A DNA stretch of 64,000 nucleotides from Rhodococcus globerulus NBRC 14531. GTDB lineage: Bacteria; Actinomycetota; Actinomycetes; Mycobacteriales; Mycobacteriaceae. Both the position numbers and the translations under genes were made by a program. Below the pieces are notes generated by a model. It saw only the letters and a list, made by a program, of their open reading frames with translations. It ran no database searches and was not told the DNA's origin. The stretch is from positions 868,001 through 932,000 of the forward strand of contig NZ_BCWX01000001.1 in the NCBI RefSeq assembly GCF_001894805.1. Reading direction: 5' to 3'. Shown piece by piece: positions 1 through 64,000 of the stretch (position 1 is its first letter; each line of letters opens with the position of its first letter).

Positions 1-324
1 CAACTCGAGAAACTCGTCGGCGTCGGGAGCGTAGGGGGCCGAACTGTCGTTGATCAATTCGAACAACGACGCCGTTGCCACGTTGATCACGAACTCGCCG
101 GTCGCCTCGATGTTGCGCAAACTGTCCTTGCGGCCAACCGAGGTGAACTGCACCACCGGCGGGGCCGCACTGGCCACGGTGAAGAAGCTGTGCGGCGCCA
201 GATTGCCGACGCCGTCGGCCGAGAGCGTCGACACCCAGGCGATCGGCCGCGGAACCACCGTCGCCGTGAGCAACTGATAGAACCGGCGGGGTGAGGTGTC
301 GGAGGGATCGAAGAGTGTGCGCAC
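1..324 (-). CDS. flavin reductase family protein, 3' part cut by window edge
   Basis: Reading leftward from a GTG at 324 gives 108 codons open to the window edge. The protein starts [19 protein letters not shown] and continues with [31 protein letters not shown] and GEFVINVA, the pattern of the flavin-reductase-like FMN-binding split-barrel family (RutF/HpaC-like). Such proteins bind FMN and often reduce flavin for a partner oxygenase, or act as stand-alone oxidoreductases; the specific substrate cannot be told here. The gene is divergent from menD, with 67 bp between the two start codons. Only the N-terminal half is visible. The GTG start is chosen because a stop codon lies just upstream in frame. 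Confidence 0.8.
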
Positions 325-391
325 TCACACATGGTGCCGCAGACTCGCCCCTCGGAACGGCCCGGCCCGAACATCTGACACTCTTGAAGGC

Positions 392-2005
392 GTGAATCCG
401 TCCACAGCACAAGCCACAGCCGTCGTCGACGAACTGGTTCGTGGTGGCGTGCGTGAAGTCGTGCTCTGCCCAGGCTCACGCAACGCGCCGCTCGCATTTG
501 CCCTTCAGTCCGCAGACATCGAGGGACGCCTGCGTCTGCACATGCGGATCGACGAGCGGACAGCCGGCTTCCTCGCGCTCGGACTGGCAATCGCAGGCAA
601 GCGTCCGGTGCCGATCGTCATGACGTCCGGAACGGCCGTCGCGAACCTCGGACCCGCAGTGCTCGAAGCGAACTACGCACGAGTGCCTCTGGTAGTCCTG
701 AGCGCCAACCGGCCGTACGAAATGCTCGGAACCGGCGCCAACCAGACCGTCGAGCAACTCGGATTGTTCGGCAGCCAGGTGCGCGCCACCATCAGCCTCG
801 GGCTGGCCGAAGACGATACGACGCAGAACAGCCAGTGGCGTTCCGCGGTGTGCCGGGTACTGGCCGCTGCCCGTGGAACCCGGTCAGGCAACGCCGGGCC
901 CGTGCACTTCGACATACCGTTGCGCGAACCGCTGGTTCCCGACGTGCATCTGCAGGGGCCGGTTCCGGAAGGTCGGCCAGGCGGCGCAGCGTGGACCACC
1001 ACGCAGAACGCAACACTCGACGTCCCCCTCGACCTGGATCTGACCGCAGACACCGTTGTCGTCTCCGGCCACGGCAGCGCGCTGCGACCCGAACTCGCCG
1101 GACTGCCGACCGTCGCCGAACCCACCGCGCCGCTGCACGGAATTGCGTTGCATCCACTGGCTTTGGCACAACTCAAACCCCGGCAGGTAGTCATCACCGG
1201 CCGTCCCACGCTGCATCGTCAGGTGTCCAAGGTGCTGGCCGACCCGAGCGTCGACGTCTATGCGCTCACTACCGGGCCGCGCTGGCCCGACGTGTCGGGC
1301 AACGTCCTTGCCACCGGAACCAGGGCCGTCGTGAGCGGAACACCGGACCCGGCGTGGATCGCGCGATGCATGTCGCTGACCGAGCACGCCGACGCGGCCG
1401 TCGCCAAGCAGCTGGCTGCCCACCCCAAGGCCACCGGCCTGCACGTAGCCGCAGCGGTGATGGGTTCTCTGGGCGACGGTGACCAGTTGCTTCTCGGAGC
1501 TTCCAACCCGGTGCGCGACGCGGCGCTGGTGAGTTACCCGAAGTCGTCGGTGCGAGTGCTGTCCAACCGCGGCGTCGCCGGGATCGACGGCACAGTTTCG
1601 GCCGCCGTCGGCGCTGCTCTGGCCTACGACGAGGGACGAACAATCGCCCTGATGGGCGACCTCACCTTCCTGCACGATGCCTCCGGGCTCCTGATCGGGA
1701 CCGGGGAACCGCGGCCTCGCGACCTCACGATCATCGTCGCCAACGACGACGGCGGCGGAATATTCGAACTGCTCGAGCAAGGCGATCCGCAGTACGCCGG
1801 AGTGTTCGAGCGTGTCTTCGGCACGCCACACGGCATGGACCTGGCAGCACTGTGCGCCGCCTACCGCGTTCCGCACACCGCCGTGAGCGTCGACAAGCTC
1901 ACGGAAGCGCTGGCACAACCCGCTGCAGGTATCCGGGTTCTCGAGGTTCCCACCGACCGCAGCGGTTTGCGGGAACTGCACGCATCAGTGCGAGCGCAAC
2001 TGTGA
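392..2005 (+). CDS. menD: 2-succinyl-5-enolpyruvyl-6-hydroxy-3-cyclohexene-1-carboxylate synthase MenD
   Basis: ThDP-dependent enzyme of menaquinone synthesis that joins isochorismate and 2-oxoglutarate to form SEPHCHC in the cytoplasm. The 537-residue product has the N-terminal PGSRN segment (about residues 27-31), [13 protein letters not shown], the [13 protein letters not shown] segment, and the ThDP/Mg region with GDLTFLHD (about 421) and NDDGGGIF (about 451). The open frame reaches back to 296, but the GTG at 392 is preferred: it gives MNPSTAQ, matching the M. tuberculosis MenD start as I recall it. The stop overlaps the next gene by 4 nt (GTGA), so the two are translationally coupled. 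It opens a menaquinone cluster with menG and menJ. Confidence 0.95.
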
Positions 2006-2445
2006 GCGACGTGGTTCTGCGCCGTTTCCGCATCGGAATCCTCGTCGTTGCGATCGGCATTTCGGTTCTCGCGGTCATCCTCGTACTCGGTGCCTGGCGG
2101 AACGACCGGACCATCGAATCGAACATGGGGACCGCAACCGCCGAGGTGCTCTCCGCCGGTTCGCTGCGGTCCGCTATCAGCTTCGTGACGCCGGACGGCG
2201 CGAACCACAATCCCGAACTCGGCGTGCTCTATCCCACCAATCTGACTGTCGGACAACGCATCGAGGTCGAGTACTACAAGACCGACCCCGACCTGGTCCG
2301 GGTGGCCGGCCGCAGCGCGAGTGTCGCGCTGATTCCCGCCGGATCGGTCATCGTCGTGACGTGGCTCCTGGCCGGACCCGCCGTCTGGTACCTGCGCAAA
2401 CGTGAGGCCCTGGTGCGCACGTCAGAGCCCGTCACCTCGAATTAG
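2002..2445 (+). CDS. DUF3592-like small membrane protein
   Basis: The 147-residue protein starts at a GTG that overlaps the menD stop. It has a transmembrane helix at about residues 9-30 ([20 protein letters not shown]), an extracytoplasmic beta-rich region with [21 protein letters not shown] typical of DUF3592 proteins, and a second helix near the C-terminus ([17 protein letters not shown]). The function is unknown. It sits in the slot of Rv0556 in the M. tuberculosis menD-mgtA-menG order (recollection). Tight coupling to menD suggests co-expression but does not show a role in quinone synthesis. Confidence 0.8.
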
Positions 2446-2493
2446 CCTGCGCTTCACACGAACACGGCACGGACTTTCCCTCGCACTGTCACC

Positions 2494-3645
2494 GTGATCG
2501 GTGTGAGAGTAGCCATCGTTGCGGAGTCATTCCTGCCCAACATGAACGGCGTCACCAACTCGGTCCTACGCGTGCTCGAACATCTCGACCGAACCGGCCA
2601 TGACGCGATGGTCATCGCGCCGGACACCGTGGGAAATGGGCACGCCCCCACCCAGCACGACGGCGTCGCCGTGCACCGAGTGCCCGCCGTCATGGTTCCG
2701 AAAGTCAGTTCGCTACCGGTCGGACTGCCACAACCACGATTGACCGCCGCCGTACGCGCCTTTGCGCCCGACGTCATGCACCTCGCGTCGCCCTTTCTCC
2801 TCGGCGCCGGGGGAGTAGGCATCGCCAAACGACTCCACGTTCCTACCGTCGCCGTCTATCAAACCGATGTCGCGGGCTTTGCCGAAAGCTACGGACTCGG
2901 CCTCACCAGCAGGGCAGCGTGGGCGTGGACCCGGCGAATTCACAAGAGCTGCACCAGAACCCTCGCGCCGTCCACCTCCGCCGTTGACGCTCTCGAAGAA
3001 CACGGAATTCCGCGGGTACACAAATGGGCGAGGGGCGTCGACGCAGCAAGATTCGCGCCGTCGCGTCGTAGCTCCGCTCTGCGCCGAACCTGGAGCGGGG
3101 ACAGTGATCGCCTGGTTGTCGGCTTTGTGGGACGGCTGGCACCGGAGAAACACGTCGAACGATTGGCCGCGTTGGCCGGAGATCGCAGCCTGCAACTCGT
3201 GATCGTCGGCGACGGGCCGGACCGAGAGCGCTTGCGCGCGCTGTTGCCCGACGCGGTCTTCACCGGCGCGCTCGGCGGAACCGATCTTGCCGAGGCCTAC
3301 GCCAGCTTGGACGTTTTTGTGCACCCGGGAGAGTACGAGACGTTCTGCCAAGCCGTCCAGGAAGCGCTGGCGAGCGGTATACCCGTCGTCGGGCCGGACG
3401 CGGGCGGCCCGCGGGATCTCGTCTCGCATTGCCGCAACGGCTACCTCCTGCCGGTGGACAGATTCGGCGAACTTCTCCCCAGCGCGATCGACGCCCTCCG
3501 TCAGCGCGATCTGCGAGTGCAGTTCGGTTCGGCCGCTCGGCGGTCGGTCCTGCACCGGACGTGGCCGGCTATCTGCGACGAGTTGCTGAATCACTACGAG
3601 GACGTGCAAGGTCTTGGCCGGCGAACCGGCGCCCGAGCAGCCTGA
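2494..3645 (+). CDS. mgtA: GT4 family glycosyltransferase, MgtA-like (GDP-mannose dependent)
   Basis: A 383-residue GT-B enzyme closely resembling mycobacterial MgtA (Rv0557), which mannosylates a glycolipid acceptor at the inner face of the membrane on the lipomannan-like pathway. Visible features are the N-terminal Rossmann start [20 protein letters not shown], the [10 protein letters not shown] segment, the donor-site [16 protein letters not shown], and the C-terminal E-x7-E region around [21 protein letters not shown]. The GTG at 2494 is used; the GTG at 2503 (MRVAIVAES) is an equally plausible start. The symbol is the actinobacterial usage, not the Mg2+ transporter of the same name. It lies between the menD pair and menG, as in M. 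tuberculosis. Confidence 0.85.
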
Positions 3646-3669
3646 ACCAGCCCACTTCGCGAGTGTTGG

Positions 3670-3685
3670 TAGCGTTTGACGTGTG
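3670..3685 (+). promoter_or_regulatory. candidate -10 box for leaderless menG
   Basis: TAGCGT at 3670-3675 fits the actinobacterial TANNNT -10 pattern and ends 7 nt before the menG GTG. No Shine-Dalgarno sequence precedes the GTG. Together these suggest a leaderless transcript. The call rests on spacing alone. Confidence 0.45.
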
Positions 3686-4381
3686 GCGACTACACACGGA
3701 ACCCGGGCAACTCTCGACAAACAACCGCGCGAGGTCGCGTCGATGTTCGACGACGTCGCCGAGCGATACGACCTGACCAACACCGTGCTGTCCTTCGGCC
3801 AGGACAAAGGCTGGCGCAAGGCAACGCGAGAGGCCCTCGACCTCAAGCCGGGCGAGAAGGTTCTCGACCTCGCCGCGGGCACCGGAGTCTCGACCGTTGA
3901 ACTGGGCCGGTCGGGCGCGTGGTGCGTCGCCACCGACTTCTCCAAGGGCATGCTGCAGGCAGGCCGCTCCCGCAAAGTCCCGATGGTGGCCGGCGACGCC
4001 ATGTTCCTGCCATACGCCGACGACGTATTCGACGCCGCGACCATCTCCTTCGGTCTGCGCAACGTCTCCGATTTCGAGGCCGGCTTGCGGGAGATCGCCC
4101 GTGTCACCAAGCCAGGTGGACGGCTTGTCGTCAGTGAATTCTCGACGCCCGTCTTCGGGCCCTTCCGCACCGTCTACATGGAGTACCTCATGAAGGCACT
4201 CCCACAGGTCGCCCGCGCCGTCAGCAGCAACCCCGACGCGTACGTCTACCTCGCCGAATCCATTCGCGCCTGGCCGACGCAGGAAGAACTGGCACGCAAG
4301 ATCGAGGCAGCCGGGTGGAAGAACGTCAAGTGGCGCAACCTCACCGGCGGCGTCGTGGCGCTACATCACGCGACGCGCTGA
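3683..4381 (+). CDS. menG: demethylmenaquinone methyltransferase MenG (UbiE)
   Basis: SAM-dependent C-methylation of demethylmenaquinone, the last ring step of menaquinone synthesis. The 232-residue protein has SAM motif [16 protein letters not shown] (about residues 60-74), [24 protein letters not shown], and the family block [14 protein letters not shown]. The GTG start at 3683 gives the usual N-terminus with [13 protein letters not shown] at residue 21. A TAGCGT hexamer at 3670-3675 ends 7 nt before the GTG, so transcription probably starts at or next to the start codon (leaderless mRNA). It is followed by convergent menJ after 11 bp. Confidence 0.95.
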
Positions 4382-4392
4382 ACCTGCTGTAA

Positions 4393-5661
4393 TCAGCCGA
4401 ACAGCGGACGGGAGTCGATTCTTCGGGATGCGGCTCCCGACGCTCGCCAGGCCCGCGCCGTCAGATCAGCGTCGGCGTCGGTGACGAGGTTGCCCATCAC
4501 CCTGACCGCGACGGTCATCATTGCCTTCGACCGCATCGCGATCGGGCCGGACGCGGGGAGGAACCGCGGAACCGTGAGCAGCCCGGCAAGACGCCGCGCG
4601 ACGGAGAACGCCTGCCCGTAATGCTCGCGTAGGACGCTCGGCCACAGTTCGGTCAGATCGCCGTCGCCGAGGTGTTCGACGATCAACCGTCCACCCTCGA
4701 GGCCGTAGTCGATGCCCTCGCCGTTGAGCGGATTCACACACGCCGCGGCATCGCCGATGATCGCCCAGTTACGGCCGGCGATGTTGGATACCGCGCCGCC
4801 CATCGGTAGCAAAGCTGAAGCAACGGAATGGATTTCACTGTTCCACTGCCATTCGCCGCGGCGCTGATCGGTGTACAGATCCAGGAGCGGGCGCAATGCT
4901 CCGGGGGCCGGCCGCTTGGCTGTCGCAAGTGTGCCGACGCCGATGTTCACCTCGCCGGTGCCCAGCGGGAAAATCCAGCCGTATCCCGCCTGTAGGGTGC
5001 CGTCGCCGTCACGCAGTTCCAGGTGCGACGTAATCCAGGGATCGGCGCTGCGGGGAGTTCCGACATAAGCGCGCGCGGCCACTCCGTACGCGGTGTCCCG
5101 ATGCCACTGCCGCCCCAGCTTCTTGCCGAGCGTCGAACGAACACCGTCGGCGACGATGAGGGTCTGGCACCGCAGAGTGCTGGTTCCGGAGGGGCCGGAC
5201 AGCACAACTGCACTGACCCGATCACCGTCACGTTCGACGTCGACGGCTTTGGTGCCTTCCAGCATCACCGCACCGGACTCGATCGCGCATCGTCGGATCC
5301 GATCGTCCAGCTCGGCGCGGGGGACAGCGCTGCCGATAGAGGGGAACGCTGTGGACGGCCACTCCATTTCCAGCTCTTGGCCGAAGCCTGAGAGCCGGAG
5401 TCCCTTGTTCGTCGTGTGTGACCTAACCCACTCTCCGAGGCCGAGTCGATCAAGCTCGGCGACGGCCCGCGGAGTGAGTCCATCACCACATGTCTTGTCT
5501 CGGGGGAACACGGCCGCATCGATCAGGACGACGTCGCGGCCACTGCGCGCGGCCCATGCAGCGGCCGAAGAACCCGCAGGACCTGCACCGATGACCACAA
5601 TGTCAGTTTCGGTCGGCTGGGAATTCACGGCGGGGGACTGCTCTTCGGCGGACACACTCAC
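4393..5661 (-). CDS. menJ: menaquinone reductase MenJ (geranylgeranyl reductase family)
   Basis: FAD-dependent oxidoreductase that saturates one isoprene unit of menaquinone to give MK(II-H2), the form used by mycolata. The 422-residue protein has the dinucleotide-binding start DIVVIGAGPAGSSAAAWA (about residues 20-37), FPRDKTCGDGLTPRAV, and the FAD-binding C-terminal block GDAAACVNPLNGEGIDYGLE. It aligns through its length with Rv0561c as I remember it. The start is the GTG at 5661; a second GTG lies two codons further in. It is convergent with menG and divergent from the polyprenyl synthase gene, with which it shares an intergenic space of about 70 bp. Confidence 0.92.
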   Translation of the reverse strand: MSVSAEEQSPAVNSQPTETDIVVIGAGPAGSSAAAWAARSGRDVVLIDAAVFPRDKTCGDGLTPRAVAELDRLGLGEWVRSHTTNKGLRLSGFGQELEMEWPSTAFPSIGSAVPRAELDDRIRRCAIESGAVMLEGTKAVDVERDGDRVSAVVLSGPSGTSTLRCQTLIVADGVRSTLGKKLGRQWHRDTAYGVAARAYVGTPRSADPWITSHLELRDGDGTLQAGYGWIFPLGTGEVNIGVGTLATAKRPAPGALRPLLDLYTDQRRGEWQWNSEIHSVASALLPMGGAVSNIAGRNWAIIGDAAACVNPLNGEGIDYGLEGGRLIVEHLGDGDLTELWPSVLREHYGQAFSVARRLAGLLTVPRFLPASGPIAMRSKAMMTVAVRVMGNLVTDADADLTARAWRASGAASRRIDSRPLFG

Positions 5662-5716
5662 ATCTTCCCAGGCTCGTGATCGAGACCGTGGCGAGGCCGT
5701 GCCAAGTGCGAACCGC

Positions 5717-5732
5717 TAGGTTCACTACCGTG
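5717..5732 (+). promoter_or_regulatory. candidate -10 box for leaderless polyprenyl synthase gene
   Basis: TAGGTT at 5717-5722 lies 7 nt before a GTG at 5730, the same spacing as at menG. It supports 5730 as both transcription start and translation start of the downstream gene. The evidence is pattern and spacing only. Confidence 0.4.
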
Positions 5733-6809
5733 GGAACCGAGCCGTCACTGACGACAGGAATGGGTACTGACATCGTGAGCACCGAAAAAACTGCTGCCGA
5801 CACAACGGCAGTGAGCACCGTCGTAGCGGGCATAGACCTGGGCGACGAGAAGCTTGCTGATGTTGTCCGTAGTGGACTCGCCGATGTCGAAGAGTTGTTG
5901 GTCAGCGAGCTGTCCGACGGGGAGGACTTCCTCACCGAAGCCGCCTTGCACCTCGCGCGCGCAGGTGGCAAGCGGTTCCGGCCGCTGTTCACGATCCTGA
6001 CGGCTCAACTCGGACCCAATCCGACCGATCCGTCCATCGTCACCGCTGCCACGGTCACCGAACTCGTGCACCTCGCGACGCTCTATCACGACGACGTCAT
6101 GGACGAGGCGGAGATGCGCCGCAGCGCACCCAGTGCAAATGCTCGCTGGGGCAACAGTATTGCCATCCTCGCCGGTGACTACCTGTTCGCTCACGCGTCA
6201 AGACTGGTGTCGACGCTCGGGCCCGAAGCCGTTCGCATCATCGCGGAAACGTTTGCCGAGTTGGTCACCGGACAGATGCGCGAGACGATCGGTGCCAGGC
6301 AGGAACAGGATCCGATCGAGCATTACCTCAAGGTCGTGTGGGAGAAAACCGGTTCGCTGATCGCCGCTTCCGGTCGATTCGGTGGAACTTTCTCGGGATC
6401 CGACGCCACCCAGATCGAACGACTCGAGCGACTCGGCGACGCCGTCGGCACCGCATTTCAAATCGTCGACGACATCATCGACATCTCCTCCGTTTCGGAA
6501 CAGTCGGGCAAAACCCCTGGCACCGACCTGCGCGAGGGAGTCCACACGCTTCCTGTGCTGTACGCCTTCGAGGAAGAGGGCGCCGACGCGGATCGTCTTC
6601 GCGAGCTGCTTGCCGGCCCGGTCACCGAGGATGCTGACGTCGAGGAGGCCCTCGCCTTGCTCGAACGTTCACCGGGAATGACCAAAGCCAAAGCAAAGCT
6701 GGGCGAATATGTCGATGCAGCCCTGGCTCAGCTGGCAGAGTTGCCGCAAGGTCCGGCCAACGACGCCCTCGTTCGCTTGATCGATTACACGGTTCGGCGG
6801 GTTGGCTGA
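5730..6809 (+). CDS. grcC: trans-polyprenyl diphosphate synthase (GrcC type)
   Basis: Chain-elongating isoprenyl diphosphate synthase, probably making the menaquinone side chain. The product of 359 residues has GGKRFRPLF, the first aspartate-rich motif DDVMD (about residue 120) and the second DDIID (about residue 246), which bind Mg2+ and the allylic substrate, plus the family sequence GDYLFAHAS. The frame opens at 5676; the GTG at 5730 is preferred because a TANNNT box sits 7 nt upstream, and ATG 5760 is an alternative. Context next to menJ, menG and menD agrees with a quinone-tail role. Product chain length cannot be read with certainty. Confidence 0.88.
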   Translation: MGTEPSLTTGMGTDIVSTEKTAADTTAVSTVVAGIDLGDEKLADVVRSGLADVEELLVSELSDGEDFLTEAALHLARAGGKRFRPLFTILTAQLGPNPTDPSIVTAATVTELVHLATLYHDDVMDEAEMRRSAPSANARWGNSIAILAGDYLFAHASRLVSTLGPEAVRIIAETFAELVTGQMRETIGARQEQDPIEHYLKVVWEKTGSLIAASGRFGGTFSGSDATQIERLERLGDAVGTAFQIVDDIIDISSVSEQSGKTPGTDLREGVHTLPVLYAFEEEGADADRLRELLAGPVTEDADVEEALALLERSPGMTKAKAKLGEYVDAALAQLAELPQGPANDALVRLIDYTVRRVG

Positions 6810-6947
6810 CGTTTAACCGCGTACACCGTTCGCGTTGCCGCGGGAACCTGAACACCCTTGCTCTTCGTTGTGCTAACGGGTCGGCTGCAAAAGCCGCGAA
6901 GTTACACGCGAGCAGTCGAGCTCGTTACGGGTAAGGGGTTGAGCGCT

Positions 6948-7811
6948 GTGCACGGCTACGCAAACGGAGCCAAGACTTTCGGGCTGCTGCTGGGCATGTC
7001 TGCCCTGATCGTGTTCATCGGATCGTTGTTCGGCAACCCGACCATCTTGTGGTTATCCGTACTTTTTGCCGTCGGAATGAACGCCTACGTCTATTTCAAC
7101 AGCGACAAGCTGGCGTTGCGGTCGATGCATGCCCAGCCCATCACCGAGGTCGAAGCGCCCGTGATCTATCGCATCTTGCGCGAACTGGCGACTACAGCGC
7201 ATCAGCCGATGCCCAGGCTCTACATCAGCCCGACCAACGCACCGAATGCCTTCGCAACCGGCCGTAATCCGCGCCACGCTGCGGTATGTGTGACCAGCGG
7301 AATCATGGGTTTGTTGAACGAGCGAGAACTGCGAGCAGTACTCGGGCACGAACTCTCACACGTCTACAACCGGGACATCCTGATCTCTTCGGTCGCCGGG
7401 GCCATGGCTGCCGTCATTTCCGGCCTGGCGAACTTCGCGATGTACGCCAGCATGTTCGGCGGACGAGGCAACGGTCAGGGAAGCAACCCGATTGCATTGC
7501 TGCTGGTCTCGCTTCTGGGACCGATCGCAGCCACCGTGGTCAAACTGGCGGTCTCGCGCTCACGGGAGTATCAGGCCGATCAATCGGGAGCCGAGCTCAC
7601 CGGTGACCCACTGGCGCTGGCGTCGGCGCTACGAAAGCTGGAGGCAGGTGTAGCGGCGGCTCCGTTGCCCCCTGAGCCTCGATTGGCGGCGCAGTCGCAT
7701 CTGATGATCGCAAACCCGTTCCGGGCGGGGGAGAAGATGAGCAGGCTCTTTTCGACGCATCCGCCGATGGCGGAGCGGATCGAGCGTTTGGAGAAGATGG
7801 CGGGCATGTAG
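6948..7811 (+). CDS. htpX: zinc metalloprotease HtpX
   Basis: Membrane-bound M48 protease involved in quality control of membrane proteins. The 287-residue product has two N-terminal transmembrane helices ([17 protein letters not shown] and [18 protein letters not shown]), the zinc-binding HELSH motif near residue 133, and two more hydrophobic segments at about 145-200, with SREYQAD supplying the third zinc-ligand region. The frame is open back to 6858, but GTG 6948 gives the family N-terminus ([15 protein letters not shown]) and has an AAGGGG ribosome site at 6933-6938. It follows the polyprenyl synthase in the same direction, as Rv0563 follows grcC1. Confidence 0.93.
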
Positions 7812-7880
7812 GGGCCTTCGGCCCCGGTGCGCCTTTCTGGTCGTCGGAACTACCAAAAAGGCGCACAGGGGCGCAGCCCC
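7811..7880. terminator. cluster of three hairpins between htpX and yajQ
   Basis: Three inverted repeats fill this convergent junction. GGGGCC-ttc-GGCCCC lies at 7811-7825. A 15-bp stem with one mismatch pairs 7827-7841 (GTGCGCCTTT...) with 7852-7866 (...AAAAAGGCGCAC); its A-rich and T-rich arms make it terminator-like on both strands. A short GGGG-cgcag-CCCC lies at 7868-7880. It probably terminates both convergent genes. Confidence 0.7.
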
Positions 7881-7882
7881 TA

Positions 7883-8374
7883 CTACCGGTAGTTCACGAA
7901 CTGCAGGGCGATCCCGAAGTCCTCACCCTTGAGCAGGGAGATGACGCCCTGAAGGTCGTCGCGCTTCTTGCTGCTGACGCGCAGCTCCTCACCCTGGATC
8001 TGTGCTTTGACGCCCTTGGGGCCCTCGTCACGGATCTTCTTGGTGATCTTCTTCGCGTTCTCACTGGAGATGCCCTGGACCAACGTTCCGGACAGTTTGT
8101 AGATCTTTCCGGACTGTGCCGGCTCTCCCGCATCGAATGCCTTCAGGGAGATGTCCCGGCGAATCAACTTTTCCTTGAACACCTCGAGGGCCGCCAGCAA
8201 GCGCTCCTCGGTGTCGGCGTTCAACGTGATCGTTTCTTCACCCGACCACTCGATCGACGCACCGGTGTTCCGGAAGTCGAAGCGTGTGGTCAGCTCCTTG
8301 GCAGCTTGATGCAGGGCGTTGTCCACCTCTTGACGGTCTACTTTGCTCACCACGTCGAAGGACGAATCAGCCAC
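7883..8374 (-). CDS. yajQ: YajQ family nucleotide-binding protein
   Basis: A 163-residue protein matching the YajQ/DUF520 family across its length: [21 protein letters not shown] at the N-terminus, [11 protein letters not shown], and the C-terminal [13 protein letters not shown]. Family members bind nucleotides, and a Xanthomonas member binds cyclic di-GMP; whether this one does is not known. It is convergent with htpX across the hairpin cluster. A c-di-GMP enzyme is encoded elsewhere in this window (41070), so a signalling link is conceivable but only inferred. ATG start at 8374. Confidence 0.93.
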
Positions 8375-8596
8375 TTCTACACTCCCGCTTTCCGGTAGTC
8401 ACAACATCGAGGTCTGCCCACCTTCCGTGCCGGTGGACACCTCGACGTTATCGGGTCGGCACCGCCGCTCACCACCCGGTTTGCAAAAAGGGGGTGGGTT
8501 CGTTGTATTCTTCTTTCCGCACCAAGGAAGCCGTTCTTGGCCGCTGCGCGTCGCGATATACTTGCGAGTGCATCGGATCAAGACCTGGTGCAGCAC

Positions 8597-8679
8597 GGCA
8601 GATTGCCCGAGCGGCCAATGGGAGCGGACTGTAAATCCGTCGGCTTATGCCTACGTAGGTTCGAATCCTACATCTGCCA
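8597..8679 (+). tRNA. tRNA-Tyr (GTA)
   Basis: An 83-nt type II tRNA. The acceptor arms GGCAGAT and ATCTGCC pair, the D-arm follows, the anticodon loop reads CTGTAAA with anticodon GTA, there is a long variable arm, and the T-arm holds GGTTCGAATCC. CCA is not fully encoded (CAC follows). Confidence 0.95.
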
Positions 8680-8685
8680 CACCAA

Positions 8686-8726
8686 GTCAGCCCCGATCCT
8701 GAATCAGGATCGGGGCTGACTTTTTT
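8686..8726 (+). terminator. strong intrinsic terminator after tRNA-Tyr
   Basis: A perfect 16-bp stem (8686-8701 with 8705-8720) closes a 3-nt AAT loop and is followed by six T at 8721-8726, immediately after tRNA-Tyr. Confidence 0.95.
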
Positions 8727-9104
8727 GTGTTCGGCCCCGGCGACTCCAGCTCAGTCCGTTCCGGTTCCGATCGCGTCGAGTAGTCGAAGGCGCAGCAGTA
8801 GGTAGATACAGAGTTGTAGATACAGCGATGCAGTGCGCTGTCGGCCGAGACGCGGTGTGGCCGTTCTCAGTGTCGTCGTTCTCAGCGTCGTCGTTCTCGG
8901 GCACGAACGGCCGTAATTAGGCACGAGCGGCCGTCATTGGGCCGATATCCGTTGCGTCAAAGGCCTCGCCATGGGCTCGGATCGGTGCAACAATGGGCTG
9001 CGGCACTGATTTTGCCCCGATGACCTGGCGATTTGGTGCTGGAGCGCGTTCGTGTGTAATCTTTCGGAGGCTTCAAGAGAGCGGCAACGCACTCCGGAAG
9101 CCAC
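8727..9104. other. 378-bp tRNA intergenic region without a gene
   Basis: No convincing coding sequence is seen. It holds short repeats: GTCGTCGTTCTC occurs twice near 8872-8895, and GGCACGAxCGGCCGT occurs twice near 8899-8935. The promoter for the tRNA-Thr/tRNA-Met unit is presumably in the last 100 bp; I could not identify it firmly. Confidence 0.5.
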
Positions 9105-9177
9105 GCCCCCTTAGCTCAGTCGGTAGAGCGTTTCCATGGTAAGGAAAAGGTCAACGGTTCGATTCCGTTAGGGGGCT
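9105..9177 (+). tRNA. tRNA-Thr (GGT)
   Basis: A 73-nt cloverleaf with acceptor GCCCCCT paired to AGGGGGC, D-arm TAGCTCAGTCGGTAGAGC, anticodon stem TTTCC/GGAAA with loop ATGGTAA (anticodon GGT) and T-arm GGTTCGATTCC. Confidence 0.95.
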
Positions 9178-9222
9178 CGCTGGATTGTGGTGCCGCGCTT
9201 TTTGCGCGACACTCGACACCGA

Positions 9223-9295
9223 GGCGGTGTAGCTCAGTTGGTAGAGCAAACGACTCATAATCGTTGCGTCGCCGGTTCAAGTCCGGTCACCGCTA
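9223..9295 (+). tRNA. tRNA-Met (CAT)
   Basis: A 73-nt cloverleaf with acceptor GGCGGTG paired to CACCGCT (first pair G-U) and anticodon stem ACGAC closing loop with CAT. It is the elongator type rather than the initiator type, judging by the paired first position. It lies 45 bp after tRNA-Thr and 61 bp before rpmG, probably in one transcript. Confidence 0.93.
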
Positions 9296-9356
9296 CACAA
9301 TATGCATGATCCACCCTGATTGTTCGTAATCAGATACACCCGAAAGAAGGCATCCC

Positions 9357-9524
9357 GTGGCCTCCTCGACCGACGTTCGGCCCAAGATCACCTTGGCCTG
9401 CGAGGTATGCAAGCACCGTAACTACATCACCAAGAAGAATCGGCGCAATGACCCCGATCGCCTGGAGCTCAAGAAGTTCTGCCCGAACTGCGGAACCCAC
9501 CAGTCGCATCGCGAGTCGAAGTAG
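9357..9524 (+). CDS. rpmG: 50S ribosomal protein L33 (zinc-binding type)
   Basis: A 55-residue protein with the L33 sequence: [31 protein letters not shown], and [18 protein letters not shown]. It has the two CxxC pairs (CEVC, CPNC) of the zinc-binding L33 form. The GTG start at 9357 follows an AAGAAGG ribosome site (9344-9350). It lies directly before hadA, as rpmG2 precedes hadA in M. tuberculosis. The zinc-binding form is usually the one made in zinc-replete cells. Confidence 0.95.
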
Positions 9525-9610
9525 CAAGTCCTTAACGGGACGACGATTTTCGCGGAAGACCCTCTTGGGGCCTGCGTCTTCGGGTCCTAGCTAGAAGAGA
9601 GTTTCTCCGC

Positions 9611-10165
9611 GTGACTGATTTGCAAGAGAACAAGGCAGCGGCCGAGGTCCCTACGGACCCGGCCGCTCATGCCGTCCAGATGGTCGGTCACCATTATCGT
9701 GTCGAAGACTTCTACGAGGTCGGGCGCGAGAAGGTGCGCGAGTTCGCTCGCTCCGTCCAGGATTCACATCCTGCGCATTACGACGAAACCGCTGCAAAGG
9801 GCCTCGGATACGACGGCCTGATTGCACCGGTGACGTTTGTTGCGATCGTCGGCGGCATTGCCCAACGTCGACTCTTCGAAGAAGTTGTCACCGGCTACGA
9901 CTTGAGTCAGATTCTCCATACTGATCAACGGATCGTGCTTCACGAACCGATTCAGGTGGGGGATCGACTGTTCTGCGACGTCTATCTGGATTCGTTCAGG
10001 CAGGCTGCAGGTAGTGACATCATCGTGACCAAGAACATCATCATCAACCAGCACGGTCGAGAGACCGTCACGATGTGGACAACCCTGGTTGCCCGCACCG
10101 GTGGTGAGGTGGACGAGAACATCGCCCACGCAGTCAAGGATGTGATGATGCATGTCGCTCCGTAA
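9611..10165 (+). CDS. hadA: (3R)-hydroxyacyl-ACP dehydratase subunit HadA
   Basis: Subunit of the FAS-II dehydratase that removes water from 3-hydroxyacyl-ACP during meromycolate elongation. The 184-residue hot-dog protein includes YEVGREKVREFARSVQDSHPAHYDE, GYDGLIAPVTFVAI and QRIVLHEPIQVGDRL, all typical of HadA, which gives substrate binding while HadB carries the catalytic residues. GTG start at 9611 after a GAAGAGAG ribosome site. It overlaps hadB by 14 nt, so the two subunits are coupled. Confidence 0.95.
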   Translation: MTDLQENKAAAEVPTDPAAHAVQMVGHHYRVEDFYEVGREKVREFARSVQDSHPAHYDETAAKGLGYDGLIAPVTFVAIVGGIAQRRLFEEVVTGYDLSQILHTDQRIVLHEPIQVGDRLFCDVYLDSFRQAAGSDIIVTKNIIINQHGRETVTMWTTLVARTGGEVDENIAHAVKDVMMHVAP

Positions 10166-10577
10166 ATTTTCCGACGTGAATGTCGGCGATCTTCTTCCTG
10201 AGAAGACCGTCACCGTCACGCGTGGAAACCTCGTCAATTACACGGGCGTATCGGGAGATCCAAACCCGATTCACTTCAGTGACGAGGTTGCTCGACTTGC
10301 CGGCCTGCCCGATGTGGTGGCGCACGGCATGCTCTCCATGGGCATGGGTGCCGGATACGTCACCGAATGGCTAGGGGACCCGGGTGCGGTAACCGAATAC
10401 AATGTACGGTTTACTAGTCCGGTAATCGTGGCAGCCGACAAGGCCGCCGAGATCGAGTTCACCGCCAAGGTGAAGTCGATCGACGAAGACAGCAAGACTG
10501 CAGTACTGGCAATTGTGGCAAAATCCGAAGGTAGAAAAATCTTCGGCCGCGCCACGGCCACAGTCCGTCTGGCCTGA
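10152..10577 (+). CDS. hadB: (3R)-hydroxyacyl-ACP dehydratase subunit HadB
   Basis: The catalytic MaoC-like subunit of the FAS-II dehydratase. The 141-residue protein has the hydratase motif GDPNPIHFSDEVA with Asp36 and His41 at the catalytic positions, then AHGMLSMGMGAGYV. It starts inside the hadA 3' end. In M. tuberculosis hadC follows; here the next 186 bp hold no gene and lead directly to tRNA-Trp, so only the HadAB enzyme is encoded at this locus. Confidence 0.95.
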   Translation: MSLRKFSDVNVGDLLPEKTVTVTRGNLVNYTGVSGDPNPIHFSDEVARLAGLPDVVAHGMLSMGMGAGYVTEWLGDPGAVTEYNVRFTSPVIVAADKAAEIEFTAKVKSIDEDSKTAVLAIVAKSEGRKIFGRATATVRLA

Positions 10578-10763
10578 TAGCCGGGTAGATTGTGTTTGTT
10601 CCGGGGCTTTGAAGTACACTGAGATTTCTGGGATTCCTCAGCGCTGCGCGCTGCCCTGAACGTCGCAAGATGTTCACATCGGGTAGCGCGTATGTTGTGT
10701 GATCGCAGAGCGGTTAACCGAACCAGCAGGGCATGAAAGTGCCGGGCTGCGGACGTCAACCAA

Positions 10764-10836
<73 letters not shown>

Positions 10837-10867
10837 CCCCCGGATGCCAGCGACTGAGAGGAACGAC

Positions 10868-11359
10868 GTGAGCGAGGATCGCGACAAGCGCGACGCCGAC
10901 GCTTCGGACGCGGAGACTTCACCGTCTTCCGCTTCGAAGGCTGTCGACGACACTGCAGCTGACGCGGCCACGCGTTCCGATCTTTCGCTGGACAAGGGAG
11001 ACGCCGTAGAGGCGGCTTCCGCATCAAGTGGGGTTTCCAACAAGCCGACCGGCAAGCGCGCTGCACGCGGCGCCTCGGTTGCAGCGTCCACCGTGAAGAC
11101 TCCGGCTCGGACGGCGTCGCCGAAGGCGACTGCAAAGAACCCCGGTAAGAACCCCAAGGCGAAGAAAGACAACCTCTTCAAACGCCTTCGCAAGTTCTTC
11201 CGCGAGGTCATCGCAGAACTCCGCAAGGTCATCTGGCCGAACCGTAAGCAGATGGTCACCTATACCAGCGTCGTGCTGGCGTTCGTGGTCTTCATGGTCG
11301 CTTTCATCAGCGGCGTCGATATCGCTGTGATCAAGGGCGTTACCTGGCTGTTCGGCTGA
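10868..11359 (+). CDS. secE: preprotein translocase subunit SecE
   Basis: Essential small subunit of the SecYEG channel. Of its 163 residues, the first 100 or so are a low-complexity extension rich in Ala, Ser, Asp and Lys. The conserved part is the C-terminal [22 protein letters not shown] followed by one transmembrane helix ([21 protein letters not shown]). The GTG at 10868 has a GAGAGGAA ribosome site; an ATG at 10844 is possible but nearly touches the tRNA. It is paired with nusG in the usual way. Confidence 0.93.
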
Positions 11360-11442
11360 TTGTCGAATCGTCGGGCGTCCTTGCCTGCGAGCGCGAGAAA
11401 GACCCGCACGGGTCCGAGTAACGAGAGGAAGCGAGTGCCCCA

Positions 11443-12294
11443 GTGAGCACCCCCGAGAACGACACGAATGAGGCCTTGGCCGAAGAGCGTGTTTCTGCCG
11501 AGGCGGCAGCCGAAGTAGACGTCGAGGCTGGCGAAGGCACCGATACCGACGCTGCCGAAGACGCTGCAGACGGCACCGAAGCCGCGCAGACCGAGGCAAC
11601 CGAGGACATCATCTCCGAGGACGCCGAGAACTCCGACGACGCTGCTCCGGCAGCCGACATCGAAGTAGAAGATCCGGTTGCGGAACTGAAGGCTGCTCTG
11701 CGCCGCGCACCAGGCGACTGGTACGTCATCCACTCGTACGCCGGTTACGAGAACAAGGTCAAGACCAACCTCGAGACCCGCGTTCAGAACCTCGACGTCG
11801 GCGACTACATCTTCCAGGTGGAAGTTCCCACCGAAGAGGTCACCGAGATCAAGAACGGCCAGCGCAAGCAGGTCAACCGCAAGGTTCTCCCCGGCTACAT
11901 CCTGGTCCGCATGGAACTCAACGACGAATCGTGGGGCGCAGTGCGCAACACGCCTGGAGTCACCGGATTTGTCGGTGCCACCTCGCGTCCGTCGCCGCTG
12001 TCCCTCAACGACGTCGTCAAGTTCCTGCTTCCTCAGCAAGAGCAGAAGAAGCAGCAGGCTGCAGCAGCTGCCGTCGCAGCAGGCGAGGCGCCGGTCGAGT
12101 CCTTCGGTAAGCCCCTCATCGAGGTGGACTTCGAGATCGGCGAATCCGTCACGGTCATGGACGGCCCGTTCGCGACATTGCCTGCCAGCATCAGCGAGGT
12201 CAACGGAGAGCAGCAGAAGCTCAAGGTCCTCGTATCGATCTTCGGACGTGAAACTCCGGTTGAGTTGAACTTCAACCAGGTCGCGAAGATCTAA
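11443..12294 (+). CDS. nusG: transcription termination/antitermination protein NusG
   Basis: Transcription factor that binds RNA polymerase and couples it to ribosomes or Rho. The 283-residue protein has an acidic extension of about 90 residues rich in Glu, Ala and Asp, the NGN domain ([21 protein letters not shown]), and a C-terminal KOW domain ([40 protein letters not shown]). Acidic N-terminal extensions occur in other actinobacterial NusG proteins. GTG start at 11443 behind GAGAGGAAG. Operon order secE-nusG-rplK-rplA. Confidence 0.95.
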
Positions 12295-12355
12295 CCCCCA
12301 CACTTGCACTGTTAGACGCAAGACACACACCCAAGCTAGAAACTAGGAACTAGAG

Positions 12356-12790
12356 ATGCCCCCAAAGAAGAAGAAGCTCGCCGGGCTCATCAAGCTGCAG
12401 ATCCAGGCAGGTCAGGCTAACCCTGCACCTCCCGTGGGTCCCGCGCTCGGTCAGCATGGCGTGAACATCATGGAGTTCTGCAAGGCCTACAACGCGGCGA
12501 CTGAGTCCCAGCGCGGCAACGTTGTGCCGGTCGAGATCTCGGTCTACGAAGACCGGACCTTCGATTTCAAGCTGAAGACCCCTCCCGCTGCTCGACTGCT
12601 CCTCAAGGCAGCCGGCGTAGCCAAGGGCTCCGGCGAACCGCACAAGACCAAGGTTGCCTCGGTAACCATGGATCAGGTGCGCGAAATCGCGAAGACCAAG
12701 GCTGAAGACCTCAATGCCAATGACATCGAGCAGGCCGCGAAGATCATCGCCGGCACCGCTCGTTCCATGGGCATCACGGTCCAGGGCTAA
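12356..12790 (+). CDS. rplK: 50S ribosomal protein L11
   Basis: 144 residues, the normal L11 length. It shows [34 protein letters not shown] in the N-terminal domain (with the proline-rich hinge that thiostrepton-type antibiotics contact in other species) and the rRNA-binding C-terminal domain with [24 protein letters not shown] start. Confidence 0.97.
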
Positions 12791-12901
12791 TTCAGCAGCT
12801 CCACAGCATCACGTGGGAGGGCCGGCCAGGCCCTGACCACAACTGAACCATTCACCACTGCATCAAGTAACTCTCTGCAGTGATAAGTAAGGACAGAAGA
12901 A

Positions 12902-13621
12902 ATGGCAAAGCGCAGCAAGGCGTACCTCGCCGCCGCTGAGAAGATCGACGCAGACAAGCTCTACAGCCCGCTTCAGGCTGCAAAGCTCGCCAAGGAGACG
13001 TCGTCCACCAAGATGGATGCAACCGTTGAGGTTGCAGTTCGTCTGGGCGTCGACCCCCGTAAGGCTGACCAGATGGTCCGCGGAACGGTCAACCTGCCCC
13101 ACGGCACCGGTAAGACCGCTCGCGTCATCGTGTTCGCCGTTGGCGAGAAGGCAGCAGAAGCTGAGGCTGCAGGCGCTGACGTAGTCGGTGCAGAAGACCT
13201 GATCGAGCGCATCCAGGGTGGATGGGTCGATTTCGACGCCGCAATCGCGACTCCTGATCAGATGGCCAAGGTCGGCCGCATCGCCCGTGTCCTCGGACCC
13301 CGTGGCCTGATGCCGAACCCCAAGACGGGCACCGTTACCGCGGATGTCACGAAGGCTGTCAACGACATCAAGGGCGGAAAGATCAACTTCCGCGTCGACA
13401 AGCAGGCCAACCTGCACTTCGTCATCGGCAAGGCATCGTTCGACGATGAGAAGCTGGTGGAGAACTACGGCGCAGCGCTGGACGAGATCCTGCGTGCGAA
13501 GCCCTCGTCGGCCAAGGGCCGCTACGTGAAGAAGATCACGGTTTCGACCACCACCGGTCCGGGCATCCCGGTGGATCCGAACCGTACCCGCAACCTCCTC
13601 GAGGATGCTGCAGACGCGTAA
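12902..13621 (+). CDS. rplA: 50S ribosomal protein L1
   Basis: 239 residues covering the full L1 family: [50 protein letters not shown], and the C-terminal [18 protein letters not shown]1 binds 23S rRNA at the E-site stalk and, in many bacteria, its own mRNA. ATG start with AGGACAGAAGAA upstream. An intrinsic terminator follows. Confidence 0.97.
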
Positions 13622-13640
13622 GCAGTCCGCTGAACTGAAA

Positions 13641-13681
13641 GAAGGCCGATAGGGATTACCTCCCTATCGGCCTTCTTTTTT
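13641..13681 (+). terminator. intrinsic terminator after rplA
   Basis: A perfect 14-bp stem (13641-13654 with 13662-13675, GAAGGCCGATAGGG arm) with a 7-nt loop and a following T-run. It ends the secE-nusG-rplK-rplA unit, so rplJ-rplL is transcribed separately. Confidence 0.95.
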
Positions 13682-13829
13682 GCATTCAGGGAGAGGGCCC
13701 AGGGGCGATTTGGTGATGTGTTGCCCGGTGAGGTAGTCTTCAACGCGGAGTTCAGTGCTGGATATGAACTTCACCCCAAAATCATGTTCTACCCAAGACC
13801 GTTGGTTATTGCGCTTAGCGATGAGTGCA

Positions 13830-14045
13830 GTTGAAAGTCCGGAAATGTCCGGCGACCCACGCAGGAGGACGAGGTAAGGGGGAACGCATTCTGTGGTGGT
13901 TCTTTTCGCTTCCGTTTGTCTCCTCTGTACGCCCCGTGCGCCCTGCGCCGGGGCGTTTTGCATGTCTAGGACTTGTGGCTTGTCAGGTTCTCCTGGTGAG
14001 CCGCGGCGGTTCCGAAGTGGGATAACGACTGTCACGAGAGGAGGC
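13830..14045 (+). promoter_or_regulatory. rplJ leader (L10-type autoregulatory leader) with attenuator-like hairpin
   Basis: About 370 bp separate the rplA terminator from rplJ and contain no credible gene. The part at 13845-13885 (CCGGCGACCCACGCAGGAGG then ACGAGGTAAGG) resembles the L10 leader that binds L10(L12)4. An ACGCCCCG/CGGGGCGT stem (13929-13936 with 13949-13956) is followed by TTTT, like an attenuator. The role is inferred from position and shape. Confidence 0.55.
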
Positions 14046-14050
14046 GAAGT

Positions 14051-14644
14051 ATGGCAAAGCCTGAGAAGGTTTCCGCAGTTGCGGAAATCACCGAGCAGTT
14101 CAAGGGTTCGACCGCTGCTGTGATCACGGAATACCGTGGTCTTTCAGTGGGCAACATCACGACACTGCGACGCGCTCTCGGAGAAGGTGCCACCTACTCC
14201 GTCGCCAAGAACACCCTGGTTAAGCGTGCCGCCGCTGAGGCTGGCATCGAGGGCCTTGATGACCTGTTCGTCGGACCGACCGCCATTGCATTCATCAAGG
14301 GCGAACCGGTCGACGCTGCGAAGGCACTGAAGAACTTCGCAAAGGAAAACAAGGCGCTCATCATCAAGGGCGGCTACATGGACGGCGCTGCGCTGTCCGT
14401 GGACGAGGTCAACAAGATCGCGGATCTCGAATCCCGCGAAATCCTGTTGGCAAAGCTTGCCGGCGCGATGAAGGGCAACTTGGCAAAGGCCGCAGGCCTG
14501 TTCAATGCTCCCGCTTCGCAGATGGCCCGTTTGGCCGCTGCACTGCAGGAGAAGAAGGCCGCAGAAGGCGGAGCTGCAGAAGCTCCGGCTGCTGCCGCAG
14601 AGGCTGCTACCGAGGCTCCGGCCGAGGCCGAAGCCGAAAGCTGA
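14051..14644 (+). CDS. rplJ: 50S ribosomal protein L10
   Basis: 197 residues. The N-terminal rRNA-binding part is [42 protein letters not shown], and the helix that holds L7/L12 dimers follows at about 135-170. The C-terminus is an Ala/Glu-rich tail ([23 protein letters not shown]) beyond the core. It has an AGAGGAGG ribosome site (14036-14043) and an ATG start, and leads into rplL. Confidence 0.97.
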
Positions 14645-14722
14645 TCCGCACCCGCGCATCACTGCTATATCCCCGCCCGGTCGCGGATCAGCGACATGGG
14701 ACTTACAGGAAGGACCGCCACA

Positions 14723-15109
14723 ATGGCGAAGCTCAGCACCGAAGAGTTGTTGGACCAGTTCAAGGAGCTCACCCTCCTCGAGCTCTCGGAGTTCGTTAAG
14801 GCATTCGAGGAGACCTTCGAGGTCACCGCTGCTGCTCCCGTCGCCGTCGCCGCTGCAGGCGCACCGGCTGCCGGCGCAGAAGCTGCTGAAGAGCAGGACG
14901 AGTTCGACGTCGTCCTCGAGTCGGCTGGCGACAAGAAGATCCAGGTCATCAAGGTCGTCCGTGAGGTCGTTTCCGGCCTCGGCCTGAAGGAAGCCAAGGA
15001 TCTCGTCGAGAGCGCTCCGAAGGCAATCCTGGAGAAGGTTTCGAAGGAAGCAGCTGAAGCTGCAAAGGAAAAGCTCGAAGGCGCCGGCGCAAAGATCTCC
15101 GTCAAGTAA
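14723..15109 (+). CDS. rplL: 50S ribosomal protein L7/L12
   Basis: 128 residues with the dimerising N-terminus [31 protein letters not shown], an Ala/Gly hinge, and the factor-binding C-terminal domain [23 protein letters not shown]...[13 protein letters not shown]. The ATG at 14723 gives the family start and has AGGAAGGA upstream; the frame is open further back to 14696. Followed by an intrinsic terminator. Confidence 0.97.
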
Positions 15110-15143
15110 GACGGTTTTCTCCGCTGCTCACCTCGAGTAGTCG

Positions 15144-15183
15144 AAAGAGGGTCACTTCCTACGGGAAGTGGCCCTCTTTTTTA
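15144..15183 (+). terminator. intrinsic terminator after rplL
   Basis: The stem pairs 15144-15159 (AAAGAGGGTCACTTCC) with 15164-15179, with one T-G wobble and a TACG tetraloop, and runs into a T-tract. Confidence 0.95.
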
Positions 15184-15367
15184 TTGGGCGCATCCGGCGG
15201 GAATGTCCGGATCGGCGCAGGTCGGATGCGTGTCCGATTCAGGGTGCGTGTTAGTTTGTGCTTCGTACTTACTCGTTAGTAGTATTCGCAGTCACGGGTA
15301 ACACTTCCATGCGATAGAGTGACCCAACCCACATCGGGTGGATGCATCGGACGGCGCGGAGGTAGTG

Positions 15368-16480
15368 GTGGGAGTAGAGGTAGCGGTAGACGGGCTGACT
15401 AAGTCTTTCGGGTCGCAGAGGATTTGGCAGGACGTGTCGTTGACGCTTCCCGCCGGTGAGGTGAGCGCATTGCTGGGGCCCTCGGGTACCGGCAAGTCGG
15501 TGTTCTTGAAGTCTTTGATCGGTTTGCTCCGCCCCGAGCAGGGTTCCATCGTGATCGACGGCACGGATATTTTGCAGTGTTCCTCGAAGGAGCTCTACGA
15601 GATCCGTAAGTTGTTCGGTGTGCTGTTCCAGGACGGTGCGTTGTTCGGTTCGATGAATTTGTACGACAACATCGCGTTTCCGCTCCGTGAGCATACGAAG
15701 AAGTCGGAATCCGATATCCGCAAGATCGTGATGGAGAAGCTCGATCTGACTGGTCTGGTCGGTGCGGAGGACAAGCTTCCCGGTGAGATTTCCGGTGGTA
15801 TGCGTAAGCGTGCCGGTCTGGCGCGTGCACTCGTGCTCGATCCCGAGATCATTCTCGTCGACGAGCCGGACTCCGGTCTGGACCCGGTGCGTACGACGTA
15901 CATCAGTCAGACGTTGATCGACATCAATGCTCAGTCCGATGCCACGATTCTGATTGTCTCGCACAACATCAACCTTGCTCGTACGGTGCCGGACAACATC
16001 GGGATGCTGTTCCGTCGCCAGTTGGTTATGTTCGGTCCTCGTGAGGTGTTGCTCACGTCCGACGAGCCCGTCGTCAAGCAATTCCTCAACGGCACGATGA
16101 TCGGTCCGATCGGTATGTCGGAAGAGAAGGACGAGGCTCAGATGGCGCACGAGCAGGCGCTCGTGGATGCCGGTCACCATGCCGGCGGTGTCGACGACGT
16201 CGAGGGCATCGTGCCGCAGATGAAGGCGACGCCCGGTAATCCGGAGCGTCAGGCTGTTCGTCGCCGTCAGGAACGCGTCCGTCAGATCATGCACACACTG
16301 CCGGTGAACGCGCAGGCGGCAATCCAGGACAGTCTCAACGAGGAGACGGGTCAGTTCAACCACGCCTACGCGGACGCGAGCGAGTACCAGGGGGATTGGG
16401 ACGGAAGCTCGCAGGATACACAGGTAATTCCAGCTTATGAGGGTGATCCCTACGGAAACACGACTCACGGACAAGGGTAG
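15368..16480 (+). CDS. mceG: ABC transporter ATPase MceG (Mkl) energising Mce lipid import
   Basis: The 370-residue ATPase has Walker A GPSGTGKS, ABC signature SGGMRKR, Walker B IILVDEPDSGLD and an H-loop SHN, and then a C-terminal extension of about 130 residues (IGPIGMSEEKDEA and beyond) characteristic of MceG. It powers YrbE/Mce import of lipids or sterols. The frame opens at 15338, but GTG 15368 gives MGVEVAVDGLTKSFG, matching the mycobacterial start I recall, and follows GGAGG at 15357-15361. A TAGAGT at 15315-15320 is a candidate -10. Unlike M. tuberculosis, where mkl stands apart from mce loci, it heads the mce operon here. Confidence 0.93.
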   Translation: MGVEVAVDGLTKSFGSQRIWQDVSLTLPAGEVSALLGPSGTGKSVFLKSLIGLLRPEQGSIVIDGTDILQCSSKELYEIRKLFGVLFQDGALFGSMNLYDNIAFPLREHTKKSESDIRKIVMEKLDLTGLVGAEDKLPGEISGGMRKRAGLARALVLDPEIILVDEPDSGLDPVRTTYISQTLIDINAQSDATILIVSHNINLARTVPDNIGMLFRRQLVMFGPREVLLTSDEPVVKQFLNGTMIGPIGMSEEKDEAQMAHEQALVDAGHHAGGVDDVEGIVPQMKATPGNPERQAVRRRQERVRQIMHTLPVNAQAAIQDSLNEETGQFNHAYADASEYQGDWDGSSQDTQVIPAYEGDPYGNTTHGQG

Positions 16481-16489
16481 GCATAACGA

Positions 16490-17284
16490 ATGGCGGGTAC
16501 CCGCAACTCGGTTCTGAGTCCTGTACACGGGGCACTGACTCAGGCCGGCAACATCGTCGAACTCTTCGTCGAGGTCGTGAAGAATACGTTCCGGCGGCCG
16601 TTTCAGTTTCGCGAGTTCATCGAGCAAGCATGGTTCATCGCCAGCGTCACGATTTTGCCGACTGCGCTGGTCGCGATTCCGTTCGGCGCTGTCGTTTCGC
16701 TGCAGACCGGTTCGCTGATCAAGCAGTTGGGCGCTGAATCGTTCACCGGCGCTGCCAGCGTTCTTGCGGTGATTCAGCAGGGAAGTCCACTGGTGACTGC
16801 TCTGCTTGTCGCTGGTGCTGCCGGTTCGGCGGTCACCGCTGACCTCGGTTCGCGGACAATCCGTGAAGAGATCGACGCCATGGAAGTCCTTGGCATCAAT
16901 CCCATTCAGCGACTTGTTGTTCCACGTGTGTTGGCGATGGTGCTCATTGCCGTATTGCTCAACGGGCTGGTATCCGTCGTCGGTATCGCGGGTGGCTACT
17001 TCTTCAACGTGATCCTGCAGGGCGGTAACCCCGGCGCCTACATCGCATCGTTCTCGGCGTTTGCGCAGCTGCCGGATATCTGGAGTGGCGAGATCAAGGC
17101 TGCGGTCTTCGGTGTCATCGCCGGAGTCATCTCGGCTTACAAGGGACTACACCCCTCGGGTGGGCCCAAAGGCGTTGGTGAGGCGGTCAACCAGGCCGTT
17201 GTCATCACGTTCCTGTTGTTGTTCTTCGCCAATCTGATTCTGACGATGGTGTACCTCCAGATCGTGCCGGCGAAGGGATCCTGA
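16490..17284 (+). CDS. YrbEA / MlaE family permease of the Mce transporter
   Basis: A 264-residue integral membrane protein of the MlaE permease family. It has five to six hydrophobic segments, the conserved EIDAMEVLGINPIQRLVVPRVLA loop that contacts the ATPase, and the C-terminal GVGEAVNQAVVITFLLLFFANLIL. It pairs with YrbEB to form the channel of an Mce lipid importer. It starts 9 bp after mceG. Confidence 0.95.
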   Translation: MAGTRNSVLSPVHGALTQAGNIVELFVEVVKNTFRRPFQFREFIEQAWFIASVTILPTALVAIPFGAVVSLQTGSLIKQLGAESFTGAASVLAVIQQGSPLVTALLVAGAAGSAVTADLGSRTIREEIDAMEVLGINPIQRLVVPRVLAMVLIAVLLNGLVSVVGIAGGYFFNVILQGGNPGAYIASFSAFAQLPDIWSGEIKAAVFGVIAGVISAYKGLHPSGGPKGVGEAVNQAVVITFLLLFFANLILTMVYLQIVPAKGS

Positions 17285-17289
17285 CCTAC

Positions 17290-18150
17290 ATGACCATCGC
17301 ACGAGGCCGCGGCGATCAGTTTCTGCTGAAGAGCCGCAAAGTAGCCAGAATGCCGCTCAACGTGCTTGATCGCGCGGGTGAGCAGATGTCGTTCTACGCG
17401 CGAGCCATTGCCTGGACACCGCGCACACTGCACCGCTACCGCAAGGAAACTCTGCGTCTACTCGCTGAAGTGACCTTCGGCAGTGGCGCATTGGCTGTCA
17501 TCGGCGGAACTATCGGCGTCATCGCGATGATGTCCGGATTCACCGGCGTCGTTGTGGGATTGCAGGGGTTCGCGGCGCTGGAACAGTTGGGTAGCTCGGT
17601 CCTGACCGGCTTCCTGTCTGCCTACGTCAATACTCGCGAGATCGCGCCGATTGTTGCCGCGCTGGCCCTTTCGGCGACGGTCGGGTGTGGTTTCACCGCG
17701 CAACTCGGTGCTATGCGTATCTCCGAGGAGATCGACGCGCTCGAGGTCATGGCAGTCCCGTCGGTTCCCTTCCTGGTGACGACTCGCATGATCGCCGGCT
17801 TTGTGGCCGTCATCCCGCTGTATATCGTCGGCTTGCTTGCCGCCTATCTGGCCTCGCGCGTGATCAGTACGGTATTCAACGGCCAGTCGACAGGGTCTTA
17901 CGACCATTACTTCAACTTGTTCCTGCCACCGCAGGACGTGTTGTATTCGTTTGCCAAGGTCCTGGTCTTTGCTTTTGTTCTGATTTTGATCCACTGCTAC
18001 TACGGATTTCACGCGTCGGGTGGCCCGGCAGGCGTCGGCGTGGCCGTCGGTCGCGCCGTTCGTGCGGCAATCGTGACTATCGCAGTGCTTGACTTCTTCC
18101 TCAGCCTCGCAATCTGGGGCACCACGACAACAGTGAGGGTGGCCGGATGA
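17290..18150 (+). CDS. YrbEB / MlaE family permease of the Mce transporter
   Basis: The second permease, 286 residues, with the same coupling loop (EEIDALEVMAVPSVPFLVTTRMIAGF) and GGPAGVGVAVGRAVRAAIV near the C-terminus. The N-terminal 50 residues are a cytoplasmic basic region. It overlaps the first mce gene by 4 nt (ATGA). Confidence 0.95.
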   Translation: MTIARGRGDQFLLKSRKVARMPLNVLDRAGEQMSFYARAIAWTPRTLHRYRKETLRLLAEVTFGSGALAVIGGTIGVIAMMSGFTGVVVGLQGFAALEQLGSSVLTGFLSAYVNTREIAPIVAALALSATVGCGFTAQLGAMRISEEIDALEVMAVPSVPFLVTTRMIAGFVAVIPLYIVGLLAAYLASRVISTVFNGQSTGSYDHYFNLFLPPQDVLYSFAKVLVFAFVLILIHCYYGFHASGGPAGVGVAVGRAVRAAIVTIAVLDFFLSLAIWGTTTTVRVAG

Positions 18151-19508
18151 TCGAGGCTCCGTCCGTTCTGCGCCGCCGTGTGCTGGGAATTGTGTTCTTC
18201 GTTGTGTTGGCGCTGTTTCTCACCTTCACGATCGGGGCCTTCAACAAGTCGTTCACCGACGTCGTGAAGGTCGATCTCCTGTCCGATTCCGTGGGAAATG
18301 CGTTACCTCCCAACGCGGATGTCAAGGTTCGTGGAATGTTGGTCGGTGAGGTGCGATCCGCGTCGACAACCGATGGTGTCGTCACATCGGTTCTCGCGAT
18401 CGAACCGGACAAAGCCGAGTTGATTCCCTCCGACGCGACAGCTCGTTTGCTCCCGAAGACACTGTTCGGTGAGCGGTACGTCTCGCTGATCATCCCGGAG
18501 GGGACAACGGCTCCGCCTCTTTCGGCCGGAACCGTGCTTCATCAGGACAAGAGCGGCAACGCGATCGAGGTTGGCGAGGTCTTGGACGGTTTGCTCCCGT
18601 TGCTGCAGGCAATTCCGCCGCAGGATCTCGCGAACACCCTCGGTTCGCTGGCACAAGGCTTGACCGGCCGCGGCGCTGAGTTGGGGCTCACCGTTGACCG
18701 TCTCGAGGAGATTTTCCGCGAGGTCAATACTGAACTCCCCGCCGTGCAGGAGGATCTGCGCAAGTTCGCTGACTTCTCACAGACCTATTCGGAGGCCGCG
18801 CCGGATCTGGTGAATGCACTCGACACTCTGCGCACCACCGGAAACACGGTGGTGGAGAAGCAGAATCAGGTCAACACCCTGTTGGCTTCGTTGACGGCGA
18901 CGTCGTCGACCACCGCTGCGTTCCTCGAGACAAACGCGCAGTCCATCATCACGCTGTCCGCAGACTCACGAGAAGCGCTGCAGTTGTTGGCTCAGTACTC
19001 TCCGACGTTCGGGTGCACCTTCAAGGGATTCGCTGAAACTACGCCGAAGGCCGCCAAGATTCTCTCGGCTGACGCGCCTGATCCCGGTGTTCGGGCAAAC
19101 ATTCAGATCGTCAACCCGAAGGGGCGTTACATCCCCAACCAGGACGAGCCTCGACTCGTCGACAATCGTGGACCGGTTTGCTACGACAATGTCACCGAGC
19201 CCGGTCGACCCTTCCCACAGTATCCCGGCGGTTCGTACGGTGACGGCTCGTACCAGGTTCCTTCCCGCAACGGTGGCCCCGAAACGATGGAGTTCTTGCA
19301 GGCTCCGGAAGGTTCGGGACCGCAGATGTTCTCGACCAACACCACCGGTCCGGTGCAGCAAGCCGGATATGCGGGCTCGCAACTCGAAGAGGATACGTTG
19401 AAGGTCATCTACGGCCAGGCTAATGGTGTTGCACCGGAGAATGTTCCGTCGTGGACCACTATGGTCAGCGCTCCCGCATTTACCGGTGCGGAGGTGAGCT
19501 TCCAATGA
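18147..19508 (+). CDS. MCE family protein, MceA position
   Basis: 453 residues: an N-terminal membrane anchor (VLGIVFFVVLALFLTFTIGAF), the MCE beta-barrel domain (about 40-120, DLLSDSVGNALPPNADVKVRGMLVGEV), a long helical segment that builds the periplasmic tunnel, and a C-terminal region rich in Pro and Gly. MCE proteins form the hexameric lipid shuttle across the periplasm. The substrate class (sterol, fatty acid, mycolic acid) cannot be told from this sequence, so no mce1-4 number is assigned. Confidence 0.93.
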   Translation: MIEAPSVLRRRVLGIVFFVVLALFLTFTIGAFNKSFTDVVKVDLLSDSVGNALPPNADVKVRGMLVGEVRSASTTDGVVTSVLAIEPDKAELIPSDATARLLPKTLFGERYVSLIIPEGTTAPPLSAGTVLHQDKSGNAIEVGEVLDGLLPLLQAIPPQDLANTLGSLAQGLTGRGAELGLTVDRLEEIFREVNTELPAVQEDLRKFADFSQTYSEAAPDLVNALDTLRTTGNTVVEKQNQVNTLLASLTATSSTTAAFLETNAQSIITLSADSREALQLLAQYSPTFGCTFKGFAETTPKAAKILSADAPDPGVRANIQIVNPKGRYIPNQDEPRLVDNRGPVCYDNVTEPGRPFPQYPGGSYGDGSYQVPSRNGGPETMEFLQAPEGSGPQMFSTNTTGPVQQAGYAGSQLEEDTLKVIYGQANGVAPENVPSWTTMVSAPAFTGAEVSFQ

Positions 19509-20584
19509 GAGGTCTCGCAGCACCGCTGACAAAGCTCATCATATTTGTCGTGGTCACGATTCTGGCAACAGGATTGCTGGCGGCGAGTATCGCAAACCTC
19601 GGAGGGGGAGGCGGGACCAAGTTCAACGCCGTGTTCTCCGACGTGACCTCACTGAACGAGGGCGACGAGGTTCGGATTGCAGGTGTGCGTGTCGGTCAGG
19701 TCGAGAAGATCGCCATCGTCAACGACAACCAAGCCGAAGTGCAGTTCTCGGTCTCCGATCGAGATTGGTTGCCGGCCAGTTCCATTGCCACGATCCGTTT
19801 CCGGAACCTGGTCGGGCAGCGTTACATCTCGCTGTCTCAGGGCGAAGGCAGCCAGGGTAAGAAGCTGACCGCAGGCGAAACGCTCCCTCTCGAGCAGACC
19901 CGACCGGCCGTCAATCTCACGACCCTGTTCAACGGCTTCAAGCCGTTGTTCACGACTTTGAGTGCCGAGGATGTCAACAAGCTGTCGTACCAGATCATCC
20001 AGGTTTTCCAGGGAGAGTCGGGAACGATCAGCGAACTCGTCCGCAACACGGCCAGCCTGACAAACACGGTGGCGGACAAGGACGTTGTCATCGGCGCGGT
20101 GATCAAGAACCTCAACGAAGTGCTGTCGACAGTAAATGCGAACGACAAGAATCTGGATTCGCTCATCGTCAACACACAGCAGTTGGTAACGGGACTTGCC
20201 AACGAGCGCGGAGTTGTCGGGTCAGCAGTCACGTCGCTCGCCGGATTGACAAATGCAACGGCGGATCTGCTGGAGCCCACGCGACCGTCTATCCAGGGAT
20301 CGATCACGGCGCTGGACACTTTGGCCACAACGCTGAACCGCCGTAGCGACGACGTGAATGCAGTGCTCGAGACCTTGCCCGTGAAGCTGGACAAGTTGAC
20401 CCGCGTCGCCAGTTACGGATCGTGGTTCCAGTTCTACCTGTGCGGAATCGACATCATTGCAGGTCCTGGTCAGTCGGCAACATTGAACTTGCCGACCGGG
20501 TTGCCGACGGTCAATATGCCGATCTACACCAATGCGGCCAAGCGATGCACTCAAGACGGAATGAAGGAGTTGCAGGGCCGATGA
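19505..20584 (+). CDS. MCE family protein, MceB position
   Basis: 359 residues. The membrane anchor LTKLIIFVVVTILATGLLAASIANL is followed by the MCE domain (FSDVTSLNEGDEVRIAGVRVGQVEKI) and the helical tunnel region. The ATG at 19505 overlaps the previous stop by 4 nt and gives the family N-terminus; earlier in-frame starts lie inside the previous gene. Confidence 0.93.
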   Translation: MRGLAAPLTKLIIFVVVTILATGLLAASIANLGGGGGTKFNAVFSDVTSLNEGDEVRIAGVRVGQVEKIAIVNDNQAEVQFSVSDRDWLPASSIATIRFRNLVGQRYISLSQGEGSQGKKLTAGETLPLEQTRPAVNLTTLFNGFKPLFTTLSAEDVNKLSYQIIQVFQGESGTISELVRNTASLTNTVADKDVVIGAVIKNLNEVLSTVNANDKNLDSLIVNTQQLVTGLANERGVVGSAVTSLAGLTNATADLLEPTRPSIQGSITALDTLATTLNRRSDDVNAVLETLPVKLDKLTRVASYGSWFQFYLCGIDIIAGPGQSATLNLPTGLPTVNMPIYTNAAKRCTQDGMKELQGR

Positions 20585-21576
20585 AAAAGCGTCGTAGTCC
20601 GGCAATGGCCGGCGCCATAGGCATCGTCGTGGTGCTCCTGGCAACGTTGTCCGCCTTCTTCATGGATTCACTTCCCTTTGTCGGCGCAGGGTCTTCGTAC
20701 GCGGCGGAATTCTCGGAAGCTGCTGGGCTCAAGCCCGGTAACGAGGTCCGCATCGCGGGTGTGAAGGTCGGCAAGGTGACATCGGTCGACCTCGACGGTG
20801 ACCGCGTTCTGGTCGACTTCAAAGTCAAGGATGCGTGGGTCGGCGATCAGACGTCGGCGTCCATCCAGATCAAGACGATTCTGGGGCAGAAGTACCTGGC
20901 TCTGGATCCGCGTGGCACCGAAAATCTGGATCCGAAGGACCGAATTCCATTGGAGCGCACGACTGCTCCGTACGACGTTGTCGAGGCTTTCTCGTCGGCC
21001 GCGGACACTGTCGGTGACATCGACACGGAGCAGTTGGCGCAGAGCATGGAAACGCTGTCGGAGGCCTTCTCCGAGACGCCAGAGGACGTCCGAGCATCAT
21101 TGAACGGCGTGAGTCGGTTGTCGCAGACTATCGCGAGCCGTGATCAGGACCTGCAGAAACTGTTCGAGGCAACGGGCAAGACGTCGCAAATCTTGGCGGA
21201 CCGGAACAAGGAGTTCACTCAACTGATCAGTGACGGCGCTCTGCTGGTGCAGGAGTTGAACAACCGCCAGCAGGCGATCTCCCAGTTGCTCACCGGAACT
21301 CAGCGGGTGTCACAGCAACTCACCGGATTGGTCCGCGACAACGAGGCGGCAATCGGGCCTGCGTTGACCCAACTCAACGGTGTCATCGACATCCTCGAAG
21401 CCAACAACGAGAACTTGGACAAGGCTCTGAAGCTCTACGAACCCTTTATTCGCCTGTACGCCAACGTCGTCGGCAACGGCCGCTGGTTCGACCAGGTCGT
21501 TGTCAACCTCCTTCCACCTGGTCTGCCACTGATTCCGGGCCCTCGTGATCCGATTCGTACGTTGGGAGGTAACTGA
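20581..21576 (+). CDS. MCE family protein, MceC position
   Basis: 331 residues with membrane anchor AGAIGIVVVLLATLSAFFM, MCE domain (FSEAAGLKPGNEVRIAGVKVGKVTSV), and a helical domain with repeated Gln-rich heptads (LNNRQQAISQLLTGTQRVSQQL). ATGA overlap with MceB and a one-base overlap with the next ATG, so the subunits are tightly coupled. Confidence 0.93.
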   Translation: MKKRRSPAMAGAIGIVVVLLATLSAFFMDSLPFVGAGSSYAAEFSEAAGLKPGNEVRIAGVKVGKVTSVDLDGDRVLVDFKVKDAWVGDQTSASIQIKTILGQKYLALDPRGTENLDPKDRIPLERTTAPYDVVEAFSSAADTVGDIDTEQLAQSMETLSEAFSETPEDVRASLNGVSRLSQTIASRDQDLQKLFEATGKTSQILADRNKEFTQLISDGALLVQELNNRQQAISQLLTGTQRVSQQLTGLVRDNEAAIGPALTQLNGVIDILEANNENLDKALKLYEPFIRLYANVVGNGRWFDQVVVNLLPPGLPLIPGPRDPIRTLGGN

Positions 21577-22823
21577 TGGCTGATATCACTGAAGCCGAAA
21601 GTGGCTCCAAGAAGCGAACTCTGGCGATCATTGCCGCAGCGTTGATTGGCGTGTTGGTGGTTGGCGGCGCCTTGTGGTGGGTGTTCACCCGCGCGGGCAC
21701 AACAACGATCACGGCGTACTTCGACAAGTCCATCGGTATTTACGACGGTTCCGACGTGCGAGTTCTGGGCGTGAAGGTCGGCACTGTCACCTCGGTGGAA
21801 CCGCAGGGCGATCAGGTCAAGGTCGACCTCCGCGTGGATCGCGGAATCGATATTCCGGTGGATGCCAATGCGGCGCAGGTGACTCCGTCAGTAGTGGCGG
21901 ACCGCTACATTCAGTTGACGCCGGTGTTCACGGGCGGCGACAAGATGGCCAGCGGTTCGGTGATTCCGATCGAGCGCACCGCCACCCCGGTCGAGGTCGA
22001 TCAGTTGTACGCGAGCATCAACGACCTCGCGTCGGCGCTCGGACCCGAAGGTGCGAACAAGGACGGTGCGCTGTCCAAGTTCGTCGAGACCGGTGCCGCG
22101 AACCTCGACGGCAACGGAGCAGCGTTGGGGGAGAGCATCACCCAGCTCTCCGACGCGGCTCGTACGTTGAACGACTCGAGTGACAACATCGCGGTGACCA
22201 TCAAGAATCTCAATACTTTTGTCGGTGCGTTGGCGACCAACGATCAACAGGTGCGCCAGTTCAACACTCAATTGTCCGACCTCACCGGATTTCTGGCGGG
22301 CGAACGCGATGATCTGGGTGCCGCTCTGAATCAGTTGTCCTTGACTCTCGGTGATGTCGCTAAGTTCGTGGCAGACAACCGCGATCAGTTGGCGACAACT
22401 GCAGAAGGCCTGATTGCGCCGACGCAGACGCTGGCGAACAACAAGGAAGCGCTCGCCAACACCCTGACCTTGTTGCCTCTCGCCATTTCCAATCTGGTGA
22501 ACTCGTATGACGCCGAATCCGGAGTTCTCGCTTCACGTCTGGCCTTCCCGGACTTGCAGAACCCGGCCGAGGTGCTGTGCAAATTGATGGATCTCGGCAA
22601 ACTGGTGCCGGGTAATCCTCAGTTCGAGGAGTTGGGACGACAGATGCAACCCGCCATCGATCAGTGTGTGGCGGTGGCCGCTATGACGGATGCGGCCGAC
22701 CAGGCCAAGAACATGAATCTCCCGTTCGGAATCCTGGCCGGCCCGGAGCGTGAGATGCAGGTTGTTCCTGGCACGGTGCCGGGTGTCGTGTCACCGCGAC
22801 TGAGCAGCGGGGAGGGCGAGTGA
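21576..22823 (+). CDS. MCE family protein, MceD position
   Basis: 415 residues: membrane anchor LAIIAAALIGVLVVGGALWWVF, MCE domain (FDKSIGIYDGSDVRVLGVKVGTVTSV), helical tunnel region and a C-terminal part with two Cys (LCKLMDLGKL, DQCVAVAAM). It starts on the last base of the previous gene's stop. Confidence 0.93.
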   Translation: MADITEAESGSKKRTLAIIAAALIGVLVVGGALWWVFTRAGTTTITAYFDKSIGIYDGSDVRVLGVKVGTVTSVEPQGDQVKVDLRVDRGIDIPVDANAAQVTPSVVADRYIQLTPVFTGGDKMASGSVIPIERTATPVEVDQLYASINDLASALGPEGANKDGALSKFVETGAANLDGNGAALGESITQLSDAARTLNDSSDNIAVTIKNLNTFVGALATNDQQVRQFNTQLSDLTGFLAGERDDLGAALNQLSLTLGDVAKFVADNRDQLATTAEGLIAPTQTLANNKEALANTLTLLPLAISNLVNSYDAESGVLASRLAFPDLQNPAEVLCKLMDLGKLVPGNPQFEELGRQMQPAIDQCVAVAAMTDAADQAKNMNLPFGILAGPEREMQVVPGTVPGVVSPRLSSGEGE

Positions 22824-24052
22824 AGCGCACAGTGATTGCCGGTGCGGGACTTGTGGTTCTGCTCGGTGCGAGTGCCTGCTCGTCGGAGGGCATCTATGCG
22901 GTGCCCCTTCCGGGTGGGCCTGACGTGGGATCGAATCCCATGAATCTGACCATTGAATTCGACGACGTTCTCGATCTGGTTCCACAGTCCGCGGTCAAAG
23001 TGGACGGTGTTCCGGTCGGGCGAGTAGAGAAGATCGGAGTCGGCCCGGACGGGTGGACCGCCGACGTGGGGATCATCTTGGATTCCTCGGTGGATTTGCC
23101 GGCCAATGCCGTTGCCGCCGTGGAGCAGACCAATTTGCTCGGCGAGAAATTCATTCAGCTGTCAGCGCCTCCTAGTGGCGCGGACACTACGGCCCAGTTG
23201 TCGGACGGCGACTTGATTCCGTTGGATCGCACTCGCCACGCCACCGAGATCGAACAGGTGCTCGGTGCATTGTCGCTCCTGCTCAACGGCGGCGGTGTCG
23301 GCCAGTTGCAGCCCATCGTCAAGGAGCTCGGCGCGGCGTTCGACGGGCGCGAGGGAACAACCAGAAGTCTTCTGGAACAGGCGAATACTCTCATCGGAGG
23401 CTTGAACGAACAGCGTGAGGACATCACTCGCGCGCTCGACGGTCTCGACGTGTTGTCCAGCCGGGTGAACGAGCAGAACGAGAAGATCGCCAAGGTCCTC
23501 GACGAACTGCCGGTGGCAATATCGGTACTCAACGAGCAGCGCCCGCAGTTGACGCAGATGCTCGCTCAAGTGGACCGCCTCGGAACCGTCGGTACCGACG
23601 TCCTGACACAGTCCAAGGACGATCTGATCGCAGATCTTCAGGCACTTCGTCCGACATTGCAGGCACTCGCTGCATCCGGTGACGACCTCGTCGGCGCGCT
23701 CCCGCTGCTTCCGACGTTCCCGTTCCCGGACGGAGTCGAGAAGATCACGCAAGGTGGGTCGGTCAATTTGTTCCTCGCTGTCGACCTGCAAATCGGTAAT
23801 ACGCTCTCCGGGCTTGGTGTCGGACAGGGAGATCCCGAGTATCGCCAGCCCAAGTTCGGTGATCCCAAGCCGGTGGTGGATCCGTCCAATCCGTATTACA
23901 ACGGAAACGGACCGCGACCGGGCTGGCCCACAGTGTCACTGCTCCCGATCGCGCCGATCCTGCCGCAGTTGCCGATGGCACCTGCAGTCGGTGCCCCGCT
24001 CAACCCCATTCAGGGAATGCTGGATCAGTTCGGAATCGGTGGTGGACAATGA
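22820..24052 (+). CDS. MCE family lipoprotein, MceE position (LprK-like)
   Basis: 410 residues. The N-terminus is a lipoprotein signal (KRTVIAGAGLVVLLGASAC) with the lipidated Cys expected at residue 20, as in MceE proteins of other mce operons. The MCE domain with FDDVLDLVPQSAVKVDGVPVGRVEKI follows, then the helical region and a Pro-rich C-terminus. GTG start at 22820 with a 4-nt overlap. Confidence 0.93.
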   Translation: MKRTVIAGAGLVVLLGASACSSEGIYAVPLPGGPDVGSNPMNLTIEFDDVLDLVPQSAVKVDGVPVGRVEKIGVGPDGWTADVGIILDSSVDLPANAVAAVEQTNLLGEKFIQLSAPPSGADTTAQLSDGDLIPLDRTRHATEIEQVLGALSLLLNGGGVGQLQPIVKELGAAFDGREGTTRSLLEQANTLIGGLNEQREDITRALDGLDVLSSRVNEQNEKIAKVLDELPVAISVLNEQRPQLTQMLAQVDRLGTVGTDVLTQSKDDLIADLQALRPTLQALAASGDDLVGALPLLPTFPFPDGVEKITQGGSVNLFLAVDLQIGNTLSGLGVGQGDPEYRQPKFGDPKPVVDPSNPYYNGNGPRPGWPTVSLLPIAPILPQLPMAPAVGAPLNPIQGMLDQFGIGGGQ

Positions 24053-25296
24053 GATCGGCTCTGGTCAAGTGGCAGCTAGTGGGCTTCGTATTGGTCGCGC
24101 TCCTAGGACTTGTCTATGTGGGAGGCAAGTATGTGCGCCTCGACAACCTCCTGGGTTTCGGGCAGTACACGGTCAAGACGGAACTGCAGACGTCGGGCGG
24201 CATCTTCACCAATGCCGAGGTGACGTATCGCGGTGTGCCGGTGGGACGGGTTGGTGATTTGTCACTGACGGACGACGGGATCGAGGTCGATCTGAAGATC
24301 GACAACAATGCACCGCCGATCCCGGCGTCGACGAGGGCTGTTGTGGCCAACCGTTCTGCAATCGGCGAGCAGTTCGTCGATCTGATCCCCGATACCGATC
24401 AGGGTCCGTTCCTCGAGGACGGTTCTGTGATTGCAGTGGGTGACACAGCGACGCCGGTTCCGGTCGAAGAAGTGTTGACCAGTGCGAACGGCTTGGTCCA
24501 TTCGGTGCCCGTCGATGCACTGCACACCGTCGCGGTCGAACTCGGTGCAGCCTTCAACGGCAAGGGTGAGGACATCCAGGTTCTGGCCGACTCGTTGTCC
24601 GGACTCTCGCAGTCCGGCCTCGACACCTTGCCTCAGACGCTCGGATTGATCCGTGACAGCCAGACGGTGCTCACGACCCAGTCCGACCAGTCGTCGTCGA
24701 TCAAGCAGTTCAGTGCCGACCTCGATGTCATTGCCGCACAACTGCGGACCAGTGACCCCGACATCAGGCGTCTGATCGACAACGGCATCCCGGCAAGCGA
24801 GCAGATCGGGGCCCTCGTCAACGAGACCGGTCCGGCACTGACCACGGACCTGACAAATCTGGCGTCGTTCGGCAGGACGTTTGCGCCTCGTGCCATTGCG
24901 CTGCAGCCGTTTCTGATCTTTCTGCCGGGGCTGGCTGCGGCGGGGCCGACAGTGGCTCCTGGTGACGGAACCGTGCATCAAGGGTTGGTGCTGGAGACAA
25001 ACAATCCGTTGTCGTGCACCGTCGGGTACGAAGGCACCATGGCGATTCTCGATGACATGAAGCGTCAGGATCCCAACTTCGACGACACGCAGCAGGACTT
25101 CCCGTTGAACACAGCGGCGTCCTGTGAGGTCCCGCTGGGCAGCGAGACGGGTGTTCGCAGTGCCAACCGGGTTATCTACGCCGATCCCGGCACGATTCAA
25201 CCGTGGGACTTCAAGCCGAAGGTCGATCCTGACAAGTTGAATCTCAATCCGATTGCTACCCAGTTGGCGCCGATTCTCGGAGTGACGCCGAAGTAG
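24049..25296 (+). CDS. MCE family protein, MceF position
   Basis: 415 residues: membrane anchor WQLVGFVLVALLGLVYVGGKYV, MCE domain (LQTSGGIFTNAEVTYRGVPVGRVGDL), helical region and a C-terminal domain with two Cys (LSCTVGYEG, AASCEVP). It completes the six-subunit set. A weak TGCCCCA/TGGGGCA inverted repeat lies in the 96-bp gap that follows. Confidence 0.93.
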   Translation: MRSALVKWQLVGFVLVALLGLVYVGGKYVRLDNLLGFGQYTVKTELQTSGGIFTNAEVTYRGVPVGRVGDLSLTDDGIEVDLKIDNNAPPIPASTRAVVANRSAIGEQFVDLIPDTDQGPFLEDGSVIAVGDTATPVPVEEVLTSANGLVHSVPVDALHTVAVELGAAFNGKGEDIQVLADSLSGLSQSGLDTLPQTLGLIRDSQTVLTTQSDQSSSIKQFSADLDVIAAQLRTSDPDIRRLIDNGIPASEQIGALVNETGPALTTDLTNLASFGRTFAPRAIALQPFLIFLPGLAAAGPTVAPGDGTVHQGLVLETNNPLSCTVGYEGTMAILDDMKRQDPNFDDTQQDFPLNTAASCEVPLGSETGVRSANRVIYADPGTIQPWDFKPKVDPDKLNLNPIATQLAPILGVTPK

Positions 25297-25392
25297 AGTG
25301 CCCCAGGGTGTGCTATTGGGTTGGGGCAGTTGAGGATTCGAGGCAACGGAATTGGTGCTGCCAGGATCCGGACATAACAGGTAAGTAGGGTA

Positions 25393-26052
25393 GTGAGCGT
25401 GATTCAGAAAAGCAGTCCGAAGGGGGTGACGGCGCCGCTTGTTGCGGTCGGCGTTCTCCTCGTAGCCGCACTAGTTGCGCTAGGTGTGTTCGGCGTCCCG
25501 TACGTGAAGGCGTTGACCACTGACCGCAACACCGCAGAGATTCGCGACGAGGCGTTGATCGGCGCCCAGCAGGTTGCGATCAATCTCAACAACGCCGACT
25601 CGGCGAATCTCGACGCGTCGATCGAGACCATGCGGTCTTCGGTTACCGGCGACGAGATGACGGTGTACCTCCAAAGTGTTCAAGACTCCATCACGGACGA
25701 ACTGCGGAACTCCGGATCCAAGGCCGACGCCGAGGTGATGTCTGCTGCGCTCACCGAACTCAACACGGACGACAGGACTGCGACGGCACTTGTGGTCGTG
25801 AAGGTCACTACCACCCAGGGCAACCAGTACGTGAAGAACCAGGTCGGTATGCGATTGGGCATGGTCGAGGTGGACGGTATCTGGAAGGCCAGTTCGGCCG
25901 AACCCGTCGGAAACCGGATCGATCTGGAGTCGGGCACATTGCCGGGCGCCGACGGCACCGGCAGTTCCGATGGGTCGACGCCGGCAACCGAATCACCAGC
26001 GCCCACCGAGGCGCCCGCACCGAGCGTAGGAGGCGATTCAGGTGGCCAGTAG
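25393..26052 (+). CDS. Mce-associated membrane protein (first)
   Basis: 219 residues with one N-terminal transmembrane helix (LVAVGVLLVAALVALGVFGV), a periplasmic domain (NTAEIRDEALIGAQQVAINLNNAD through VDGIWKASSAEPVG) of the NTF2-like fold common in Mce-associated proteins, and a Pro/Ser/Glu-rich tail. Such proteins stabilise Mce complexes. The GTG at 25393 is used; GTG 25399 is possible. Confidence 0.85.
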   Translation: MSVIQKSSPKGVTAPLVAVGVLLVAALVALGVFGVPYVKALTTDRNTAEIRDEALIGAQQVAINLNNADSANLDASIETMRSSVTGDEMTVYLQSVQDSITDELRNSGSKADAEVMSAALTELNTDDRTATALVVVKVTTTQGNQYVKNQVGMRLGMVEVDGIWKASSAEPVGNRIDLESGTLPGADGTGSSDGSTPATESPAPTEAPAPSVGGDSGGQ

Positions 26053-26088
26053 TCAGCCTCGATCAGCCATCCGAAGGAGAAGCGCGTA

Positions 26089-26904
26089 ATGCCACCGAAG
26101 CGCAGAGTCGGGATGCCGCAGGCAAACCAGAACCGTCGGCCGAAGATAGCCGGATCAGCCCGCTCGTTGAACGTCCCCGCGGGGACGCCGGCCGAGGAAC
26201 CAGCGAACGTCGAGGCCGTCGAGGCCGAGGTAGCCGCAACAGAGGCCGTCGAGACCGAGGCCGTCGAGACCGAGGCAGCCCCGAAGGCAAGCCTTCGGAA
26301 AGCCCCGAAGCCGAGTCTCGAGAAGGAAGCCCAGCCGAGTCCCGAGACGGCAGCCGAGCCCAGCCTCGCGGAGGAACCGCCGGCACCAGAGCCTGCTCTG
26401 TCGAAGGAAGCGAGTCGCACTTCGTGGCCGCTGGTCATCGGGTTAGGCGCAGCAGCGGTAGTAGTCGCGGTGCTTGCGGGTCTGGCTTTTTTCAAGGTCG
26501 GCGCCCAGATGGACGATGTGGCATGGGTCGACGAGGGGGCGACGGCTGAGGTGCTGCGGGTGACTCCACCGGCGCTCGAGGCGGTGTTCACCTTTGCGCC
26601 CGGCACCTTCGACGCCGATTTCGACAAGGGCTTGCAGGGTCTGAACCAGGCCATGCGTGATCAGCTGACCGAGTACAAGGACACACAGAAGGCCGGCGTC
26701 GAACAAACCCAGACGGCGACTACGGCGGATGTCACGGAGATCGGTGTCACCAGGCTCGAGGAGGACCGAGCGCAACTACTCGCGCAGTTGAACGTCAGTT
26801 CGACGCAGAGTGGTGTGGCTGCCGGATCCCGTTCCGGGATGGTTGTCGTCAGCTTGGAGAAGCAGGACGGTAATTGGCTGATCTCGGAGATCCGCGACCG
26901 CTGA
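26089..26904 (+). CDS. Mce-associated membrane protein (second), with repetitive acidic N-terminus
   Basis: 271 residues. The first 110 form a cytoplasmic low-complexity region rich in Glu, Ala and Pro, including a 15-bp DNA repeat at 26242-26271 coding for (EAVET)2. A transmembrane helix follows (WPLVIGLGAAAVVVAVLAGLAFF), then a periplasmic domain of the same class as the previous gene product (LNQAMRDQLTEYKDTQKAGVEQTQTATTAD). It has a GGAGAAG ribosome site and an intrinsic terminator behind it, so it is the last gene of the mce unit. Confidence 0.85.
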   Translation: MPPKRRVGMPQANQNRRPKIAGSARSLNVPAGTPAEEPANVEAVEAEVAATEAVETEAVETEAAPKASLRKAPKPSLEKEAQPSPETAAEPSLAEEPPAPEPALSKEASRTSWPLVIGLGAAAVVVAVLAGLAFFKVGAQMDDVAWVDEGATAEVLRVTPPALEAVFTFAPGTFDADFDKGLQGLNQAMRDQLTEYKDTQKAGVEQTQTATTADVTEIGVTRLEEDRAQLLAQLNVSSTQSGVAAGSRSGMVVVSLEKQDGNWLISEIRDR

Positions 26905-26921
26905 CAAATGTGTGCGACGAG

Positions 26922-26953
26922 CTGGACCGGAAATAGATTCCGGTCCAGTTTTT
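26922..26953 (+). terminator. intrinsic terminator ending the mce operon
   Basis: An 11-bp perfect stem CTGGACCGGAA/TTCCGGTCCAG (26922-26932 with 26938-26948) closes a 5-nt loop and is followed by TTTTT. Confidence 0.93.
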
Positions 26954-27337
26954 CGTATCCGGGTCAGTGACTGGCTACACTACCGACAACGGTGTTCGAA
27001 CCGAGTCGGTCGACTGTTCGAATGCCATGACTTACCTCGGCGCTCTTGACGGGGCGGTTCCGAAGGTCCAGTCTGAGCGGTGAACATGCACGGACGAGTG
27101 ATCGGCAGTCTCACGTCAGCACCTGAATCAGACCCTCAGCTACACCCGACTCGACATTTCCTGAGTAAGGGTGTACTTTTGGACGTTGCGCTGGCTGCCT
27201 CCTGTCCACCCCTCGTCTCAACCGCTGCGAAGTCAAGTACTTCTTGCTTTCTGCGACGGGTTTCGTTCGGGTTGTAACCAGCGAAATTCGAAGCAGATAC
27301 AGCGGCGGTCGCAACAGTACGGAGCGGCCCGCGTGAG
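26954..27337 (+). promoter_or_regulatory. rpoB upstream region, 384 bp without a gene
   Basis: No convincing coding sequence is seen. A TACACT at 26976-26981 fits a TANNNT -10 box, and a TTGACG at about 27048 is a possible -35; neither has a clear partner. The length leaves room for a long untranslated leader before rpoB. I see no strong ribosome site at the GTG start. Confidence 0.4.
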
Positions 27338-30300
27338 GTGCTGGAAGGACGCATCTTGGCAGTCTCTAGCCAGACCAAGGCAGTTTCCGGAATCCCCGGA
27401 GCCCCGAAGAGGGTTTCGTTCGCGAAAGTTCGCGAACCCCTCGAAGTTCCCGGGCTTCTTGATGTTCAAACCGATTCGTTCGAGTGGTTGATCGGCGCGC
27501 AGAGTTGGCGCGAACGAGCAGCAGCTCTCGGCGACAATGCAGTGTCCGGCGGTCTCGAAGACATCCTCGCGGAGCTTTCTCCGATCGAGGATTTCTCCGG
27601 CTCTATGTCACTCTCCTTCTCTGATCCTCGATTCGACGAGGTCAAGGCCTCGACGGACGAGTGCAAAGACAAGGACATGACCTACGCGGCGCCGTTGTTC
27701 GTCACCGCGGAGTTCATCAACAACAACACTGGTGAGATCAAGAGCCAGACGGTCTTCATGGGTGATTTCCCGATGATGACCGACAAGGGCACCTTCATCA
27801 TCAACGGCACGGAGCGCGTGGTTGTCTCGCAGCTCGTGCGTTCCCCCGGTGTGTACTTCGACAAGAGCGTCGACAAGAGCACCGAGAAGGATCTGCACAG
27901 CGTCAAGGTGATCCCGGGTCGCGGCGCATGGCTCGAGTTCGACGTCGACAAGCGCGACACCGTTGGTGTCCGCATCGACCGTAAGCGTCGTCAGCCCGTC
28001 ACCGTCCTGCTCAAGGCACTCGGCTGGACCACGGAGCAGATCACGGAGCGCTTCGGCTTCTCCGAGATCCTCATGGCCACGCTGGAGAAGGACAACACCG
28101 CCGGTACCGATGAGGCTTTGCTCGACATCTACCGCAAGCTGCGTCCGGGCGAGCCCCCCACCAAGGAGAGCGCGCAGACCCTTCTGGAGAACCTGTTCTT
28201 CAAGGACAAGCGTTACGACCTCGCTCGCGTGGGTCGTTACAAGATCAACAAGAAGCTCGGCCTCAACGCAGGTCAGCCGATTGTTGCTTCGACGCTGACC
28301 GAAGAAGACATCGTCGCCACCGTCGAGTACCTCGTGCGTTTGCACGCTGGTGACACCTCGATGACGGCACCGGACGGCGTCGAGGTTCCCGTTGAGGTCG
28401 ACGACATCGACCACTTCGGTAACCGTCGTCTGCGCACCGTTGGTGAGCTCATCCAGAACCAGATCCGCGTGGGCCTGTCCCGCATGGAGCGTGTTGTTCG
28501 TGAGCGCATGACCACGCAGGACGTCGAGGCAATTACGCCTCAGACCCTGATCAACATCCGCCCGGTCGTCGCTGCGATCAAGGAGTTCTTCGGAACGTCC
28601 CAGCTGTCGCAGTTCATGGACCAGAACAACCCGCTGTCGGGGCTGACGCACAAGCGTCGTCTGTCTGCCCTCGGCCCGGGTGGTCTGTCCCGTGAGCGCG
28701 CCGGCCTCGAGGTTCGTGACGTTCACGCGTCGCACTACGGCCGCATGTGCCCGATCGAGACCCCGGAAGGCCCGAACATCGGCCTGATCGGTTCGCTGTC
28801 GGTGTACGCACGCGTCAACCCGTTCGGCTTCATCGAGACGCCGTACCGCCGGGTTGTCGACGGCCAGGTCACCGATCAGGTTGATTACCTGACCGCTGAC
28901 GAAGAGGATCGCCACGTCGTCGCACAGGCCAACTCGGCCATCGACCGTGACGGCCGCTTCACCGACGCGAAGATTCTCGTTCGTCGTAAGGGTGGCGAGG
29001 TCGAGTTCGTCTCGTCCTCCGACATCGACTACATGGACGTTTCGCCGCGCCAGATGGTGTCCGTCGCTACCGCGATGATCCCGTTCCTCGAGCACGACGA
29101 CGCAAACCGCGCCCTGATGGGTGCGAACATGCAGCGTCAGGCTGTTCCGCTGGTTCGCAGCGAAGCGCCTCTCGTCGGTACCGGTATGGAGCTGCGTGCA
29201 GCTGTCGACGCCGGTGACGTCGTCATCACCGAGAAGACCGGTGTTGTCGAAGAGGTCTCAGCGGACTACATCACGGTCATGGCCGATGACGGAAGCCGCA
29301 AGACCTACCGGATGCGCAAGTTCGCGCGTTCCAACCAGGGCACGTGCGCCAACCAGCGTCCGATCGTGGACGAGGGACAGCGCGTCGATGCCGGCCAGGT
29401 CCTCGCTGACGGCCCTTGCACCGAAAACGGTGAAATGGCGCTCGGTAAGAACCTGCTCCTGGCGATCATGCCGTGGGAAGGCCACAACTACGAGGACGCG
29501 ATCATTCTGTCGCAGCGCCTGGTGGAAGAGGACGTCCTGACCTCGATTCACATCGAGGAGCACGAGATCGATGCCCGCGACACCAAGCTCGGTGCCGAGG
29601 AAATCACTCGCGACATCCCGAACGTCTCCGACGAGGTCCTCGCTGACCTCGACGAGCGCGGCATCATCCGTATCGGTGCCGAGGTTCGTGACGGCGACGT
29701 GCTGGTCGGAAAGGTCACGCCGAAGGGCGAGACCGAGCTGACCCCCGAAGAGCGCCTCCTTCGCGCCATCTTCGGTGAGAAGGCCCGCGAGGTTCGTGAC
29801 ACGTCTCTCAAGGTTCCTCACGGTGAGACCGGCAAGGTCATCGGCATCCGCGTCTTCTCGCGCGATGACGACGACGATCTGCCTCCCGGTGTCAACGAGC
29901 TCGTTCGCGTGTACGTGGCCCAGAAGCGCAAGATCCAGGACGGCGACAAGCTCGCCGGCCGCCACGGCAACAAGGGTGTTATCGGCAAGATCCTCCCGCA
30001 GGAAGACATGCCGTTCCTTTCGGACGGCACGCCTGTCGACATCATCCTGAACACGCACGGCGTCCCGCGTCGTATGAACATCGGTCAGGTCCTGGAGACC
30101 CACCTCGGGTGGATCGGCAAGACCGGCTGGAACGTTCAGATTGCCGCTGATGGCACTCGTCCGGATTGGGCTGCGACCCTTCCGGAAGAGATGCTCGCCG
30201 CTCCTGCCGACTCGAACATCGCCACCCCGGTGTTCGACGGCGCGAAGGAAGACGAGCTCACTGGTCTCCTCGAGTCCACGTTGCCGAACCGCGACGGCGA

Positions 30301-30844
30301 GCAGATGGTCGGCCCCGACGGAAAGGCCACGTTGTTCGACGGCCGCTCCGGCGAGCCGTTCCCGTACCCGGTCTCGGTCGGTTACATGTACATCATCAAG
30401 CTGCACCACTTGGTCGACGACAAGATCCACGCTCGTTCGACCGGTCCGTACTCGATGATCACGCAGCAGCCTCTCGGCGGTAAGGCCCAGTTCGGTGGCC
30501 AGCGCTTCGGTGAGATGGAGTGCTGGGCTATGCAGGCCTACGGCGCGGCTTACACGCTGCAGGAACTGCTGACCATCAAGTCGGACGACGTGGTTGGTCG
30601 CGTGAAGGTGTACGAAGCCATCGTCAAGGGCGAGAACATCCCGGAACCCGGCATCCCCGAGTCGTTCAAGGTGCTCCTCAAGGAGCTCCAGTCGCTCTGC
30701 CTCAACGTGGAGGTGCTGTCCTCGGACGGCGCTGCCATCACGATGGCGGACGGCGACGACGAGGACTTGGAGCGCGCTGCGGCGAACTTGGGCATCAACC
30801 TGTCCAGGAACGAAGCGGCAACGGTCGACGACCTCGCGAACTAG
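27338..30844 (+). CDS. rpoB: DNA-directed RNA polymerase subunit beta
   Basis: 1168 residues, full length. The start MLEGRILA at GTG 27338 matches the mycobacterial N-terminus, and [26 protein letters not shown] follows. The rifampicin region [13 protein letters not shown]...[13 protein letters not shown] is the common sensitive form: Asp, His and Ser stand at the three main resistance sites (D435, H445 and S450 in M. tuberculosis numbering). The C-terminal [33 protein letters not shown] block (here starting [10 protein letters not shown]) is intact. Only one rpoB copy is seen here. Confidence 0.98.
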
Positions 30845-30852
30845 GTTTCGGT

Positions 30853-30885
30853 CCCCGGGTTGCTCTGTGAAAGAGCGGCCCGGGG
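30853..30885 (+). other. hairpin in the rpoB-rpoC spacer
   Basis: CCCCGGG plus GCTCT pair with AGAGC plus CCCGGGG across a short loop, with small internal bulges. There is no T-run, so it does not look like an intrinsic terminator. It could be a processing site or an mRNA-stabilising structure. The spacer is 118 bp, and GGGGAAAGGAAG before GTG 30963 is a strong ribosome site. Confidence 0.5.
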
Positions 30886-30962
30886 GCGTAGTTCACATTT
30901 GAATTGGCAGTCAGGTTGCCGGGTGACCGGCAACCGTAACCCCAACGGGGAAAGGAAGTTAC

Positions 30963-34919
<3,957 letters not shown>

Positions 34920-34935
34920 CGGTTAGTTCGTGAGA

Positions 34936-34968
34936 AATCCCCCGCCTCTGATGAGGCGGGGGATTTTT
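34936..34968 (+). terminator. intrinsic terminator after rpoC
   Basis: A perfect 13-bp stem AATCCCCCGCCTC/GAGGCGGGGGATT (34936-34948 with 34953-34965) with a TGAT loop, running into T residues. It may also serve the convergent gene that ends at 34973. Confidence 0.93.
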
Positions 34969-34972
34969 CGTT

Positions 34973-35359
34973 TCAGGAGTTACTGCCGCTGAGGTCGGGG
35001 ATGACGATCTCCTGGACGGCCCACTTGTTGCCGTCGGGGTCGGCGAAGTAGATGAATCGTCCCCAAGCCTGGTCGTCGATCGGGCTGATATCGATCCCGC
35101 GGCTCTTGAACTCGCGCTCGGCCTCTTCGATGTCCTTGACTACCACCTGCATGCCGACGACCGAACCGGGTTCGGCGTCGGTGATTCCCTTGCCGATGCA
35201 GATGGAGCAGGCGGAACCAGGTGGGGTCAGCTGGACGAAACGCAGGTTCTCGTTGACGGTGTGATCGTGGTCGGCGTTGAAGCCGAGTCGGACGTAGAAG
35301 TCCTTGGCGCGGTCGATGTCGGTGACGGGAATGGCGACCAGTTCGAGCTTGATGTCCAT
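34973..35359 (-). CDS. VOC family protein (glyoxalase/bleomycin-resistance fold)
   Basis: 128 residues with the betaalphabetabetabeta VOC pattern: LELVAIPVTDIDRAKDFYVRLGF at the start, NLRFVQLTPPGSACSICIG, VVVKDIEEAEREFKSRGI, and IYFADPDGNKWAVQEI near the end. Members bind a metal ion and act as lyases, isomerases, dioxygenases or drug-binding proteins; the substrate is not predictable here. Monocistronic, ATG start, divergent from the next gene. Confidence 0.88.
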   Translation of the reverse strand: MDIKLELVAIPVTDIDRAKDFYVRLGFNADHDHTVNENLRFVQLTPPGSACSICIGKGITDAEPGSVVGMQVVVKDIEEAEREFKSRGIDISPIDDQAWGRFIYFADPDGNKWAVQEIVIPDLSGSNS

Positions 35360-35447
35360 GACGTGCCCTTCATGTGATGGTGAATTCCGGCGACAGGTCC
35401 AGTGTTGCGGGTATTGCGGTCAGAAACGGTCCTCGATTGCGAATCGG

Positions 35448-36455
35448 ATGAAACTTTCCGAATTCCTTGTTGCTTCGAGAGTGCTTCTCTCACTGCTCGA
35501 CCGATCCCGAACCCGGAGCGGATACCCCGACTCCGCCGCTCTGACTCATACCCTCGAGCGAGCCGAAGGTGCCGACGCTCTCGGCTACCACCGGTTCTGG
35601 GTCGCCGAGCATCACGCGGTTCCGGGTATCGCGAGTGGGTCGCCGGCTGTGCTTCTTGCAGCCATTGGCGCTCACACGCGCGACATTCGACTGGGCAGCG
35701 GCGGCGTCATGCTGCCGAATCATCAACCGTTGGTTGTCGCCGAACAGTTCCTGATGTTGGATGCCCTGTATCCGGGTCGGATCGATCTGGGTCTCGGCCG
35801 GTCATTGGGCTTCACGGAACCGGTTCGCCAGGCGCTACGACGGAGCGAGGACGCGCCAGACACGTTTGCCGCTGATATCGAGGAGCTGCGACGCTATCTG
35901 GACGGAACTGCCGTCGTCACGGCTCGTCCGGCGTCGCGCGGCGGGGTGCCGCTCTTTGTGCTTGCCACGCGCACCGGGTTGAAAGTGGCAGCGCAGCTGG
36001 GGCTTCCGGTAGTCGTGGGTGGGCCCATGCTCGAGATCGGTGGTACCAACAGGGTGGAGGCGCTGGACCAGTATCGCCGGACTTTCCAGCCCAGCGACGC
36101 GCACCCCGATCCTTATGTCGTGGTCTCGCTCGAAGTCATGGTTGCCGATACCACCGAGGCGGCCCGTGAGCTGTTGATTCCGGAGGCGTACGCGCTCGCG
36201 GAATCGTCACGGACAGGGGAGTTTCCGCCGCTCGTGTCGGCGGAACAGATCAGGGGCGCAGCGCTCAACGATCGAACCACCAGGCGTATCGACTCGTTCG
36301 TGGCTTCGGCCATGTACGGGACCGCAATCGAGGTGAAGCAGCACTCGAGTGATCTGGCCGAGCGGACGGGCGCGGACGAGTTGCTGGCGTCGACATCGAC
36401 ATACGACCGCGCCGCCCTGGAACACTCGGATCACGTACTGCGCGAGGTGATCTAG
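35448..36455 (+). CDS. LLM class flavin-dependent oxidoreductase (luciferase-like, MsnO8 type)
   Basis: 335 residues. The core LSLLDRSRTRSG, ALGYHRFWVAEHHAVPGIASGSPAVLLAAIGAHT, LGSGGVMLPNHQPLVVAEQF and GRIDLGLGRS are hallmarks of bacterial-luciferase-like F420/FMN monooxygenases. Substrate is unknown. The ATG at 35448 gives ten residues more than the usual family start; GTG 35481 (MLLSLLDRSR) is a good alternative and neither has a strong ribosome site. Its end overlaps the convergent phosphatase gene by 4 nt. Confidence 0.85.
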   Translation: MKLSEFLVASRVLLSLLDRSRTRSGYPDSAALTHTLERAEGADALGYHRFWVAEHHAVPGIASGSPAVLLAAIGAHTRDIRLGSGGVMLPNHQPLVVAEQFLMLDALYPGRIDLGLGRSLGFTEPVRQALRRSEDAPDTFAADIEELRRYLDGTAVVTARPASRGGVPLFVLATRTGLKVAAQLGLPVVVGGPMLEIGGTNRVEALDQYRRTFQPSDAHPDPYVVVSLEVMVADTTEAARELLIPEAYALAESSRTGEFPPLVSAEQIRGAALNDRTTRRIDSFVASAMYGTAIEVKQHSSDLAERTGADELLASTSTYDRAALEHSDHVLREVI

Positions 36456-36949
36456 CGGGGAACGTGGAACTCCAGCAGCGTGGCCGCAGCGTCGTCGAGT
36501 TCTGACCACGGGACGGGCACGGACAACACGGCGATTGCCGAAGTCGGAAACTTGTCTCGAATCCGTTGGGCTGCTTCGGAATTCTCGTTCGATGCCAGAT
36601 CCAGTGCAGTCCAGGGAATTCCCGGTTCATGGCCGATGACCAGGAGCGTGCTGACATTGGCGGACGTGGTCCGGATTGCGTTGATGACGTCGGCCTGGGA
36701 TCCGCCGTAGATCGACTTGTCGAAGCCTGTCGGGGCGTCGACGGCGGTCGCGGCCAGGGTGTCGACGGTGCGCCGCGACGTCGAGCACAATACGGCGTCG
36801 ATGGGTGGGACGTTCTCGCGGATCCATTCGCCGCCGAGGCGGGCTTCGCGCAGCCCCCGTTCGGCGAGTGGCCGCTCGTGATCGCGAATGCCTTCGGGAT
36901 AGCTGGACTTTCCGTGTCTCATGAGAACGAGGGTGCGGTGGTCTGCCAT
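36452..36949 (-). CDS. histidine phosphatase family protein (SixA-like)
   Basis: 165 residues with the RHG active-site motif in LVLMRHGKSSYPEGIRDHERPLAERGLREA (His at about residue 12), the second-domain GHEPG, and a short length typical of the SixA branch. SixA removes phosphate from histidine phosphotransfer proteins; other members act on small phospho-compounds, so the target is open. ATG start at 36949. Confidence 0.9.
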   Translation of the reverse strand: MADHRTLVLMRHGKSSYPEGIRDHERPLAERGLREARLGGEWIRENVPPIDAVLCSTSRRTVDTLAATAVDAPTGFDKSIYGGSQADVINAIRTTSANVSTLLVIGHEPGIPWTALDLASNENSEAAQRIRDKFPTSAIAVLSVPVPWSELDDAAATLLEFHVPR

Positions 36950-37022
36950 GCGTTCACGTTATCCGCTTTGTCGCTACCAGTGACGGTTACTCTGGATGGT
37001 CAGGACCTTGAAGGAGGCTTCC

Positions 37023-37223
37023 ATGGCAGGCAAGAAGCTCGATCGCACGCATGCTCGAACGGCTCTCGAGGTGGTACGGGAAAGCCCTACCATTGCACTC
37101 ATCACTGTGGCGCCGGCTGTAGTCGTCTTCGGTGTCGTGTGGTGGCTCTTCGGTTTCTGGGCCGCGATCCTTCTCGCTCTGGTGTTCGGCGTTGCGGCAG
37201 TAGCTACTCGCAAGCTGCGTTAG
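37023..37223 (+). CDS. small membrane protein of unknown function
   Basis: 66 residues starting MAGKKLDRTHARTALEVVRESP, then a hydrophobic region that can form two helices (TIALITVAPAVVVFGVVWWLFG and WAAILLALVFGVAAVA) and a basic end TRKLR. The ATG at 37023 has a strong GAAGGAGG ribosome site; the frame is open from 36996 but this start is clearly better. I do not recognise the family. Confidence 0.75.
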   Translation: MAGKKLDRTHARTALEVVRESPTIALITVAPAVVVFGVVWWLFGFWAAILLALVFGVAAVATRKLR

Positions 37224-37978
37224 AGCGCACTCACCTGTGCAACGGCGCGCAGTGCATCGCCCACCAGGAACCAGACGGTGAGGCGCGAACCTTCGACGTG
37301 GCTCCGTAGGACCACGTCGTCGCCGGCGACAAGGGGTGAGAGGTATTCGATCACCGCCCGGTGAGGCGTGCTGCGCAGTGCAGTTCGGGTACTGATCACC
37401 TCTTCGACGGCTTGCCAGTAAACGGCGTTGTTGACGTGATCGAACGGGTCGATATCAGTCACACGCAGGGTGAACGGAGTGTCGATGACGCCCGGTGCTT
37501 CGACGTCCGGTGCGTTGTCGGCGATCACACGTTTCCATTTGAGGCGATGTTCGTCGGTGGATTCCTCGAGTGGTTTCATGAAGTCGTCACTCATCCGGGT
37601 GGGCATACCGGACTCTGCACTGATGTGGATCCAGAACCCTTCCGTCTCGATCAGCGCACCGTTGCTGCCGTCGAAGCGGACACGCATGTTCGCCCACCTC
37701 GTCGAGAATGCGGAGCACCACCGGGTCATGGTCAGATATTCGGGCCAGATCGCCGGACGGATGACGTCGATGACGGTTCGACGCACGATCCAGAACGGGT
37801 GAGTGTCGACGGCCTCGATGGCCTCGATGTTGTCGGTGGCGATGTCTTGCAGGTATCGGGCGACGCCGTCCAACCGGAGCGCTTTGGCCGCGTTGATGTC
37901 GCCGGTGCGCACCGGGCGTGTTTTCACGAAAATCGGTCCGCGATCGGGCTGCGGCGCGAGTGTGAGGTCTGAGTTCAC
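37220..37978 (-). CDS. acyl-ACP thioesterase domain protein
   Basis: 252 residues with a double hot-dog arrangement: GPIFVKTRPVRTGDINAAKALRLDGVARYLQDIATDN in the first half, and FTLRVTDIDPFDHVNNAVYWQAVEE in the second, where DIDPFDHVNNAVYW carries the thioesterase signature. It would hydrolyse acyl-ACP or acyl-CoA. GTG 37978 is chosen, with AGGAA nearby; the frame runs upstream to 38263 through unlikely sequence. It shares its last 4 bp with the convergent membrane protein gene. Confidence 0.82.
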   Translation of the reverse strand: MNSDLTLAPQPDRGPIFVKTRPVRTGDINAAKALRLDGVARYLQDIATDNIEAIEAVDTHPFWIVRRTVIDVIRPAIWPEYLTMTRWCSAFSTRWANMRVRFDGSNGALIETEGFWIHISAESGMPTRMSDDFMKPLEESTDEHRLKWKRVIADNAPDVEAPGVIDTPFTLRVTDIDPFDHVNNAVYWQAVEEVISTRTALRSTPHRAVIEYLSPLVAGDDVVLRSHVEGSRLTVWFLVGDALRAVAQVSAL

Positions 37979-38128
37979 GAAAGTGATTCCTGTTCGCCGA
38001 GGGGTTGCTTGAATTCTGCCAGGTGGTCGGTCGACGCAGAGATTCGAGCATCGGTGCCGATTTCTTGCGACAATAAGATTCTCTCCTCGCGCTTCGACTA
38101 CGCACCTTCTGGTGTGGACGGGACTGTC

Positions 38129-38911
38129 ATGACTCGAGCGGCGAGCACAACCTCTGTTACTGCGGTACGCACGACTACAGCACCCACGACTACGGCATCG
38201 GAATGTGGCTATTTCGACGCTACGTCCCGGTGCTGGTTCCTTGTTGCAACACCAGCGTCGCATCCGCGATTATGGCGCGAGTATCTAGACGGTGCGCGGG
38301 AGAACTATCGACATCACGGAGTCGAGAGTGTCGTCGAATACGACGACATAGTGGACGGGCTCTCGACAACGCTGTTCTTCGTGGCTCTCGACGACGTGGG
38401 ACGTGTTGTCGGCGGCGTGCGCGTGCAGGGGCCGTACATGTGCGCGGACCAGGCACACGCTGTCCAGGAATGGACCGACCACCCCGGTATCGCACAGGTT
38501 TACGCCATGATCGACGGGCGTATCCCAAGTGGTGTGATCGAACTCAAGACTGCCTGGTGCGGGGCGCAAGCGGAGAGACGTGGTGAGCTGACGTCGGCAT
38601 TGTCGCGCATCGCACCGCATGCGCTGTCGCTGCTCGGAGTCAGGTTCGCATTCGCGACGGCCGCGGGGTACGTACTCGACCGTTGGGCTACCTGTGGCGG
38701 CGTCATGGAGGATTCCATTCCCGGGGTTCCGTATCCGGACGAGCGGTATCTGACCCGCATGATGTGGTGGGACAAGCACACGTACGTGGACAAGACGCAC
38801 CATACTCAGTTGCCGGCACTCCTGGCGGAGGCAGCCCAACTCGAGGGGGCGCGAGTGCCGTCTCACAGCTTCGCGGAACATGGACTCGGCGATGGTGTCG
38901 GCCGGGAATGA
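38129..38911 (+). CDS. unknown protein with acyltransferase-like (GNAT / autoinducer-synthase-like) features
   Basis: 260 residues; not a family I recognise with confidence. After a Thr-rich N-terminus it reads CGYFDATSRCWFLVATP, then HPRLWREYLDGARENYRHHGVESVVEYDD, LFFVALDDVGRVVGGVRVQGPY, and IPSGVIELKTAWCGAQAERRGELTSALSRIAPHALSLLGVRFAFATAA. The order of a short strand, VVGGVRVQGP and a later conserved acidic/aromatic block is reminiscent of N-acyl amino acid or acyl-homoserine-lactone synthases, which share the GNAT fold. It overlaps the next gene by 32 bp, so they are co-translated. It occupies the position of Rv1356c relative to Rv1355c (recollection). Confidence 0.7.
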   Translation: MTRAASTTSVTAVRTTTAPTTTASECGYFDATSRCWFLVATPASHPRLWREYLDGARENYRHHGVESVVEYDDIVDGLSTTLFFVALDDVGRVVGGVRVQGPYMCADQAHAVQEWTDHPGIAQVYAMIDGRIPSGVIELKTAWCGAQAERRGELTSALSRIAPHALSLLGVRFAFATAAGYVLDRWATCGGVMEDSIPGVPYPDERYLTRMMWWDKHTYVDKTHHTQLPALLAEAAQLEGARVPSHSFAEHGLGDGVGRE

Positions 38912-41039
38912 GGCGCTCTGGCGAGCGAGATTGTTCGACGAGCGAGTCGCCGCCGACGCTGCCTCGTTGGAAGAGGTGAGGCGACAACCGGATACGTTGA
39001 CTCTCGACCATCGGGCTCGGTTCCGCGACGAGTTGTCGGGACTTCGCGATCTTCCTGATCGCCGGGTTGTCGACGAACCTTGTCGTTGGGTGTACTACCC
39101 GTGGCGGCGCGAGCTGGTGGGAATTCTTGGTCCGCAATCATTTTCACTTCTCCGGTTGGACCGGAACCGGAACAAGATCACCCGTGACGAACAGGCGCGA
39201 CTGAGACGGTTGCGTGTAGGAATCGTCGGGTTGAGTGTCGGGAATGTCATCGCGCAGGCTCTGGCGCTCGAAGGGTTGTGCGGCGAGCTGAGATTGGCAG
39301 ATTTCGACAGTATCGACCTCTCGAACCTGAACCGAATCCCGGTGGGAATCACTGACGTGGGTGTCAACAAGGCGGTGGTCGCAGCGCGGCGTGTTGCCGA
39401 ACTCGACCCGTATCTTGCTGTGTCGGTGTTTACGGCCGGGGTGACGGACGCGAGCGTCGAGAAGATTGTCGACGGTCTGGATCTGGTTGTCGAGGAATGT
39501 GATTCGCTCGACGCCAAGATGTCGATACGACGGGTGGCGCGTGGTCGTGGAATCCCGGTGATCATGGAGACAACCGATCGTGGGCTGCTGGACATCGAGC
39601 GTTTTGATCTCGAGCCGCAGCGACCGTTGTTTCACGGGCTTCTCGGGAATGTCGATACAGCGACCTTGGCCGGACTAACGGCCCAGGAGAAGATCCCCCA
39701 TGCGTTGGCGCTCCTGTCGGCCGCAGAACTGTCGGCGAAAATGGCTGCGTCACTGGTCGAAGTCGGGTCGACACTGTCGACGTGGCCGCAGCTCGGAAGT
39801 GAATGCTTCGCGGGGGCATCCGCCGTTGCGACGGCGGTGCGCCGGTTCGGCTTGGGGGAGTCGCTGCCGTCCGGCCGGATCCGGATCGACTCGGGTGCCC
39901 GGCTGAATTGTCTGCGTGATCCACTGGTCGACGAGGATGGCTCGCAGAGCGATGTTCCTGAAACGAGTGTGGCGGCTGGCGCGGCACCGACGATGCCGGC
40001 CGACGGCGTCGAGGCTGTTCTCGAGGCGATCAGGTGGGCGCCGTCGGGCGGAAATGCCCAACCCTGGGCCGTCGAGGTCGATGGGCCGGTGATCCACGTT
40101 CATGCGGATCGTGATCGAACGTCGTTGATGGATCTAGAGGGCCGGGCAACCCATGTGGCGATCGGTGCTGCCGTCTACAACGCGAAGGTCGCAGCAGCGG
40201 CACACGGAATTCTTGGTGACACCGTTCTACTTCCCGATCCGGATTCGGTAGATTTGGTGGCAAGCGTCAAGCTGGGAGAAGCAACGAATCAGCTTCTGGC
40301 GCAGCACTACCCGGCGATGATGGAGCGAAGTACCAATCGAGGGGTAGGTGTGCAAGCACCGATCGGCCGTGAGCTCGAGGATGCTCTGCGGGGCGCCGCG
40401 CGTGATGAAGGCGGAAATCTTCATCTGTACACGGACCCGCGTGATCTTGGTGTGTTCGGGGACGTCGTGGGTGCCGCTGACCGTATCCGATACCTGACGC
40501 CGATGCTGCACGAGCAGATGATCGGCGAATTGCGTTGGCCGGGATCGGAAACAGCGAATACCGGGATCGATATCCGCACACTGGGGCTCGCCGACAGCGA
40601 GGTGGCATTCCTCGACGTCGTCAGGCGTAGTGACGTGGTGACCCGGCTGGCGCGATGGGGCGCGGGAGAAGTATTGGGGATCAGTGCTCGTGACCGCATC
40701 ACGTCGAGTTCGGCATTTGGTGTGGTGACTGTGGACGGTTCCTGTCTCGACGACTATGTTCGCGGCGGTTCGGCTGCCGAAGCGGTGTGGGTGTGCGCAC
40801 AGGAGCACGGATTGGGTGTGCAACCCATGTCGCCAGTGTTCCTGTACGCCCGCGACGGTAGCGACTGCGCGCGATTGTCTGACCCGTTTGCGAGCGAACT
40901 CGATGCATTGCGCCTGCGCATGCGAGTGCTACTCGATCTCGGTAGCGAGGAGTCCATTGCCTTGGTGCTGCGCCTGAGTCATTGTCCACCGGAAACAGTG
41001 CGCAGTGCGCGACTGCCGGCGAACAGTATTCGACGCTGA
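38880..41039 (+). CDS. Rv1355c-type fusion of ThiF/E1-like adenylyltransferase and nitroreductase
   Basis: 719 residues. Residues about 105-270 are E1-like: VGIVGLSVGNVIAQALALEG (ATP loop), ADFDSIDLSNLNR (Mg/ATP Asp and Arg) and IMETTDRGLLDIERFDLEP. Residues about 380-560 are nitroreductase-like: IRWAPSGGNAQPWAVEVDG is the FMN phosphate site. The M. tuberculosis homologue is called MoeY, but no molybdopterin gene lies nearby. Adenylation plus flavin-dependent redox in one chain recalls enzymes that modify peptides or carrier-bound acids. The ATG at 38880 is used; ATG 38892 is possible. Confidence 0.85.
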   Translation: MDSAMVSAGNEALWRARLFDERVAADAASLEEVRRQPDTLTLDHRARFRDELSGLRDLPDRRVVDEPCRWVYYPWRRELVGILGPQSFSLLRLDRNRNKITRDEQARLRRLRVGIVGLSVGNVIAQALALEGLCGELRLADFDSIDLSNLNRIPVGITDVGVNKAVVAARRVAELDPYLAVSVFTAGVTDASVEKIVDGLDLVVEECDSLDAKMSIRRVARGRGIPVIMETTDRGLLDIERFDLEPQRPLFHGLLGNVDTATLAGLTAQEKIPHALALLSAAELSAKMAASLVEVGSTLSTWPQLGSECFAGASAVATAVRRFGLGESLPSGRIRIDSGARLNCLRDPLVDEDGSQSDVPETSVAAGAAPTMPADGVEAVLEAIRWAPSGGNAQPWAVEVDGPVIHVHADRDRTSLMDLEGRATHVAIGAAVYNAKVAAAAHGILGDTVLLPDPDSVDLVASVKLGEATNQLLAQHYPAMMERSTNRGVGVQAPIGRELEDALRGAARDEGGNLHLYTDPRDLGVFGDVVGAADRIRYLTPMLHEQMIGELRWPGSETANTGIDIRTLGLADSEVAFLDVVRRSDVVTRLARWGAGEVLGISARDRITSSSAFGVVTVDGSCLDDYVRGGSAAEAVWVCAQEHGLGVQPMSPVFLYARDGSDCARLSDPFASELDALRLRMRVLLDLGSEESIALVLRLSHCPPETVRSARLPANSIRR

Positions 41040-41069
41040 GGCACCGTAGAGAAAGTTGCAGGAGAAATC

Positions 41070-42926
41070 ATGGACGGACGTAGCCTCGAACAGTTGGTGA
41101 CCGACGTTGCCGGTCGACTGATGCCGGCCGACTCGACGACGTCGGTCGCAGCGGCCACCGAGGTCCTTCGCGACCTGGTCGAGTACTTCGGCGTCGACGT
41201 CAGCTTCCTGCGGCGCAACGATCACACGATCGGGGCGACGGTGCTGGTGGCGGAATGGCCGCAGCGCCAGGATGTTCCCGACCCCGATCCATTGGGAGTG
41301 GTGTATTTCCGGGACGCGGACCCGGTTTTTGCGGCCGCCGAGAATGCGCGCGAAGCAGTGATCATCCGTCCCGAACCGAGCGGGTATCAAGACAGGATCC
41401 GAAGCGGCGCAGGTGTCGTCGAGACGTCGATGGCCGCCGTGCCGTTGCTGTCCGGTCCCGTCACCACGGGGGTCCTGGGATTCATCAAGTTCGGTGACCG
41501 GGAGTGGTCAACTCGAGAAATCAATGCACTCAACGCTATTGCCACTCTGTTTGCCCAATTGCAGGCGAGGGTGGCTGCGGAGGGGCGTCTGCGCTACCTG
41601 GCGGATCACGACGAGCTGACCGGACTGTCCAATCGGAGGATGCTTCTCGGTGAACTCGAACGACGTCTGCAGCCGGGGGAGTCCGGGCCCGTTGCACTTC
41701 TGTTCCTGGACGTCGACCGGCTGAAGGTGGTCAACGATCTACTGGGACACAATGCGGGCGATGCGTTCATTCACGAACTCGGAAACCGCCTCGAAGGCAG
41801 ATTTCCGGATGACGTCGTGGTCCGGCTCGGCGGTGACGAGTTTGTCATTGTCATGTCGGAACCGATGGACGCGAATGCGGCCGAAGTGGTTGCACGCGAA
41901 GCACAGTTGGTTGCGTCCACGCCGATCTCGCTGGGGACCGAAGAGGTGGGCAGAAGCGTGAGTATCGGTATCGCGGTGGCAAAACCGGGAGAGTGCAGCG
42001 TGGGCGAATTGCTCAGGTGCGCCGACGAGGCCGTGCTTACCGCAAAATCCGACGGAGGAAATGCGGTAGTGGTGTGCAGCGACGAGATGCGGGCAGCCAA
42101 CGACGATCATGCTGAGATGGAGATGCACCTGCGCGCGGCAATTCGCGACGGCCAGTTGGAGGTGTACTACCAACCTGTTGTCGACCTGGAATCGGGTGCG
42201 ATATCGGGTGTCGAAGCGCTGGTGCGGTGGAACCATCCGGTACGTGGTGTGCTTCAACCGGATTCGTTCATCGACATCGCCGAGGCTGCCAACCTGTCAG
42301 GGGAACTCGGCCGGCAGGTTCTCCGCGAGGCCTGCCGTCAACTTGCGCAGTGGAATGCGATGATTTCAGGGACACCACTGTTCATGTGCGTGAATGTATC
42401 ACCGGCGCAGTTGATTACCAGTGACTTTGTGGATTCCGTTGCAATCGAGTTGGAAACGCATGGCCTCTTGGGCAGCAGCTTGTGTATTGAAATCACGGAG
42501 CGGGCGGTGATGCACGATCTGGCTCACGTGTTGGTGACATTGCGTGGACTGGAGGAACTCGGCGTTCGCATCGCTCTCGATGATTTCGGAACCGGGTACA
42601 GTTCTTTGGCTCAGTTGAAGGTGTTGCCGGTCGACACGGTCAAGATCGATCGGGGATTCGTTCATGAACTGGGAATCGATCACGACGATCTGGCGATAGT
42701 CCACTCGATTGTCGGACTTGCAGATTCCTTCGGGCTGGACGTGGTCGCCGAAGGCGTCGACTCCGGTCGGGCGGCGCAAATACTGCTCGATCTCGGATGC
42801 CGATATGCGCAAGGATTTCTCTTCAGCCCACCGGTGAAATCCGACCGTATCGCGGCGATGCTGCGGGCCGGGCGCAGGTCGTCGCCGCCCCTACGAGTTA
42901 CAACTCTGACGCCTTCACACCCGTAG
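41070..42926 (+). CDS. GAF-GGDEF-EAL cyclic di-GMP enzyme
   Basis: 618 residues: an N-terminal GAF sensor (about 20-165), a GGDEF diguanylate cyclase domain with intact RLGGDEF (residues 254-258), and an EAL phosphodiesterase domain with intact EAL (from residue 382), DDFGTGYSS and the later VAEGVD. Both active sites look complete, so it may make and degrade c-di-GMP, as reported for mycobacterial Rv1354c/MSDGC-1, which it resembles. It follows the Rv1355c-type gene after 30 bp with a GGAG ribosome site. Its end overlaps the convergent GAF-ANTAR gene by 12 bp. Confidence 0.93.
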   Translation: MDGRSLEQLVTDVAGRLMPADSTTSVAAATEVLRDLVEYFGVDVSFLRRNDHTIGATVLVAEWPQRQDVPDPDPLGVVYFRDADPVFAAAENAREAVIIRPEPSGYQDRIRSGAGVVETSMAAVPLLSGPVTTGVLGFIKFGDREWSTREINALNAIATLFAQLQARVAAEGRLRYLADHDELTGLSNRRMLLGELERRLQPGESGPVALLFLDVDRLKVVNDLLGHNAGDAFIHELGNRLEGRFPDDVVVRLGGDEFVIVMSEPMDANAAEVVAREAQLVASTPISLGTEEVGRSVSIGIAVAKPGECSVGELLRCADEAVLTAKSDGGNAVVVCSDEMRAANDDHAEMEMHLRAAIRDGQLEVYYQPVVDLESGAISGVEALVRWNHPVRGVLQPDSFIDIAEAANLSGELGRQVLREACRQLAQWNAMISGTPLFMCVNVSPAQLITSDFVDSVAIELETHGLLGSSLCIEITERAVMHDLAHVLVTLRGLEELGVRIALDDFGTGYSSLAQLKVLPVDTVKIDRGFVHELGIDHDDLAIVHSIVGLADSFGLDVVAEGVDSGRAAQILLDLGCRYAQGFLFSPPVKSDRIAAMLRAGRRSSPPLRVTTLTPSHP

Positions 42927-43610
42927 TCCGACATCGACTATTGCGCGTGCGACGGCGGATACCGAAGCGTTGCACAACTGTGCGTGAGCTTGGATCAGCG
43001 CGTACGCCTCGTCGATTCCGGTGCGCCGCGCATCGGCCGTGATGCCTTTGGCTTGTTCGAGAATGATGCGCACTTTCAACGATTCCTGTAGCTGAGAACG
43101 AATCTGCTGCAGTTGATGGCGTTTCGACGCGTTGACGCAGTACCCCGTTGCCATGTTCGCCACCAGGTACGTGAAGACGATGTCGTCGGCGGACCACGGT
43201 CGTGGCTCGTGCGCGTACAGACTTACAACACCGATCGTTTCGCCGTTGATCGACATCGGGACACTCGCAGTAGCTGCGATGTTCAACCGTCTGGCGTTCT
43301 CGGCAAATTCAGGCCAGAGATCGTGCCGTTGACGGATATCGGTGACAGCGATCCTCTCGCCCTTCTCGTATGCCGTCCGTCCGGGGCCGGATTGAAGTCC
43401 TTCCTGGCATCGTTCGATGTCGGCAGCGGAATCGGCAATCGACGTGATGCATCTCAGTTCGCCCCCACTGACCAGGCTGATGCTGCCACCCGAAACCCCG
43501 AGGGCGTCGACGCTGTTTTCCAGCAACTCCGTCATCACGTCGTCCACCACATAGACGGTCGGCAGCAGCTGCACAAAATGTGCAAGAAGATCGGCGAATT
43601 CGAGATTCAT
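42915..43610 (-). CDS. GAF-ANTAR regulator 1 (RNA-binding antiterminator type)
   Basis: 231 residues: a GAF domain (about 20-160, with SVDALGVSGGSISLV and GVVSLYAHEPRPWSADD) and a C-terminal ANTAR domain (LKVRIILEQAKGITADARRTGIDEAYALIQAHAQLCNASVSAVARAIV). ANTAR domains bind RNA hairpins and change termination or translation. Its own 5' leader carries the two-hairpin element shared with the NRPS and polysaccharide operons, which suggests autoregulation and a common regulon. ATG start at 43610. A paralogue lies at the other end of the island. Confidence 0.92.
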   Translation of the reverse strand: MNLEFADLLAHFVQLLPTVYVVDDVMTELLENSVDALGVSGGSISLVSGGELRCITSIADSAADIERCQEGLQSGPGRTAYEKGERIAVTDIRQRHDLWPEFAENARRLNIAATASVPMSINGETIGVVSLYAHEPRPWSADDIVFTYLVANMATGYCVNASKRHQLQQIRSQLQESLKVRIILEQAKGITADARRTGIDEAYALIQAHAQLCNASVSAVARAIVDVGLRV

Positions 43611-43668
43611 CGTGGCTACCTACTCGTCAGCGGAGCGAGGACGAGCTGCCGGGCATCAGGGGTAGCTC
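43611..43668 (-). promoter_or_regulatory. shared two-hairpin leader, copy in front of GAF-ANTAR 1
   Basis: In the direction of the gene: hairpin 1 pairs GAGCTACC (43668-43661) with GGCAGCTC (43650-43643), 7 of 8 pairs, loop CCTGATGCCC. Hairpin 2 pairs CTCGTC (43645-43640) with GACGAG (43628-43623). TAGGTAG with the ribosome site follows and the ATG is 12 nt after hairpin 2. The two hairpins share three bases and so compete. The same layout precedes 43949 and 59592. Confidence 0.75.
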
Positions 43669-43686
43669 TGGAGAGGGCCTGCAGCG

Positions 43687-43709
43687 CTGCCGGGTGTGGA
43701 AGGGCAGAC
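43687..43709 (-). repeat. distal degenerate copy of hairpin 1 upstream of GAF-ANTAR 1
   Basis: On the minus strand CTGCC (43707-43703) and GGCAG (43691-43687) flank a roughly 11-nt loop. It has the length and arm sequence of hairpin 1 but a changed loop, and it lies about 40 nt further from the gene. Confidence 0.5.
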
Positions 43710-43763
43710 TGCCGCCTAGTCGAAAGCTACACCGATCCGGGCCGGTGTGCCATGGAAAGACAT

Positions 43764-43836
43764 CTAGCCATCGACCCGTCAGTGACACCTAGCCATCGAC
43801 CCGGCAGTGACACCTAGCCATCGACCTGGCAGTGGA
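43764..43836 (+). repeat. 25-bp tandem repeat, nearly three copies, in a divergent promoter region
   Basis: Units start at 43764, 43789 and 43814, each beginning CTAGCCATCGACC and ending GCAGTGACAC (the last one is truncated after 23 bp). Units 1 and 2 differ at one base, unit 3 at two or so. It sits midway between the divergent GAF-ANTAR 1 gene and the NRPS operon. Regular spacing of about 2.4 helical turns would suit cooperative binding of a regulator. Confidence 0.9.
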
Positions 43837-43856
43837 GTAACTTTCAATTCAGAGCC

Positions 43857-43882
43857 GTTCCACCCCTGATTCCTGGTGGCGC
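43857..43882 (+). repeat. distal copy of hairpin 1 upstream of the NRPS operon
   Basis: GTTCCACC and GGTGGCGC flank the loop CCTGATTCCT. It matches hairpin 1 in loop and inner stem and lies 34 bp before the proximal copy, in the same orientation. Confidence 0.65.
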
Positions 43883-43890
43883 GGTGCGTG

Positions 43891-43948
43891 GAGCTACCCC
43901 TGATGCCTGGTGGCTCGTCCGATCTGATGGACGAGTAGGCAGGCCCTC
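43891..43948 (+). promoter_or_regulatory. shared two-hairpin leader, copy in front of the NRPS operon
   Basis: Hairpin 1: GAGCTACC (43891-43898) with GGTGGCTC (43909-43916), all 8 pairs counting one T-G wobble, loop CCTGATGCCT. Hairpin 2: CTCGTCC (43914-43920) with GGACGAG (43929-43935), 7 perfect pairs. The Shine-Dalgarno AGGCAGG (43937-43943) starts one base after hairpin 2, and the ATG is at 43949. From hairpin 1 to the ATG it aligns with the GAF-ANTAR 1 leader almost base for base (GACGAGTAGG is shared). Confidence 0.8.
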
Positions 43949-45808
43949 ATGAATCACATTCAGCGTCACCTTCACTCTCATTTACCTGACGAACATTTGC
44001 CTGACGATTCCGTCGTGCGGCAGATCGCGCGAGTGGTGGAATCCGCGCCCCGCAGCTTAGCCGTTTCCTCAGTGGAAGAAGAGCTCGACTACGGCCAACT
44101 ACATTCTCGCGCAATCGCACTCGCCGACGATCTGAAATCTGCCGGGGTGGTTCCTGGTGATCTTGTGGCTCTCTGTGTGCCGCGTTCGACGGACTGTGTC
44201 GTCGGTGCGTTGGGGATCCTCTCGGCGGGTGCCGGGTACGTGGCACTCGATCCGCGGCAGCCTGATGCGCGACTTCGGTTTGCCGTCCAGGATAGTTCTA
44301 CTCGCGCGTTAGTTGCTTTTCCGGACGTTGCTGCGAGGCTCGATTGGGTCGACCCGATCGAGCCGCCGCACACTGTTGGCGCACCGGTCGACGGCGAGGC
44401 TGTCATTGCCGAGAAGTTCAGCACCCGACCGACTGATGCCGCTTACGTCGTCTACACGTCGGGTTCGACCGGTGAGCCGAAAGGCGTTGTTGCCGAGCAC
44501 GGCGGATTGCTCAACCTGATCGACTGGCACAAACGATCATTCGAGCTGACCTCGAATGATCGATGCACGTTGATCGCGAGTCCGGGTTTCGACGCAGCAG
44601 TGTGGGAACTGTGGCCGGCTTTGACGGCGGGCGCGTCGTTGCACGTAGTTCCATCGGGATTGGAAAACGATCCGGTGCGGTTGCGTGATTGGCTGGTCTC
44701 CGAACGCGTGAGCGTGTGCTTTGTGCCCACCCCCCTCGCAGAATCGTTGATTGCCATGACCTGGCCGGAAAATACCGCACTGCGGATTCTGTTGACAGGA
44801 GGCGACGTGTTGTACCACCGTCCGCCGCCTGGCTTGCCGTTCACTCTCGTCAACAATTACGGACTGTCCGAGGCGAGTGTCGTCTCCGTGTCGGGGGTTG
44901 TCGATCCGCTCGCCGGTGACACCCCAGCAGACGCGTTGCCCGCACTCGGTCGCGCGATCGACGGTGTCGACCTCGAGGTAGTCGGTGAGGACGGTTCCCC
45001 GGTCCGTGCCGGCGAGGTCGGAGAATTGGTGATACGGGGTGTATCGGTAGCCCGCGGATATCTCGGTCTGCCGGAGTTGACCGCGCAGAAGTTCTCACAG
45101 CACGGCAACGACCCCGCACAACGCGAGTACCGGACCGGTGATCTGGTTCGGGTCAACAGATTCGGCGATGTCGAGTTCTCCAGCCGACGCGACGATCAGG
45201 TGCAGATCCGAGGTAACCGGGTCGAAGTCGGTGAGATCGCCGGGGTACTCGATCGACACCCGGCGGTGCAGGCCAGCGTGGTGATCGTTCGCGGGGATCG
45301 GCAGAATCCATCTCTGGCTGCGTTTGTCGTTCGGGATGACAAGACGGCGGACCTATCGGGGCTGCAGACGTATCTCTCGGCCCACCTTCCCGATCACATG
45401 TTGCCTCGTTCCATCATCGAACTTGACGAGTTCCCCACCACCGCACACGGAAAAATTGATCGCGCGGCGTTGGAGCGCGCGGCGCACTCGACCATCAGTG
45501 TCGACCGAGGCTCCTTGATCGCGCCTCGAAACGAGGTCGAGGCAGCGCTCGCCGAGATCGTCGCCATACGACTGGATCTGCCGGCGGTGGGGATCGACGA
45601 AAACTTCTTCGTTCTCGGCGGCCATTCGATGTTGGGCGCTCAGTTGATCATTCGGATAGCGGAGATGTACGGCGTCGAAATGACGTTGCTCGAGCTTTTC
45701 GACAATCCCACGGTTCGTGACATGGCCGCCAAGGTGGAACAACTGGTCGTGGAGCAGATATCCGGCATGAGCGATCAGGAGCTTCTCGACGCAGGACGGA
45801 GTGAATGA
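43949..45808 (+). CDS. NRPS adenylation-thiolation didomain protein
   Basis: 619 residues: an adenylation domain (about 20-520) with A3 YTSGSTGEPKG near residue 169, A4 FDAAVWEL, A7 YRTGD, A8 RGNRVEVGEI and A10 GKIDRAAL (catalytic Lys), then a carrier domain with FFVLGGHSM (phosphopantetheine Ser near 560). Aligned by eye to GrsA, the pocket residues read D-A-W-F-L-G-N-V-V, the published Leu(1) code as I remember it. There is no condensation domain, so it loads an amino acid in trans. It is coupled to the following P450 gene by a 4-nt overlap, like NovH with NovI. Confidence 0.92.
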   Translation: MNHIQRHLHSHLPDEHLPDDSVVRQIARVVESAPRSLAVSSVEEELDYGQLHSRAIALADDLKSAGVVPGDLVALCVPRSTDCVVGALGILSAGAGYVALDPRQPDARLRFAVQDSSTRALVAFPDVAARLDWVDPIEPPHTVGAPVDGEAVIAEKFSTRPTDAAYVVYTSGSTGEPKGVVAEHGGLLNLIDWHKRSFELTSNDRCTLIASPGFDAAVWELWPALTAGASLHVVPSGLENDPVRLRDWLVSERVSVCFVPTPLAESLIAMTWPENTALRILLTGGDVLYHRPPPGLPFTLVNNYGLSEASVVSVSGVVDPLAGDTPADALPALGRAIDGVDLEVVGEDGSPVRAGEVGELVIRGVSVARGYLGLPELTAQKFSQHGNDPAQREYRTGDLVRVNRFGDVEFSSRRDDQVQIRGNRVEVGEIAGVLDRHPAVQASVVIVRGDRQNPSLAAFVVRDDKTADLSGLQTYLSAHLPDHMLPRSIIELDEFPTTAHGKIDRAALERAAHSTISVDRGSLIAPRNEVEAALAEIVAIRLDLPAVGIDENFFVLGGHSMLGAQLIIRIAEMYGVEMTLLELFDNPTVRDMAAKVEQLVVEQISGMSDQELLDAGRSE

Positions 45809-47031
45809 TGACCACGGCACCGACCAAGGCTCCCAGTCTGATTCGACTACTCGACCCCGAAGTGCTGGCAGATCCCTACCAGCTCTATCAATCCTTGCGC
45901 GACGAGGCGCCGGTGATGTGGGATCCGTACCTACACGCGTGGGTGGTGACTCGTTACGCGGATGTCGCCGACGTACTCACCCGGTTCAAGGCTGATCGCA
46001 CGCCCACCCCGGCAAAGTTGGCTGAGTTGGGGATGGAGCAATTGGCTCCGGTGGCGCAAGTGATGGTGCGTCAGATGCTGTTCCTCGATCCACCACAACA
46101 CGGTCGGGTTCGCGGATTGGCGGCTGCGGCCTTCACACCGCGCCGCATTGCGGCCCTGCGCGGTCACATCCAGGAGATCACCGATTCGCTGATCGACGCG
46201 GTCATCGACGACGGGGGCATGGAGGTGATGGACACCCTGGCCAACCCGCTGCCCGCTATCGTGACGGCGGAGATGTTGGGAGTGCCCACCGAAGACCATG
46301 AACTGCTGAAGAACTGGTCAAGTGACTTTGCCGAGATGCTCGGCAATTTTCAGCACAATCCCGGCCGCGTTGCCGGTGTCCTGCGCAGCGTGGAGCAGAT
46401 GACGGAGTATTTCCAGGCTGCGGTGCGGAATGAGGCCACGCACCCCACCGACGGTTTGATCGGTGCGCTGTGCGCCGCGGAGATCGACGGAGACAGTCTC
46501 AGCGAAGACGAGATAGTGGCCAACGTCGTGGTGACCATGGTCGGTGGGCAGGAGACAACCACCAATCTGATCGGCAACGGCTTGCTCACGTTGCTCCGTC
46601 ACCGCGATCAGTTCGAGGAATTGATCGACGATCCCTCGGGTCTGAGCGCAGCCATCGAGGAACTGCTGCGTTTCGAGAGCCCGAGCCAACACACGGCACG
46701 GATTGCTCCGGACGCGGTGGAGATTGCCGGACAACCGATTCCGGCAGGCCAAGCGGTGATCGCCGTGATGGGGTCCGCGAATCGGGACCCCTCGAAGTTC
46801 ACCGATCCTGGTCGGCTCGATTTGCATCGCGCACCCAACCGTCACCTCGCATTCGGTTGGGCGGGGCACTTCTGCTTCGGTGCGCCGTTGGCCCGGATGG
46901 AGGCGCAGGCGGCATTCGGGACGGTGCTGGCCCGGTTGCCAGGACTGGAACTGCAACCGGGACCGATCCGGTGGCGCCCCAATTTGGGATTACGTGGCCT
47001 TGCGTCACTGAACGTGCGGTGGTCGTTATGA
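45805..47031 (+). CDS. cytochrome P450, likely acting on a carrier-bound amino acid
   Basis: 408 residues with the I-helix VVTMVGGQETTTNLI, ExxR as EELLR (about 285-288), and the haem loop FGWAGHFCFGAPLAR with the Cys ligand near residue 356. It belongs to the soluble bacterial class. Because it is translationally coupled to an A-T didomain upstream and a C-A-T-TE NRPS downstream, the closest known arrangement is NovH/NovI and relatives, where the P450 beta-hydroxylates the tethered amino acid. No ferredoxin or reductase gene is present in the operon. ATG start at 45805; ATG 45808 is in another frame. Confidence 0.92.
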   Translation: MMTTAPTKAPSLIRLLDPEVLADPYQLYQSLRDEAPVMWDPYLHAWVVTRYADVADVLTRFKADRTPTPAKLAELGMEQLAPVAQVMVRQMLFLDPPQHGRVRGLAAAAFTPRRIAALRGHIQEITDSLIDAVIDDGGMEVMDTLANPLPAIVTAEMLGVPTEDHELLKNWSSDFAEMLGNFQHNPGRVAGVLRSVEQMTEYFQAAVRNEATHPTDGLIGALCAAEIDGDSLSEDEIVANVVVTMVGGQETTTNLIGNGLLTLLRHRDQFEELIDDPSGLSAAIEELLRFESPSQHTARIAPDAVEIAGQPIPAGQAVIAVMGSANRDPSKFTDPGRLDLHRAPNRHLAFGWAGHFCFGAPLARMEAQAAFGTVLARLPGLELQPGPIRWRPNLGLRGLASLNVRWSL

Positions 47032-50000
47032 CCACCCTCGACAACGAGCGCCGGATCGCGGCGCGGAAAGCACTGCTCGAGAATCGATTGCGGGGAGCAC
47101 AAGCGAACGGCGCATCACCTTCCGTGCCGCGCAGGCGGGGGAGTGAGACCGGTGTGCACTACGCGCCGCTGTCGGCCGCACAGTTGCAACTTTGGTACCT
47201 CAATCGGTTGGCGCCGAAAGCGCTTGCGTACAACGAACTTGCCATTGTGACCAAAGACGGGGCTTTCGACGTCGAAGCCCTCAGCTGGGCCTTCAACGAA
47301 TTCATCCGCCGGCATGAAGCGTGGCGCACCACGTTTGCGATGGTGGGAGACGAGCCGCGGCAGGTGATCCATCCGCCGGCGGTGACGGAGCTGCCAGTCT
47401 TGGATGTGAGCCACTTACCGTTCGACGAAGCGGTCGGCGTGGCAACAGACCTTGCCGTCGAGCAGACACGTCAGCCGTACGACACGAGCGCGGGTCCACT
47501 GATCCGGCCGCAGTTGGTGCGTGTGTCCGACTCGTGTCATCGGTTGTACCTCGGACTGCATCACTTGATCTTCGACGGCGTCACGCTGTACCGGATATTT
47601 CTTCCGGAGCTGGTGTCGTTGTACAACTCTCGGATCGCAGGCACTTTGCCTGCGCTTCGTGAGTCGCCCGTTCAACACGGCGACTACTCCTCCTGGGAGC
47701 GGAAGTGGGTGGAGGGCGATGAGGTGGCGAACAGGATCGAATGCTACCGACGGCACTTCGAGGGGGCGCCGGCCTTGGACCTTTCGCTCGACCGGCCGCG
47801 TCCGCCGCGTCAACGGTTTGTCGGGTCTGTTGAGCCGGTTTCGGTTGACGCCGACACGGTGGCGAGATTGCGTTCCTCGGCGGGCCTGCAAGGGGCAACG
47901 CTATTCCATGCCTTGGCCGCGGTGTACGGGTACTGGCTCCAGTGTTACACGGGCAGTAGCGATGTCACGTTCGCAACACCGACAGACCTACGTCAAAGGT
48001 CCGAACTTGAGTCAATGGTGGGGTACTGCCTCACTCCGACCGTGTTGCGCGCGCGGCTCAGCGCAGAGTGGACGTTTGCCGAGGCCGTCGCCGCCATGCG
48101 CACCGAAGTACTGGATGCGCTCGGGCGTGTGGTGCCCTTCGAACGGCTGGTCCGGGGACTGGACGTGCCGCGAGATCCTCGTATGAACCCGCTGTTCCAG
48201 TCGGTCCTGGTTCTCGAACCCCCGGCGGTTCCCGTCGACGACGAGTGGTCGATGCAGCTGATGGAGAACGCCGTCGGCTCCGGAGTTGGGCAGGTGAAGT
48301 TCGATCTGAGCCTCGAGTTGGACGAGCGCGACGACGGTCGGTTGGTGGGCAGAATTAGCTACAACACAGACCTTTTCGATTCAGGAACGGTCGCGTTGAT
48401 GGGGCGTCATCTGCACCTGTTGCTGCGGCGGTGCGCGGAAAACCCCACCGCCGTCCTGAGCGAGCTGTCACTCGCGGATCCCGAAGACGTGACTCGGCAG
48501 CTGAATCTCAATCCTGCCCCTGCCGAGTCGGGACTGATCGGACAAAGTCCTCCGCGAACGATCCACGAGGCAATCGTGAATCGGGCGATCACGTCGCCGA
48601 ATGCACCAGCCGTGACAGTGGGTGCGATCTGCTTGACCTACGGCGAGCTGGTGAACCGGGCCCGTTCGATTGCCGGACGTCTTACCCGCGTGGGTATCGG
48701 TCCGGGAACTGTTGTGGCGGTGTTGATGCCACGCACGATTGATCTCGTGCCGGCGATCCTGGCCGCCTTGATGGTGGGCGCTGCCTATCTGCCGATCGAG
48801 CCTAGGCAACCGGTGCGGCGGGCCCGGTTCATGCTCGAGGACGCGCATGCGTCGGTAGTGCTGACTGCCGAATCCTTGGCGGAGGAATTGACGTGGGTCG
48901 ACTGCCCAGTGGTGACAGTGGGCGGCCAGGAGCCCTCTGATCCAAGCACGGAACGGTTGGTCGACGGTCGGTACACGGGGGCAGTTCGGTCTGACGATTT
49001 GGCCTACATCATCTACACGTCGGGTTCGACAGGAACACCCAAAGGCGTTCAGGTGGAACACCGCAATGTACTGGATCTGATGTCGGCGTTGCCGGTGGCG
49101 CTGGGTCTCGATTCCGGCGACGTCGTGCTTTCGGTGGCCTCATACACGTTCGACATGTCGGTTGGCGACTACTTCGTGACTCTCGGGATCGGGGCCGGTC
49201 TTGTGGTCGCTACCACCGAGGAGATGCACGACCCGCGTCGGCTTGCGCACGTGATCGAGCAGTGCGGCGCCACGCGGATGAGCGCAACCCCCACCAGTTG
49301 GGCAGCGCTGATCGAATCGGGCTGGGCAGGAAGCCCCGGGTTGATCGCGGGTGCGGTTGGTGAACCGCTACCGCAGTCGGTGGCAATGTCGCTGTCCGGT
49401 CTCTGCGCCGGGGTGTGGAACGGGTGGGGCCCAACCGAGACGACAGTGTTTGCCGGCGGCGGATCGGTCTCCCCGGATGAACCGGTGACAGTGGGCCGAC
49501 CGATGCCGGGAACACGTCTGTACGTCACGGATTCGAGTGGGCGGATCCTTCCGATGGGTGTGCCGGGAGAGATTGTGATCGGCGGACCAGGGGTGTCGCG
49601 AGGGTATCTCCACCGCACGGGTGAGACGGCGCAACGGTTCGTACCGGATCCGTGTGTGCCCGGAGAGCGCGCCTACCGCAGCGGTGATCGCGGGCGGTAC
49701 CTCGCGGACGGACGGCTGCGGCACCTCGGGAGACTCGATGGTCAGGTCAAGATCCGCGGGTTCAGGATCGAACTGGGCGAGATCGAAGCGACGCTGAGAG
49801 ATCATCCGGGCGTGGCAACGGTGTCCGTCGACGTCGGCACCGACCACCGCGGACAACCGCAGTTGCTTGCCTACATCGTCCCGGACGAGAATTACTCCCG
49901 GCAGAACCAACCGGATGACGACGCGAATCTGCGCGCGTGGACACGGCAACGACTGCCGGAGTACATGGTGCCGGCCGTGATCGTTCGAGTGCCGGCACTT

Positions 50001-51146
50001 CCCACCTCGGTAAGTGGGAAACTCGATCGCCGGGCCCTGCGCGACCTGGCCGCACGGGTGCAGCGCGAAGGCGCAGATGAACATCGCAGCGCGGCAATCG
50101 CTTCCGAGAGGTCTTCTGCACGGGTGCTCACGCCGACGGAGCAGAGGGTTGCCTCTCTGTGGTCGATGCTGCTCGCCACCGAGGTGTCGGATCTGGATCG
50201 GAACTTCTTCGATCTCGGCGGGCATTCGATTCTGGCCGCGAATCTTGTTGCGCAGATCGAATATCGGATGGGTGCGCAGGTGTCGCTGGTCGATTTCCTC
50301 GACAAGGGAACTACCGTTGCTGGGCTTGCGCGCCTCGTGGACGGTGCGTCGTCGCCGGCCGAATCCCACGCGCCGGCCGTGACGGATCGGCCGCCCGCCT
50401 TCTTCGTGTTTCCCGATCTCCCGAGCGCGATGAGTCTGCGGCATCTGCGGACGCTGTGGGGCGACGAGCAGAGTGTGTATCCGCTGCTGCCGCTTGCCGC
50501 GTCGATGCGCCCGGAACGCTCGGATACCGTCGAGCAGCTCGTGGAGCCCATGATGTCGGCGATGCGGGCCGTTCAACCGGAAGGGCCATATGCATTGGCC
50601 GGCTTCTCGTTCGGCGGGCTTGTGGCGTACGAGCTAGCTCGGCAGTTGGATCGCGATGGGCAGCAGGTCGCATGGCTGGGGATACTTGACACTCCGACGC
50701 CGGAAACCGCAGGGCGAGTGATGAAGCGATGGAAGTCGTCGTCGGGACGACTCGAGCGGCTGCGCCAGCCCGGCAGGATCAAGCTGGTGACCGAATATGC
50801 CCGCAACCTCAGATGGTCGGGCCGGGAGAAACTGATTGCCGCGGGAGTCATTCGGCGTTCGGCGACGGAGGATTTCGATCTCCGGGGTGTCTGGGACATC
50901 ATGGCGCGCTACGAACAGCGCGGGCACAGCGTGCCACTCGAACTATTTGTCACGTCGACGACGGCGGCGGAAGTGCGAACACCGATTCTCGGGTGGGATA
51001 CCTTCCACGAAGGTCGGGTGCGCACGCACTTTCTGTGCGGAAGCCACGACTCGATTCTCGACAGCCCACAAATCGAAGAACTGGCAGAGATCATGCTGGC
51101 AGGTCTTCACGATGCTCTTCATGAGACAAGGGTGGACCTACCGTGA
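47028..51146 (+). CDS. non-ribosomal peptide synthetase, C-A-T-TE
   Basis: 1372 residues. Condensation domain about 40-480 with active HHLIFDG (near 178-184); adenylation domain about 510-1010 with A3 YTSGSTGTPKG (near 663), A4 FDMSVGDYF and GPTETTVF; carrier domain with FFDLGGHSI (Ser near 1067); thioesterase domain about 1120-1370 with GFSFGG (nucleophile Ser near 1194) and a later GSHDS His region. The pocket residues, by eye D-M-G-S-G-V-G-V-F, match no code I can recall. It would join the amino acid from the A-T protein to its own and release a dipeptide or a product made from it. The frame opens far upstream; ATG 47028 overlaps the P450 stop. Confidence 0.93.
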   Translation: MTTLDNERRIAARKALLENRLRGAQANGASPSVPRRRGSETGVHYAPLSAAQLQLWYLNRLAPKALAYNELAIVTKDGAFDVEALSWAFNEFIRRHEAWRTTFAMVGDEPRQVIHPPAVTELPVLDVSHLPFDEAVGVATDLAVEQTRQPYDTSAGPLIRPQLVRVSDSCHRLYLGLHHLIFDGVTLYRIFLPELVSLYNSRIAGTLPALRESPVQHGDYSSWERKWVEGDEVANRIECYRRHFEGAPALDLSLDRPRPPRQRFVGSVEPVSVDADTVARLRSSAGLQGATLFHALAAVYGYWLQCYTGSSDVTFATPTDLRQRSELESMVGYCLTPTVLRARLSAEWTFAEAVAAMRTEVLDALGRVVPFERLVRGLDVPRDPRMNPLFQSVLVLEPPAVPVDDEWSMQLMENAVGSGVGQVKFDLSLELDERDDGRLVGRISYNTDLFDSGTVALMGRHLHLLLRRCAENPTAVLSELSLADPEDVTRQLNLNPAPAESGLIGQSPPRTIHEAIVNRAITSPNAPAVTVGAICLTYGELVNRARSIAGRLTRVGIGPGTVVAVLMPRTIDLVPAILAALMVGAAYLPIEPRQPVRRARFMLEDAHASVVLTAESLAEELTWVDCPVVTVGGQEPSDPSTERLVDGRYTGAVRSDDLAYIIYTSGSTGTPKGVQVEHRNVLDLMSALPVALGLDSGDVVLSVASYTFDMSVGDYFVTLGIGAGLVVATTEEMHDPRRLAHVIEQCGATRMSATPTSWAALIESGWAGSPGLIAGAVGEPLPQSVAMSLSGLCAGVWNGWGPTETTVFAGGGSVSPDEPVTVGRPMPGTRLYVTDSSGRILPMGVPGEIVIGGPGVSRGYLHRTGETAQRFVPDPCVPGERAYRSGDRGRYLADGRLRHLGRLDGQVKIRGFRIELGEIEATLRDHPGVATVSVDVGTDHRGQPQLLAYIVPDENYSRQNQPDDDANLRAWTRQRLPEYMVPAVIVRVPALPTSVSGKLDRRALRDLAARVQREGADEHRSAAIASERSSARVLTPTEQRVASLWSMLLATEVSDLDRNFFDLGGHSILAANLVAQIEYRMGAQVSLVDFLDKGTTVAGLARLVDGASSPAESHAPAVTDRPPAFFVFPDLPSAMSLRHLRTLWGDEQSVYPLLPLAASMRPERSDTVEQLVEPMMSAMRAVQPEGPYALAGFSFGGLVAYELARQLDRDGQQVAWLGILDTPTPETAGRVMKRWKSSSGRLERLRQPGRIKLVTEYARNLRWSGREKLIAAGVIRRSATEDFDLRGVWDIMARYEQRGHSVPLELFVTSTTAAEVRTPILGWDTFHEGRVRTHFLCGSHDSILDSPQIEELAEIMLAGLHDALHETRVDLP

Positions 51147-52180
51147 TGTGGAATCGAATCGTCGCGTGTGCCTGCGCGGTTGTGCTCATGACAGGTTCGA
51201 GTTGTTGTGCGGCGGGTGCGCGAGACGACCTGGCTACTCTGCAGCAGGTCGCGTCCGGAGGTTTCTACGTCGACCCGAATTCGAGTGCTGCGCGCGCGAT
51301 GGTCGACTACCCGGAAACCGCCTCGACCGTTGCCAGATTGGCCGACACACCGCAGGCATTCTGGCTCAGTGCAACATCTCCGCCGTCAGCGGTTGCCAAC
51401 CAGGTGGGGCGCTACGTCGACGGCGCGGCGAGTGCGGGTGCTGTTCCGGTGTTGGTCACCTATGCGATTCCCCAGCGCGACTGCGGTTCCTTCTCTGCCG
51501 GCGGGTACAGCAACGGCGCGGACTACCGGACCTGGTCGGACAATGTCGCGGCCGGAATCGGTAACCGTGAAGCCGTCGTCATCGTAGAACCGGACGCGCT
51601 CACCGACCGATCGTGCCTGTCTTCGGAACAGGTCACGGAACGAATGGATCTACTTCGCTATTCGGTGAATGCTCTTTCTGCGGAACCGAATACGGCGGTG
51701 TACATCGACGGTGGTCATTCTCGATGGCTGGATGCACCCGAGCTGGCGAGTCGACTGGGATCGGCCGGCGTTGATCGAGCCAGGGGGTTCAGTCTCAATG
51801 TCGCCAACTTCTACACGACCGCGGAGCAGGAAGCATACGGCGAGTCCGTATCGGCGCTGACCGGCGGAAAGGGCTACGTTGTCGATACGTCACGCAACGG
51901 CGCCGGACCACCACCCGAAGGGCCGCTCAACTGGTGCAATCCGCCGGATCGCGCATTGGGGTATGCGCCGACAACACAAACCCAGGCAGCGCACGCGGAC
52001 GCGTATTTGTGGGTCAAACATCCCGGCGAATCGGATGGCACGTGCAATCGCGGTGAGCCGCCGTCGAGTGTGTGGTGGAATGCGTATGCTGTTGCGATTG
52101 TGCAGAATTCGGGACGGCGCAGAAATATTCATACGGCACGCCGTGAAATTGCGGCACGCCGTGAAATTGCTCTGGCGTAG
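51143..52180 (+). CDS. secreted glycoside hydrolase family 6 (endoglucanase/cellobiohydrolase)
   Basis: 345 residues with an N-terminal signal peptide (hydrophobic IVACACAVVLMTG, then Cys residues). GH6 signatures are intact: VTYAIPQRDCG, IVEPDAL (general acid Asp near 151), YIDGGHSRW, FSLNVANFY, VVDTSRNGAGPP, NPPDRALG and DAYLWVKHPGESDG. It cleaves beta-1,4-glucan. No cellulose-binding module is present. It is the fourth gene of the NRPS operon, its GTG overlapping the NRPS stop (ATG 51146 is an alternative). The last residues REIAARREIALA come from an 18-bp duplication that overlaps the convergent gene. Confidence 0.92.
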   Translation: MMWNRIVACACAVVLMTGSSCCAAGARDDLATLQQVASGGFYVDPNSSAARAMVDYPETASTVARLADTPQAFWLSATSPPSAVANQVGRYVDGAASAGAVPVLVTYAIPQRDCGSFSAGGYSNGADYRTWSDNVAAGIGNREAVVIVEPDALTDRSCLSSEQVTERMDLLRYSVNALSAEPNTAVYIDGGHSRWLDAPELASRLGSAGVDRARGFSLNVANFYTTAEQEAYGESVSALTGGKGYVVDTSRNGAGPPPEGPLNWCNPPDRALGYAPTTQTQAAHADAYLWVKHPGESDGTCNRGEPPSSVWWNAYAVAIVQNSGRRRNIHTARREIAARREIALA

Positions 52181-53418
52181 GCGCGTCGAACCTGCGGCAG
52201 GACTGTCGATTCGGTATAGGCGCGGGCCCTGGTCCTTCCACCGTCAGCCAAACGTGTGTGGAGGGCCTGATCGTTGAGCAGCAGTTCAAGTGCCCGGGCG
52301 AGTTCGGCGGCATTTCCGGGAGGAACAAGCAGTCCGGAGCGATTGTGGTCGATCACGTCCCGTAGCCCGCCGATGTCGGATGCGACAACCGGGGTTCCCG
52401 CACTCATCGCTTCGATGGCAACAAGTCCTTGTGGTTCCGCCCATCTCGAGGGGACGCAGACCACGCGAGCCCTTCGCATGGCAGCCATGACCTGTTGGTG
52501 CCCGGCGTTGGTGCGAACGATCACTCGGCGTTCGGAGTCGCCGATCATCGATGGGGTATCGGGGCGTTGCATTCCGATCACGACCAGTGGAATCGGCGTG
52601 GGCATGAGCCGGTGCGCGTCCAGCAGTGTCGTGATTCCCTTGTGCGGGCCGATGGCACCGATGAAGAGGAGGTAGTCGGTGGACGGGAGGAAATCGGCTG
52701 TGCCATTCCCCAGCCCCTCGTCACCCTGCCCCTCGTCACCGAGCCCCTCGTCACCGACATCGTCGGGTACAAACGACGGTATTACGGCTACCCGATCCGG
52801 ATTGACTCCCTTCAGACATGATTGCGCCACTGCTGTGCTGATCGGCAGAAAGAGCCCGACGCGATCGAGAAGATGTTGGCTCTCGGCCAGTCCGAGGACA
52901 AGTGGCACGGCCTTCGGTGCCCCGTAGAACTCGCTTGCGCACCGAAGGCACCGCTTGATTCCTGGGCCCGGGCATACGGTGTCGAGCGCGTTCGCGGGTA
53001 CCAGAGTTTTCTTGGCACAGTTCAGTCCGTAGTCGTGGAGAGTGACTACCAGTGCGGTTTGCCGAGGTAAGCGCAAGCGCAGGCACGAGTGCAGGATCCA
53101 TCCGTGGGCGTGCACTACATCGGGTTGTAGCCGATCGACAAGGCGCTGGAGGTGCCTCGTCAGTGCGGGATCGGGTGCGGTGGGATGAAATTGGTGGGTG
53201 GGGTCGGAGGTGAACGGTCGCAGGAATCGCGTCCAACCAGGTAGGTGGTGGACCATGACCAGGCCTTCGAGCGAATGCGAGGCTGTGCCGCCTCGGCTGA
53301 GTGTGGCGACTGTGACTTCGGTTCCGTCGCCGGCCAATCCGGTGGCCAGTGCATGCACGGCACGTTCGAGTCCCCCGGCCGCCGGTGGGTAGCTGTCGGA
53401 GACCACGAGGACCTTCAC
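52129..53418 (-). CDS. GT4 family glycosyltransferase, last gene of polysaccharide operon
   Basis: 429 residues, GT-B fold: KVLVVSDSYPPAAGGLERAVHALA at the start, DVVHAHGWILHSCLRL, the donor-site LLFIGAIGPHKGITTLLDAH, and PSRWAEPQGLVAIEAMSAGTPVVASDIGGLRDV near the C-terminus. GTG 53418 is chosen because of the Rossmann start and an AAGGGGG ribosome site. A 15-bp repeat (about 52712-52757) writes GDEGLGDEGQGDEGL in the linker between the domains. Acceptor and sugar are unknown. It converges with the GH6 gene and overlaps it by 52 bp. Confidence 0.9.
   Translation of the reverse strand: MKVLVVSDSYPPAAGGLERAVHALATGLAGDGTEVTVATLSRGGTASHSLEGLVMVHHLPGWTRFLRPFTSDPTHQFHPTAPDPALTRHLQRLVDRLQPDVVHAHGWILHSCLRLRLPRQTALVVTLHDYGLNCAKKTLVPANALDTVCPGPGIKRCLRCASEFYGAPKAVPLVLGLAESQHLLDRVGLFLPISTAVAQSCLKGVNPDRVAVIPSFVPDDVGDEGLGDEGQGDEGLGNGTADFLPSTDYLLFIGAIGPHKGITTLLDAHRLMPTPIPLVVIGMQRPDTPSMIGDSERRVIVRTNAGHQQVMAAMRRARVVCVPSRWAEPQGLVAIEAMSAGTPVVASDIGGLRDVIDHNRSGLLVPPGNAAELARALELLLNDQALHTRLADGGRTRARAYTESTVLPQVRRAYARAISRRAAISRRAV
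52134..52169. repeat. perfect 18-bp tandem duplication within overlapping 3' ends
   Basis: The unit CGGCACGCCGTGAAATTG occurs twice at 52134-52151 and 52152-52169. It is in frame for both convergent genes and writes RREIA-type repeats in the GH6 protein and AISRR repeats in the glycosyltransferase. Confidence 0.95.
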
Positions 53419-53431
53419 CGGCGAACCCCCT

Positions 53432-54742
53432 TCACCGAAGAACCCTCTGCTGTGCGGGCACGATGATGTAACGCCACCGCGCCAACGCCCAGAGTGCGCC
53501 GAGGCTCTGCGCTGCGAGCCAGCTGATTCCGACAGCAACAATCCCCATGGAGGGCAACAGGATCCAGGAGAGCGCCAGGCACATCAGCAGCATCGACACG
53601 TTGAGCGTCATTGCCTCGCGCAGCCTGCCGACTGCGCGCAGAACCGCCACCGCGATATTGGTGACGGCGTCCGGGATGGCAGAGAGGGTCAGCACGATCA
53701 GCAGCATTTTCCCGTGGGCACTGTACGACTCGCCGAATACCCGCAAGGCCCAACCCCCGCCGATGAGGTAGACGAGGATCAACGGGCCGAGCAGCGCCGC
53801 GATAATCCGACTGCAGCGCCGTGCGAGAGCCGGGATGTCTTCGGGATCTGTTGCGGTCTCGGCGAACAGCGACATCGCGATGCACGGACTGATCATGAAG
53901 AACACCGCGCCGAGCATCCAGGTCGCATAGAAGTAGGCGCCGTCGGATTCGGACAGTCTGGCGAGCACGATGATCGGCAGTACGAATGACGTGACACTCG
54001 CAGCCACAGTCACGACGTGTTGCCCCAGAAGCGACGCGCTCATGTCCCGGACGTCGGAGACGAGGTGTCCGAACAGTGGCCGCATGCTGTGCTCACCGCG
54101 AATTCGTCTGCACCAGAATGTCGAGAACACTACCGATATCACCGCGGACGCGCTCCAGGCCGTCAGAATCTGGTTGTGAGTGCCATTGATGAGCACGGGA
54201 AGGAACAGCAACGGAATGCGTAAGCCGGTGAACAGCATGTTGCGCGCGAGGAGCAGTCCGCTGCGGCGTAGCGCAACTGCCACGCAGTCGGCCAGCGTGC
54301 CGAGCGCGAAGAATGTGGCTCCCATCGTGAATGCCGCTGCGGCAACGGCGGTGCTCAGCGACGGGAGGGTGTGCAGAACGTATCCCAAGATGAGAACCAC
54401 GACTGCGGACCCGGACACCGCAGTCACGATCACGACTGTCACTGCGGCGGTGAGTATTCGCCGCCAGCGATCAGTCGTGAGCGTGCGCGGTAACCACTCG
54501 ACCATCGCGGTGGCAGCGCCGACGCTCGCGATCAATGCCGTCGCCTGCATGGCGCTGGTGGTGGCCGCCCCGACTCCGATGTCCGCTGTTGATGTCGTGT
54601 GAGCAACAACAAGCCAGAACACGTAGCCCATGAGGGAGGTGAGAACGGTGCTCGCCATCATGTAAGAACTGTTGCGCAGCATCGAGTCTTCGGCTATTCG
54701 GGTCCGCGCGATCTGGGGGAGAGAGCCGAGTGTCACCTTCAT
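53432..54742 (-). CDS. polysaccharide flippase-like membrane protein (Wzx/MOP superfamily)
   Basis: 436 residues with about 12 transmembrane helices spread over the full length, starting at SSYMMASTVLTSLMGYVFWLVVAHT, as in oligosaccharide flippases of the MOP superfamily. It would move lipid-linked sugar units across the membrane. The ATG at 54742 overlaps the upstream stop (ATGA). The frame is open further upstream but that sequence is a shadow of the previous gene. Confidence 0.88.
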   Translation of the reverse strand: MKVTLGSLPQIARTRIAEDSMLRNSSYMMASTVLTSLMGYVFWLVVAHTTSTADIGVGAATTSAMQATALIASVGAATAMVEWLPRTLTTDRWRRILTAAVTVVIVTAVSGSAVVVLILGYVLHTLPSLSTAVAAAAFTMGATFFALGTLADCVAVALRRSGLLLARNMLFTGLRIPLLFLPVLINGTHNQILTAWSASAVISVVFSTFWCRRIRGEHSMRPLFGHLVSDVRDMSASLLGQHVVTVAASVTSFVLPIIVLARLSESDGAYFYATWMLGAVFFMISPCIAMSLFAETATDPEDIPALARRCSRIIAALLGPLILVYLIGGGWALRVFGESYSAHGKMLLIVLTLSAIPDAVTNIAVAVLRAVGRLREAMTLNVSMLLMCLALSWILLPSMGIVAVGISWLAAQSLGALWALARWRYIIVPAQQRVLR

Positions 54743-55680
54743 CAGGGCGCCACGGAGAGATAGAGCACGAGGGATGTCGGTCCGACACCGACGGTGTCGG
54801 GGGTCTGGGCTATCGCGATGTCGATCGCGACGCGGTACCGGCCGGGCTCGTTCGGTGCGAGGAACGACACCGTTCCGACCTGGGCACTGCGGGCATTGGT
54901 GTTGGTGTCGAAGGGCGCGGTCGGTGGTGTCGTGACAAACCGCGGATCGGTCGGTGAGACGCCACCGATGGTTGCGGACACGTCCGGCGGCAGGGTGGGA
55001 AAGAGGAATCCGTAGCTGTACGATGTCCATTCGATGTCGACCGGAGTACCGGGTGCCACTGCGAGTTGGCCAGCGATGGCAGTGTCGGGGCCGGTGAGAA
55101 TCGTGTTGACATACCGTTCGGGCTGCGTTGTCTGCATCGCGAGCGCTCCGATCAACGCGCCGACGCACAGGGCCGTCAACGCGAGCGAGACCAGTGCGGT
55201 TTTCCCGACTCGGCGCCACGGTACGTCGGGGACTGCGCGCGATTCAGGTTTCCGCGGAGACTGCCGGATGCGAATGGCCAACAGGGACAACATCACCGCT
55301 GATACGGCAAAGAGCGCCAGTGCGATGGTTGACGTGGTCAGTTGAAATCCCAATGGTCCAAGTGCCAGAACGGTTTCGAGCAGGATGATGAGGGTGAACA
55401 GGGCTGGAAGAAGTACGCGCAGCGGTTTTTCGAGTCCGTCGAAGCGTGTGTCGGTACTACCGGGTGTCTTGCCGAGGATCAGCGCCGCGGCCGCCCACGC
55501 CGGTATGACGAGGAGTGCGGCCACTGCACACACCCGAAGTTCCACGGGAGCCCGGAGCAGTACCGCGGCGAGAGACACGGCCGCAACCACGGCGGATACC
55601 CTCACTCCGGTAAGGGTATCGGAGGTCAGTACCACGTCCAGGACTTGGCGACTCCGAGTGGCAATGTCAGTGCGTTTCAT
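54742..55680 (-). CDS. membrane protein of unknown function in polysaccharide operon
   Basis: 312 residues. Hydrophobic segments lie at about 28-45, 50-70, 90-110, 115-135 and 160-180; the C-terminal 130 residues are probably outside the membrane (GTPVDIEWTSYSYGFLFPTLPP, VGTVSFLAPNEPGRYRVAIDI), beta-rich in look. I do not recognise the family. Overlaps of 4 nt on both sides bind it to the operon, so a role in export or assembly of the glycan is likely but inferred. Confidence 0.8.
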   Translation of the reverse strand: MKRTDIATRSRQVLDVVLTSDTLTGVRVSAVVAAVSLAAVLLRAPVELRVCAVAALLVIPAWAAAALILGKTPGSTDTRFDGLEKPLRVLLPALFTLIILLETVLALGPLGFQLTTSTIALALFAVSAVMLSLLAIRIRQSPRKPESRAVPDVPWRRVGKTALVSLALTALCVGALIGALAMQTTQPERYVNTILTGPDTAIAGQLAVAPGTPVDIEWTSYSYGFLFPTLPPDVSATIGGVSPTDPRFVTTPPTAPFDTNTNARSAQVGTVSFLAPNEPGRYRVAIDIAIAQTPDTVGVGPTSLVLYLSVAP

Positions 55681-57572
55681 GGCGTTCCTGTCAGATCGGT
55701 CAGTTCGGTGCCGACGCTCGCCGAATCGAGTCGGTAGACCCGGAGATGCTCGGTCGACATGATCAGCGACGCCCATGGCGCGTGGTCGAGTCGGTCGAGG
55801 TACGACGGCGGTGTCGGCAGGCCGGCCAGGGGATCTCCGCTGCCGTAGTTGTCCCCGTTGAAGGGTGGGGAATCCGCCATTCGGGTATCGACGACAAGGT
55901 AGTCGTAGGTTGCCCCGGCCAGGTCGGTAGCGAGCTTCGTATCGGGGTCGGTGTCGGTCTGGGTCAGCTCCCACACCGGAAAGTCGGATGACGGTTCGGA
56001 GACGTAGAGTTCGCCGTACGCCGCCAGTGCCAGCGTTGTGTATCGGTCGGTCACGACGCGCACGCGACCTTCTCTCAGTCGAATGTGTTCGGCCACCGTC
56101 CGAGCTTCGGCGCTCGCGGATCTGGTGTCCGAGCCCCAGAGAAACGGGCCGGGAAAGCGGTACGGATCGTTGAGGCCGGCGCCGACATTACCGATCAGCA
56201 AGACGATCAGGACAGCGAGCGAGATCAGTTTCCGGAACCGGATCACAATGCGTGGTAACCGATCCTGGAATGCGACGACGAGGGCGCACATCACTGCCAC
56301 CCCGACGTAACTGAACGCCCACGAGCGCCTGGCCCCCTCCGCACCCGATGGGGCCAGCACAAACAGAACGGACGGGAAGTAGACGGCCCCGATGGCGATG
56401 AACGCGAGGGTTGCGGACGTGACTTTGCCCCGCACACGCGCGATCACCAACAGGCCCAACGCGAATATCGCTGCGACCGCTGCCGGGGCGGCGGCAGTGA
56501 AGGCTCGTTCCCAGAGTGGTTGGACATTGGCGGCGAGCAGTTCGCGGCCACTCGATTGTGACGTGGCAATGCTGCTCAACTGAGTCACCGAGTTGGCGAG
56601 ATACGGCGAGAGGTAGCTCACGGTCGGTGATGCGACAAAGACAAGCCAGGCGGCGCCGACGGCCGCGGTGCCGCTCAGCAGAACCCACCATGCGTATGGC
56701 CTTTGGTGTGCGCGTACAAACCCGAATGCGGTGACAGTGACGGCGATTGCACCCGAGATCAGGAGCAAGGCGATGGTGGTCAGATGGTGGGTCACGACGC
56801 ATACGGCGCCGCACGTGACCGCGATCGACAGAAAAGCGATTCGACGACGACGATCGTCCGACCGTGCGGCAATCGAGGTCAAAGCCAACGCCCACATGAA
56901 GAATGTGATGGCAACACCCTCGTACGCGAATTGAGTGTCGAAATAGATGGCAGACGGATTGAGGGCGTAGATCAGCGCTGCCACGGCACCGGCACGGGCG
57001 GAGCGCAGTAGCGACGTTCCAAGGACGTACGCACCGAGAATTGTCATCACGTGGGTGACGACCATCAACACTTCGCCGGCGGACCAGGCCGAAAGTCCGG
57101 TCAGCTGAGCGATAGAGGCGGACAGGGCTGACGTACCCGGGAAGTATTCGACGATCGGGATGATCGAATTGGGTGGGAACAGTTGGCCGCTCGACATGAC
57201 GTCGACGGATTCACGCCAGTGCGCATACTCGTCGTGATACGACGGACCGAAAGGGTTTCGGAGATACTTCGGGACTGCCGTGAAGAGTCCGAGCAACGCT
57301 ATCGCGCCGATGCGCTGATTGACTGTTGTCCCGAAAGCCGCCAGTTTGGCTGCCAGCGGAATAACCCCGAGCAGCATACCGACCCAGAAGGTTGCGTAGT
57401 AGACATTCGGCGGTGAACCGTCGGACGACATCCGGTACGACACACCGATCAGGAGTATTCCGAGTGCAAGGAGGACGCCTGTCGATGTCCACGACCGCAG
57501 CGCCGAGCGTGAAGTGTCGGAGAACCGATGCCGCGGAGCCTGTTCGGCATCGACCGGGGCGAGTGCGATCAT
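55677..57572 (-). CDS. large polytopic membrane protein, polymerase or GT-C like
   Basis: 631 residues with 12 or more predicted helices up to about residue 450, an early loop with YLRNPFGPSYHDEYAHWRESVDVM (acidic DE residues after the first helices, as in GT-C enzymes), and a C-terminal domain of about 170 residues outside the membrane (VRVVTDRYTTLALAAYGELYVSEP, YDYLVVDTRMAD). It may be the polymerase or a lipid-linked-sugar transferase of the pathway. ATG 57572 with a 4-nt overlap on the upstream gene. Confidence 0.8.
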   Translation of the reverse strand: MIALAPVDAEQAPRHRFSDTSRSALRSWTSTGVLLALGILLIGVSYRMSSDGSPPNVYYATFWVGMLLGVIPLAAKLAAFGTTVNQRIGAIALLGLFTAVPKYLRNPFGPSYHDEYAHWRESVDVMSSGQLFPPNSIIPIVEYFPGTSALSASIAQLTGLSAWSAGEVLMVVTHVMTILGAYVLGTSLLRSARAGAVAALIYALNPSAIYFDTQFAYEGVAITFFMWALALTSIAARSDDRRRRIAFLSIAVTCGAVCVVTHHLTTIALLLISGAIAVTVTAFGFVRAHQRPYAWWVLLSGTAAVGAAWLVFVASPTVSYLSPYLANSVTQLSSIATSQSSGRELLAANVQPLWERAFTAAAPAAVAAIFALGLLVIARVRGKVTSATLAFIAIGAVYFPSVLFVLAPSGAEGARRSWAFSYVGVAVMCALVVAFQDRLPRIVIRFRKLISLAVLIVLLIGNVGAGLNDPYRFPGPFLWGSDTRSASAEARTVAEHIRLREGRVRVVTDRYTTLALAAYGELYVSEPSSDFPVWELTQTDTDPDTKLATDLAGATYDYLVVDTRMADSPPFNGDNYGSGDPLAGLPTPPSYLDRLDHAPWASLIMSTEHLRVYRLDSASVGTELTDLTGTP

Positions 57573-58738
57573 GATTGCGCCAACCGTTCGATCGCACGCA
57601 GGGTGGTCGACCACGACGTGTGGTCGGTGAATCGTCGATGGCGGTCCGGCGGAATCGACATCAAGGTACGACGGAGTGCGTCGACGTTGTCGGGTTCGAC
57701 CAGATGGGCGCCTTCGTAGGTGCGAGTTGCTTCGACCAGTCCGCCCACCGCGTAGAGCACGACGTGTAGTCCGGAGTGCATTGCGATCTGCAGCGGACCG
57801 CTTGCCGACGCGCGCCGATAGGGAAGCACCACTACGTCTGTATCGCGGAAGAATTGGCCTGCCTCGGCGTCGCTGACGTAGCGATTCACGAAGGTAATGC
57901 GCCGACGGTGTGGACTGGCGGATATCAGTGCTGCCGGAGTCTGCCAGTTCTCCCAGGTTTCACCCACGATCGTGAGATGAAACTGTGCGGCCTGCTCGGC
58001 GCTGAGTTTGTTGAAGGCCACCAGGAGATCGTCGAGCCCTTTGTACGGTCTGATGAGGCCGAAAAAGAGCAGTCGGGTTGGCCCACTGCGGGAATCGTGA
58101 GAAGCCGGGGAATCGGCGGGGGAATCGGCGATGTGTGTGTACGGTCCGTGGGGTGCTGTTTCGATGTCGAGCCGGTCGAACGGACGCGAGCCGAATGTTC
58201 TGCGCAGTAACTCTAAATCATGGTTGTTGTGGACGAGCGCGCCGTGGGCGAGCGACAGCAGAAGGGGCATACCGCGTCGACAGTACATATCGACGCCCAA
58301 GACCAAAGCCTCACTGGTGTCCTGAGTCTCGTGAAACTCGACAACCACACGAATGCCGAGTACCCGGGCAAACAACGCGACGAGGATATAGGTGTGGAGT
58401 GTCGCGGCAGTCCACCATTGCAGTACAACCAGATTCGGCTTTGTCGAGCGAAGCCGAGCCAGGGCCCCCAATAGGCCGGGGAACCAGTACCAGTCGAGTT
58501 CGCCGATGCGAGTGACATTGTTGCCGTAGCGAAGCGCGGTGCCGGTATTCGGTGAGCGACGAGTAGTCGGATACAACCGCCGCGGGATGACCCGGCGTAG
58601 CAGGAGCACCGACACATCGTGTTCGCGACTCAGTTCGTTCGCAAGTGTGCAGGTGTAGGCCGACAACCCACTGAGGAAGTGAAAGCCCGGACCCACGAGC
58701 ACTACCTCGAGTCTGCCTTCCGCGTTCACGCTGCTCAC
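57569..58738 (-). CDS. GT4 family glycosyltransferase
   Basis: 389 residues: LEVVLVGPGFHFLSGLSAYTCTLANELS at the start, VVVEFHETQDTSEAL, donor-site LLFFGLIRPYKGLDDLLVAFNKL, and VVLPYRRASASGPLQIAMHSGLHVV, where the usual second Glu motif is replaced by ASGPLQIAM as in some GT4 subgroups. GTG 58738 overlaps the upstream stop by 4 nt. Sugar and acceptor unknown. Confidence 0.88.
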   Translation of the reverse strand: MSSVNAEGRLEVVLVGPGFHFLSGLSAYTCTLANELSREHDVSVLLLRRVIPRRLYPTTRRSPNTGTALRYGNNVTRIGELDWYWFPGLLGALARLRSTKPNLVVLQWWTAATLHTYILVALFARVLGIRVVVEFHETQDTSEALVLGVDMYCRRGMPLLLSLAHGALVHNNHDLELLRRTFGSRPFDRLDIETAPHGPYTHIADSPADSPASHDSRSGPTRLLFFGLIRPYKGLDDLLVAFNKLSAEQAAQFHLTIVGETWENWQTPAALISASPHRRRITFVNRYVSDAEAGQFFRDTDVVVLPYRRASASGPLQIAMHSGLHVVLYAVGGLVEATRTYEGAHLVEPDNVDALRRTLMSIPPDRHRRFTDHTSWSTTLRAIERLAQS

Positions 58739-59592
58739 CCCGCAGCCTTCGGCAGATGCAGAACCGTGGGCGGACTGTTGGGTGGATTGTTCGGCGGATC
58801 ACCCTGTGCTGCTGCGACTACCGAGATCCGGTGCACAATGGGTGCGATGTCCGGTCGGTGCTGCACCCGAATCCGAGTCAGGACGGCAAGGCAGGCAACA
58901 CCATCTCGCCAGGTGATTTTCTTGCCCTCCGACACCGATCGTCCGTGATACGACACAGGCACCTCGAGAGGTCGGATACCGCACCGCAGTAATCGCGCTG
59001 TCATTTCCGTGTCGAGGCCGAAACCGCCCTCCGTCAATGTCAGGGAGCGCAGGTGATCGGTCGGGATGAGTTTGAGGCAAGTGTGCATGTCCGTCAGGCA
59101 AGCGTCGTACAACACGTTGGCAAACAAGGTTGTTGCGCGGCCTCCTATGGCAAACCGAAATGACGGAAAGCAGGCGTTGACTCCGCGGACCCTCGCGCCG
59201 AACACGTGATCGGAGTATCCGGCCAGTACCGGTGCGATCAGCGACGGAATATCGCTCGGCAGATATTCGAGATCTGCGTCGAGGATGACGAGGTGACTTC
59301 CGGCGGCGTAGTCCAACCCGGTTCGAATTGCCGCGCCCTTGCCGCGATTGACCGGATGGGTCACTACGACAATGTCTTTCGATGTCCGAGCGTCTGATCG
59401 CTGAGCTTCGAGAATTCGTGCGGTGCGATCGGTGCTGCCGTCGTCGACGACTATCAGTTCCATCCGGCACGGATAATGTACGGCGAATACGCGGTCTATC
59501 GCTGCCTTCAGCGTGCGTTCCTCGTTGAAGACCGGCATCAGTATCGAGAGGCTGACCAGCGGCTGGCTGTGCGGAAACGAAGGCTGATTCAT
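58735..59592 (-). CDS. GT2 family glycosyltransferase (polyprenol-phosphate sugar synthase-like), first gene of operon
   Basis: 285 residues, GT-A fold: SILMPVFNEERTLKAAIDRVF, VVDDGSTDRTARIL (nucleotide Asp), NRGKGAAIRTGLDYA, LDADLEYLPSDIP (metal Asp-x-Asp), and EVPVSYHGRSVSEGKKITWRDG, which resembles dolichol-phosphate mannosyl/glucosyl transferases. It lacks membrane helices. The ATG at 59592 is chosen over GTG 59604 because AGGTGG (59606-59601) then has proper spacing and because it fits the shared leader. It heads the six-gene polysaccharide operon. Confidence 0.9.
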   Translation of the reverse strand: MNQPSFPHSQPLVSLSILMPVFNEERTLKAAIDRVFAVHYPCRMELIVVDDGSTDRTARILEAQRSDARTSKDIVVVTHPVNRGKGAAIRTGLDYAAGSHLVILDADLEYLPSDIPSLIAPVLAGYSDHVFGARVRGVNACFPSFRFAIGGRATTLFANVLYDACLTDMHTCLKLIPTDHLRSLTLTEGGFGLDTEMTARLLRCGIRPLEVPVSYHGRSVSEGKKITWRDGVACLAVLTRIRVQHRPDIAPIVHRISVVAAAQGDPPNNPPNSPPTVLHLPKAAG

Positions 59593-59655
59593 TGCGGGTG
59601 CCACCTGACTCGTCCGTGCGGGGAGGGACGAGCTACCGGGAATCAGGGGCAGCTC
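59593..59655 (-). promoter_or_regulatory. shared two-hairpin leader, copy in front of the polysaccharide operon
   Basis: Hairpin 1: GAGCTGCC (59655-59648) with GGTAGCTC (59637-59630), all 8 pairs counting one G-T wobble, loop CCTGATTCCC. Hairpin 2: CTCGTCC (59632-59626) with GGACGAG (59615-59609), 7 perfect pairs. The AGGTGG ribosome site and ATG 59592 follow. Arm changes relative to the other two copies keep the pairing. Confidence 0.78.
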
Positions 59656-59670
59656 CGAATATCGGTGCGG

Positions 59671-59695
59671 AAGTACCAGGGAACAAGGGCATGCC
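59671..59695 (-). repeat. degenerate distal copy of hairpin 1 upstream of the polysaccharide operon
   Basis: On the minus strand it reads GCATGCCCTTGTTCCC then TGGTACTT, matching hairpin 1 in length and spacing but with a weakened stem (about four pairs). It lies about 40 nt upstream of the proximal copy, as at the other two sites. Confidence 0.4.
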
Positions 59696-59731
59696 GACTA
59701 ATTCGAACTTACTCCTCGGCGACACTCCACG

Positions 59732-60817
59732 CTACGGCTCCCCTCGGAGTACATGTCGGTACACCTGGGCTGTTGCGGTTGCCACGCCGGCCCAGTCAGG
59801 TAATACCACGTCGTCGCCGGTACCGGCACTCAATTGAAGTGCGATCGCACGGGCTATGGACGTGGCGCCTGCAGTCGGTGGGATCAGGACTGCTCCGGTA
59901 CCGAGGAATCGCCGAACAATCTCACGATGAGCTGGTATGTCGCTCAGGACGATTCGTGATCCTGCCGCGGCCGACTCGAGGGGGGCGATGCCAAAGGCTT
60001 CATGCTCGGACAACGAGACGGACACGTCCGCCGTCCGGAGCCAGCGATGCATGCCAGGAGTGTCCAGCCGTCCCGTGAACCGCACCCGGTCGCCGAGTCC
60101 GAGGCGGGCGGAACTGGCGGCCAGTGCATTTCGAGCAGAACCGTCGCCGACGACAACAAGCTGGACGGTGTCGGGCAATTCGACCATGGCCTCGAGGATC
60201 CGATCCACCCGCTTGTATGGTTCCAATCGCCCGTGAAACAACAGCGTGGCGGTTTCGTCGGGATACGGCGTGGCGGCGCGTACTGCAGTTGCGTCGACGC
60301 CGTTGGGAATGACAGTTGTGTAGGTTTCGAGGCCCGGGAAATACGAATGCACCAACTCGAGTTCTGCATCGGAGACACAGACAACGGCGGAGCTCGAGGT
60401 GAAGAGCGCTCGGGAGAATTTCCGATAGAGCGAATGCAGCATGCGGGTGGATCGAGTGTGTCCGGTGCCGTGAAAATGTGGGGTGAAGACGACCGGCCGA
60501 CGGAACCCCGTCAATGCGGCCAACGCGGAGCATGCGTGATAGCTGTGGACGTGGACGATGTCAAAAGTATTGTCGAGGTGCATGGTTCGCACCAAAAGTC
60601 GGGGTGAGACTGACATGGCGGTGGTTGTCCAGGCGGGGTAGCGGTGAACAATCGAATCGCGTTTTTGCGGGGTCGCCGGCGTTTCCGCTCGACGGCTACC
60701 GGTGAAAACTTCGACATCGATCCCGGTCGAGCTCAGATGTGTGGCCAACTGCGCGACGTGGTCTTCGACTCCGCCGATGGACGGCGGGAATGCCGGTGTC
60801 ACCAAAGCGACGCGCAT
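59732..60817 (-). CDS. GT4 family glycosyltransferase co-transcribed with GAF-ANTAR 2
   Basis: 361 residues, GT-B: MRVALVTPAFPPSIGGVEDHVAQLATHL, PVVFTPHFHGTGHT, TVIPNGVD, donor-site LLFHGRLEPYKRVDRILEAM, and LSEHEAFGIAPLESAAAGSRIV with the E-x7-E motif. It begins 3 bp after the GAF-ANTAR 2 gene and ends 139 bp before the GT2 gene, a gap holding the shared leader. It may supply another transferase for the same glycan. Confidence 0.9.
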   Translation of the reverse strand: MRVALVTPAFPPSIGGVEDHVAQLATHLSSTGIDVEVFTGSRRAETPATPQKRDSIVHRYPAWTTTAMSVSPRLLVRTMHLDNTFDIVHVHSYHACSALAALTGFRRPVVFTPHFHGTGHTRSTRMLHSLYRKFSRALFTSSSAVVCVSDAELELVHSYFPGLETYTTVIPNGVDATAVRAATPYPDETATLLFHGRLEPYKRVDRILEAMVELPDTVQLVVVGDGSARNALAASSARLGLGDRVRFTGRLDTPGMHRWLRTADVSVSLSEHEAFGIAPLESAAAGSRIVLSDIPAHREIVRRFLGTGAVLIPPTAGATSIARAIALQLSAGTGDDVVLPDWAGVATATAQVYRHVLRGEP

Positions 60818-60820
60818 CGA

Positions 60821-61540
60821 TCACACCTTCAGTCCCAGTTCGACAATCGCCCGCGCGACGGACAGCACGGTCGCGTTGTGGCTGCGTGCGCGTCGGCGGA
60901 TGAGTTGGTATGCCGAGTCGATGGTGGTGTTGTGGTCCTTCGAGATGATCCCCTTGGCCTGTTCGACAACGATTCGGGTTTCGAGTGCATGTTGCAGCTG
61001 CGTGGATTCCCGTTCGCGCTCGTGTAGTTCGAGCGACATGAGTATGAACCCCATCGCGACGGTGGTCAGTGCCTGGGCTGCGCTCACATCGTCGTCGTCC
61101 CAGATGATCATCTCGTGTGAGAAGACGGTCAGTATCCCGATCGAGGTTCGGGCGGGGGACGCGGACCCACTCGAGATTCTCGCTTCCCGGTAAAACGGAA
61201 GCGCCGCCACGGCTTTGACGCCCAGGTGGCTCGCTTGGGCAGCAAAGGCAGGCCAGGCGTATGCGGCGCTCGGCACATCGGTGATCTGCACGCTGTCGAG
61301 TCGGGGTAACCTCCCCGGCCCTATCCGAAACTCTCGTTCGCATCGATCGAATTCGGGTGAACTGACCGACGTGATGTCCGGTTGATCGGGAAGGGCGACG
61401 GTGATGCTTGCTGCTGCGGTTTCGAATATGTCGGCGATGAAGCACACGAGTTCGTGGAGTGTTTGTGTTGCCGAGTTACCTTCGCGCGGCGGCGACGCGA
61501 AATGGGTCAGGGCACAGAGGTATAGGGCATCATCATGCAT
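60821..61540 (-). CDS. GAF-ANTAR regulator 2
   Basis: 239 residues. A GAF-like N-terminal part (about 15-175, with ASITVALPDQPDITSVSS and GVKAVAALPFYREA) is followed by an ANTAR domain (LETRIVVEQAKGIISKDHNTTIDSAYQLIRRRARSHNATVLSVARAIVELGLKV) clearly related to that of GAF-ANTAR 1. ATG 61540 is preferred; the frame is open to 61642. It is the first gene of a two-gene unit with a glycosyltransferase, at the right border of the island. Its leader does not show the shared two-hairpin element. Confidence 0.9.
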   Translation of the reverse strand: MHDDALYLCALTHFASPPREGNSATQTLHELVCFIADIFETAAASITVALPDQPDITSVSSPEFDRCEREFRIGPGRLPRLDSVQITDVPSAAYAWPAFAAQASHLGVKAVAALPFYREARISSGSASPARTSIGILTVFSHEMIIWDDDDVSAAQALTTVAMGFILMSLELHERERESTQLQHALETRIVVEQAKGIISKDHNTTIDSAYQLIRRRARSHNATVLSVARAIVELGLKV

Positions 61541-61918
61541 GGGTATCCCACCGTAGGTCGTTACCGGTACCGTGAATTGTCCCCGCAGAAGTGGTGTCTG
61601 CGCAGACGTGGCAGATGTTCCGTATCTTGTTCCAGTGCACAAGGTTCGGACATATTTGAATTCAGATGCTCTGAAATCCAGTTCCGAAGGACGGAACCTG
61701 AGGTCAGAAACAAACTGAAATCCCGATATGACCCAAGCGTACAGACCCAGGGAATGAATGGGAACCCATATGGCCCGTGGTCGACGGCGAATTTCCTTGC
61801 GACCCTTGCGAAGCGAGTTTCCATACCTTGCGTCCGGTTCTATCGGCCGGGATGGTCGGACGGCAGGCTAAGGTCGGGAACAGATGATGTCCGATTGCTT
61901 TCTCGATGAGGAGTTGCT
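61541..61918. other. 378-bp divergent intergenic region with several palindromes
   Basis: No credible gene is seen between divergent GAF-ANTAR 2 and the oxidoreductase. It holds a perfect 12-bp palindrome GTCTGCGCAGAC (61596-61607), TTCAGA-tgc-TCTGAA (61661-61675) and GTTCCG-aagga-CGGAAC (61681-61697), the last two only 5 bp apart. TAAGGT at 61869-61874 is a candidate -10 for the oxidoreductase. The palindromes may be operators or RNA hairpins. Confidence 0.5.
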
Positions 61919-62884
61919 GTGCGTGCGATGGTTGTTACCGAGTTGTCCGGCCCGCAAGGACTCGACCTCGAGGAGATCCCCGAGCCTGATGCGTCCGGCA
62001 AAGTTCTCATCGACGTCAAGGCCAGTGGAGTCTGTTTTCCGGACTTGTTGATCACCTACGGCAAGTATCAGATCCGGCCGGAGCCCCCGTTTGTCCCCGG
62101 TGCGGAAATCTCGGGTGTCGTGATCACGGCGCCGGAGGAGTCGGGATTCACTGCGGGCGACCGGGTCCTTGCGGCGACCTATCTCGGGGGATATGCGGAA
62201 CGAATAGCAGTCGACCCTTCGCAGGTGTTGCGAATCCCGGACGCTTTGGATTTCGACGAAGCCGCGTCGTTGATCATCAATTACCAGACGATGGAGTTTG
62301 CGCTGGCTCGTCGCGCCAAGATCGTGGCCGGCGAAACCGTAGTTGTTCTCGGCGCGGCCGGCGGTGTGGGCACCGCGACCATTCAGTTGGCCAAGGCGCA
62401 CGGTGCTCGGGTAATCGCCGTTGTTCGACGTGCCGGCGTCGAGGAGTTCCTCCGCGAGTTGGGAGCTGACGAGGTGGTGGCACTGGCGCCGGGGTGGGGT
62501 GAGCGGGTTCGCGAGCTGACCGGCGGCAAGGGGGCGCAGATAGTGGTGGATCCCGTCGGCGGTGACGCCTTCGACGAGGCGGTCCGCGTTCTGGCCCCTG
62601 AAGGCCGCCTTGTCGTGATCGGATTTGCCGGCGGCGGGATTCCCGAGGTGAAGTTGAACCGGGTGCTGTTCCGCAACATCAGCATTGTCGGGGCGGCGTG
62701 GGGTGAGTTCACACGTTCTGATCGCGACGCAGTTGCTGAGGTGCATGCATCGCTGGTGCGCCATGTCGAAAACGGGTTGCGTCCCATCGTCAAGGCTCGA
62801 TACCTTCTGGAGGATGCGGCCTTGGCGCTTACCGATTTGGAAACGGGCAAAGTTCTCGGAAAGGCCATTTTGGTGCAGGAATGA
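61919..62884 (+). CDS. NADPH:quinone oxidoreductase family protein (zinc-free MDR)
   Basis: 321 residues of the medium-chain reductase family: MRAMVVTELSGPQGLDLEEIPEP, PFVPGAEISGVV, the quinone-reductase block GDRVLAATYLGGYAERI, and the NADPH-binding VVVLGAAGGVGTATIQLAKAHGARVIAV with the AAGGVG glycine motif. The structural-zinc cysteines are absent, as expected. It probably reduces quinones or enoyl compounds with NADPH. GTG start at 61919 behind GATGAGGAG. Confidence 0.92.
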   Translation: MRAMVVTELSGPQGLDLEEIPEPDASGKVLIDVKASGVCFPDLLITYGKYQIRPEPPFVPGAEISGVVITAPEESGFTAGDRVLAATYLGGYAERIAVDPSQVLRIPDALDFDEAASLIINYQTMEFALARRAKIVAGETVVVLGAAGGVGTATIQLAKAHGARVIAVVRRAGVEEFLRELGADEVVALAPGWGERVRELTGGKGAQIVVDPVGGDAFDEAVRVLAPEGRLVVIGFAGGGIPEVKLNRVLFRNISIVGAAWGEFTRSDRDAVAEVHASLVRHVENGLRPIVKARYLLEDAALALTDLETGKVLGKAILVQE

Positions 62885-62959
62885 GTTTCCCAGGGTGATG
62901 TTGCTCACCGGAAATCGGGTTGCGCGTTAGTTACGGTTGGGCAATAGTTGCATCCGCAC

Positions 62960-62975
62960 TACTATTCGCCAGGTG
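62960..62975 (+). promoter_or_regulatory. candidate -10 box for leaderless marR gene
   Basis: TACTAT (62960-62965) ends 7 nt before the GTG at 62973, the same spacing seen at menG and the polyprenyl synthase gene, and no ribosome site precedes that GTG. Confidence 0.4.
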
Positions 62976-63443
62976 ATCGCCTCGGATTCTGATGACCTGT
63001 TCGGAGCACTCGACGAGTTGTTCACTCGCCTGATGAGCGCCGGTGATTCGGAGTCGATCGATGCACTGATCGAGTTGGATCTCTCGTTCAGTCAGGTTCG
63101 TGTGCTGTTTGCTCTCGGCCAGTGCGATGCGCCCGTCCCGATCAACGAGGTTGCCGACGAGCTTCGGCTCTCGGTGGCGGCGACGGGTCGCAATATCGAC
63201 CACCTCGTGCAGATGGGGTTGGTCGTGCGGCGTGAGGACGAACGTGACCGGCGCGTCAAACGGGTTTCCCTGTCGGAGGCCGGCGTTAAGGTCACGTCCA
63301 ATCACATCGAATGCAAGCGTGGACAGCTTCGTGATTTTGCGTCGCGCGTGCCCGCGCCGGAACGGCTTCGACTTGTCGAGGCGCTAGAGCCCATTCTCGC
63401 GGGTGACTACCTGCGAGCATCTACCCAGGAGACTTCGCGATGA
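62973..63443 (+). CDS. MarR family transcriptional regulator
   Basis: 156 residues with a winged helix-turn-helix: LSFSQVRVLFALGQCDAPVPINEVADELRLSVAATGRNIDHLVQMGLVVRREDERDRRVKRVSLSEAG, where DERDRR is the wing typical of MarR. The GTG at 62973 is supported by the TANNNT box 7 nt upstream; the frame opens at 62937. It overlaps the following MFS exporter gene by 4 nt, so it probably controls that exporter in response to a small molecule. Confidence 0.92.
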   Translation: MIASDSDDLFGALDELFTRLMSAGDSESIDALIELDLSFSQVRVLFALGQCDAPVPINEVADELRLSVAATGRNIDHLVQMGLVVRREDERDRRVKRVSLSEAGVKVTSNHIECKRGQLRDFASRVPAPERLRLVEALEPILAGDYLRASTQETSR

Positions 63444-64000
63444 CATCGCCGAACGCGCCGGCACCGGCGTCCGACAAGTTAGACGGTGCGGTACTCAAAA
63501 TCGCATCCGTGGTGGTGCTCGGTGCCATCATGTCGATTCTCGACGTGACCGTGGTCAGCGTCGCGCTGACTACATTTGCCGAGGAATTCGATACGTCCTA
63601 CGCCACCGTTGCATGGACGATGACCGCGTACACGCTTGCTCTCGCAACAGTTATCCCGGTGACGGGTTGGGCGGCGGACCGTTTCGGTACCAAACGGCTG
63701 TACATGACCGCGCTCGTGCTGTTCGTGCTGGGTTCGGTTGCCTGTGCGATGGCGTGGGACATCACGTCGTTGATCGGTTTCCGAGTTCTGCAGGGTCTTG
63801 GCGGCGGCATGTTGATGCCGCTCGGTATGACGATCATGACCAAGGCCGCTGGTCCGGAACGGATCGGTCGTGTCATGGCTGTGCTCGGTATTCCGATGCT
63901 GCTCGGCCCCATCGGTGGACCGATCCTCGGTGGTTGGCTGATCGAGGTCGCAAGCTGGCACTGGATCTTCCTGATCAACCTGCCGATCGGTGCCATTGCG
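63440..64000 (+). CDS. MFS transporter of the DHA2 (EmrB) type, 3' end beyond window
   Basis: 187 codons are visible, open to the edge. The first helices read VVLGAIMSILDVTVVSVAL (motif D1 of 14-helix drug exporters), then GWAADRFGTKRLYM (motif A), FRVLQGLGGGMLMPLGMTIMTKA (motif B) and GIPMLLGPIGGPILGGWLIE (motif C of antiporters). It is likely a proton-coupled multidrug or metabolite exporter. ATGA overlap with the marR gene indicates co-expression. Substrate unknown. Confidence 0.92.
   Translation, partial: MTSPNAPAPASDKLDGAVLKIASVVVLGAIMSILDVTVVSVALTTFAEEFDTSYATVAWTMTAYTLALATVIPVTGWAADRFGTKRLYMTALVLFVLGSVACAMAWDITSLIGFRVLQGLGGGMLMPLGMTIMTKAAGPERIGRVMAVLGIPMLLGPIGGPILGGWLIEVASWHWIFLINLPIGAIA

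Follow-up and report, generated by a model that had tools for sequence, protein, structure and literature searches.

Three operons that lie together in the genome of Rhodococcus globerulus NBRC 14531 begin behind leaders that resemble one another. What is this leader, and what reads it? We addressed these questions in the window, a 64,000-nucleotide stretch of contig NZ_BCWX01000001.1 (positions 868,001 to 932,000), and in genomes of the same genus, family and order.

Three leaders of one build in a single cluster

A direct reading of the window confirmed, in sequence and in coordinates, three leaders of the same build that a first-pass annotation had described: leader A at 43668-43611 (minus strand), leader B at 43891-43948 (plus strand) and leader C at 59655-59593 (minus strand). 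In each, hairpin 1 consists of the arms GAGCTRCC and GGYRGCTC around the loop CCTGATKCCY. The stem changes with retained pairing noted in that annotation are present as well: pair 5 is T-A or T-G, and pair 6 is A-T, G-T or, in one copy, A-C. On the 3' side of hairpin 1, the arms CTCGTC(C) and (G)GACGAG enclose a loop of 8-11 nt, and the start codon lies beyond them. This second hairpin, hairpin 2, had been called perfect in all three leaders with three bases in common with hairpin 1; it is indeed unbroken, over 6 bp in leader A and 7 bp in leaders B and C, and the common bases are CTC. In the leaders of the genus Rhodococcus, hairpin 1 is followed by hairpin 2, a weak Shine-Dalgarno sequence and the start codon. 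Hairpin 1 of leader A lies at 43643-43668 (minus strand; 8-bp arms, A-C at pair 6, 10-nt loop CCTGATGCCC) and its hairpin 2, CTCGTC/GACGAG in sequence, at 43623-43645 (minus strand). The corresponding positions are 43891-43916 and 43914-43935 in leader B (plus strand; hairpin 2 CTCGTCC/GGACGAG), and 59630-59655 and 59609-59632 in leader C (minus strand; hairpin 1 GAGCTGCC/GGTAGCTC).

The first-pass annotation had the leaders right but missed two components of the locus: a second ANTAR gene (60821-61642) and an additional hairpin with a similar loop, hairpin 0, which lies upstream of hairpin 1 in each leader. Hairpin 0 is clearest in leader B, at 43860-43879 (CCACC-CCTGATTCCT-GGTGG), where its loop is of the same type as that of hairpin 1; with the outer stem GCCGT/GCGGT of the predicted fold it spans 43854-43885 (plus strand). 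Leaders A and C are more divergent. Hairpin 0 of leader A occupies 43681-43712 (minus strand), with the inner stem CTGCC/GGCAG at 43687-43707 and a predicted outer stem, and that of leader C (TGCC-CTTGTTCCCT-GGTA) occupies 59674-59691 (minus strand).

Alignment of nine leaders (from this genome, G010 and G003) showed that the conserved unit extends further upstream; in the direction of the gene it comprises a GTANNTT box, hairpin 0, a linker of 11-20 nt and hairpin 1. The GTA..TT letters of the box are invariant in all 15 aligned leaders. The box fits TANNNT, the consensus of the -10 element, and reads TAGCTT in leader A (43724-43729, minus strand), TAACTT in leader B (43838-43843, plus strand) and TAAGTT in leader C (59706-59711, minus strand). 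Consensus scans of window positions 43500-44100 and of L147 positions 10100-10600 found no complete sigma-70-type promoter, so it is the conservation of the TANNNT box that suggests a promoter -10 element.

We assessed how specific the element is to these places. The pattern ACCCCTGATKCCYGGY, searched with up to three mismatches, gave eight matches in the window against 3.85 expected. The three exact matches and the sole match with one mismatch all fall within the leaders, and the other four carry two or three mismatches. Applied to the whole genome with two mismatches, the pattern search proved too loose (1162 matches, against 569 with the reversed pattern). With models derived from the leaders, and at the thresholds applied, these three were the only places found in the genome (6.73 Mb).

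The genes behind the leaders form one cluster with an ANTAR gene at either end. Leader A precedes the gene of ANTAR1, a GAF-ANTAR protein of 231 aa (42915-43610, minus strand; Pfam GAF_2, GAF and ANTAR above cut-offs). Behind leader B lies the NRPS operon (43949-52180, plus strand), which encodes an A-PCP protein (43949-45808), a P450 (45805-47031), a C-A-PCP-TE protein ending at 51146 and a GH6 protein (51143-52180). Leader C precedes a glycan operon (52129-59593, minus strand) with a GT2 gene first, further glycosyltransferase genes and ORFs without a Pfam match. The second ANTAR gene, at the opposite cluster end (60821-61642, minus strand), encodes ANTAR2, which matches Pfam ANTAR only at E ≤ 0.1 and shares 34% identity with ANTAR1 over a 188-aa span that takes in a portion of ANTAR1's GAF stretch. 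An EQAKG motif is invariant in eight of eight aligned ANTAR proteins. The first-pass annotation drew no tie between the leaders and these ANTAR proteins, which are of an RNA-binding type.

Occurrence in other genomes

We built three models, R1 from the three window leaders, R2 from nine core leaders (this genome, G010 and G003) and R3 from 15 leaders. Of 28 genus genomes, R1 matched three, with exactly three places in each, and these lie at the same three genes. The R1 and R3 searches agree with a single set of three leaders per genome, and the pairing analysis below agrees with an RNA-like element. Among 398 non-core family genomes, R2 matched five at E ≤ 0.01, each at a single place: G139, G247, G220, G211 (genus g10) and G209 (genus g6). 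Named homologues point to kinship with Rhodococcus and Nocardia. Because about four matches at this threshold are expected by chance per 400 genomes, the R2 matches have to be weighed by their location and not by score alone. R3 at E ≤ 0.01 matched 10 of 401 family genomes, in nine of which an ANTAR gene is linked to the leader in the cluster. It added G154, which is outside the 15 sequences of the model and has an ANTAR gene 10 kb away.

In the other genus represented by G209, the layout mirrors that of the window. One leader precedes genes for A-PCP, P450, C-A-PCP-TE and GH6 proteins, with a divergent ANTAR gene beside it; the second precedes a second ANTAR gene and then glycosyltransferase genes. 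The leader of G139 precedes genes for a UDP-sugar dehydrogenase, a GH18 protein, a SIS/GATase protein, a GT2 protein and MspA, followed by a convergent GAF-ANTAR gene. An epimerase gene follows the leader in G220, and the first gene behind the leader in G247, G211 and G154 resembles a dehydrogenase gene by eye.

Several further matches were set aside. We judged as chance the R3 match in G401 (E 9e-4), which has no ANTAR gene in the 10 kb examined, and the R1 match in G080 (E 5e-4). Four R3 matches besides that in G000 among 397 order genomes (E 0.002-0.008) are at chance level. Two places were excluded from all counts: a weak R3 match directly beside an ANTAR gene in G249 (E 0.017), and an aligned place in G240 with E 0.076 but nothing at E ≤ 1 in the genome search. 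An exact-pattern scan of a genome-contig collection, which may omit near relatives of the window, returned 24 stretches, none actinobacterial by title, and these were taken as chance. An ANTAR1 protein scan of the same collection confirmed none of 20 pattern stretches.

Hairpin 2 and the ribosome site

Hairpins 1 and 2 had been proposed as the conserved pair and interpreted as a translational switch. In such a switch the two hairpins would compete, the ribosome site would be hidden by either hairpin 2 or a long-range helix, and ANTAR proteins would have no role. We consider this explanation unlikely. The CTC common to both hairpins does lie near the ribosome site, and hairpin 2 is part of the minimum-energy fold in all three window leaders. 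Further in its favour, the 5' arm of hairpin 1 in G209b could form 11 pairs with the ribosome site, and none of 2000 shuffles was as good. However, the other 10 of the 11 start-proximal leaders have no complementarity between hairpin 1 and the ribosome site above that of shuffles (the next best, leader C of the window, reached 0.062). Ribosome-site sequestration by hairpin 1 was thus rejected as a general rule, and a translational switch is unproven.

Folding predictions for hairpin 1 are mixed, and they count against the ANTAR reading set out below. In the free fold its pairs have probabilities of 0.00-0.59. When its inner pairs were imposed, the ribosome site became more unpaired in six of the 11 leaders, stayed the same in two and became less unpaired in three. 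The unpaired fraction went from 0.14 to 0.30 in leader A, from 0.24 to 0.53 in leader B and from 0.20 to 0.62 in G209b, and from 0.24 to 0.21 in leader C. With hairpin 1 forced, the start codon became more paired in leaders A, B and C.

Comparison among genomes also moves the conserved pair: across genera it consists of hairpins 0 and 1 rather than of hairpins 1 and 2. Among nine genus leaders, hairpin 2 has no compensatory change, and one position of its seven pairs is unpaired in four (own_A, G003_A, G010_A and G003_B); in G003_B the base concerned also breaks hairpin 1. We could not recognise hairpin 2 by eye in the leaders of the other genera, which speaks against a switch built on it, and such a switch would account for neither hairpin 0 nor the constant presence of ANTAR genes nearby. 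In four of the five g10 leaders, hairpin 1 and the start codon are separated by some 200-240 nt, and a second conserved block lies in that region. G220, the remaining one, has this block but no ATG. No T-tailed intrinsic terminator was found in window positions 43500-44100 or L147 positions 10100-10600.

Pairing evidence for an RNA element

We assessed pairing in 15 leaders from 8 genomes, using as controls slid partners and 500 shuffles that ignore kinship. Stem cells were paired in 93.2% of cases, compared with 91.1% in shuffles (5 of 500 as high), and pairing fell to 21-49% with slid partners. The inner stem of hairpin 0 is paired in 94.4% of cells and hairpin 1 in 92.5%. Cells altered on both sides numbered 9, against 2.9 in shuffles, and the covariation score was 0.267, against 0.217 (sd 0.019); none of the 500 shuffles was as high in either measure. 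Two weaker measures were closer to the controls: four pairs have a change on both sides (2.1 in shuffles; 31 of 500 as high), and there are 11 further pair types (10.9 in shuffles; 336 of 500). At least four independent paired changes can be recognised by eye. The inner stem of hairpin 0 changes from CTGCC/GGCAG to CCACC/GGTGG with the G-U intermediate CCGCC/GGTGG, and several folds of single sequences also contain an outer stem. Hairpin 1 has U-A, U-G or C-G at pair 5 and A-U, G-U or G-C at pair 2 in 13 of the 15 rows. The first-pass annotation had named loss of pairing with sequence kept, in homologous leaders, as the sign of a DNA-binding site; hairpins 0 and 1 gave the opposite outcome.

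These data bear on a second explanation, that the leader is a duplicated double-stranded DNA operator just 3' of the promoter, bound by a DNA-binding regulator. We give it only a small chance. The dyads and strongly conserved arms of hairpin 1 would suit an operator, as would the TANNNT box close upstream, but the paired changes would not. Read in the sense of the genes, the stems contain 22 G-U cells in 7 pairs and 6 A-C cells in 3 pairs (other mismatches, 7), and this skew argues for RNA because a DNA dyad gives no reason for it. The distance between hairpins 0 and 1 (GG to GG) is 34, 37-41 or 43 nt, without relation to the helical turn, and several loop letters are conserved as strongly as the arms. 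Nor do the three gene-scanned clusters (window, G139 and G209) have a DNA-binding regulator in common: ANTAR is the only regulator type found in all three, which also contain some ORFs without a Pfam match. To judge from the aligned leaders, the element is RNA-like rather than an operator.

Linkage to ANTAR genes

An ANTAR1 homologue lies 0.6-10.3 kb from the leader, on the same contig, in all five R2-positive genomes. Strong homologues (E ≤ 1e-30) occur anywhere in only 19 of the 398 non-core family genomes, and four of the five R2-positive genomes are among those 19 (hypergeometric P 1.8e-5, with related genomes treated as independent); in the fifth, G247, the homologue has E 1.2e-25. Each of the six credible genomes outside the genus has an ANTAR1 homologue within about 10 kb. 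Among the 22 genomes having a homologue at E ≤ 1e-30, 14 gave no R3 match to the leader at E ≤ 0.01, and a finer search of those 14 gave the same result. This suggests that the leader belongs to part of the ANTAR1 family only, or that it has diverged beyond the model.

A third explanation is a small-molecule riboswitch of two like domains, with a cluster metabolite as ligand and ANTAR proteins as mere cluster members; two like hairpins with conserved loop letters before biosynthetic operons would fit it, but it is very improbable, given that a stem carrying a loop of 10 nt would make a small aptamer, that the constant neighbour is a protein type known to bind RNA and that the leader precedes a regulator gene too.

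Comparison with known ANTAR-target RNAs

Judging by the accessible text of PMC3369931 and PMC8164766, ANTAR domains bind two tandem hairpins through conserved loop letters. The leaders share with the target RNAs of EutV, NasR and AmiR (the eut, nasF and amiE leaders), as far as these are covered there, a place in 5' leaders, tandem hairpins with like conserved loops (nasF and amiE) and ANTAR regulators for the same genes. They differ in three respects. Their loops are C-rich (CCNG...CCY) and 9-11 nt long, not A1/G4 hexaloops; their stems are longer (4-8 bp, against about 3 bp); and the two scanned stretches contained no T-tailed terminator. Across hairpins 0 and 1 of the 15 leaders, loop position 1 is C in 30 of 30 and position 4 is G in 28 of 30. 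None of the 15 leaders contains the canonical dual A1/G4 hexaloop, and single such hairpins occur five times against 4.7 expected; the canonical ANTAR hexaloop pair was consequently rejected as the identity of the leader. The actinobacterial ANTAR RNAs predicted in PMC8164766, as set out in its accessible parts, come from the same phylum, frequently overlap the ribosome site and have linkers of 2-25 nt, a range that includes the 11-20 nt found here. Only hexaloops deviating by no more than one point variation were admitted to that set, and the leaders described here fall outside this selection. ANTAR1, a GAF domain followed by ANTAR, resembles GAF-ANTAR one-component regulators.

At gathering score, Rfam 15 recognised only four tRNAs in the window and nothing in eight relative loci; at E ≤ 10, the sole match around leaders A and B was sub-threshold and inside the ANTAR gene. 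The absence of an Rfam match agrees with the first-pass annotation, which knew no described RNA family with this consensus. The literature searched, mostly open-access and in part (including PMC3369931, PMC8164766 and PMC7496416), contained no report of the leader motif and no GAF-ANTAR protein with an RNA target, either characterised or in a peptide or polysaccharide cluster.

A model for the leader

Tandem hairpins with like loops precede three operons, and the cluster encodes two ANTAR proteins, one of them behind such a leader; for this reason we take the leader to be what they bind. The hairpin pair is found near ANTAR regulator genes in two other genera too, which makes an RNA switch read by those regulators likely. 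On this evidence, which comes from sequence comparison, we think it reasonably probable that the element is a conserved leader whose two tandem predicted hairpins, with C-rich CCNG...CCY loops, are bound by ANTAR proteins of the same cluster and represent a new loop class of ANTAR-linked leader RNA. Against this reading count the lack of canonical dual hexaloops, the 14 genomes with an ANTAR1 homologue but no leader match, the two weaker pairing measures, the mixed folding predictions, the complementarity above shuffles in G209b only and the absence of a T-tailed terminator from the scanned stretches.

We infer that the hairpins are transcribed, that ANTAR proteins bind them and that the output is translation or antitermination. 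Transcription would start just 3' of the TANNNT box, placing both hairpins in the RNA, and an ANTAR dimer would grip the loops of hairpins 0 and 1 and so keep hairpin 1 whole. In the genus of the window, an intact hairpin 1 would occupy the CTC that otherwise belongs to the foot of hairpin 2, next to the ribosome site; the foot would open, so that ANTAR binding would correspond to ON. Where relatives have the leader far from the start codon, antitermination or longer-range pairing would probably be the output. In this way the signal sensed by the GAF domain would control the regulator gene together with the NRPS and glycan operons, and ANTAR1 would regulate itself, since its own gene carries the same leader.

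A wider proposal seems to us evenly balanced between right and wrong. It holds that some ANTAR proteins read paired C-rich CCNG loops as opposed to A1/G4 hexaloops, that one leader copied to every operon of the cluster co-controls a peptide synthetase, a glycan machine and their regulator, and that the output is set by what borders hairpin 1, the ribosome site in one genus and a distant second element in another. If this is true, a class of ANTAR RNAs escapes searches that demand hexaloops, and the production of peptide and polysaccharide is coupled by a switch acting once transcription has begun. The GAF-ANTAR proteins described here come with candidate RNA targets in the same cluster, on several operons.

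Two minor features accompany the leaders. Three 25-bp tandem repeats lie upstream of leader B (43759-43833, plus strand), and the leader of G154 has a third hairpin, which is a tandem copy of hairpin 1.

Additional elements of the leaders

All five leaders from genus g10 (L140:8040-8252, L147:10266-10490, L146:4112-4326, L171:4191-4434 and L144:10596-10840) retain the block CTTCYCSGTAAGGGGTAYCGC, with an ATG shortly after it in four of them. The AGGGG of this block could pair with the C-rich loops of the leader hairpins. In G154, hairpin 1 is doubled in tandem (L171:4100-4230), with the additional copy ~31 nt after the first, and GCCACC-CCGGCAGACC-GGTGGC is present twice. Weak but aligned two-hairpin elements were also observed in two genomes of genus g27, G249 and G240 (L168:8823-8906 and L169:5685-5768), where they are divergent from ANTAR genes and have the loops CCAGATCCC and CCGACCCCC.

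Surroundings of the cluster in the window

Three tandem repeats of 25 bp each (GACAYCTAGCCATCGACCYGKCAGT; 43759-43833) end just upstream of the promoter-like box of leader B, which precedes the NRPS operon. Among window-genus genomes with the same leaders, G010 has a shorter version of these repeats and G003 has none within the stretch read. Convergent to the GAF-ANTAR gene lies a gene for a GGDEF-EAL protein that also has a weak GAF match (41070-42926), a possible link to cyclic-di-GMP signalling. Another gene near the cluster (38880-41039) encodes a 719-aa protein that carries both a ThiF domain and a match of the nitroreductase type.
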